This document shows positions 1 through 30,892 of a stretch of 30,892 nucleotides of DNA, in pieces. Under the pieces are notes generated by a model, which was not told the DNA's origin, searched no databases, and worked only from the letters and a program-made list of their open reading frames with translations. The stretch lies in the IMG/VR virus record IMGVR_UViG_3300031518_000006, positions 1 to 30,892 of that record; one strand, written 5' to 3'. The stretch comes from a virus. The first letter of the stretch is position 1. Each line of letters starts with the position of its first letter. A program made the position numbers and the translations under genes.

Positions 1-2
1 AA

Positions 3-854
3 AATATATATTTAAGTAATATAGAACGAGTTGATGATTTTATTTATAATGTGATTACACCAATAATGGATTATGAAGGCACAAATTTTTTGAATAATGA
101 AATAATATCAATGCTTTACAAAAAAAACCCTCATAAAATTGATATAAATTTGAAAAAAGAAATGCAAAACACCTTTTCGGGTCAAATAAAATATACTTTG
201 GAATGGACTGATCCGAGACAACTTCCTGCAAGAAAACAAACAAATCTTTTCAGTTTCGTCAAAACTGATGACTTTAATCTTGTAAAGGGGTTTTTTGAGA
301 AAAACTATCCCGACTTAATGAAGGTGTTAAACACTGACTATTATATATCAGCGGAAAAAATTGATAATGAACCTGATCCCCAAATCGTAGAGATATATCA
401 TGAAGAATTTGCAAAATTTTTTAAACGAGCATTGCAGTTTTATTACTACAAGGTGTTTGAGCCGGAATTTGAGATGTTTATACATTACAATTCAAAATTT
501 TTGGAATTTGCAAAACTGTTTGATAATTTTTCTGTTTACGCTTTAAAAAATCTGAATATTCCGATGATAAAGAAGAAAGACTTTAAAGATTTGTTTAATA
601 GAAGCCCATTATTTGAATCTAATAATGAGATTTTGATTTTACTTGCTGTATTTAAAGAACTTTTGAGGCGGGTTGATGTAAATAGTCTGAATTTCCTGAA
701 TATAAAAAATTTAAATCCTGTCTATTCTTACGAATTAAGAGAATATTATGAAAAGTTTTTAAAGAATAATCCTCCGGCAGACAAGTTGACCGAAAAATTG
801 TATACAATATTCAGGAAAATTCTTGATCAAAAATTATTATTCAGATCTTCCTAA
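3..854 (+). CDS. Unknown large phage protein, 3' part only
   Basis: The reading frame is open from the first complete codon in the window (position 3) and reads as natural protein before the first possible start (GTG at 51), so I take this as the C-terminal about 283 residues of a longer protein whose start lies outside. It is rich in Lys, Asn, Phe, Tyr and Glu and looks mainly helical; I see no signal peptide, membrane segment or catalytic motif. It ends in a helical basic stretch (KLTEKLYTIFRKILDQK) and is followed after 9 nt by the 1161-residue WCTA-domain protein. The composition resembles the helical parts of that neighbour, so the two may be paralogues, but no convincing alignment is visible by eye. 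Function unknown; certainty that it is coding is high. Confidence 0.8.
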   Translation, partial: NIYLSNIERVDDFIYNVITPIMDYEGTNFLNNEIISMLYKKNPHKIDINLKKEMQNTFSGQIKYTLEWTDPRQLPARKQTNLFSFVKTDDFNLVKGFFEKNYPDLMKVLNTDYYISAEKIDNEPDPQIVEIYHEEFAKFFKRALQFYYYKVFEPEFEMFIHYNSKFLEFAKLFDNFSVYALKNLNIPMIKKKDFKDLFNRSPLFESNNEILILLAVFKELLRRVDVNSLNFLNIKNLNPVYSYELREYYEKFLKNNPPADKLTEKLYTIFRKILDQKLLFRSS

Positions 855-857
855 ATA
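852..857 (+). promoter_or_regulatory. Weak late-promoter-like TAAATA before the WCTA gene
   Basis: TAAATA overlaps the stop codon of the preceding gene and is followed by exactly 6 nt (AAACAT) and then the ATG at 864. It lacks the leading TA of the T4 late consensus TATAAATA, but the 6-nt spacing is the same as that of the better elements before the 410-aa gene, gp25 and the fibre gene. No Shine-Dalgarno is visible between it and the ATG. Taken alone it would not be credible; it is listed because of the shared spacing. Confidence 0.35.
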
Positions 858-863
858 AAACAT

Positions 864-3800
864 ATGACTATAAATAATTATATTTTCAACATTTTATTAG
901 AAAATATCATTAGCCCCAAGACTATTCTGAAAATGTTTGTTCAGGCAGGGTATGATGAAAGCGTGCTAAACGAGATTGCCAAAAAATACAATGAATCTTC
1001 TTTTGAAAATCTTTACAATAAAATATACGAAAAGGTTTCTTTTCGGGCCACCGACAGTGAAAAGTATGAACCCAAATTGATGGAAATGTACAAAATCATG
1101 AAATTTCTTGTCGATTATAAGGACAAGTATAATCTGGAAATGTTTGATTATTATGGAATGTCCCAGATGATGAGATACTCTGAAAAACTTCTGAAAAGCA
1201 GTTCCGTAGAAGAAATAAAGGACGTCCTTGAAAATGCCTATAAAAAGGCTGTATATACTGATTTTTCTCTGATGAAGGGAAAATATCCTTCAAAGAACGT
1301 CAAACTGTATTATCAGGATGAGAAGGTTGACGTATACGAAATTCTGGACGCGAAAGACATTTGCCTGAAAAGACTAGGTGCTGGAACTAATTGGTGTACG
1401 GCCAGAGGCATGTCTCGCGAACCGGAACCGCCGGATTTCAAGACGGCCAAGGAAATGTTTGATAATTATGTTCTTAACACCCACTATTATGTGGTGTACC
1501 CCAAACCGTTCAAGATTTGGTCAAAACCTGCCGGGGCTTACCGAAAATTCACTTTGCGTGCGCCTAAAACCATCAAAAGCGCTGACGAGTTTTTTGAACT
1601 TGTTTTTAAATTTGCTCAAAAAAATTCGTATTTTTTCCGGCTTGTCAGTGAGGGCAAAGGTATTTTTGATTATAAAAATATTGTCAGAAAAGACTTTCAA
1701 AGCCTGTTCAATTTGTTGTTTCCAAAACTTGAAAAAGATATCAGAAATCTTGTTAACAATACAACCAATAAAGAAAGCCATATTTACACGTTTTATAAGC
1801 ATTTTCAGGATGATGTCGGATCGCCGCCGGATTTTGATGCATATTTGGAAAAAACAAAATCCGAATCGTTAAAGGCTTTTGTGGAAAATCTTACTGAATA
1901 TTATACCTTTTTCATATCCACCAATGACAGGATGATGGCTGTATACTGGCTTTTCAAGGACTTTTTACGGTTCCACAGCGTGAGCTGGCTCCAAGAATTT
2001 GCAAATTATAAATCATTGATTAAAAATGCCTTTAAAGAATATTTTCCTTTTGAATGGCAAAATGAAAGACAGTTGCAACCCTTTGATGATGTCCTGCTCT
2101 TTAAAAGGAATGTACAACAATTTTATCTGGTGAAAGATTTCTTTGCTAGTCCCAAATTTCCCGTAAAAGATGCCTTGAAGATTATAAACTATTTTGAAAG
2201 TGAAGAAGCAAAGAGTTTGTTGAATGCGCTTGATTTTCAGGCATATCAGGAACTTTTTGAAGTAATGCATGAAGAAAGTGTAAAGTTTTTTAACAGGTTG
2301 TATGAGTTCATGTATAAAGAGAGAAAACGGACAATGAATCATAAAGACGCTGTTTTTCTGAAAAATGTGGATGTTCTTTTGACAGAAGAATCCGTTCCAG
2401 AAGTTATATCCCGGCTAAAAGAATTGTATTCAGAAGAAGATTTAAATACTCTTTTAAAGACATATACATTTGTTTACGCTGATACGATTGAAAAATTTGT
2501 TGATAAAACAATAAAAAAGCTTCTTTATTATTGGCGTGAAGAGGAAGAAGCACAAGATAAATCCAAACCTCCATCATATACACCTTCCACAAAAGAAGCT
2601 CTTGCTTTATTACAATTTTTGGTTGAATTATCAAAAAAAGGTTTAAAGCTTGATTATAAAGGAATTAAAGCTTTAAAGAATTATGGAAAGATTATTGTAG
2701 AATTTAGAGATCCAACACCAAGACGACTGCTTCTGAAAGCAAAAACAATCAATGATTTTCTTGATTTTGTCAAAATAATGGAAGAAAAATATAGTAAATC
2801 AGGTTCCGATTCACCAGAAAAACTTGCCAAATTTGATTTGGTATATCGTTCTAAAGGACAATCCGGTATTGAAATTTATCATGTGAATGTAGATCGTGGA
2901 GATTTGTGTAACGTTATCGGTTTTGGAACAGGAACTACATGGTGTACAGCAAGACGCAAACGGGCAGATATGCCTTCCCAATACAAGGAAGGAGAATTTT
3001 ATATTATTATTCCATTTCCATATAAAGAAAGTGAAGAAGCCTATCTTGAATTTGGTAAACATGAGTATTACAAAATGGCTATGTTTATTCGGGAACCTGA
3101 AATGAAATTGGATCTGGATAAACTGAATTCCTATCAACCAAATAAAACTGTCATTCAGAACGTTTTAAAAGATTTATTAAAATATTTGATTGAAAATATT
3201 ATCAATCAAAGAGAATATGGAAGTACTGATGTAGAAGCGTTTCTGAAGGCTCTGAATACAGCAGATAATCTTTCGCTTTTAAAAGAAAAAATCAAGGGAT
3301 TTCTCAATCGCTTTTCAATTGAAATATTTCTCTATGAAAAAAGTGAAATGTATTTGATATCCAACCTACACAATTTAATTTTACTTTTGTATATTCTTTT
3401 ACATTTAAACTCTGGGGAAAAAATAAACATTAATGTTTTTTCTGATATTGTTTCTCCAACATATAATATACAACAATTACATATCTTTTATAATAAAATT
3501 GGAAGCCCAGAGACCTATGAAGAGTTTATTAAAAAATCTTTTAAAGCGATTGATTTAAAAACAGTTTTAGAAAAATATTTGGATAAAAAATATCTTAGAG
3601 AAAACCAATATTGGTTTATATTTGATAGAATTAATCGATGGGCTTTCATAAATAGTTTATATGAATCCAGAGAAAAAGGGGAAGAATATGAAAGCTTTGT
3701 CAAAAGAGTTTTTCAGCTTGATAATGAGCGTCTGTTAATAATTTTAACCTTGTTTAATGATTGGTGGGGAATGAATAATGAAAATAGTATTTATGAAATT

Positions 3801-4349
3801 TTGATTAAACCATATCATTTTGAAATTAATGATAATATGCAAAATAAAATTCTGAGAAAAACACAGGGCAGCGATCTTAAAGATGCTATCAAGAAAACTT
3901 TTCCTGAATATGCTGAAGAAATTATTTCGTTCGCGCCTGTACAGAATCTTATCAAAAAAGTAGAAGAAATATATGGCACACAAAAGAAGATGTACAGCGA
4001 TACCATTAATAATCTTCTGAACCGTATTAAAAATGCTTACATAGAAGTTTTGGATGAAAATTACGATGAATTGATAAAAGATACTTTGAAAATATTTGAA
4101 GAAAAATTCAACAAACAGCTTGAAAAGATTTTTGAATTTCTGAAAATGTCTATAGTAACAGAAGATGATGTTGATGTATTGGCCGAACGTGTTGCCAATA
4201 GCTTCAAAAAGTATAAATATACTCCACAAATGATTGAAAACATTGAAGAAAAGATAATTTCTTTACGAAAAAACACTTTATTATACAATCCCCCAGAACT
4301 GGCAACATTTACAAAAACCTTTTTTGAGAAAGTAAAGAGAAAACTCTGA
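864..4349 (+). CDS. 1161-aa protein with two WCTA-motif domains
   Basis: Two copies of the same motif are visible: GAGTNWCTAR at residues 172-181 (Cys178) and GTTWCTAR ending near residue 697 (Cys694). In both, a strand of the type vdvYeI.d...C precedes the motif, and a Y...(H/E)(F/Y)Y(V/I)(V/I).P hydrophobic strand follows. From memory this GxGTxWCTA domain occurs, usually once, in uncharacterised proteins of many tailed phages; I know no assigned function. The invariant W-C pair could mean a catalytic or metal-binding cysteine, which is inference. Each domain is followed by several hundred mostly helical residues, giving a head-to-tail double architecture. No signal peptide or membrane segment. 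It starts with ATG 9 nt after the previous gene and has no clear Shine-Dalgarno. The 5' half is noticeably more GC-rich than the 3' half. Confidence 0.85.
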   Translation: MTINNYIFNILLENIISPKTILKMFVQAGYDESVLNEIAKKYNESSFENLYNKIYEKVSFRATDSEKYEPKLMEMYKIMKFLVDYKDKYNLEMFDYYGMSQMMRYSEKLLKSSSVEEIKDVLENAYKKAVYTDFSLMKGKYPSKNVKLYYQDEKVDVYEILDAKDICLKRLGAGTNWCTARGMSREPEPPDFKTAKEMFDNYVLNTHYYVVYPKPFKIWSKPAGAYRKFTLRAPKTIKSADEFFELVFKFAQKNSYFFRLVSEGKGIFDYKNIVRKDFQSLFNLLFPKLEKDIRNLVNNTTNKESHIYTFYKHFQDDVGSPPDFDAYLEKTKSESLKAFVENLTEYYTFFISTNDRMMAVYWLFKDFLRFHSVSWLQEFANYKSLIKNAFKEYFPFEWQNERQLQPFDDVLLFKRNVQQFYLVKDFFASPKFPVKDALKIINYFESEEAKSLLNALDFQAYQELFEVMHEESVKFFNRLYEFMYKERKRTMNHKDAVFLKNVDVLLTEESVPEVISRLKELYSEEDLNTLLKTYTFVYADTIEKFVDKTIKKLLYYWREEEEAQDKSKPPSYTPSTKEALALLQFLVELSKKGLKLDYKGIKALKNYGKIIVEFRDPTPRRLLLKAKTINDFLDFVKIMEEKYSKSGSDSPEKLAKFDLVYRSKGQSGIEIYHVNVDRGDLCNVIGFGTGTTWCTARRKRADMPSQYKEGEFYIIIPFPYKESEEAYLEFGKHEYYKMAMFIREPEMKLDLDKLNSYQPNKTVIQNVLKDLLKYLIENIINQREYGSTDVEAFLKALNTADNLSLLKEKIKGFLNRFSIEIFLYEKSEMYLISNLHNLILLLYILLHLNSGEKININVFSDIVSPTYNIQQLHIFYNKIGSPETYEEFIKKSFKAIDLKTVLEKYLDKKYLRENQYWFIFDRINRWAFINSLYESREKGEEYESFVKRVFQLDNERLLIILTLFNDWWGMNNENSIYEILIKPYHFEINDNMQNKILRKTQGSDLKDAIKKTFPEYAEEIISFAPVQNLIKKVEEIYGTQKKMYSDTINNLLNRIKNAYIEVLDENYDELIKDTLKIFEEKFNKQLEKIFEFLKMSIVTEDDVDVLAERVANSFKKYKYTPQMIENIEEKIISLRKNTLLYNPPELATFTKTFFEKVKRKL

Positions 4350-4418
4350 CTATTGACGTTTTAGCACCCACCATGTTATCATTATTATGGGTTATAGAGT
4401 AATTTTGTCTTTCTTTTG

Positions 4419-4426
4419 TATAAATA
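4419..4426 (+). promoter_or_regulatory. T4-type late promoter TATAAATA
   Basis: This is an exact match to the T4 late -10 consensus TATAAATA, inside the 107-nt gap (4350-4456) between the WCTA gene and the 410-aa gene. The presence of a gp55-family sigma factor in the same window supports late-promoter use. A transcript from here would have a leader of roughly 25 nt carrying AGGAG (4438-4442). The rest of the gap is T-rich downstream of a weak imperfect inverted repeat around 4362-4392 (ACCCA/TGGGT ends); I do not regard that as a supported terminator. Confidence 0.6.
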
Positions 4427-4442
4427 TTAGAAGAAACAGGAG

Positions 4443-4450
4443 AATAAATA
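4443..4450 (+). promoter_or_regulatory. Second late-promoter-like AATAAATA, 6 nt before ATG
   Basis: AATAAATA is followed by GTTAAT and then the ATG at 4457. The spacing of 6 nt is identical to that before gp25 and the fibre gene. If used as a -10 element, transcription would start at or beside the start codon. It could instead be only part of the leader of the TATAAATA promoter 24 nt upstream. Confidence 0.4.
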
Positions 4451-4456
4451 GTTAAT

Positions 4457-5689
4457 ATGAAAAAATTTAAAGACCTTTTGGAATCTATCAATCAGGATAT
4501 ATTTAATTTTACCAATCTTATCATGGAACAAGCCATCGAAAATGATTATTCCTCCATGACGCCAGATATTTTTGCAGAAAAAGTGGAAAATTTGCTTGCT
4601 GCATCTGTTTACACCAAACTGGCCTACATGCTGACAGAAGCAGATACATATCCTGAAGAAGTTATCAAAACAAGCCTTTCCAAAATCCCGGAAATTTATG
4701 ATACATTAGAAGATTATAAGTTCAGATTAAAAAACAAGATGTATACCATCAATTGGGATGGTGAAAAACTTTCTGTTACTGATGAAAATGATGTTGAAAT
4801 TTTTTCTGATGAAGCTCAGACACTTGAAGAAGTCAAAGAAAAATTATTGAAATTCTTTCTTCAAAATCAGGATCAAGAAAAGGATCAGAATGAACAAGAT
4901 ACGTCCTTATTTGGCGAACCATCATTTTCTTCAGAAAAAGAACAGGGTAAATATGATATTGATGAAATGATTGCATCAACAGAAGATCAAGACAAGAAAA
5001 GAAAATTGGTAGTACTCAAGAATTATCTGATTCCTGATTTTATAAACATTTATGTAAAAAGTAAAGAAAAGAGGGAAGCGCTGGTTCAGACTCTTTTGAA
5101 GCACATAGACGAAGAAACCGTACCAACATCTATTCCGTCTTCAGTTAAGTCAACAATTATTACACTATTTTTCATTCTTATGGATGTTCTATCAGATGAT
5201 AGAAAACTGGCTGATATTTTGACAACAAATCTTTCAGGATCAGTAATTTACGAGTCAAAGAAAACAAAAAGGCGCAGAAAATCAATTGTTGATAAAGTTT
5301 CGCGACAATTGGAATATCTACTCAGAATTGGTTTGACTGACAAACGCTTCGTATTGCGTCTGAAAAAAGCTTTGACGATGGATAAAGTATCAGCAACAAC
5401 AATCAAGATGTACCGTGACCTCATTTTAGATCTGTTGTCCGAAATTATTGAATATATTGAAAAAGATAAAACAATTTACAACAGAATCAGAACAATTCTT
5501 ACAAAAAAGAGCAATCTGATTGAAGAAAAGGATGTAGCAGAACTTCAGGAAAAGGTTCCACCAGATTTCCCTAAATCTTTGGAAAAAAAGCTGTTGAAAT
5601 TTTATAAAGATAACCCTGAACTGGCTTATGCCACAATGTGGAAAATTCACAATTTAAGACAACAGAAGAAAAAGAAAGAGAGAGAATAA
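4457..5689 (+). CDS. Unknown 410-aa protein with capsid-targeting-like N-terminus
   Basis: I do not recognise the whole protein. The N-terminus (MKKFKDLLESINQD) fits the loose pattern of T4 capsid-targeting sequences (short basic/aromatic amphipathic segment ending in (L/I)-x-E, here L7-L8-E9), where the prohead protease gp21 would cut; this is inference. The middle (about 145-180) is a polar, Gln/Asp/Glu-rich linker. The C-terminal half is basic and helical and includes KKTKRRRKS near residue 270. The last part (about 378-402, LEKKLLKFYKDNPELAYATM then WKIHN) resembles a short 'xPExAYAxxWxIxN' segment I know from many phage proteins of unknown role. The ATG is chosen because two late-promoter-like elements and AGGAG lie just upstream. 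It is followed after 1 nt by the next gene, so the two are probably co-transcribed. Confidence 0.85.
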   Translation: MKKFKDLLESINQDIFNFTNLIMEQAIENDYSSMTPDIFAEKVENLLAASVYTKLAYMLTEADTYPEEVIKTSLSKIPEIYDTLEDYKFRLKNKMYTINWDGEKLSVTDENDVEIFSDEAQTLEEVKEKLLKFFLQNQDQEKDQNEQDTSLFGEPSFSSEKEQGKYDIDEMIASTEDQDKKRKLVVLKNYLIPDFINIYVKSKEKREALVQTLLKHIDEETVPTSIPSSVKSTIITLFFILMDVLSDDRKLADILTTNLSGSVIYESKKTKRRRKSIVDKVSRQLEYLLRIGLTDKRFVLRLKKALTMDKVSATTIKMYRDLILDLLSEIIEYIEKDKTIYNRIRTILTKKSNLIEEKDVAELQEKVPPDFPKSLEKKLLKFYKDNPELAYATMWKIHNLRQQKKKKERE

Positions 5690-5690
5690 T

Positions 5691-6821
5691 ATGAATTATC
5701 TTCTAAAAATTACATTGGAAAACGTTGACTATATTAATGAAAATCTGGAAAAGCTTGGAAAAAAACCTCTCAAAGGGAAAAAGGATCTAATTGATTTCTT
5801 TATTGAAATCAACAAGATAATAGGAACAGTAAAGATATACAATGATGTGATGTTGTCTGTTAACGAGATTCTACAGATTATTGAAGATTATAAGAAATAT
5901 CAAGAAGAATATAGAAACAAAGAAGAACCTTTTATTGTTGAACATGATTTACCATTATTTCTTGAAAACAGTGAATTAATTACAGAAGTAATGTTTGTAA
6001 AGAAAACAGAAGACAGTAATGAATTTTTCATGGTAAAAGCTGATGAAGTGAAAGGTGTACCAGACAAAGAAATTGGAGAATTAGTTCTGACTGTAAAAAT
6101 TAATATAAAGTCAGAAAATAAATTTTTTATCAGCCCTGAAGTAAATATGGTTACTTATGAATTAAACGATGATGATGAAAGTTTAATGGAAGATGTAGAT
6201 ATTTCTGATGAAGATTTGGAAGCTCAGCTGGACGCAGAAAGTGAAAATCTGGAAGATTATGCTGATGAAGAAGATGCAGAAACAGAAGAAGATTTTGATC
6301 CTGAATTGGCAGATGACAGTATTTTGAAAGATTTAATGACAAATATTATTGTCAGCAAGATTTATACTGGCGGGTATGAGTATCCTAATGAAGAAACAAT
6401 TGAAGAGCTTGCTGAACAATTGGTAAACATGATTAACGATCATATAGAAAATAATTTATATAAGATAAATTATAATGCTGAAGAAATTTCCGACACAGAA
6501 GAAGATGAAAAGGATGTAAAACGTCAACTACCACCCCAACCAGTTGATGACCGTCATTCTGTTGTTCAATTAAAAAATGATGTGGATGTAGAAATGTTTG
6601 AAAGTAACAAGAAATGTTATGTTATTACAGGTGTTAATGATGAACGACAAATGACTTCAATGGTCTTTTTTGAATCCAAGATGGAAGATGCTATTGAAGC
6701 ATTCAAGAAGTCTGTTGTTGAAATGTATCCTGAAAAAAGTTTATCTTCTTGGCAAATTAAAGAAACATTAATTTTGGATCCGGGAGAAATTTTTGGTGAA
6801 GAATACGACAATGAAGACTGA
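5691..6821 (+). CDS. Unknown acidic 376-aa protein
   Basis: Not recognised. It begins 1 nt after the preceding stop, with GAGAGAG-type purines just upstream as ribosome site. The N-terminal 75 residues look helical; residues about 80-155 look like mixed strand/helix. Residues about 160-209 are extremely acidic (repeated Asp/Glu, e.g. DEDLEAQLDAE), and the C-terminal 85 residues form a more ordered region (CYVITGVNDERQMTSMVFFE) ending in another acidic tail. Such acidic stretches occur in DNA-mimic and scaffold-like proteins, but nothing proves either role. It overlaps the next gene by 11 nt (ATG at 6811, stop at 6819-6821), which implies translational coupling. Confidence 0.85.
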   Translation: MNYLLKITLENVDYINENLEKLGKKPLKGKKDLIDFFIEINKIIGTVKIYNDVMLSVNEILQIIEDYKKYQEEYRNKEEPFIVEHDLPLFLENSELITEVMFVKKTEDSNEFFMVKADEVKGVPDKEIGELVLTVKINIKSENKFFISPEVNMVTYELNDDDESLMEDVDISDEDLEAQLDAESENLEDYADEEDAETEEDFDPELADDSILKDLMTNIIVSKIYTGGYEYPNEETIEELAEQLVNMINDHIENNLYKINYNAEEISDTEEDEKDVKRQLPPQPVDDRHSVVQLKNDVDVEMFESNKKCYVITGVNDERQMTSMVFFESKMEDAIEAFKKSVVEMYPEKSLSSWQIKETLILDPGEIFGEEYDNED

Positions 6822-7221
6822 TAAAAAACAGTCTGTTCCTGCACCAACACCCCGGATAACCAAGGAAAGTATAAAAAATTTTGCCAAACAGAACTATACA
6901 CAAAATCTTATTGAATTTGAAAAAGATTATTTGATAATCAAGTATCTCAAGGGACAACTGAATAAATTTATTAATAACAAAAAAATAAATAAAAGGTTGG
7001 TATTGAATTATATTATAACCCTTAATAATGTGTTTGTTTCTCCATATGTAGTAGTAAAAATTTTGTTTTTGGAATGTGATAAGGAGGTTTGGGGCGTGCT
7101 TGCAACTTTTTTGAAATTTTTGAATCTATTACCTGAGAGAATTTATTTGGGAAAGCGGGTATATATTAATACAGAAGCAATTATTGATCACGGATTATTG
7201 GAGTCTTTAAATGAACTTTAA
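6811..7221 (+). CDS. Conserved small T4-like phage protein (DUF7207-like)
   Basis: 136 residues from the ATG at 6811; in-frame TTG (6793) and GTG (6796) lie deeper in the previous gene and are less likely. After a Pro-rich N-terminal linker (SVPAPTPR) comes a region of the form DYLIIKYLKGQLNKFI..., then LNYIITLNNVF...KILFLECDKEVWGVLATFLKFLNLLPE. This matches my memory of a small conserved protein family in T4-like cyanophages and relatives (their versions read roughly 'NHxIxxNNxF...LFFKxDxxxxxxLKTFLxxLxxMP'). No function is known to me. The gene sits directly upstream of the replication/late-transcription genes, a usual setting for the family. Family assignment is from memory only. Confidence 0.75.
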   Translation: MKTDKKQSVPAPTPRITKESIKNFAKQNYTQNLIEFEKDYLIIKYLKGQLNKFINNKKINKRLVLNYIITLNNVFVSPYVVVKILFLECDKEVWGVLATFLKFLNLLPERIYLGKRVYINTEAIIDHGLLESLNEL

Positions 7222-7408
7222 GAGATTTAAACAATATCTAAAAGAGGAGGAAACGGGTCAAGTTCCGGTTAATAATACAACACAAGTAGATCTGACTCCT
7301 TTTGTTTTCAATACAATATTAAGGAGAAGGGACAAGAAAAATGTCAAACAACCCAAGAAATATGTCAAACAACCCAAACTGTCCAAAAAGACCAACGACA
7401 GAACTTGA
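7211..7408 (+). CDS. Small basic 65-aa protein with capsid-targeting-like N-terminus
   Basis: It starts at an ATG that overlaps the end of the previous gene by 11 nt, with GGAG 9 nt upstream. The N-terminus MNFKRFKQYLKEEE has the K-x-F-x-x-(Y)L-x-E look of T4 internal-head-protein targeting peptides, with a possible protease site after L10-K11-E12. The C-terminal half is strongly basic (RRRDKK then two KK(N/Y)VKQP units), as expected of a DNA-associated protein. The last 68 nt are read in another frame as the beginning of the next gene. The repeated basic unit comes from a 21-bp tandem duplication. That it is a packaged internal protein is inference; that it is translated rests on its coupled start and ribosome site. 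Confidence 0.6.
   Translation: MNFKRFKQYLKEEETGQVPVNNTTQVDLTPFVFNTILRRRDKKNVKQPKKYVKQPKLSKKTNDRT
7334..7375 (+). repeat. 21-bp tandem repeat in a two-frame overlap
   Basis: Two adjacent 21-bp units (7334-7354 and 7355-7375) start with AAGAAA and end with TGTCAAACAACCC; they differ at one base. In the frame of the upstream 65-aa gene each unit encodes K-K-(N/Y)-V-K-Q-P. In the frame of the downstream gene each unit supplies an ATG followed by S-N-N-P, so the duplication gives that gene two possible starts (7341 and 7362). Confidence 0.85.
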
Positions 7409-7712
7409 TTTTATCTATGAACAAATGACAGAAATTAAAAAGTCTGTAGAATGTTTGTCCAAGAAAATAGATGACTTGCAAACAAGACTTCAGGAAGATT
7501 TTAACGAATTGAAAGAAGAAGTTGTTGAATTGCGGCCATATAAAACAAGATTTGATTCTTTTGTTGAAGAAAACATAGAAATCAGAACAGAAACAGAAGC
7601 AATTCGGCAAGAACTTTCCTCAATTAAAGGAGTTTTTATAAAATCTTTGATAGGTGTTGTTTCAGCCGTAGGTTCATTTTTAGTGTTTTTTTTAAATTTT
7701 TTAAAACAATAA
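7341..7712 (+). CDS. Coiled-coil protein with C-terminal membrane anchor
   Basis: 123 residues (116 if the second ATG, 7362, is used). Residues about 20-93 form a heptad-rich helix (IYEQMTEIKKSVECLSKKID...), and residues about 100-120 form one hydrophobic segment (SLIGVVSAVGSFLVFFLNFL) ending in KQ. This layout, a cytoplasmic coiled coil with a C-terminal anchor, resembles XhlA-type holin-associated proteins and other small phage membrane proteins; neither sequence nor context proves a lysis role. GGAG lies about 14 nt before the first ATG, further than usual. A 76-nt gap with a promoter follows before gp55. Confidence 0.75.
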   Translation: MSNNPRNMSNNPNCPKRPTTELDFIYEQMTEIKKSVECLSKKIDDLQTRLQEDFNELKEEVVELRPYKTRFDSFVEENIEIRTETEAIRQELSSIKGVFIKSLIGVVSAVGSFLVFFLNFLKQ

Positions 7713-7750
7713 ATTGAAATAAAACACAAAATATGACGTTAAACAAAAAC

Positions 7751-7780
7751 TTGCCAAACAAATTGATTATGTGCTATAAT
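7751..7780 (+). promoter_or_regulatory. Sigma70-type promoter for gp55
   Basis: TTGCCA (7751-7756, one mismatch to TTGACA) and a perfect TATAAT (7775-7780) are separated by 18 bp. The element sits in the only non-coding gap before gp55, so the late sigma factor would be made by host-type polymerase before late transcription starts. The first ATG of gp55 is only 8 nt after TATAAT, so initiation would fall on or beside that ATG. Confidence 0.65.
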
Positions 7781-7799
7781 AAAGTTGTATGGCAACTTT
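7781..7799 (+). promoter_or_regulatory. Dyad at the gp55 transcription/translation start
   Basis: AAAGTTG (7781-7787) and CAACTTT (7793-7799) are perfect inverted repeats of 7 bp around the 5-nt loop TATGG, which contains the ATG at 7789. It could be an operator at the transcription start or an RNA hairpin controlling which gp55 start codon is used. No protein partner can be named. Confidence 0.5.
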
Positions 7800-8307
7800 A
7801 ATCATATCAAAAATGGATAAAAAACCACCAAAAAATTACGTTAATAATAGTGAATTTCTGGAAAAAATAAAGGAATTCAAGAAAATTTACAGAAAAGACG
7901 AAAGTACCCGTATACCAGAAGATATTGCTGAAATAATTTTAAACATTGCAACAAATTTGGCAAAATCTCCAAAATTTAGCGGATACACTTACAAAGATGA
8001 AATGATTTCTGATGCAGTTTTAAATTGTCTTGAAAAAATCCACAACTTTTCTCCTAGAAAATCATCAAATCCGTTTGCATATTTCACTCAAATCATCTAT
8101 TACGCTTTCCTCAGGCGTATTAAAGGTGAAAACAAACATTCCTATATCAAAGACAAATCTCTTCAAAAATTTCAACATAGAATGCGCCTTGAATACAAAC
8201 ATATCAAAATCAAAGACTATCATGACACAGACAAATCTTGGGAAACGTTTGAAGAGACCCCGAGAAAAAAAGCTTCTGTTTCCCGCAAGCGCAAGAAATC
8301 TTCCTGA
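7789..8307 (+). CDS. 55: Late-transcription sigma factor gp55
   Basis: T4 gp55 is a small sigma-family protein that directs host RNA polymerase to TATAAATA late promoters. The match is direct: YVNNSEFLEKIKEFK (about 18-32) aligns with the T4 N-terminal motif, and FSGYTYKDEMISDAVLNCLEKIHNF followed by NPFAYFTQIIYYAFLRRIK (about 63-112) is the sigma region 2-like core. The second in-frame ATG (7813, M9) gives MDKKPPKNYVNN, whose distance to YVNN resembles that of T4 gp55, so the true product may be 164 aa. The C-terminus is odd: T4 gp55 ends in a hydrophobic/acidic clamp-binding tail, while this one ends in basic KASVSRKRKKSS; SWETFEE (about 150-156) is the only acidic-aromatic stretch near it. 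It precedes gp47 by 19 nt. Confidence 0.93.
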   Translation: MATLIISKMDKKPPKNYVNNSEFLEKIKEFKKIYRKDESTRIPEDIAEIILNIATNLAKSPKFSGYTYKDEMISDAVLNCLEKIHNFSPRKSSNPFAYFTQIIYYAFLRRIKGENKHSYIKDKSLQKFQHRMRLEYKHIKIKDYHDTDKSWETFEETPRKKASVSRKRKKSS

Positions 8308-8326
8308 TTTCGAAGGAGTTTGATTA

Positions 8327-9442
8327 ATGACAAAAAAGACTCTTGTTTTTGGCGATATGCATTTCGGCATTCGCGGAGATTCCAAACATTTTCTTGATTA
8401 TCAGAAAAAAATTTCAGAAGAAATGATTTTTCCGTTCATTGATCAAAATTTTCAAGTTATTGAAAAAATGATTTTCTTGGGTGATATTTTTGACAAACGA
8501 AGACAAATCAATGTATTTACACTTGGCAAGGTTAAAGATTTTTTTGACAAAATCAACGAATATGGTATTCCGGTATACATTATTATCGGAAATCATGACA
8601 CTTTCTTCAAAAATACAAATGAAATCAATTCTCCATTCATGATTTTTGACAAATATGAAAATATTACTGTAATTGATAAAATTCCTGTTGAAGATGGTAA
8701 TAACATTTATTGTCCTTGGATCAATGACAGCAACAGAGAACAATGTATGAAAATGTTGTCTGAAACACAGGCAAAATATGTCTTTGGCCATTTTGAGATT
8801 AATAATGCTCAATTGGTAGGAAACACCCGGTGTGATTTTGGTATTGATGATTCATTTTTCAACAAATTCAAGTATGTATTCAGTGGACATTTCCATTTTC
8901 GGCAGGCTTTTAAAAATATTCTGTACACTGGTTGTTTGTGGGAACTTTCCCGCGATGATATGATACAAACCAAAGGGTTTTTTGTTCTTGAGAAAGAAAA
9001 TGGAGAAATCAAAAACATTGAGTTTGTTCCAATCACAGACAAATACAAGATTTTTCACACTATAACCTATGAAGATGAATTGAAACCCCTTCCTAATGAA
9101 AAATCTCCAAATTTTGAAGAATTCAGAAAAAAATATGAAAATACCTTTGTCAAGGTAATCATTAAAAGTTGTAAAAACAAGGTATTATGGGCCAAATTTC
9201 TTTCACGTTTGGAAGCAATGTCTCCGGCAGAAATCGTTTTTGTAGACAATACAGAAGATAATTCTGAAGGAAAAGATTCTGTAGAAGAATTTATCAAACA
9301 CACACAAAATACCGACTTGCTGGATGTGGTAAAATATTACCTTGACGAGTCTTTTAAGGATTCTCCAGAAAAAGTAAAGGAAATTTTTGAAGAATTCAAG
9401 AAAATTTATCAGGAATCTCTTGAAAACGAGGTGAACGAATGA
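8327..9442 (+). CDS. 47: Recombination nuclease subunit gp47 (SbcD/Mre11 type)
   Basis: Calcineurin-like metallophosphatase of the Mre11/SbcD family; with gp46 it resects DNA ends for recombination-dependent replication. Metal-binding motifs are in order: GDMH (9-12), GDIFD (52-56), GNHD (88-91), GHFE (154-157) and GHFH (187-190). The length of 371 aa is close to that of T4 gp47. The C-terminal 130 residues are the usual variable, partner-binding part. It starts at an ATG with AAGGAG 9 nt upstream and overlaps gp46 by 4 nt (ATGA), typical coupling for this pair. All catalytic residues I can check are present, so it should be active. Confidence 0.97.
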   Translation: MTKKTLVFGDMHFGIRGDSKHFLDYQKKISEEMIFPFIDQNFQVIEKMIFLGDIFDKRRQINVFTLGKVKDFFDKINEYGIPVYIIIGNHDTFFKNTNEINSPFMIFDKYENITVIDKIPVEDGNNIYCPWINDSNREQCMKMLSETQAKYVFGHFEINNAQLVGNTRCDFGIDDSFFNKFKYVFSGHFHFRQAFKNILYTGCLWELSRDDMIQTKGFFVLEKENGEIKNIEFVPITDKYKIFHTITYEDELKPLPNEKSPNFEEFRKKYENTFVKVIIKSCKNKVLWAKFLSRLEAMSPAEIVFVDNTEDNSEGKDSVEEFIKHTQNTDLLDVVKYYLDESFKDSPEKVKEIFEEFKKIYQESLENEVNE

Positions 9443-11175
9443 TTGAATTCAAAAAGGTAAGATACAAGAATTTCCTGAGTTCCGGTAATACTTTTCAGGA
9501 ACTTGCCCTGAATGAGGCAAAGACAACTCTCATTTATGGCAAAAATGGAAGTGGAAAAAGCATGATTACTGATGCAATTACTTATGCTTTATATGGAAAA
9601 CCCTTTCGAAAGATTAACAAGCCGCAATTAATTAACAATTATAATAAAAACAATATGGTGGTTGAGCTTGAATTTTCTTTGGGAAATAATAAAGAATACA
9701 AAGTTGTGCGGGGGCAGCGTCCCAATATTTTTGAGATTTATGAAAACGGAAAGTTGATGGATCAACCCAGTTCTGTTTATGATTATCAGGATTATTTTGT
9801 TAATAATATTCTAAAAATGAATTATAAGTCATTTACACAAATTGTTGTGGTTGGTTCAGCAACATATGTTCCTTTTATGCAATTAACCCCGAACGACCGC
9901 CGGGCAGTAGTGGAAGATTTGTTAAATATTGATATTATCAGCAAGATGAATGTTGTATTAAAGAAAAAAATTTCAGAGCATAATGACAAATTAAACAAAA
10001 TCAATAATGAAATCAATCTGTTACGGGAAAAAATCAAGATCCATAATGAGTATATCAAGACAAATTTGGAGACGCTGGAAAGCAGTATTAATGAAACAGA
10101 AAAATTGCTTTTGGAAACAACCCAAAAATTGAAAGAAAAGGAAGCTGAAGAAGCTGCCTGTCTGGAAGAATTGCAGAAAATTGAAGATGCCAAGAAAGCC
10201 TTGACAAAATATCTTGAAATTCAGCAAAAATTGATGGAATCTCAGACAGAACTTGCAAAAAAGTACAAAAATATACAAAAATTCCTTACTGCATTTCTTG
10301 AAGAAGGTTCAGTTTGTCCAAGATGTTTGCAACCTATTGCAGAAGAACATCGAATGAAAATCCAGAAAGAAAAGGAAAATGATCTAAAAGAATTTGAAGC
10401 ATTGTTGGAAGAAATTCAAACCAAACTGATTGAAATTGCTCCCAAACTTGAACAATACAAGGAATTGGAAAAGGCCAGTTCAGAGAAAACAAATCAATTG
10501 ATTCGCCTTAAGCAGGATTATAACAGCATCAAATTGTACATTCAAAAGCTTCAAAAGGATTATGAACGCGTGACAGAAAACAAGAAGAAAATTCTTTCTT
10601 CAATTGAAGAAAATATAACAGAAGACCATTTAAAATTGGGAACGTTGGTAGAAACTCAAAAAGAAATGTTGCATAAAGAAGAAATTTATGACAACATTTT
10701 GTCCATTTTGAGAGATGATGGAATAAAAACAAAAATTATCCGTTATTATTTGCCAACAATGAATATGCTTATCAACAAGTATCTGTCTTTGATGAATTTC
10801 AACATCGGGTTCCATCTTACTGAAAATTTTGAAGAAGTGATAAAAAACCTCTCCAAAGAAGGATTTTCTTACGAAAATTTCTCTGAAGGAGAAAAGCTCC
10901 GCATTGATTTGGCCATTTTGTTTGCTTGGAGAGAACTTACAAAAAACAAGACAAATATGATGTCCAATTTGTTGATTATGGATGAAATAATGGATAGTTC
11001 TCTGGATAGCAACGGAACAGAAGATTTTCTGAATATTGTTCTGAAAGTAGTGGAAAAAGGAACCAATGTGTTCATCATTTCACACAAAGATGAACAAATC
11101 ATGGACAAGTTTGATGCAGCAATTTATTGTGAAAAACCGGATGGAAGATTTACCAGAATGAGAAGAATTTTTTAA
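9439..11175 (+). CDS. 46: Recombination nuclease ATPase gp46 (SbcC/Rad50 type)
   Basis: Rad50/SbcC-like ATPase that partners gp47. Walker A is GKNGSGKS (34-41), preceded by the typical FKKVRYKNFLSSG start. Two long coiled-coil arms (about 165-290 and 305-425) flank a zinc hook CPRC (293-296). The ABC signature FSEGEK (481-486), Walker B LLIMDE (511-516) with D-loop SSLD, and the switch His in SHK (548-550) follow. The length of 578 aa is close to T4 gp46 (about 560). GAGGTGA lies just before the ATG inside the end of gp47. Its stop is only 3 nt from the end of the oppositely oriented gene, with no terminator visible between them. Confidence 0.97.
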   Translation: MIEFKKVRYKNFLSSGNTFQELALNEAKTTLIYGKNGSGKSMITDAITYALYGKPFRKINKPQLINNYNKNNMVVELEFSLGNNKEYKVVRGQRPNIFEIYENGKLMDQPSSVYDYQDYFVNNILKMNYKSFTQIVVVGSATYVPFMQLTPNDRRAVVEDLLNIDIISKMNVVLKKKISEHNDKLNKINNEINLLREKIKIHNEYIKTNLETLESSINETEKLLLETTQKLKEKEAEEAACLEELQKIEDAKKALTKYLEIQQKLMESQTELAKKYKNIQKFLTAFLEEGSVCPRCLQPIAEEHRMKIQKEKENDLKEFEALLEEIQTKLIEIAPKLEQYKELEKASSEKTNQLIRLKQDYNSIKLYIQKLQKDYERVTENKKKILSSIEENITEDHLKLGTLVETQKEMLHKEEIYDNILSILRDDGIKTKIIRYYLPTMNMLINKYLSLMNFNIGFHLTENFEEVIKNLSKEGFSYENFSEGEKLRIDLAILFAWRELTKNKTNMMSNLLIMDEIMDSSLDSNGTEDFLNIVLKVVEKGTNVFIISHKDEQIMDKFDAAIYCEKPDGRFTRMRRIF

Positions 11176-11178
11176 AAA

Positions 11179-12201
11179 TTATGAAATTTCAACAGTATCT
11201 TCTCCATATGGAACAAACAGAGTAAAATTTTTGGCGGCAGGATTGTTCCGTGAAACACCTTTCAGTTTTAAGCCGATGATTGTTCCCGGTTCATTCAAGT
11301 ACCGGGCATCATGCTTATCACCATCTTCAACTTTGTAGCGTTTTCCTGTTTCTTTGTCAATAACCCATTTTGGCAATGGTTGAGATTTTGGTTTTTCCAA
11401 AGCAAAGGTTACAGCAACATTTCCGCCTCTTTCAAGATAATCCCGGCACTCTTTCCAGTTGGATCTTGCAGGGCCTGTATAAGAAAGTGTCAAATGATAA
11501 TTGAGAGGCAATTCCTTTTTTGTTCTTTGTGGAATTTTTGTATAATCATAAAATTGTACATCTGGAAACAAATCAAACAACTCCTGAGAAATAGTTTCCC
11601 AAGGAATATCAGATGTACCATTAAGTCTGACAGCAAGAAGTTTTCCTTCTGCTTCAGCTTTTTCATTGTATTCAACAATTTCTCCGGCCAGTTTGTAAAT
11701 AAATTCTTTTGGGTGATTAAACATAAATTTGGTCTTGTTTTTCTGGGACTGTTGTACATTGGAATATCTCATATTTCCGGCAGTTTTTCCCAGACAAATC
11801 TGTTCACAATCTGGAGTAGAACAGGGACAAATATCAATTCCTGAAGATGTGGAAGGTGCCAAAAAAAGACCTACAGTATATACTGTATCCAAATCACTTG
11901 TTTTTTCCAACTTTTTATTTCCACTTTCTGGTGTTAACAACTGGTTTGGATAAATTTTGTTAGCTTCTTTCTTGAGTCGTTTAATTTCCTGATATGATTT
12001 TCCTTTTAGTTCTCTGACAGCTTCAAGAACCTGTTTTCTAAATTCATACCAAGAAAATTTCTTTTCCTTTTTATCATCCAAAACAGGAGGAAGTTCAACT
12101 TCTTCTGCAAGAAGGAAAAATTTTTCAATTGGAAAATAATATTGTTTATATTCAGTTTTTCTTACATATTCAAGAAATTTAGATAACCTTGAGTTCGCCA
12201 T
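11179..12201 (-). CDS. GP88/DUF7227-like cysteine-cluster protein
   Basis: 340 residues. The core matches, from memory, a phage protein family called GP88 or DUF7227: LFLAPSTSSG (112-121), a cysteine cluster CPCSTPDCEQIC (Cys125, 127, 132, 136), KTAGNMRYSNVQQSQKNKT (139-157), AVRLNGTSDIPWE (190-202), DVQFYDYTKIP (214-224), NYHLTLS (234-240), NVAVTF and DGDKHDARYL (293-302). The four cysteines suggest a metal or Fe-S site; the reaction is unknown to me. The N-terminal 100 residues are a charged helical extension. The ATG overlaps the end of the fibre gene by 23 nt with no strong ribosome site, so translation is probably coupled. Being last in a late unit, it may be a minor late product rather than a tail part. 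Confidence 0.85.
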   Translation of the reverse strand: MANSRLSKFLEYVRKTEYKQYYFPIEKFFLLAEEVELPPVLDDKKEKKFSWYEFRKQVLEAVRELKGKSYQEIKRLKKEANKIYPNQLLTPESGNKKLEKTSDLDTVYTVGLFLAPSTSSGIDICPCSTPDCEQICLGKTAGNMRYSNVQQSQKNKTKFMFNHPKEFIYKLAGEIVEYNEKAEAEGKLLAVRLNGTSDIPWETISQELFDLFPDVQFYDYTKIPQRTKKELPLNYHLTLSYTGPARSNWKECRDYLERGGNVAVTFALEKPKSQPLPKWVIDKETGKRYKVEDGDKHDARYLNEPGTIIGLKLKGVSRNNPAAKNFTLFVPYGEDTVEIS

Positions 12202-14041
12202 AAACTGTTGTTACTCCTGTTCCGTCGATTATAACCCGGTTATTTCCAGCAGTACTTAGATAAATTGAACCATTTTCCAAATTGCTAATTACTATCCCTC
12301 CGGTTCCTCTATTAAAAATGTTCAATACTCCATTAGCCCCGGCTTCTCTTATAATTCTGGAATCATACAATGTATATGTTCCAGATTCTGAAAAGAAATC
12401 AAGAATTGAATTTCTGTCACCAGAACCAGAATTGGAAATAGAAATTCTTGAAGATGTAATATAATTATCTCTGATAAGAACATCACCATAAAATGTAGAT
12501 GATACAGAATATGTTGTAGTTCCAATATAAAATTGTCCTGATGTATTCAAACGTATAAGATCTTGTGATCCAAATTGGAAACTAAACCATCCATTTTCCA
12601 ATTTGGTAAAATATACACTTCCCGTCCCTCTATAAGTGAATACAGTATTTCCATTAGCTCCAGCTTCTCTTACAATACTCATACCGGGATCATAAGTTGT
12701 ATTGGTATGAAATGTAATTGAAGCTTGTCTGTTACCAGAACCGTTTGTATTAATTGCAACAGTTGAACTGGAAATTGTTGTATTATCTGCATTAATTGTT
12801 CCTGCAACATAAAGCAACGATCTTTTAGATGTAGTTCCGATAGATACATTACCATCACTAAAAATTGTCATTCTTTCAATATTAGATGTAGTCTGTGTAG
12901 TATAAAAGCTGATTTTTCCGGGATATGCTGAATCAGAAAATGTTCCGTCAGCAGCACAAACAATTGCCGCAGATTCTCCAACAGTTGTTGTTCCATATCC
13001 ATAAAAAAGCACTTTTCCAAGAAAATCATTAGTAACAATATTTGGGTTTTTCTTTCTTATAAATGCTATAGTACCAGATTGAATAGGATTTGCGTTTGCT
13101 GCTATTGCATAAATATGAAAATTTGTAAGATCAATATATGCACCACCAAATTCTAAAAAGTGATCTGAAACTTTTACTGAAAGATTGGAAGAAAATGTTG
13201 CTGTGCTCGCTGTAACACTATTTCCACTAACAGTTCCGGTAGCGCTTAAAGTTGTTCCTGAAATTGTTCCTGTTGAGTTAATATTGTTTACAAATAGTGT
13301 ATTGGAAATTGTGGTTTGACCTTGAATATTTGTTGTACCGGAAACAGTCAATGATGTTAAAGTGCCAACACTTTGCAGGTTACTGGAAACAATACCGGAA
13401 CCAAGAGAAGTTGATGTTAAAACCGAAATACCATTAATTCTGTAAGATCCTGTTGTATTTACATCTCCTGATACGTCTAATTTGTATGAAGGATTCAATT
13501 GTCCAATACCAACATTACTTGATGTTGAATCTACAACCAATTTATTTGGTGCAACCGTTAAACCACCAGCAATATTTAAAACGTTTGTTGTATAATTGAA
13601 AGTTAATCCAGACGAAGCTCCAAATACTCCATTCTGGTTGTATTGAACCTGAGTATTAGAGCCAGCAGCAGCCTGAGATGTCTGAATGGATGAAATTTTT
13701 GCCTTTTTAAGAGCATTTCCTGTACTGTCAAAAATCATTACATAGTCGTTTGAAGATGCAATTGGTTTTTCTGTCAGGTCTGTAATTATTTCATTATTTA
13801 CAGAAAAAGAAACTGTAGTTGCAGTTTGGGCACCTAAAGTAATGGGGCCTGTCAGTGTTTTATTGGTATAATTACTATCCCAAACAACAATCTGGGAAGT
13901 GTTAGGAGTTCCCTGTGTAACAATAGATCCTGAAGTTGCAATAAATTCTTCTACTACGTTAATAATAGAATTCGTTTTTTCAGCCCAAACTGAAAGATTG
14001 TCTCTGGCGTTTAAACGGATCAGTTTTACTGCTTTTGCCAT
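12179..14041 (-). CDS. Tail fibre protein
   Basis: 620 residues, rich in Ser, Thr, Gly and Asn, with the beta-structured low-complexity repeats typical of trimeric phage fibres: NVGIGQLNPSYKLDVSGDV (176-194), SVGTLTSLTVSGTTNIQ (224-240) and further SGTT/STGT strands to about 290. The N-terminal 35 residues (KAVKLIRLNARDNLSVWAEK and on) are helical and probably attach to the baseplate. From about 433 a module NGSGxR...REAGANG...RGTG...LENG occurs twice. The C-terminus simply ends in a strand (VYGELKVI), with no recognisable S74 chaperone or collagen-like region. GATAAATA lies 6 nt before the ATG. Target receptor unknown. It is preceded by a 54-aa coiled-coil gene, a candidate helper or linker. 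Confidence 0.85.
   Translation of the reverse strand: MAKAVKLIRLNARDNLSVWAEKTNSIINVVEEFIATSGSIVTQGTPNTSQIVVWDSNYTNKTLTGPITLGAQTATTVSFSVNNEIITDLTEKPIASSNDYVMIFDSTGNALKKAKISSIQTSQAAAGSNTQVQYNQNGVFGASSGLTFNYTTNVLNIAGGLTVAPNKLVVDSTSSNVGIGQLNPSYKLDVSGDVNTTGSYRINGISVLTSTSLGSGIVSSNLQSVGTLTSLTVSGTTNIQGQTTISNTLFVNNINSTGTISGTTLSATGTVSGNSVTASTATFSSNLSVKVSDHFLEFGGAYIDLTNFHIYAIAANANPIQSGTIAFIRKKNPNIVTNDFLGKVLFYGYGTTTVGESAAIVCAADGTFSDSAYPGKISFYTTQTTSNIERMTIFSDGNVSIGTTSKRSLLYVAGTINADNTTISSSTVAINTNGSGNRQASITFHTNTTYDPGMSIVREAGANGNTVFTYRGTGSVYFTKLENGWFSFQFGSQDLIRLNTSGQFYIGTTTYSVSSTFYGDVLIRDNYITSSRISISNSGSGDRNSILDFFSESGTYTLYDSRIIREAGANGVLNIFNRGTGGIVISNLENGSIYLSTAGNNRVIIDGTGVTTVYGELKVI
12269..12745 (-). repeat. 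Duplicated receptor-end module in the fibre
   Basis: Two protein-level copies with a period of about 106 residues: NGSGNR (433-438), REAGANG (458-464), RGTG (471-474), LENG (481-484); then SGSGDR (538-543), REAGANG (565-571), RGTG (578-581), LENG (588-591). The motifs are conserved in order and spacing, while the residues between them have diverged. Confidence 0.8.
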
Positions 14042-14046
14042 ATATT

Positions 14047-14211
14047 TTATTTATCCTTGGACAACAATTTGGTTTCCAGTTGTTCAATACGCCGTTCCAA
14101 AGCCCGGATTCTTCTTAACAATTCCTTCATAATTCCATCTTTTTTGACAATCAAAGCCATTGTTTCAGGATCTCTATAAATTTGCTTTTCTTCTGTTTTG
14201 ATGTAATCCAT
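14047..14211 (-). CDS. 54-aa coiled-coil protein between fibre and DUF4815 genes
   Basis: A short gene that begins MDYIKTEEKQIYRDPETMAL and continues into a heptad-rich basic helix (RRIRALERRIEQLETKLL), ending DK and TAA. GGAG lies about 8 nt before the ATG, overlapping the stop of the DUF4815 gene 6 nt away. The gene fills nearly all of the 176-nt space between its neighbours on the same strand, and its stop region contains the promoter-like element of the fibre gene. Likely a small structural or assembly helper for the fibre or baseplate; this is inferred from position only. Confidence 0.75.
   Translation of the reverse strand: MDYIKTEEKQIYRDPETMALIVKKDGIMKELLRRIRALERRIEQLETKLLSKDK
14048..14055 (-). 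promoter_or_regulatory. Late-promoter-like GATAAATA before the fibre gene
   Basis: GATAAATA on the minus strand overlaps the end of the 54-aa gene and is followed by AAATAT (6 nt) and the fibre ATG. It has one mismatch to TATAAATA. No Shine-Dalgarno lies between it and the ATG; AAGGA is present only about 15 nt upstream, overlapping the element. Confidence 0.5.
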
Positions 14212-14217
14212 ATAAAA

Positions 14218-17200
14218 TTACTCCAAAGCAAGAATTCTTAGACGTTTTACCTTTGGAACAACACAGGTGTTGGAAGAAAGAAGTACAATTTTTACCTGAA
14301 ATTCAATAAAATTACCAATATTTGTTACCGGATTACCTGAAGCATCTGATGGAACAAAACACACTTCGAAGAAATCGGATTCTTTATTGGAATAAACTGA
14401 ATTAATATTGTCTGTAGGAACAGTTTTTTCCCAAGATTTCTCATAAATTGTTCCAGCGTCTGATTCCCTCAAAACCCGATAAAACACTTTAACATCAGTG
14501 TTCTGAGGCCTGTACATATCAAGATAAATTCTCAGATAATTGGAAACGTCAGTTAATGTTACTTTCTTTGTAATATACCGGGCATATGCTTCACCACCAG
14601 TAGCATTTGTTTCAAATGTTGAAGTAATTGCAGGACTGTTAATAATATTTTCTACAGCTACAAAATAATTTCGTTGCAGATTGATTACTGGAGATACAAA
14701 TTGACCCAGTGTATCTGCTGTTCCATAAATTCCTATACGGAAACTTTCATTTGCAACATCAATTTGACATGGAGTGGGCAATTCATAATTGTTACCGGGA
14801 GTAAATGGCGTTTCCGATCCCAAAGATCCTGAACCATATTGTTTTGCTCTAAAAGTATAAGAAAGTCTTATATTGTTGAATGGATTGAATACAGACAAAC
14901 TTGTACGGAACAGATTCATAATATTTCTTGCATCTGAAGCATTTTCTATATCAGCTTTTCTCAAAACACCAAGCAACGAGCCTTGTGTTATTGTTTCTGT
15001 TACTGAATTAGACAAAGTAATTTTGTTTTCAACGTAATTTATTCCTGTAATTGTTGTATTGGCAGGAATTCCTGAACCACTTACAATAGAACCAATAACA
15101 ATATTACGTTCAGTCAAATTTCCGGCTCTGATAATATTACCACTTGAAACATTTTCAAGAACCGGAATTGTAACGTAAATATCAGGCTCTGTTGAGGGGT
15201 TCAGGAAATCTGTCAAAACCATGTTAAAGGTTGTTCCGGTGAAATTACACATTTTGATTGTAAATTTCAGATCCTGTGTCTGTTCAGCCGTCCATGTAGA
15301 AGCGTTTTGTGACTTGAAAAAGCTTCCGACATAAGGCTGTTCGGAAATTAATGTATTGGTGGAAATTTCCTTTTCGCCAATTTCTGCAACCCAGACTTCA
15401 TATTTGTTACTGTTGGAGATCAAAACAATAGAATATTCTCCGGGTTTCAAATATACTGGAGCAGGAAAACTGAATGTTGTTGCGACGCTTCCGTCTTGGC
15501 TTGTTGAAACCTGAGAAGCTGGTTTCAGAACTTCTACAAGAATTTCAATATTGGAAGGATATCCATTTACATTTTCTCTGATTTGCAGAATAACCGGAAT
15601 GGCATTGTCTTTACTTGCAAAGAAAATATCAATTTCCTTGATGAAAAGCCCGTTTGGATAAATTACAGGATCAACAAAAAAGCTTTGTGCCAGAGGATCA
15701 ACAGGTTGTACTACAGTTTGAATTTGTGAAGTTTCAAAACCAATGGAAGCTGTTTGAATGTTGAGTGTAACTTTTTCTTCTTCAAGACCTTGTGCAAAAT
15801 ACTTTGCTTCAGCAAAGGTGGTTTCCTGAGATCTGTTATTTGTAGAACTGTCTGTCAGCCGGAACAAACGTTCTCCGGTAAGGAATTTATTGGCAGGAAT
15901 ATTGAAAGTTCCACTTACTTCTCCGGCACTATTGGTAATCAAAGTGCTTGGAGTAATATATTGGGAAACCGGGACATCATCAAAAAATGCATATACTTGT
16001 GTATCCGGCTTCAGACCTTTTGCAGTAAAGGTTACAGTTCTTGGCCTGATATAAGGAATATAATCTACATTAACAACAACATCCCCAAGATTCGTATTTT
16101 GAATTTGAATTGTAGGACGAAGAACTGTTTGTGTTTGAACAAGTGCTCCGGTAGGTCTGTTTACAACCTGTTGTGTTCTCTGAAGCCGGGCAGGAATTAC
16201 TGCTGTAGCTCGTTCGGAACCATCGATTTGCCGTTGCCACGCTACATAAACAGGAGTTTGCAAAGCCTGTCCTGTGAATGGATCAGTCCAAGACAAACGC
16301 ATTGAACCGCCATTTCTTATCCATAGTTCTAGATTACCAAAACTGAGAAGATCAGGCTCCCAAGTTTCTCTTTCTTCAATAACTTCTTCAAATTGTTGTT
16401 GTGTTTGTGTATTGATAACCCAATTTCCGCTCCAGTTTGTATTCCAATCATTAAAATTGGTATTCCAAGGTATTGAACCAAAACTGATATTATTGTTTAA
16501 ATTATTAATATTATTAATATTTGTTGGACGAATCTTGGTGTCTTTCCAAATATCAGAAGACGGATTCAGTGTAACAGAACCTCTCCAGAGGAATACCGAA
16601 TACGGGTTTACATTTACCTTTCGGCTGGCTTTGTTCTGAACAATGTAATTTTGAAGCGTATAGGTTCTTGTAGCAATTCCGTTGCTATGCACAATCATAT
16701 TGTTATATGAAAGAGGATAAAGCGTAAATGCTCTTTGTTTGAACAGTGGTCTCAGCTCTTTCTTTGTAATATCAATAGAGCATTTGTAATCAGGATTTGT
16801 AATTTCTCCTATATTGTGTCCTTCAAAAGAGTCAACAAGAATACCATTTTTGAAACGCGTGTTTCCATCAGTATCTTTTACTTCCATTGCCACAATGGAA
16901 CTTTCAACAAGAGACAAACTGGTATAATATTCAATATTTTCAATACGCTTTTCCAGTTTTCCAATATCACGCATGGTATACCGTTTATTTTCAATATATT
17001 TAATTTTTGTACTGTTCTTGTTGTTTGTATATGGACTCAAATAAATTGTGTACAAAGTCATGCCATAATCAACATCTGCCGGAGGTTTTGGATTTCTGGC
17101 ACTTGAGCCTTCCAATACGGCAAATTCTCCATCAGCAGTAGCTATAATTTTTACAATTTTTGCAAGATAATAGGAAAGATCAACACTTAACAGACTATAT

Positions 17201-19635
17201 GGAATTGGAGTCTTGTTCGGTGAAATAAATCCGGTTCCGGTAATGTATACAGGCCGGAAATCGAAACAATTCTTCAGATCTACATAATTTCCTTCAATAT
17301 CTTGAGCAACGTAAATATTCTTGTCATTGCTTGGATAGCTGGAAACGTTATAAAATCCGTCATTAAATGTATGAGTAAACCTGTTGAAAAAGATATGCAA
17401 AACTGTTCCATTTGGCAAAGACATGCCTGATCTCAATTTGATTTTACATTCTCTGTAAGCTTCTTCAGTCTGTCCACCATCAAATTCAAACATATAGGTA
17501 ATGTCCTTGTTTGCTTCAAACCAATCAGTATTATTATTGCTCAAATTTTTGTAGACCTTGATCAAACCAATTCCATCATAAGCTCCTGAAAGAGTTATAA
17601 ATGTGGTATCATCCAGACCACCGGGAAGAGACTGGACAAAATACCCTTTGCTTAAATCTGTAGTTCCAACAGTAAATTCAGGAACAATTTCATAATATGT
17701 GCTTGTATCTACGTTAACATTTTGGCTTATAGTTACTGACTTTTGTGTTTCATTATAATAGCTGATGGTGTAAATATTTGTGGAAGCTCCTGTGCCAGAC
17801 AGAAAACGGATTTTACAATTCTGGTAATAGTTGTTTATATCTGGTTCATAAGACTGGAGATATACAACGTTGCTGTTTGTGGTTGTCTGGGCGCAATAAC
17901 CTTGAGAAGTCTTTGTTTTTACAGGAATTTTGATATTTGGTTGAGCATTTACATTTCTTATATTTGCAATAATATTTACAGTTCCCGTAGAAAATCCTGA
18001 TAATGTCAATATAGCTGTCTGGTTTCCACCACTTAATACAACGTTGTTAACAGAGATATATGCGCCGCCACCACTATCAGATACAAGATAATCATTGGGA
18101 GATACAGAATAAAACTGTTCATTTCCGGTAAGCGAAATAGTTACTGTGCTGCTGGATACGGTCTGGTTTGCAAAGAATTTTTTGTAAAAAAGAGAAATAT
18201 CTGTAGCAGCAGAAATTTTTTCAAACCCTGTATTGTAAACAAGAGGTGTATTTAAAGGTTTGTATAGTGTCTTTGGAGTTGCCAATTTTAGAGTTGCAGC
18301 AGGAGAAGACGAAACAAATTTATCAATATCATTGATTGTTTTTCCTGTATTAAGTGAAAAATTGAACACATACAATTTGAATTTTGAGCCATCTACTCTT
18401 TCAATAGAACGAACATAACAAGTTCCAATTTGGACATCTGAAGAATCTCTGATTTCAAGCAAACCGAACGCGCCAATATTAAAAAGCCCTGAAGAACCGG
18501 ATGTAGTAATCAGAAAATAATTATCATAATAAACAGAAACTCCATAATTGTTTGTATTTTCTGTATCACGGGCCTTGTTGATATCAACATATTGTGTAGC
18601 AATGGTTTCAAATTCAAATCCGTTAACGTATGCCAAACCCGGACTCAAATATGCCCGCAACTTGCTTTCATCTGAAGGATGATCATCAAGATTCAAAATA
18701 AACGGTCTTACGGTATAATTTCCTGATTCATTGTATGTTCTGCGGGCAAGAGTTTTCATCAATTCATTATAATTTGGACGGGAAATCTGTTTGTATAATT
18801 TTCCGTCTCTTGTTTCCAGAAGTTCAATAAAATTCTCTTCAGGCGAAGGAATATAATTCAGATCTTTGCTTTGCAGAGTCAAAATTACCTTCAAACGGCT
18901 TGCGCCGGGAGCAGAATAATTGTACGTTCCTGTTGCATTGTCCAAAAGTGTAGAATCATCTCCTTCATTGACAATCTGAATTTGAGAAAGCAGCCCTGCT
19001 TTTTTATTTGGAGCATTGGAATATTTATCAAGAGGAACTGTCTGGCTGTTGCAAATAACAAACATTCCTTTTGTATAAAAAATTCCATCCGAAATACTGA
19101 CAGTAGATGATTTACCATAGAAATTGCTGCTTTTGATTTTAGCAACCGGATTTGGATAATTTGCATCATTAATATAATTGCCGGATGAATCCTGAACAAC
19201 AACTCTGATATCTTCTCCGCCAATAAAAGGAATTCCATTCAATTCCTTTATAATCAATGTCTTGGGATCTGTAGAAGTCTTGTCTGCGGCTGTTGTTACC
19301 AAAGCAATTGCACCAGAAGAAACACCTTTGATTGTTCTACCAATTAAAGAAACAGGATTGAATTCTTCACTTGAAGATCCCGGAACAAGCTCTTCCATTT
19401 TCAGATATCTTGCAGAAATTGTGTCTATGGTAGTACCACCACCATAGACAATAGATCCATCCTTGAAAATGTGGTTTGCAAAACGCTCCACCTGCATCTG
19501 GAGGATGGATTGTAGCTGATTCAATTCACGGGCTTGAACTGCTCTTCCGGGCCGGAAAAGGATTCTCAAAAAATCCTTTTGGACGTCATAATCGTCAAAA
19601 AAAGGACTTGCTGCTAACTCTTTGATTACGCTCAT
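14218..19635 (-). CDS. Giant baseplate/tail protein, DUF4815 family (1805 aa)
   Basis: The N-terminus (SPFFDDYDVQKDFLRILFRP, GRAVQARELNQLQSILQMQV at about 11-50) is the hallmark of DUF4815 phage virion proteins of cyanophage-like T4 relatives, often placed where T4 has its gp9/gp10 baseplate periphery. A helical segment KLEKRIENIEYYTSLSLVE (about 885-905) is also typical. Then come an Asn/Trp-rich stretch (about 1035-1070), an Ig-like beta domain (about 1185-1265, YIPYIRPRTVTFTAKGLKPD) and a lectin-like/jelly-roll-like region beginning DPLAQSFFVDP (about 1315). It probably forms a large peripheral part of the baseplate or a fibre-attachment arm. TATAAATA lies 7 nt before the ATG with no Shine-Dalgarno. 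The exact T4 counterpart is uncertain. Confidence 0.88.
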   Translation of the reverse strand: MSVIKELAASPFFDDYDVQKDFLRILFRPGRAVQARELNQLQSILQMQVERFANHIFKDGSIVYGGGTTIDTISARYLKMEELVPGSSSEEFNPVSLIGRTIKGVSSGAIALVTTAADKTSTDPKTLIIKELNGIPFIGGEDIRVVVQDSSGNYINDANYPNPVAKIKSSNFYGKSSTVSISDGIFYTKGMFVICNSQTVPLDKYSNAPNKKAGLLSQIQIVNEGDDSTLLDNATGTYNYSAPGASRLKVILTLQSKDLNYIPSPEENFIELLETRDGKLYKQISRPNYNELMKTLARRTYNESGNYTVRPFILNLDDHPSDESKLRAYLSPGLAYVNGFEFETIATQYVDINKARDTENTNNYGVSVYYDNYFLITTSGSSGLFNIGAFGLLEIRDSSDVQIGTCYVRSIERVDGSKFKLYVFNFSLNTGKTINDIDKFVSSSPAATLKLATPKTLYKPLNTPLVYNTGFEKISAATDISLFYKKFFANQTVSSSTVTISLTGNEQFYSVSPNDYLVSDSGGGAYISVNNVVLSGGNQTAILTLSGFSTGTVNIIANIRNVNAQPNIKIPVKTKTSQGYCAQTTTNSNVVYLQSYEPDINNYYQNCKIRFLSGTGASTNIYTISYYNETQKSVTISQNVNVDTSTYYEIVPEFTVGTTDLSKGYFVQSLPGGLDDTTFITLSGAYDGIGLIKVYKNLSNNNTDWFEANKDITYMFEFDGGQTEEAYRECKIKLRSGMSLPNGTVLHIFFNRFTHTFNDGFYNVSSYPSNDKNIYVAQDIEGNYVDLKNCFDFRPVYITGTGFISPNKTPIPYSLLSVDLSYYLAKIVKIIATADGEFAVLEGSSARNPKPPADVDYGMTLYTIYLSPYTNNKNSTKIKYIENKRYTMRDIGKLEKRIENIEYYTSLSLVESSIVAMEVKDTDGNTRFKNGILVDSFEGHNIGEITNPDYKCSIDITKKELRPLFKQRAFTLYPLSYNNMIVHSNGIATRTYTLQNYIVQNKASRKVNVNPYSVFLWRGSVTLNPSSDIWKDTKIRPTNINNINNLNNNISFGSIPWNTNFNDWNTNWSGNWVINTQTQQQFEEVIEERETWEPDLLSFGNLELWIRNGGSMRLSWTDPFTGQALQTPVYVAWQRQIDGSERATAVIPARLQRTQQVVNRPTGALVQTQTVLRPTIQIQNTNLGDVVVNVDYIPYIRPRTVTFTAKGLKPDTQVYAFFDDVPVSQYITPSTLITNSAGEVSGTFNIPANKFLTGERLFRLTDSSTNNRSQETTFAEAKYFAQGLEEEKVTLNIQTASIGFETSQIQTVVQPVDPLAQSFFVDPVIYPNGLFIKEIDIFFASKDNAIPVILQIRENVNGYPSNIEILVEVLKPASQVSTSQDGSVATTFSFPAPVYLKPGEYSIVLISNSNKYEVWVAEIGEKEISTNTLISEQPYVGSFFKSQNASTWTAEQTQDLKFTIKMCNFTGTTFNMVLTDFLNPSTEPDIYVTIPVLENVSSGNIIRAGNLTERNIVIGSIVSGSGIPANTTITGINYVENKITLSNSVTETITQGSLLGVLRKADIENASDARNIMNLFRTSLSVFNPFNNIRLSYTFRAKQYGSGSLGSETPFTPGNNYELPTPCQIDVANESFRIGIYGTADTLGQFVSPVINLQRNYFVAVENIINSPAITSTFETNATGGEAYARYITKKVTLTDVSNYLRIYLDMYRPQNTDVKVFYRVLRESDAGTIYEKSWEKTVPTDNINSVYSNKESDFFEVCFVPSDASGNPVTNIGNFIEFQVKIVLLSSNTCVVPKVKRLRILALE

Positions 19636-19642
19636 ACGTATC

Positions 19643-19650
19643 TATTTATA
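19643..19650 (-). promoter_or_regulatory. T4-type late promoter TATAAATA before DUF4815 gene
   Basis: Perfect TATAAATA on the minus strand, exactly filling the space between the gp8 stop codon (19651-19653) and the 7 nt before the next ATG (19635). No ribosome site is visible in the sequence between, so a transcript started here would begin at or next to the start codon. Confidence 0.65.
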
Positions 19651-21228
19651 CTAGAATTGAATGATAATCTTGACATCTTCGATTTGATCGCTGTACCGTG
19701 TAATTTTTTTTCTATTTTCTGTAAAAAGAACATCAGTATACTCATTTTCCGCGTCAGGCAAAGTAATGGAAGACAAAGTTCCTGAAGCTGCACCTTGATT
19801 GATTTCTCCACCAACAGAATATGTACCGGAAACGTTTGTCACATACAGCTTATTGGTTGCATTGTCAAATTTGACAATGTTTGCAGTTGTTCCGGTAATA
19901 GTGTGTGTTGCTGTTTCGTCTTGAACGAACGTTCCGCTAACCGAACTTAAATTCAAAATTGTACACAAATTGGAAACCTGAGAATTGATCAGAATTCCAT
20001 AGACTGAAGCTGTAGTAATCGGAACGTCCCAGTTTGAATCAAGCGTTACTGTTTTGGTTGTACTGTTAAATGCGGTGATAGTTCTGATTTGCCCGCGTCC
20101 GGGGCCGCGCAAAATTTTTATCTTTTTGCCTGTTGTTGGATACCACAAAGCGCCAACATCACTTACATCATGAGAATTATTCAGAACAATCGTATTATCA
20201 GATGAACTTGCTCCGGCAGCATATACGCTGTTTTTTGCAACAGGGTTGAGAACAAGAGAAATTTTTCGGTAATCATTGGTATCTACAATTTTCCCGCCCT
20301 CATCTCCATTTACACGGACTTTCAGCATAAGCGTGGTTGCATTCAGGGAAAACGGAATATCATAACCGTGTATTCTGTTATTGGACGTGGCATTGTACTG
20401 AACATACCAGTTATTTGACTCATCATTTTCCTGATAAACCTTAACCGGAATCCAGTTCATTGTAAGAAATTTCTCTGCATCTGTCTGAGGAATTGTATAT
20501 AGATATTTCCATCTGTATCCATCAGATAAGGTAGTACCACCGGAATCGTCCTCATTAACGTTGGTTGAAGTAGGTTTAACAGTAGAAATGCCCAGATTAT
20601 TGTTATCCACACAAACGTATACGTTAAGATCATCTGTCACAACATAATACGGATTGACAGAAAAAGGAGAATCAGAAATATCAGGTCTGGGAGCAGTAAT
20701 GGTTACAGCAGGAGCAGAAGTGTACCCGGATCCGCCATTTGTAACAATGATTGAAACAACACTTCCATTATTGATGATGGCTGTTGCTGTAGCTCCGGTT
20801 CCCCCACCACCAGAAATAGTTACTGTTGGAGCAGAAGTATATCCTGAACCTTCATTGATAATTTTGATTGAAATTACACTCCCGTTGCTTATAACAGCTT
20901 CTGCCTGAGCTTTTACATACAGTTTTGGTTCACACAGTGTTTCAATATTTTCTGAAGGTGAATACATTTGGTAGCGGGAATTTGCTATCCATTTGTAATA
21001 TTTTGCCACCCGGATAACGTTTCCTGTAGTGATTTTCTTCATGTAAAGCTGGTCTTTGAAAAAATTTTTTAATAAATCAAAATTATCTGTTGGAATCGGG
21101 ACAGAATTATCATTAGGAATCCAACTTGTGGATCTTCCGAACGAGACGTATACGTTTTCGTTTTTTATCAAATTGATAAAATTCTGGATATTGGCTTCTT
21201 TGAGTTTGTTTGTTACGATACTGGGCAT
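19651..21228 (-). CDS. 8: Baseplate wedge subunit gp8
   Basis: The start [20 protein letters not shown], then [11 protein letters not shown], and the later [20 protein letters not shown] (about 237-256) are characteristic of the T4 gp8 family, which forms dimers in each wedge of the baseplate. At 525 aa it is considerably longer than T4 gp8 (334 aa). Part of the extra length is a pair of GSGYTSAP beta repeats at about 107-178, and the C-terminus has further beta-rich sequence ([20 protein letters not shown] type, about 425-500). The ATG shares its A with the TAA of the upstream gene (TAATG) and has AGAGGTGAT upstream, so it is translationally coupled. Recognition is by N-terminal motifs and gene order; confidence in the family is good. 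Confidence 0.88.
20695..20910 (-). repeat. Two GSGYTSAP beta repeats inside gp8
   Basis: Residues about 107-178 hold two units of roughly 36 residues of the form [30 protein letters not shown], separated by a Gly-rich GGGGTGATAT linker. The DNA copies are also similar, so the duplication looks fairly recent. Related GxGY units occur in the neighbouring gp7-position protein. Confidence 0.85.
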
Positions 21229-23882
21229 TACCTGATCACCTCTATTTCTGCGTTATAGTTGTGCTTGATCGGGAAAAATCCCGTAAAATAAGTTCTGACA
21301 CTGTTCATGTTGATATTTAGAGCAGATCCATAATAATTTACATTTGCTGAAGAAAATTCAGGTCTTGGGCTTCCATCCAGAAGAACAGTACAATATGAAT
21401 CCCTTTCAGAAGAATGGCACATTTTCATGAAAGCTGTGCTGCCAGAATCGGAAAAAATCATGGATATTGACGGGTCTGGAGGTTCTGCTACAAATTCCGG
21501 TTCATAATTGTAATCCATGCCAAATCCGGTAACAGTCAAAGAAGATACCTGACCTGAAGAAATTGTTGCTGAAATTTTTCCCAACGTTCCGTCTCCGACA
21601 CGTTGATAAATTCTGGGAATAAAGACGTAACCCTTTCCTGCATTTTCTATAATTGCTGAAAAAATAATGTTGTTTTGTACATAAACCCGGAGACGCGCAT
21701 TTTCAAAGTATAAGGACTTTCCAAGGGAATCTTTTTGTAATTCAAAATAAATTCCCTGAAATCTGTTCTTGGACAAAAACTGGGAAAGGTGGGAATTTTG
21801 TGGAAAATCAACAACAATTTCATACACAACCCCGTCACCATCTCCTGTCAGCGTTGCTCTTGGTATGGTATAGTATTTTGCTGTTGCAGGCGTGGTAATG
21901 TTAATTGCAGTAACAGATCCACCGGAAATGGTTACATTGAATACCGGAGCGCTTCCTCCGGGAGGACTGTCTGTCACAAAAGTTGCCGAAGTAAATCCGC
22001 TTCCACCTTTAATTACATTTACAGCAGAAAGTTCTCCTCCAAAATATTCTGTTCCGTCCAGATCATTTATAATACGGTAAATACAATTTACAGGCAATTG
22101 TGTAAAAGCGGATTCAACAACAATTCTCCGGTTTACGCCGTCATAAGCAACAATTTTCTTTCTTTGTCCGGCCACGTTTCCGCTCAAAATATACAGGCTG
22201 TACCCTATAAGGAACCGCTTTTCAGGATCAGACTGATTATTATTATTTGTTTTGACGCTGAACGGATCATAATCACTCAGTTCAAACGTTGTTGAATTTA
22301 CTATATTTTTGAAATAATACCCGGGCCAGACTTCCACGTTTACGCTGGTTTCTGTTGTATTAAATGGAGAATCAAGAACAATCTTGTTTTCCGAAACTTT
22401 TGTCTGCACAATGGTTCTTCTGGCAGACCAAGAATTTTTGTACAAATATACAGAATATCCATACATCGTATTTGCTTCAAGCAACAGATCGTTATTCAAA
22501 CTGGTTGAATAAATTTCAAGTTCGGAAATATTTGTATTTGGTGTGACGTCAAATATATCATAAATTGGAGTTACGTCAATGGTTGCATCAAAAAATGGAT
22601 TTTTGTATACATCGGTAAGTGTCATGCCCAAGGAACGCTTGTAAAGCATGGCATCTTCGCCGGAAACAATTTCAACATCAGGATAAATTATGTTCAGGTA
22701 GTACAATTTTGCATCCAGATCAAGCTGACTTTCCAAATCAACAATAATTTTGATGAAATACTTGAACCCGGCAGGGTTCAGAAGTTCATTCAGAATCTGG
22801 GAAAATTCCTTGATGTTGAATTCGGACTGAATTTCATACGAAAATTCCTGATAATAGTAGTTGTCCTGAATTCGCTTGGAAGATGACAATTGCCCATTAT
22901 CATTTTTGAAATAACCATATGGATCTTCTTCAACCGAATGTACCGTAGCAATTATTTCGCCAGTGTTAACAAATTTGAAATTGAACAGGTAAATATCATC
23001 ACCGGAACTGAAATTTCCTGTGCGTTCATGAATCAACACCTTCCATTTTCCGGGCAATGTCGGATGTGGTTCACATGACATTATTATTCCGGTAACACCA
23101 TTCTGATTGACAATTTTTTCTCCAATTTTTTCAGTCAAATTGTCTTCTGTCACAATGTAATAATTCTTGATCCAGATTCCATCACTTACACGCAAAATAT
23201 CTGTTTTTGGATAATAAATGCTGACAGTTGTATTGTAAAGGATTTTGTAAATAAATGAAAATACAGCTTCAATTCCCTTGGAATTATAAATTTGCCGGAT
23301 AAACTTGACAAATTTTTCAACTTGTACAGAATATTTGCCGTCAGAGTACAAATTTGATGGAAAAGCAGGAATCAGTTCTTCCAGAACATATTTCTTGAAA
23401 ACCTCATTCTGTATATCAACGTCCCTGATGTAAGACAGATCCTGAACCACATCGTAAACATTTCCCATATCATGGAAAATAACCAGTTCAAATTCCGCTC
23501 CTTCTCCTTTTGAATCGGAAACAACAACAACAGGGCGTTCTTCTTTGCTGTACTTTACATTTTTTGAATTTTTGACAAGAACTTTTTCAATACGCCCGTT
23601 TTTCACAACAGGAATCAGATTAACCGGACGTGAATCGGTAATATATTGTCCATAAGTGGAGGAATTGACAATTGTATCAATTACCTTGATTGACAAAAAC
23701 GGATTGACGTAATTTTTTCCCTTGTTGAGAACTTTTACAGCCAGAATTTCATTGGATGAACGGGAAAGGAACTCGTAGTAATTTTTTACAAAAGAGACAA
23801 ATAACGGATAATTATCCCGGATGTATAGCGGGATCTGGCTTTCCAGAAATATGTCTTTTTTGTACTTGTATTCTGTTGCCAT
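21228..23882 (-). CDS. Baseplate wedge protein in the gp7 position (884 aa)
   Basis: Lies between gp6 and gp8, where T4 has gp7. The N-terminus ([20 protein letters not shown] and on, about 12-40) is a form I know from large baseplate proteins of cyanophage-like T4 relatives. The rest is a chain of beta-rich modules: GxGY-type units at about 48-62, 618-690 and 745-800 ([26 protein letters not shown]). Residues about 195-225 ([20 protein letters not shown]) form a conserved-looking helix of the same family. No enzymatic motif. It starts 4 nt after the gp6 stop with no Shine-Dalgarno (GTAACAAT before ATG), unlike gp6 and gp8. Homology to T4 gp7 itself is assumed from position, not seen in sequence. 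Confidence 0.75.
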
Positions 23883-23886
23883 ATTG

Positions 23887-25653
23887 TTACTGTGCTACAA
23901 TTCTTATACTGATATCTGTCGGATCAATAATCAGAATATCATTGTATTTCATCTGAACGTCAAAAGCTTTCGGTTCTGCAATAAATGACATGGTGTAATC
24001 GTTTCTTCCAACAACACTGGAAACATTCATGACCAGTTCAACATTTCCTGTATTGTAATTCACAGTTCCCACCACTTTCCGGCGCACTTTTTCGCCAACG
24101 TTATTCACGGTATACGCATAAACGTATCCTCTTTCATCTTCCAGAAAAATATCCAGTTCTGAATTGATTGTTGTATCGGTTTTCATCTTCAAAGGAACCA
24201 GATTTTTGAAAGAACGTTCTTTGATTTCATTTTTGAAATTAACTTTATATGTGTTGGTCAGGTTTGGAATAAACGTAACGTATTTTTTCAAAAGAATGAA
24301 AGTATTGTTGCCGATAATTGCCGGGTTGATATTGTTGATTTGTGTGATAAATTTGCTGTAATTGAAATAAGTGTCAAATTTTCCCAGTTCGTTGTTGGCA
24401 AATTCTTCAATTGTTTCCAGAATTGAAAATTTCATCTGTTCAGCGTCCATTGAAGTTTTTCTGGTATCGTACTTGATTGTTGAATCAAGAACAAGAAAAG
24501 TGTACTCGGGATCTACAATTTCAGGAATCACAGTAACAACATTTCTGGACTTGATAATTTCGTTGATGATTCTTTGCTTTTCGCTGACACTCAGTGTGAA
24601 TCCCTTTTTTGGCCTGATTGAAATAAAAACTTTTCCGTAGATTGGTGGATCATTATCCTGTCCACCCCAGACAGAAACAGACTGTGCAAGTGGATACTCT
24701 TTTTCCAGAAAATATTTGTAGTCATTGACTGTAACTGCCCGTTCCTGAGCGTAATAGGCATTCAGCGTATTTTTTCTGATGCTGTCCAGAGGTTCCGGCT
24801 CAGACCCGCCATAAGACGGAACAATTGTCAAATAATTAATATCCTGTTGTCCGAAACGCCCATCAATCAGGTTGCCGGAATAGGCAATATTGGAAAGGCC
24901 GTTTGCAGCTTCTCCGGCACTTGTTTTGTAATAAATCTGAATTGTGCTCCCCGGAGAAGGCACCTTGCCCAGAATTCCGTCTCCAAAAAGAATTTCATAC
25001 GTCTGGAAAGGAGTTTCAAAAATGTAAAAAATCCGGGAATCAGCATTCAATGTTTTCAAGTTATTGAAACGTGTATAGGGCATGACTTCATTGTTTTGTG
25101 TAATTTCATAAACTTCAACAGTGGAAAGGTCAATATTGAATTCAGGAATAATGAATTTTGAAAGTCCCGCCTGATACGTCTGTTTTACCCACACACCTTC
25201 AATCAATTCAATTTCCGCATTGTATTTTCCGTTTTTGGATTCCAGCGTATAGCTCTGTACTGGTGTAAATGTGTATTGCTGGTTGTCGGAGCCAACAGTG
25301 AATGTGGCTGTACGCTTGTCCAGAATGATTTTATTTCCATTTTGCAAAGAATTTACAGGCTCGGTAATTTCAATGACAATTTTGATCCTTGCTGATGTTC
25401 TTCCTTTGGGAGTGTAGCCAAAATTCTTTGCAATGCTGGCCAGAGAACCTCTTTTAATTGCAGTACCAAGAAAATTCTCGTTAATTGCCATGTTCATGTA
25501 GAACATATTGTAATATGTGTTATATGCAAGAATATCAAGCAACAGACTCAAGCCTGAGCCTTCAAAATTGTAATCTGTAAAATCCGGGTTGTTGGCCAGA
25601 TAATTCTTGATATTTTCTTTGATTTCAGTAAAATTCAGTTCTGAAACTTTCAT
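23887..25653 (-). CDS. 6: Baseplate wedge subunit gp6 (baseplate J-like)
   Basis: The T4 gp6 family builds the inner ring of the baseplate. The N-terminal region FEGSGLSLLLDILAYNTYYN followed by MFYMNMAINENFLGTAIKRG (about 30-69) is the family hallmark, and the baseplate-J core is seen at about 240-320, with YYKTSAGEAANGLSNIAYSG and SGGSEPEPLDSIRKNTLNAY-type motifs and DYKYFLEKEYP. The length is 588 aa against 660 in T4. It overlaps gp25 by 4 nt (ATGA) with GAGAGG in front, so the two are coupled. Confidence 0.93.
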   Translation of the reverse strand: MKVSELNFTEIKENIKNYLANNPDFTDYNFEGSGLSLLLDILAYNTYYNMFYMNMAINENFLGTAIKRGSLASIAKNFGYTPKGRTSARIKIVIEITEPVNSLQNGNKIILDKRTATFTVGSDNQQYTFTPVQSYTLESKNGKYNAEIELIEGVWVKQTYQAGLSKFIIPEFNIDLSTVEVYEITQNNEVMPYTRFNNLKTLNADSRIFYIFETPFQTYEILFGDGILGKVPSPGSTIQIYYKTSAGEAANGLSNIAYSGNLIDGRFGQQDINYLTIVPSYGGSEPEPLDSIRKNTLNAYYAQERAVTVNDYKYFLEKEYPLAQSVSVWGGQDNDPPIYGKVFISIRPKKGFTLSVSEKQRIINEIIKSRNVVTVIPEIVDPEYTFLVLDSTIKYDTRKTSMDAEQMKFSILETIEEFANNELGKFDTYFNYSKFITQINNINPAIIGNNTFILLKKYVTFIPNLTNTYKVNFKNEIKERSFKNLVPLKMKTDTTINSELDIFLEDERGYVYAYTVNNVGEKVRRKVVGTVNYNTGNVELVMNVSSVVGRNDYTMSFIAEPKAFDVQMKYNDILIIDPTDISIRIVAQ

Positions 25654-26039
25654 CTTAGCCTCTCAAGGAAAATGGATACTGAATAAATTTCCGGCAAGTT
25701 GATAATGGAAAACGTGACGCTGACTTCCAGAAAATTCTGATCATCCTGCTGATTTATAGTGACGTTTCGCAGTTCCACGCGCGGCTCATAAACAGTCAGA
25801 ACGTCCCTGATGAATTTCCTGATCATTGCACTGGTTTTGGGTGTGAAATTTTCAAACAATTGTGTATAAATCAACGTACCAACCCAAGGATTCATTCTGC
25901 GTTCAAAAATGGATATGAGGATCAGATTTTTGACGCTGTTTTTGACAGCTTCAGCATCAATTAAAGGTACAATATCACCCTTTACACTATCTCTTTTCAT
26001 TGACAAATCAATATCCTTGTACCGGAAATTATTTTCCAT
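25650..26039 (-). CDS. 25: Baseplate wedge subunit gp25
   Basis: 129 residues of the GPW/gp25 family, conserved from T4 to type VI secretion (TssE) and required to nucleate the sheath-side of each wedge. Visible signatures are a central IFERRMNPWVGTLIYTQLFE (44-63), where the family has GERxxxPxxG...LFE, and YEPRVEL (84-90) before the last two strands. The first unit of a wedge operon gp25-gp6-gp7-gp8. AATAAATA ends 6 nt before the ATG; TAGGA lies close to the ATG but at a short spacing. Confidence 0.93.
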   Translation of the reverse strand: MENNFRYKDIDLSMKRDSVKGDIVPLIDAEAVKNSVKNLILISIFERRMNPWVGTLIYTQLFENFTPKTSAMIRKFIRDVLTVYEPRVELRNVTINQQDDQNFLEVSVTFSIINLPEIYSVSIFLERLR

Positions 26040-26045
26040 ATATCC

Positions 26046-26053
26046 TATTTATT
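26046..26053 (-). promoter_or_regulatory. Late-promoter-like AATAAATA before gp25
   Basis: AATAAATA on the minus strand overlaps the gp5 stop codon and is followed by GGATAT (6 nt) and the gp25 ATG. It has one mismatch to TATAAATA and the same 6-nt spacing as before the fibre gene. Confidence 0.5.
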
Positions 26054-27275
26054 CAACAAACTCTGGAACCGGAACAGGATAGGTTCTTTGTTTTATTTCA
26101 GTTTCTACAGAAATATCAGGCTGCCCCGGTGCAGGCATTACTGGTTTTACAATGCCAATACCGCCAGCTTTCAGCGATTCTTTGGCCTGATTAATTGCAG
26201 GATTGGAAGAAACGTTCATGGATTTCAGTTGAATATTCATTCCTGATTGAAGAGTAATGTTTGACCTCGCATTGATTTTTACAGAATCTGCATTTAATTC
26301 CAGAGTTTGACCGGAAATGATTTTTGCTTGCCCGCCGACTCTGATAGTACATGATCCGGTTACAGTAATGTTGGAATTGTTGTAGACCATCAAATTATAC
26401 GGCCCGTCCACAGTCAGATTGTAGCGGTTCATGACGTGTTCATATTTTTCTGCCATTATAACAGAAAATGAGGAGTGGACAATTTTCTCAACCTTTGTAC
26501 CAGCCGGATAAATTTCCATAAACGTTCCCGATCTGTGCCAGATATGCAGGCGCTCAAATTTTTTTGTGTCATCAATTTCAAAAATATGTCCTGATTCTGA
26601 TTCTTTCACCTTGTTGTATGGATAAATGGCATTATATGGAGTAGATGGTTCAGACCAGAAAGAACCATCAGCAGCTTTTACCATTTTGTCCAGATTATTT
26701 CTCTTTATGAAAACAATTGTGTCTTCAATTTTCTCGTTTCTTGCCAACCTGTTGATGTCATTTTCCTGAATAACACACCCCAAAGGATGTTTTTTTCTGG
26801 GATACAGATCAGTTTCAGGTGTTCTTTTTTCGTTTTTCAGTTCAATTCCCAGTCCATCATTCTTGTAAATGCGCTCTTCAACTTTTCTTGGACGTTCTGA
26901 AATATTTTTTCCCGGATCCAGAAATCCTGTTTTTTTGTTCTTTGGATACGGATAATCTCCCTTGGAATACCCGCCTCCGAACGTTCCGAAAATAACTGGT
27001 TCCTGACAATTCAGCGAGTCCTTGAAAAATCCAACCACCCAAGAGCCTTCTACAAGTCCCAGAGAAAAATCACCAATACCGTTGATGCCAGCAGAAGACA
27101 CGGGCATCAGACACCATGCCCAATGCAGGCCTTCTGTAGGAATGTCTTCTTTATTTTCTGTATGATGTCCAAATATTCTCACCTGAACCCGGCCCAGTTT
27201 TTCAGGATCTTCCCGTGATTCCACAACACCAATGAACCATACAAATTGATCCAAGCCGATAAAATTCGGAATCAT
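26049..27275 (-). CDS. 5: Baseplate hub/spike protein gp5 without lysozyme
   Basis: The N-terminal OB-fold of the gp5/VgrG type is clear: FIGVVESREDPEKLGRVQVR (14-33), then HWAWCLMPVSSAG (51-63), GSWVVGFFKD and EPVIFGTFGG (92-101). The C-terminal half (about 270-360) is a run of short alternating strands (VDGPYNLMVYNNSNITVTG, VKINARSNITLQSG) consistent with a trimeric beta-helical spike. The lysozyme domain that T4 gp5 carries between these parts is absent: the intervening stretch is about 150 charged residues with no glycosidase motif. The tail ends in a Pro-rich segment (PVMPAPGQPD, PVPVPEF). It shares an A with the gp27 stop and has GGAGGTGA upstream. Confidence 0.88.
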   Translation of the reverse strand: MIPNFIGLDQFVWFIGVVESREDPEKLGRVQVRIFGHHTENKEDIPTEGLHWAWCLMPVSSAGINGIGDFSLGLVEGSWVVGFFKDSLNCQEPVIFGTFGGGYSKGDYPYPKNKKTGFLDPGKNISERPRKVEERIYKNDGLGIELKNEKRTPETDLYPRKKHPLGCVIQENDINRLARNEKIEDTIVFIKRNNLDKMVKAADGSFWSEPSTPYNAIYPYNKVKESESGHIFEIDDTKKFERLHIWHRSGTFMEIYPAGTKVEKIVHSSFSVIMAEKYEHVMNRYNLTVDGPYNLMVYNNSNITVTGSCTIRVGGQAKIISGQTLELNADSVKINARSNITLQSGMNIQLKSMNVSSNPAINQAKESLKAGGIGIVKPVMPAPGQPDISVETEIKQRTYPVPVPEFVE

Positions 27276-28528
27276 TATTCTTCACCTCCGATAGATTCCT
27301 TGACCAGTTCCATTACCATCATGTATTTTTCTGAAGTAAAGTGATGATTTATTCCGGTAATCAAATAAAGTCCCGAATGGGTCATGTCAAGTCCGCTGGT
27401 TTTTGAAGTATCTTTTCGAAAATCAGGATACTTGAAGTCAACGACATCACCAACAGACAAATTCGGAGAAGCAGGAATACGAATTTTGATTCTGTGATTG
27501 CTCAGGAGCGATAATTGAGACGTTCTGACTTGTTTTGCCATATTTACATTGCTTCCATGCTCCATAGATTTCATGAACAATACCATGCTGGTTGAATCAA
27601 GAAACGGATTGAGATATTGATTGTAAAACGGATTTTTGTTCAATGAATCAAATTTCCTGTGGAAATCATCACGGTAATTGAACGTTGTATTTTTCCAGCG
27701 TTTTTCTGTGACGGAAATTTCAGTCAGGCGGGAAGAATAGGCTCCTTCCATTCCAAGTTTGATCAGGTCAAAATTGTTCAGAACTTCAAAAGTATCGGCA
27801 GTAGAATATTTTCTGATATCAACATCAAAGCTGTGTGTTTTCTTTACAAAGTAGTAAATTTCCTTTTTTGGTGGCTGTTTGTAGAGATTGTCAAATGACC
27901 GGAACCAGAATCTGGATTCATTTAAAGTCTGGAAAAAAATGAAACTGCTCAGACTGCTTCCGATTCTGGATTCAGTCTGAATGGATTTTTCAGCACACCA
28001 GTTAATCGCTCTGAATGGAGTCCAGTTGGGGATGATCACTTTTTCCAGTGTTGTTTGTGTGTTTTCAACAGTTAGCGGGGCTTCAGTCTGGAGGGCATTG
28101 AAACAGTATTTTACAATCTCATGGAGAGGTTTTTTGACAAATGATTTACTTATTCTGGTTTTTAGGTTCTGGACATGTTGTTCTGAGACAAATTCAATGC
28201 TGTATTTTTTGGCAGTGCCTGTTGCCTGAACGAATTCAGTTGAAATTTTTGATACAAATCCAAGAAAAGAGATATCCAGTTTCTGGATCTGCCCGTCTAC
28301 TTCATTGTATAATTCTGCATCAAAAAGAATTCGCTCACCACCCAGAATTTTTTCAACACCCGGAAGGTTATCAGACTCAACGATAGCAACGTTGCCTGAA
28401 TAGGAGAATGCAAACAGATCTTCATAGAGATTGATTTCCAGAAACACATTGCTGATATCAATTACATTTGTTTCTGTAATTATAATAAATCTTTTGAGAT
28501 TGTATTGTCCGGGATGAAAATTTTCCAT
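27275..28528 (-). CDS. 27: Baseplate hub protein, gp27-like
   Basis: 417 residues placed immediately before gp5. The beta-rich start (LKRFIIITETNVIDISNVFL, EINLYEDLFAFSYSGNVAIV at about 12-51) and the later LSVGDVVDFKYPD followed by HSGLYLITGINHHFTSEKYMMVME (about 350-410) have the layout of gp27/VgrG-type hub rings that sit on the gp5 spike, the tube initiator. T4 gp27 is 391 aa. The first gene of the baseplate block, it follows a terminator and carries CATAAATA 9 nt before the ATG, without a proper Shine-Dalgarno. The assignment rests on fold-like patterns and gene order rather than strong sequence identity. Confidence 0.72.
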   Translation of the reverse strand: MENFHPGQYNLKRFIIITETNVIDISNVFLEINLYEDLFAFSYSGNVAIVESDNLPGVEKILGGERILFDAELYNEVDGQIQKLDISFLGFVSKISTEFVQATGTAKKYSIEFVSEQHVQNLKTRISKSFVKKPLHEIVKYCFNALQTEAPLTVENTQTTLEKVIIPNWTPFRAINWCAEKSIQTESRIGSSLSSFIFFQTLNESRFWFRSFDNLYKQPPKKEIYYFVKKTHSFDVDIRKYSTADTFEVLNNFDLIKLGMEGAYSSRLTEISVTEKRWKNTTFNYRDDFHRKFDSLNKNPFYNQYLNPFLDSTSMVLFMKSMEHGSNVNMAKQVRTSQLSLLSNHRIKIRIPASPNLSVGDVVDFKYPDFRKDTSKTSGLDMTHSGLYLITGINHHFTSEKYMMVMELVKESIGGEE

Positions 28529-28530
28529 TA

Positions 28531-28549
28531 CTCACATTATTTATGTGAG
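28531..28549 (-). promoter_or_regulatory. Inverted repeat around the gp27 promoter element
   Basis: CTCACAT and ATGTGAG are perfect 7-bp inverted repeats around a 5-nt centre. The dyad encloses the CATAAATA element and ends 2 nt before the gp27 ATG. It could be an operator or an RNA hairpin; its 7-5-7 layout is the same as that of the dyad at the gp55 start, though the sequences differ. Confidence 0.5.
28538..28545 (-). promoter_or_regulatory. Late-promoter-like CATAAATA before gp27
   Basis: CATAAATA (one mismatch to TATAAATA) on the minus strand, 9 nt before the gp27 ATG and downstream of the terminator of the accessory operon, so a new promoter is needed here. The rest of the gap between 28550 and 28580 is AT-rich with nothing I recognise. 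Confidence 0.5.
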
Positions 28550-28579
28550 CACATCGGTGAAGATAAAATATGAAAATTA

Positions 28580-28618
28580 CTAAAAAAATAGGGTGTGTTG
28601 GAAACCTCCAACACACCC
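28580..28618 (-). terminator. Rho-independent terminator of the accessory operon
   Basis: A perfect 12-bp stem, GGGTGTGTTGGA (28591-28602) and TCCAACACACCC (28607-28618), with a 4-nt loop. On the minus strand it is followed by TATTTTTTTA, so it ends leftward transcription from the genes to the right and separates them from the gp27 unit. On the plus strand only three T follow, so it should act mainly leftward. Confidence 0.88.
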
Positions 28619-28622
28619 TTTA

Positions 28623-28648
28623 GTGTGCACAGAAAGGAGACAGCACAC
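28623..28648 (-). promoter_or_regulatory. 3' UTR hairpin with anti-Shine-Dalgarno loop
   Basis: GTGTGC (28623-28628) and GCACAC (28643-28648) form a 6-bp stem around a 14-nt loop, which in leftward RNA reads UGUCUCCUUUCUGU. That loop is perfectly complementary over 10-11 nt to the ribosome sites of the three complete genes of the operon. It lies between the last stop codon and the terminator. Whether it is functional is unproved. Confidence 0.5.
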
Positions 28649-28662
28649 AGCAGCAGGCAGCC

Positions 28663-29304
28663 TTAGATGTTCACCCGATAAATTCTCAAATTGTCAAAAA
28701 CATAGGTAGTACTATCTTCCGATTCATCAAGCCGCTTCCGGGGAAGGAACTTGAATGGACGGAATTTTTCTTCCGACTCTTTCTCTTCTTCATTAGTTTC
28801 AATAAACCAAGGAATTCCACCATGAAATGCCTGAACCACATACAGGGTTCCATCCGGGGCTTCGGCGAAATGCATCCAATGAATCATTTCAGGTGGTTTC
28901 GGAAGATCAATCACATGCTTGATTCGTGGAGTTTTTGATGAATTGTGAAGAAATTCCACAAAAATCCACTTCTTCAAAGTGTCAACCCAATAACCGATCC
29001 ATTCTGTCATTTCTTCGGGAACAAACACAGTAACCATATCACGTTCGGCTACAGTTTCCCGAAGTTCGGCATTTCGGAATGGAGTCAAAGTAACGGCTTC
29101 ATAGTTTTCGTTCTGTTTGTAAAGAATACATCCCAAAAGCAGGTAATAGGGAGACATATTCTCCCGATAATCTGCGGGATTTTCAGGCTCAATAATCCGG
29201 TTGACAAAGTAGTAACCATCTCCGCAATTGAGAAGCTCTATCTTGTCAAAATCAAGATAGCAGGTATCATAATCAATGATGAAAACTCGCTTGAGGTTGC
29301 TCAT
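28663..29304 (-). CDS. Accessory protein A, paralogue of its neighbour (213 aa)
   Basis: The start is set at the ATG at 29304, which has AGAAAGGAG about 8 nt upstream; a longer frame to 29358 would overlap the previous gene and ignore this site. Not recognised. It aligns along its length with the neighbouring 214-aa protein: FIIDYDTCYLDFDKIELLNC and GDGYYF (about 8-33), MSPYYLLLGCIL (about 50-61), EWIGYWVDTLKKWIFVEF, MHFAEAPDGTLYVVQAF and FKFLPRKRLDE...TTYVF near the C-terminus. The GTLYVVQAF-like strand suggests a mixed alpha/beta soluble protein. No signal or membrane segment. It is the last gene of the operon, before a 3' hairpin and terminator. GC content is higher than in the structural genes. 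Confidence 0.82.
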   Translation of the reverse strand: MSNLKRVFIIDYDTCYLDFDKIELLNCGDGYYFVNRIIEPENPADYRENMSPYYLLLGCILYKQNENYEAVTLTPFRNAELRETVAERDMVTVFVPEEMTEWIGYWVDTLKKWIFVEFLHNSSKTPRIKHVIDLPKPPEMIHWMHFAEAPDGTLYVVQAFHGGIPWFIETNEEEKESEEKFRPFKFLPRKRLDESEDSTTYVFDNLRIYRVNI

Positions 29305-29320
29305 TTTTTTTCTCCTTTCT

Positions 29321-29965
29321 TCAAATAACCACATACCAGCACGGGCCACTGTAAGCATATGTCGTGCCCTTCTTGTGTTCCAGCTTCTTCCGGTGGAGAA
29401 TTTTTACCGGATACCAATAAATTTGATCCAGTTCATTCACCGGAACAGGCAACCCGTTGAAATCATATGCCTGAACGATGAAAAGATTTCCCTGTTTATC
29501 TTCCGCAAAATGAACAGAGGAAATTCCAGATGAAGGAAAAGGAATTTCGTTTTTCCGAAGAATGTACGGATTCATCCAATAATCCGAATCATCATCCTTG
29601 GGACGAGGAAATTCCACCATAATCCAGTCCTTTCCGGTAAAGTATCCAAGCCACTCCTGCCACGTAGCAGGGATATGTACGGACGGCATTCCGACCGCTG
29701 CATCAACGGGCTTGGAAAACAGAAAGATGCTTCGGGTAACTACCTTGTAATCAATGTAATCGGAATCCGTTTCCTTGGAAATAATCGTGCCGACCAGTTC
29801 ATAGTACGGCGCGAAATTTACCTTGAATGGAAGAGAATTTTCCTCCACAAAATCGTTCACATAGAAATGGGTGTTGTCACCGCAGTCAACAAGCCGGAGA
29901 CAATCCATATCAATCATGTACACCGGGCTGAGAACGCCCAGAGTCTGAATTCGTTTGAAATTCAT
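29321..29965 (-). CDS. Accessory protein B, paralogue of its neighbour (214 aa)
   Basis: The start is set at the ATG at 29965, behind CAGAAAGGAGA; the in-frame GTG at 30049 lies inside the previous gene and is less likely. Shared blocks with the downstream paralogue: MIDMDCLRLVDCGDNTHFYV, FAPYYELVGTIISKE, EWLGYFTGKDWIMVEF, VHFAEDKQGNLFIVQAYDFN, and YPVKILHRKKLEHKKGTTYA near the end. By eye about a third of aligned residues match, with conserved Trp, Tyr, Phe and acidic positions. Function unknown. The downstream paralogue's ribosome site begins directly beside its stop codon (29321), so the pair is tightly packed and probably arose by duplication. Confidence 0.82.
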   Translation of the reverse strand: MNFKRIQTLGVLSPVYMIDMDCLRLVDCGDNTHFYVNDFVEENSLPFKVNFAPYYELVGTIISKETDSDYIDYKVVTRSIFLFSKPVDAAVGMPSVHIPATWQEWLGYFTGKDWIMVEFPRPKDDDSDYWMNPYILRKNEIPFPSSGISSVHFAEDKQGNLFIVQAYDFNGLPVPVNELDQIYWYPVKILHRKKLEHKKGTTYAYSGPCWYVVI

Positions 29966-29991
29966 GATTAATTCTCCTTTCTGCTCTGAAA

Positions 29992-30339
29992 TTATTTCTC
30001 CAAGAGATACAGTTCGTACCTCTCTCCATAGCTTGCATTCGGGTTCCACGTGGAACCATTGGGATACAGCCCATTATTATCAGAGATATACCGGACTGCC
30101 CCACACTTACAGATGTGTTTGTGGGTGCGGGTATAATCCTCCACCAAAACATCGACAACAGGCTTGTGCTTGTGCCGAGTCTTTTTTTCCGGTTCTGGAG
30201 GATATCCCGGAAGCCAGTCTTCGTAAACCTTCACTCCGCGCAGCAGGACGACGTGCCGAAAATATCCACATTCACAGATATCTCTGCGATGCCACGGCCC
30301 TTGCCATTCAACGATCATCGGGTAATGTGTGTGCGCCAT
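29992..30339 (-). CDS. Small protein with two CxCG motifs (115 aa)
   Basis: ATG at 30339 with GAAAGGAGACA about 7-10 nt upstream; an earlier ATG (30346) is out of frame. Two similar half-units are visible: HRRDICECGYFRHV (17-30) and HKHICKCGAVRYI (73-85), each with a His a few residues before CxCG. Together the four cysteines (22, 24, 77, 79) and two histidines could bind zinc. The linker is Pro/Lys/His-rich. This H...CxCG form is common in small phage proteins of unknown function. The codons for residues 95-100 (GSTWNP) make a perfect 16-bp palindrome resembling parS. Confidence 0.8.
   Translation of the reverse strand: MAHTHYPMIVEWQGPWHRRDICECGYFRHVVLLRGVKVYEDWLPGYPPEPEKKTRHKHKPVVDVLVEDYTRTHKHICKCGAVRYISDNNGLYPNGSTWNPNASYGERYELYLLEK
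30042..30057. other. parS-like perfect palindrome
   Basis: GGTTCCACGTGGAACC is a perfect 16-bp palindrome. Its inner 14 bp fit the chromosomal parS pattern GTTnCACGTGnAAC that ParB proteins bind; only the outermost base pair differs from TGTTnCACGTGnAACA. It lies within the coding sequence of the CxCG protein. No parA/parB gene is in the window. Confidence 0.5.
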
Positions 30340-30381
30340 TTCTCATTGTCTCCTTTCATTTTCAGGATATTAAATTCCAGA

Positions 30382-30398
30382 ATGTTCCCGTGGAACAT
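30382..30398. other. Second dyad related to the parS-like site
   Basis: ATGTTCC and GGAACAT (7-bp arms, 3-nt centre) in the 70-nt gap 30340-30409. Read leftward it is TGTTCCACGGGAACA, that is, the parS-like TGTTCCACGTGGAACA lacking one T. A further GGAACAT repeats immediately on the plus-strand 3' side (30399-30405), followed by a run of T. The remainder of the gap holds the ribosome site of the CxCG gene and nothing else I recognise. Confidence 0.5.
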
Positions 30399-30409
30399 GG
30401 AACATTTTT

Positions 30410-30892
30410 TTATTCTGAAATTATTGTATAAAGCGGAGCAGCATATTCATCATGTGCCAGAACAGGAATTTTTGTAACCGGATGTACCTTGTGCTCATAA
30501 GCTTCAGCCATTGCTTGCTTGGCTTCTTCAAATGTTTCATATGGCCCGGAATGCACATACGTTCTTTGGCCGGAATCATAGATATACCGTGTTTCCAACA
30601 GCCAGAACGGGCCTTCGTCGTCTGGTTTTGCTTGAGGAATATTTTCAATTCCGTAAATTCCTGCTTTTTGGAGAAGAAAATCAATTCCGCTCAAACTGTT
30701 ATTCTCCAACAATTGGTAAAGATTCTTCTTCGTAACATTTTCTTTTGAAGATAGAAGAAAATAGCTTGTATAAGACCCGTCATCGATAACGACGTAGTGC
30801 TTACCATTAATTCGATAAGCAGCAGAAAATCCATAGGCATCATCCGCTGCCGTAATCATGACGTAAGGATCAGTTTGGAGAATCTCATGAAC
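30410..30892 (-). CDS. Unknown accessory protein, cut by the window end
   Basis: An ATG lies at 30859, but the frame remains open to the window edge and the upstream residues (VHEILQTDPYV) read as normal protein, so the gene probably begins outside; 160 residues are visible. Not recognised. A middle helical part (KKNLYQLLENNSLSGIDFLL) is followed by a C-terminal part with GPFWLLETRYIYDSGQRTYV and HSGPYETFEEAKQAMAEAYE. The latter is an aromatic strand followed by an EEAKQAMAEA helix, a simple beta-beta-alpha unit common in small phage proteins. It would be the first visible gene of the accessory operon. Confidence 0.78.
   Translation of the reverse strand, partial: VHEILQTDPYVMITAADDAYGFSAAYRINGKHYVVIDDGSYTSYFLLSSKENVTKKNLYQLLENNSLSGIDFLLQKAGIYGIENIPQAKPDDEGPFWLLETRYIYDSGQRTYVHSGPYETFEEAKQAMAEAYEHKVHPVTKIPVLAHDEYAAPLYTIISE

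Follow-up and report, generated by a model that had tools for sequence, protein, structure and literature searches.

How close to a start codon can a T4-type late promoter lie, and is there then any room for a ribosome-binding leader? T4 late transcription is the textbook case, in which the late mRNAs carry leaders with ribosome sites. In the window (the whole stretch of DNA that we analyzed, which is an entire 30.9-kb virus record, a linear fragment with 35% GC), six genes have a TAAATA element 6 to 9 nt before their ATG. The minus strand encodes a baseplate block (gp27, gp5, gp25, gp6, a gp7-like 884-aa protein, gp8, DUF4815, and a fibre), and the plus strand encodes gp55, gp47, and gp46. 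The genes of interest are:

864..4349, plus strand: 1161-aa gene, with a weak short-gap element
4457..5689, plus strand: 410-aa gene with no family assigned, with a putative short-gap promoter and perhaps an additional led promoter
7789..8307, plus strand: gp55, the late sigma factor and expected reader of the elements (PHROG 234, late sigma transcription factor, E = 2e-45)
12179..14041, minus strand: tail-fibre gene, with a putative short-gap promoter (PHROG 9942, E = 1.3e-8)
14218..19635, minus strand: DUF4815 (VrlC-like) virion gene, with a putative short-gap promoter (PF16075, E = 2e-64)
25650..26039, minus strand: gp25 baseplate wedge, the best-conserved short-gap gene (PHROG 261, E = 1.3e-37, and alignment)
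27275..28528, minus strand: gp27-like tail gene, with a putative short-gap promoter (PHROG 350, E = 1.3e-64)

The elements before these genes are:

851..857, plus strand: weak CTAAATA, 6 nt before the ATG (864) of the 1161-aa gene
4444..4450, plus strand: ATAAATA, 6 nt before the ATG (4457) of the 410-aa gene
14048..14054, minus strand: ATAAATA, 6 nt before the ATG (14041) of the fibre gene; unchanged in the near relative described below
19643..19650, minus strand: TATAAATA, the perfect T4 consensus (ATAAATA is 19643-19649), 7 nt before the ATG (19635) of the DUF4815/VrlC-like gene; unchanged in the near relative
26046..26052, minus strand: ATAAATA, 6 nt before the ATG (26039) of gp25; same placement in 62 of 84 loci
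28538..28544, minus strand: ATAAATA, 9 nt before the ATG (28528) of the gp27-like gene, in the loop and arms of a hairpin

Compared to the octamer (T/N)ATAAATA, five of the elements contain ATAAATA, and one of these is the perfect octamer. The C at the first position of CTAAATA is the Aeh1-type variant (PMC1524935). A preliminary description of this sequence had reported six elements before ATG codons, five of them exact ATAAATA, as well as a gene for gp55. We confirmed all of these, including the coordinates and the gaps of 6, 6, 7, 6, and 9 nt (and 6 nt for CTAAATA).

We found ATAAATA at a gap of 4-9 nt before 5 of the 23 gene starts in the window, while dinucleotide-shuffled upstream regions gave a mean of 0.04, and 0 of 5,000 shuffles gave five or more. 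For TAAATA, the count was 6 and the shuffled mean was 0.12. This comparison of element-to-start distances with shuffled sequence had been proposed as a check, and when we ran it on the window and on its relatives (see below), the outcome favored the proposal.

Most of the short-gap genes were also said to lack a good Shine-Dalgarno sequence. By our test, which is a motif test, this is true overall, but AGGA occurs at -16 to -13 of the fibre gene and AGGAG at -19 to -15 of the 410-aa gene. These are too distant from the ATG to be good Shine-Dalgarno sequences. As for the claim that genes inside the same units have strong sites, it is correct for gp5 and gp8 but not for gp6, which has a weaker GAGAGG. 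The 884-aa gene (23882) has none.

What kind of phage is this? By the similarity of gp6, the nearest named relatives are the Pelagibacter phages HTVC008M and Mosig, the Methylophilales phage Melnitz, and cyanophages, at 30-35% identity. In single-protein searches, the sole near relative of the window was the contig IMGVR_UViG_3300028820_000059 (97% identical in gp6). Three large adjacent proteins (1161, 410, and 376 aa; 864-4349 and 4457-6821) had no match to a PHROG family, and the 1161-aa and 410-aa proteins had no match to a Pfam family. There were also matches in genome bins named Pelagibacter, Flavobacteriales, Planctomycetaceae, Euryarchaeota, and others, but none were close to the window, and most of these bins are probably mixtures. 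A T4-like gp6 region is also present on a 188-kb contig in the assembly of the isolate Nonlabens xiamenensis 1Q3, and this contig may be a phage of that strain. The late co-activators of T4, gp33 and the sliding clamp gp45, were not seen within the 30.9-kb fragment. The annotation of HTVC008M includes a sliding clamp and a putative late promoter transcription factor.

To survey the relatives, we sampled 80 viral contigs with a relative of gp6 and 80 with a relative of gp55, or 160 loci. Most of these are short metagenomic contigs. We measured the gap from each NATAAATA, on both strands, to the next ATG that opens a reading frame of at least 50 codons. (Starts in the relatives were thus set by the ATG and the minimum length, except for gp25, whose start was chosen by homology.) Across the 160 loci, the distribution of gaps is bimodal, with a spike at 4-6 nt, a trough at 10-16 nt, and a broad mode at 17-45 nt. 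The spike contains 81 sites, 49 of them at exactly 5 nt, while scrambled motifs of equal composition gave a flat background of 0.2-0.7 per 100 sites. Shine-Dalgarno motifs were found at 2 of 81 sites with a gap of 4-6 nt and at 59 of 87 sites with a gap of 17-30 nt.

The short gap is therefore not private to the window but is common among uncultured T4-like phages. The preliminary description had considered the arrangement unusual by contrast with T4, and this contrast holds. Among named phages, we counted ATAAATA-N4-6-ATG and the reversed pattern across the genome: HTVC008M had 11 versus 3, Mosig had 10 versus 1, and Melnitz had 6 versus 1, whereas T4 (2 versus 2), S-PM2 (2 versus 2), Syn9 (2 versus 4), BUCT-ZZ01 (2 versus 4), and phiM12 (0 versus 0) had no such excess. 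So the cultured pelagiphage HTVC008M has the short gap, while the sampled T4, S-PM2, Syn9, and phiM12 do not. In the gp6 tree, the window lies on a long isolated branch, yet it has the short-gap state.

The short-gap genes of the relatives are mostly virion genes according to PHROG. Among the 40 that we scanned, there were 15 DNA end protectors, 8 tail tubes, and 4 baseplate wedges, as well as tail-tube cap, head closure, tape measure, and other proteins.

We also considered whether the sigma70 box TATAAT might be a general leaderless signal, and we rejected this: sigma70-like TATAAT in the loci of the relatives showed no comparable spike near ATG. Without a strong spike for TATAAT, the short-gap effect is specific to the late box. 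Within the window, the region upstream of gp55 (7751-7788) contains TTGCCA-N18-TATAAT, a good promoter of the sigma70 type whose -10 is extended (a preceding TGC). Its -10 box ends 8 nt before the ATG, so the gp55 mRNA may itself be leaderless or nearly so.

Short-gap and led promoters stand in an either/or relation. For instance, 62 of the 84 gp25 loci are of the short-gap type, and another 11 have a Shine-Dalgarno site with the box 16-33 nt upstream. Of the 12 loci whose gp25 has a Shine-Dalgarno site and no short gap, 11 keep the same element farther upstream. When mapped on the gp6 tree, the short gap is widespread and its carriers cluster; counting only those two classes, there have been at least three changes between the short-gap and the Shine-Dalgarno-led state.

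Where would transcription begin? The T4 late element spans -13 to -6 (PMC1524935; PMC2988020). This leaves five bases before +1, and with a gap of 5 the AUG's A therefore falls on +1. At led promoters, purines peak at bases 6-7 after the element (88% at base 6 in T4; 72% and 80% at bases 6 and 7 in the relatives), which is the position of the AUG's A in the short-gap class. Also, the base before the ATG is T in 80% of genes with a gap of 5 and 81% of genes with a gap of 6, as compared to 31% of genes led by a Shine-Dalgarno site. A pyrimidine precedes the ATG in 91% of genes with a gap of 5 versus 49% of led genes. Because the counts from relatives include related sequences, we collapsed them to protein groups for this key test: T precedes the ATG in 23 of 26 short-gap groups versus 12 of 40 led groups (p = 3e-6). 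The base preceding the ATG looks initiator-like in the short-gap class. In the window, the gaps are 6, 6, 6, 7, and 9 nt, whereas the clade peaks at 5; a leader of 1-4 nt is therefore just as likely as no leader.

We consider it quite probable that the elements are gp55-dependent late promoters that give leaderless mRNAs (with leaders of 0-4 nt); the arrangement itself is conserved in a large clade of T4-like phages. These T4-type promoters would be read by RNA polymerase bearing the gp55 that the phage encodes. If the start point is that of T4, the first transcribed base would be the A of the AUG or a base at most about 4 nt upstream of it. The late mRNA would then lack a ribosome-binding leader, and its 5'-terminal AUG would be used directly by 70S ribosomes or initiation complexes, as happens with leaderless mRNAs known from elsewhere. 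Most inner genes of these transcripts keep their Shine-Dalgarno sites. The preliminary description had suggested that these mRNAs start at or beside the ATG. As a strong prediction from sequence, this is supported by the preferred gap of 5, which equals the spacing from element to +1 in T4, by the initiator-like base, and by the absence of Shine-Dalgarno sites at short gaps and their presence at long ones. We regard the leaderless late mRNAs as just that, a strong prediction.

Several of the putative promoters have additional features. Upstream of the 410-aa gene there is a second perfect TATAAATA at 4419-4426, and the AGGAG (4438-4442) lies between the two boxes. The two boxes in series could possibly give this gene one led and one leaderless transcript. 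A few bases into the coding sequence of the 1161-aa gene (864-4349) comes another perfect TATAAATA, at 869-876, which may serve as the late promoter of a shorter product or may have arisen by chance. The gp25 box at 26046-26052 contains the TAA stop codon of the upstream gene, gp5, so that the promoter and the end of the coding sequence are merged.

The gp27 box lies in a perfect hairpin, CTCACAT-AAATA-ATGTGAG, at 28529-28553 (about -10.6 kcal/mol for 31 nt), which ends right before the ATG. In the near relative, the arms of this hairpin differ in extent and still pair (TACTCACATA/TATGTGAGTA). The hairpin would fold in read-through RNA and not in RNA from the late promoter. Alternatively, it could be an operator. 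In the early RNA of T4 gene e, the ribosome site is hidden by a hairpin, and the late start falls within that hairpin (PMC3014915). The gp27 promoter is similar in that it, too, is located in a hairpin that would form in read-through RNA only. It differs in that the late transcript of gene e still bears a Shine-Dalgarno site, while the late transcript of gp27 is predicted to lack one.

The alternative that fares best, although we consider it unlikely, is that these promoters work but that the short-gap start is minor: the main late mRNAs would come from late promoters farther upstream, and short-gap starts would be secondary. Because gp25 and other genes lie inside tandem units, read-through transcripts could also cover them, and read-through is likely in such units. 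The 410-aa gene, with its two elements in series, also fits this alternative. But the short-gap genes lack Shine-Dalgarno sites, so a read-through mRNA would be poorly translated there, unless translation is coupled to the upstream gene. Also, the gp27 hairpin would take up the region right before the AUG in read-through RNA.

It seems improbable that the TAAATA box is a translation element instead of a promoter, such as an AU-rich ribosome site or S1 site that replaces the Shine-Dalgarno sequence. The box does occupy the position of the Shine-Dalgarno sequence that it would replace, and because gp25 and others are in tandem behind upstream genes, their translation from read-through mRNA is conceivable. 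However, the box is the exact gp55 promoter octamer, and there is no spike for scrambled motifs of equal composition. The gp25 homologs that are led by a Shine-Dalgarno site keep the octamer 16-33 nt upstream, where a translation element would be needless. The peak at exactly 5, with T before the ATG, fits an initiator. Finally, in HTVC008M the ATGs of the divergent genes gp2 and gp4 are 26 nt apart, and each gene has an element at a gap of 5. Promoters are needed there, and no normal leader fits in 26 nt. (Clean divergent pairs were too few for a statistical test.)

It is still less probable that the late promoters are real but the start codons are wrong, with translation beginning downstream, behind ordinary leaders. 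The 1161-aa gene gives some reason to consider this, as it contains a perfect box and the next ATG comes 23 codons later. For the six genes as a whole, though, the next in-frame ATG is 13-259 codons downstream. The first upstream in-frame stop is 2-4 codons before the ATG, with no in-frame ATG, GTG, or TTG between. All six start with ATG. The start of gp25 is backed by homology, as the protein aligns from its first residues with gp25 from T4, HTVC008M, Mosig, and Melnitz. Two lineages keep the ATG at the same spot: in the near relative, the boxes of fibre, DUF4815, and gp25 are unchanged, and at gp27, despite divergent flanks (38 differences in 90 bases, compared without gaps), the box and its distance to the ATG are kept to within one base. 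Across the 160 loci, the spike at 4-6 nt has no counterpart at GTG or TTG, which are not above background at short gaps (74 ATG, 2 GTG, and 0 TTG starts). A wrong start codon is excluded for gp25 and is unlikely for the other five genes.

Chance matches in AT-rich intergenic DNA can be dismissed with near certainty: although ATAAATA is not enriched per se in the window (14 occurrences versus 11.9 expected), no shuffle reached the observed count of placements, and comparative data, with the same placement in 62 of 84 gp25 loci, refute this explanation.

How do these putative leaderless promoters compare to known systems? Like the T4 late promoters (gp55/gp33/gp45; TATAAATA at -13 to -6), which have no conserved -35, they have the same octamer, virion genes downstream, and gp55 encoded alongside. 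In T4, however, the element is mostly 14-35 nt before the ATG, with a Shine-Dalgarno site between, and only the long hump is present; in the window the distance is 6-9 nt, with no such site between. The late promoter of the Kyanoviridae cyanophages and pelagiphages, NATAAATA (PMC2984593), is the same motif; these are the nearest named relatives by gp6, and HTVC008M and Mosig have the short gap, whereas the cyanophages S-PM2 and Syn9 show no excess there. The parts of the cyanophage reports that we saw describe NATAAATA upstream of late genes and do not mention leaderless starts (PMC2984593, PMC3037559). A study of pelagimyophages reports that methods made to find cyanophage promoters were unsuccessful with its phages (PMC7029224). 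In the literature that we searched, no T4-like phage was described as having leaderless late mRNAs; the Syn9 transcriptome (Doron 2016, cited in PMC5780444) was outside its scope.

In bacteria, chiefly Deinococcus-Thermus and Actinobacteria, leaderless genes marked by a -10 box some 10 nt upstream of the start codon are an established class (PMC3160421, PMC12340547). As in those genes, the phage genes have a promoter box near the start codon and no Shine-Dalgarno site. A box about 10-12 nt upstream of the start codon is typical of that class, and the phage boxes, with gaps of 6-9 nt in the window and 4-9 nt in the relatives, agree with this. The difference is that the bacteria use a host sigma70/A box, while these phages use a late sigma box, mostly before late virion genes.

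More tentatively, there may be a separate class of leaderless late messages (gp25, gp2, gp8, tail tube, tail-tube cap, and others) in a large environmental T4-like clade, in which the late promoter and the translation start are a single element and genes switch during evolution between leaderless and Shine-Dalgarno-led forms. We view this wider proposal as possible rather than probable. If it is true, late virion genes would be under Shine-Dalgarno-independent translation, perhaps matched to ribosomes that are altered late in infection. We also considered whether a phage-encoded bS21, a ribosomal protein that sits near the anti-Shine-Dalgarno end of 16S rRNA, accompanies leaderless genes, and we did not adopt this idea: among the loci examined, most of which are fragments, we found bS21 only in HTVC008M (37857-38060 of its sequence, L170).

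If the late mRNAs of many aquatic or other environmental T4-like phages begin at the AUG, their translation would not rely on Shine-Dalgarno sequences, and the calling of starts and promoters in such genomes should use the element itself. As a cultured member, HTVC008M makes the leaderless prediction testable. Homologous genes that occur in both forms, such as gp25, would provide a natural series for testing why one form or the other is chosen.
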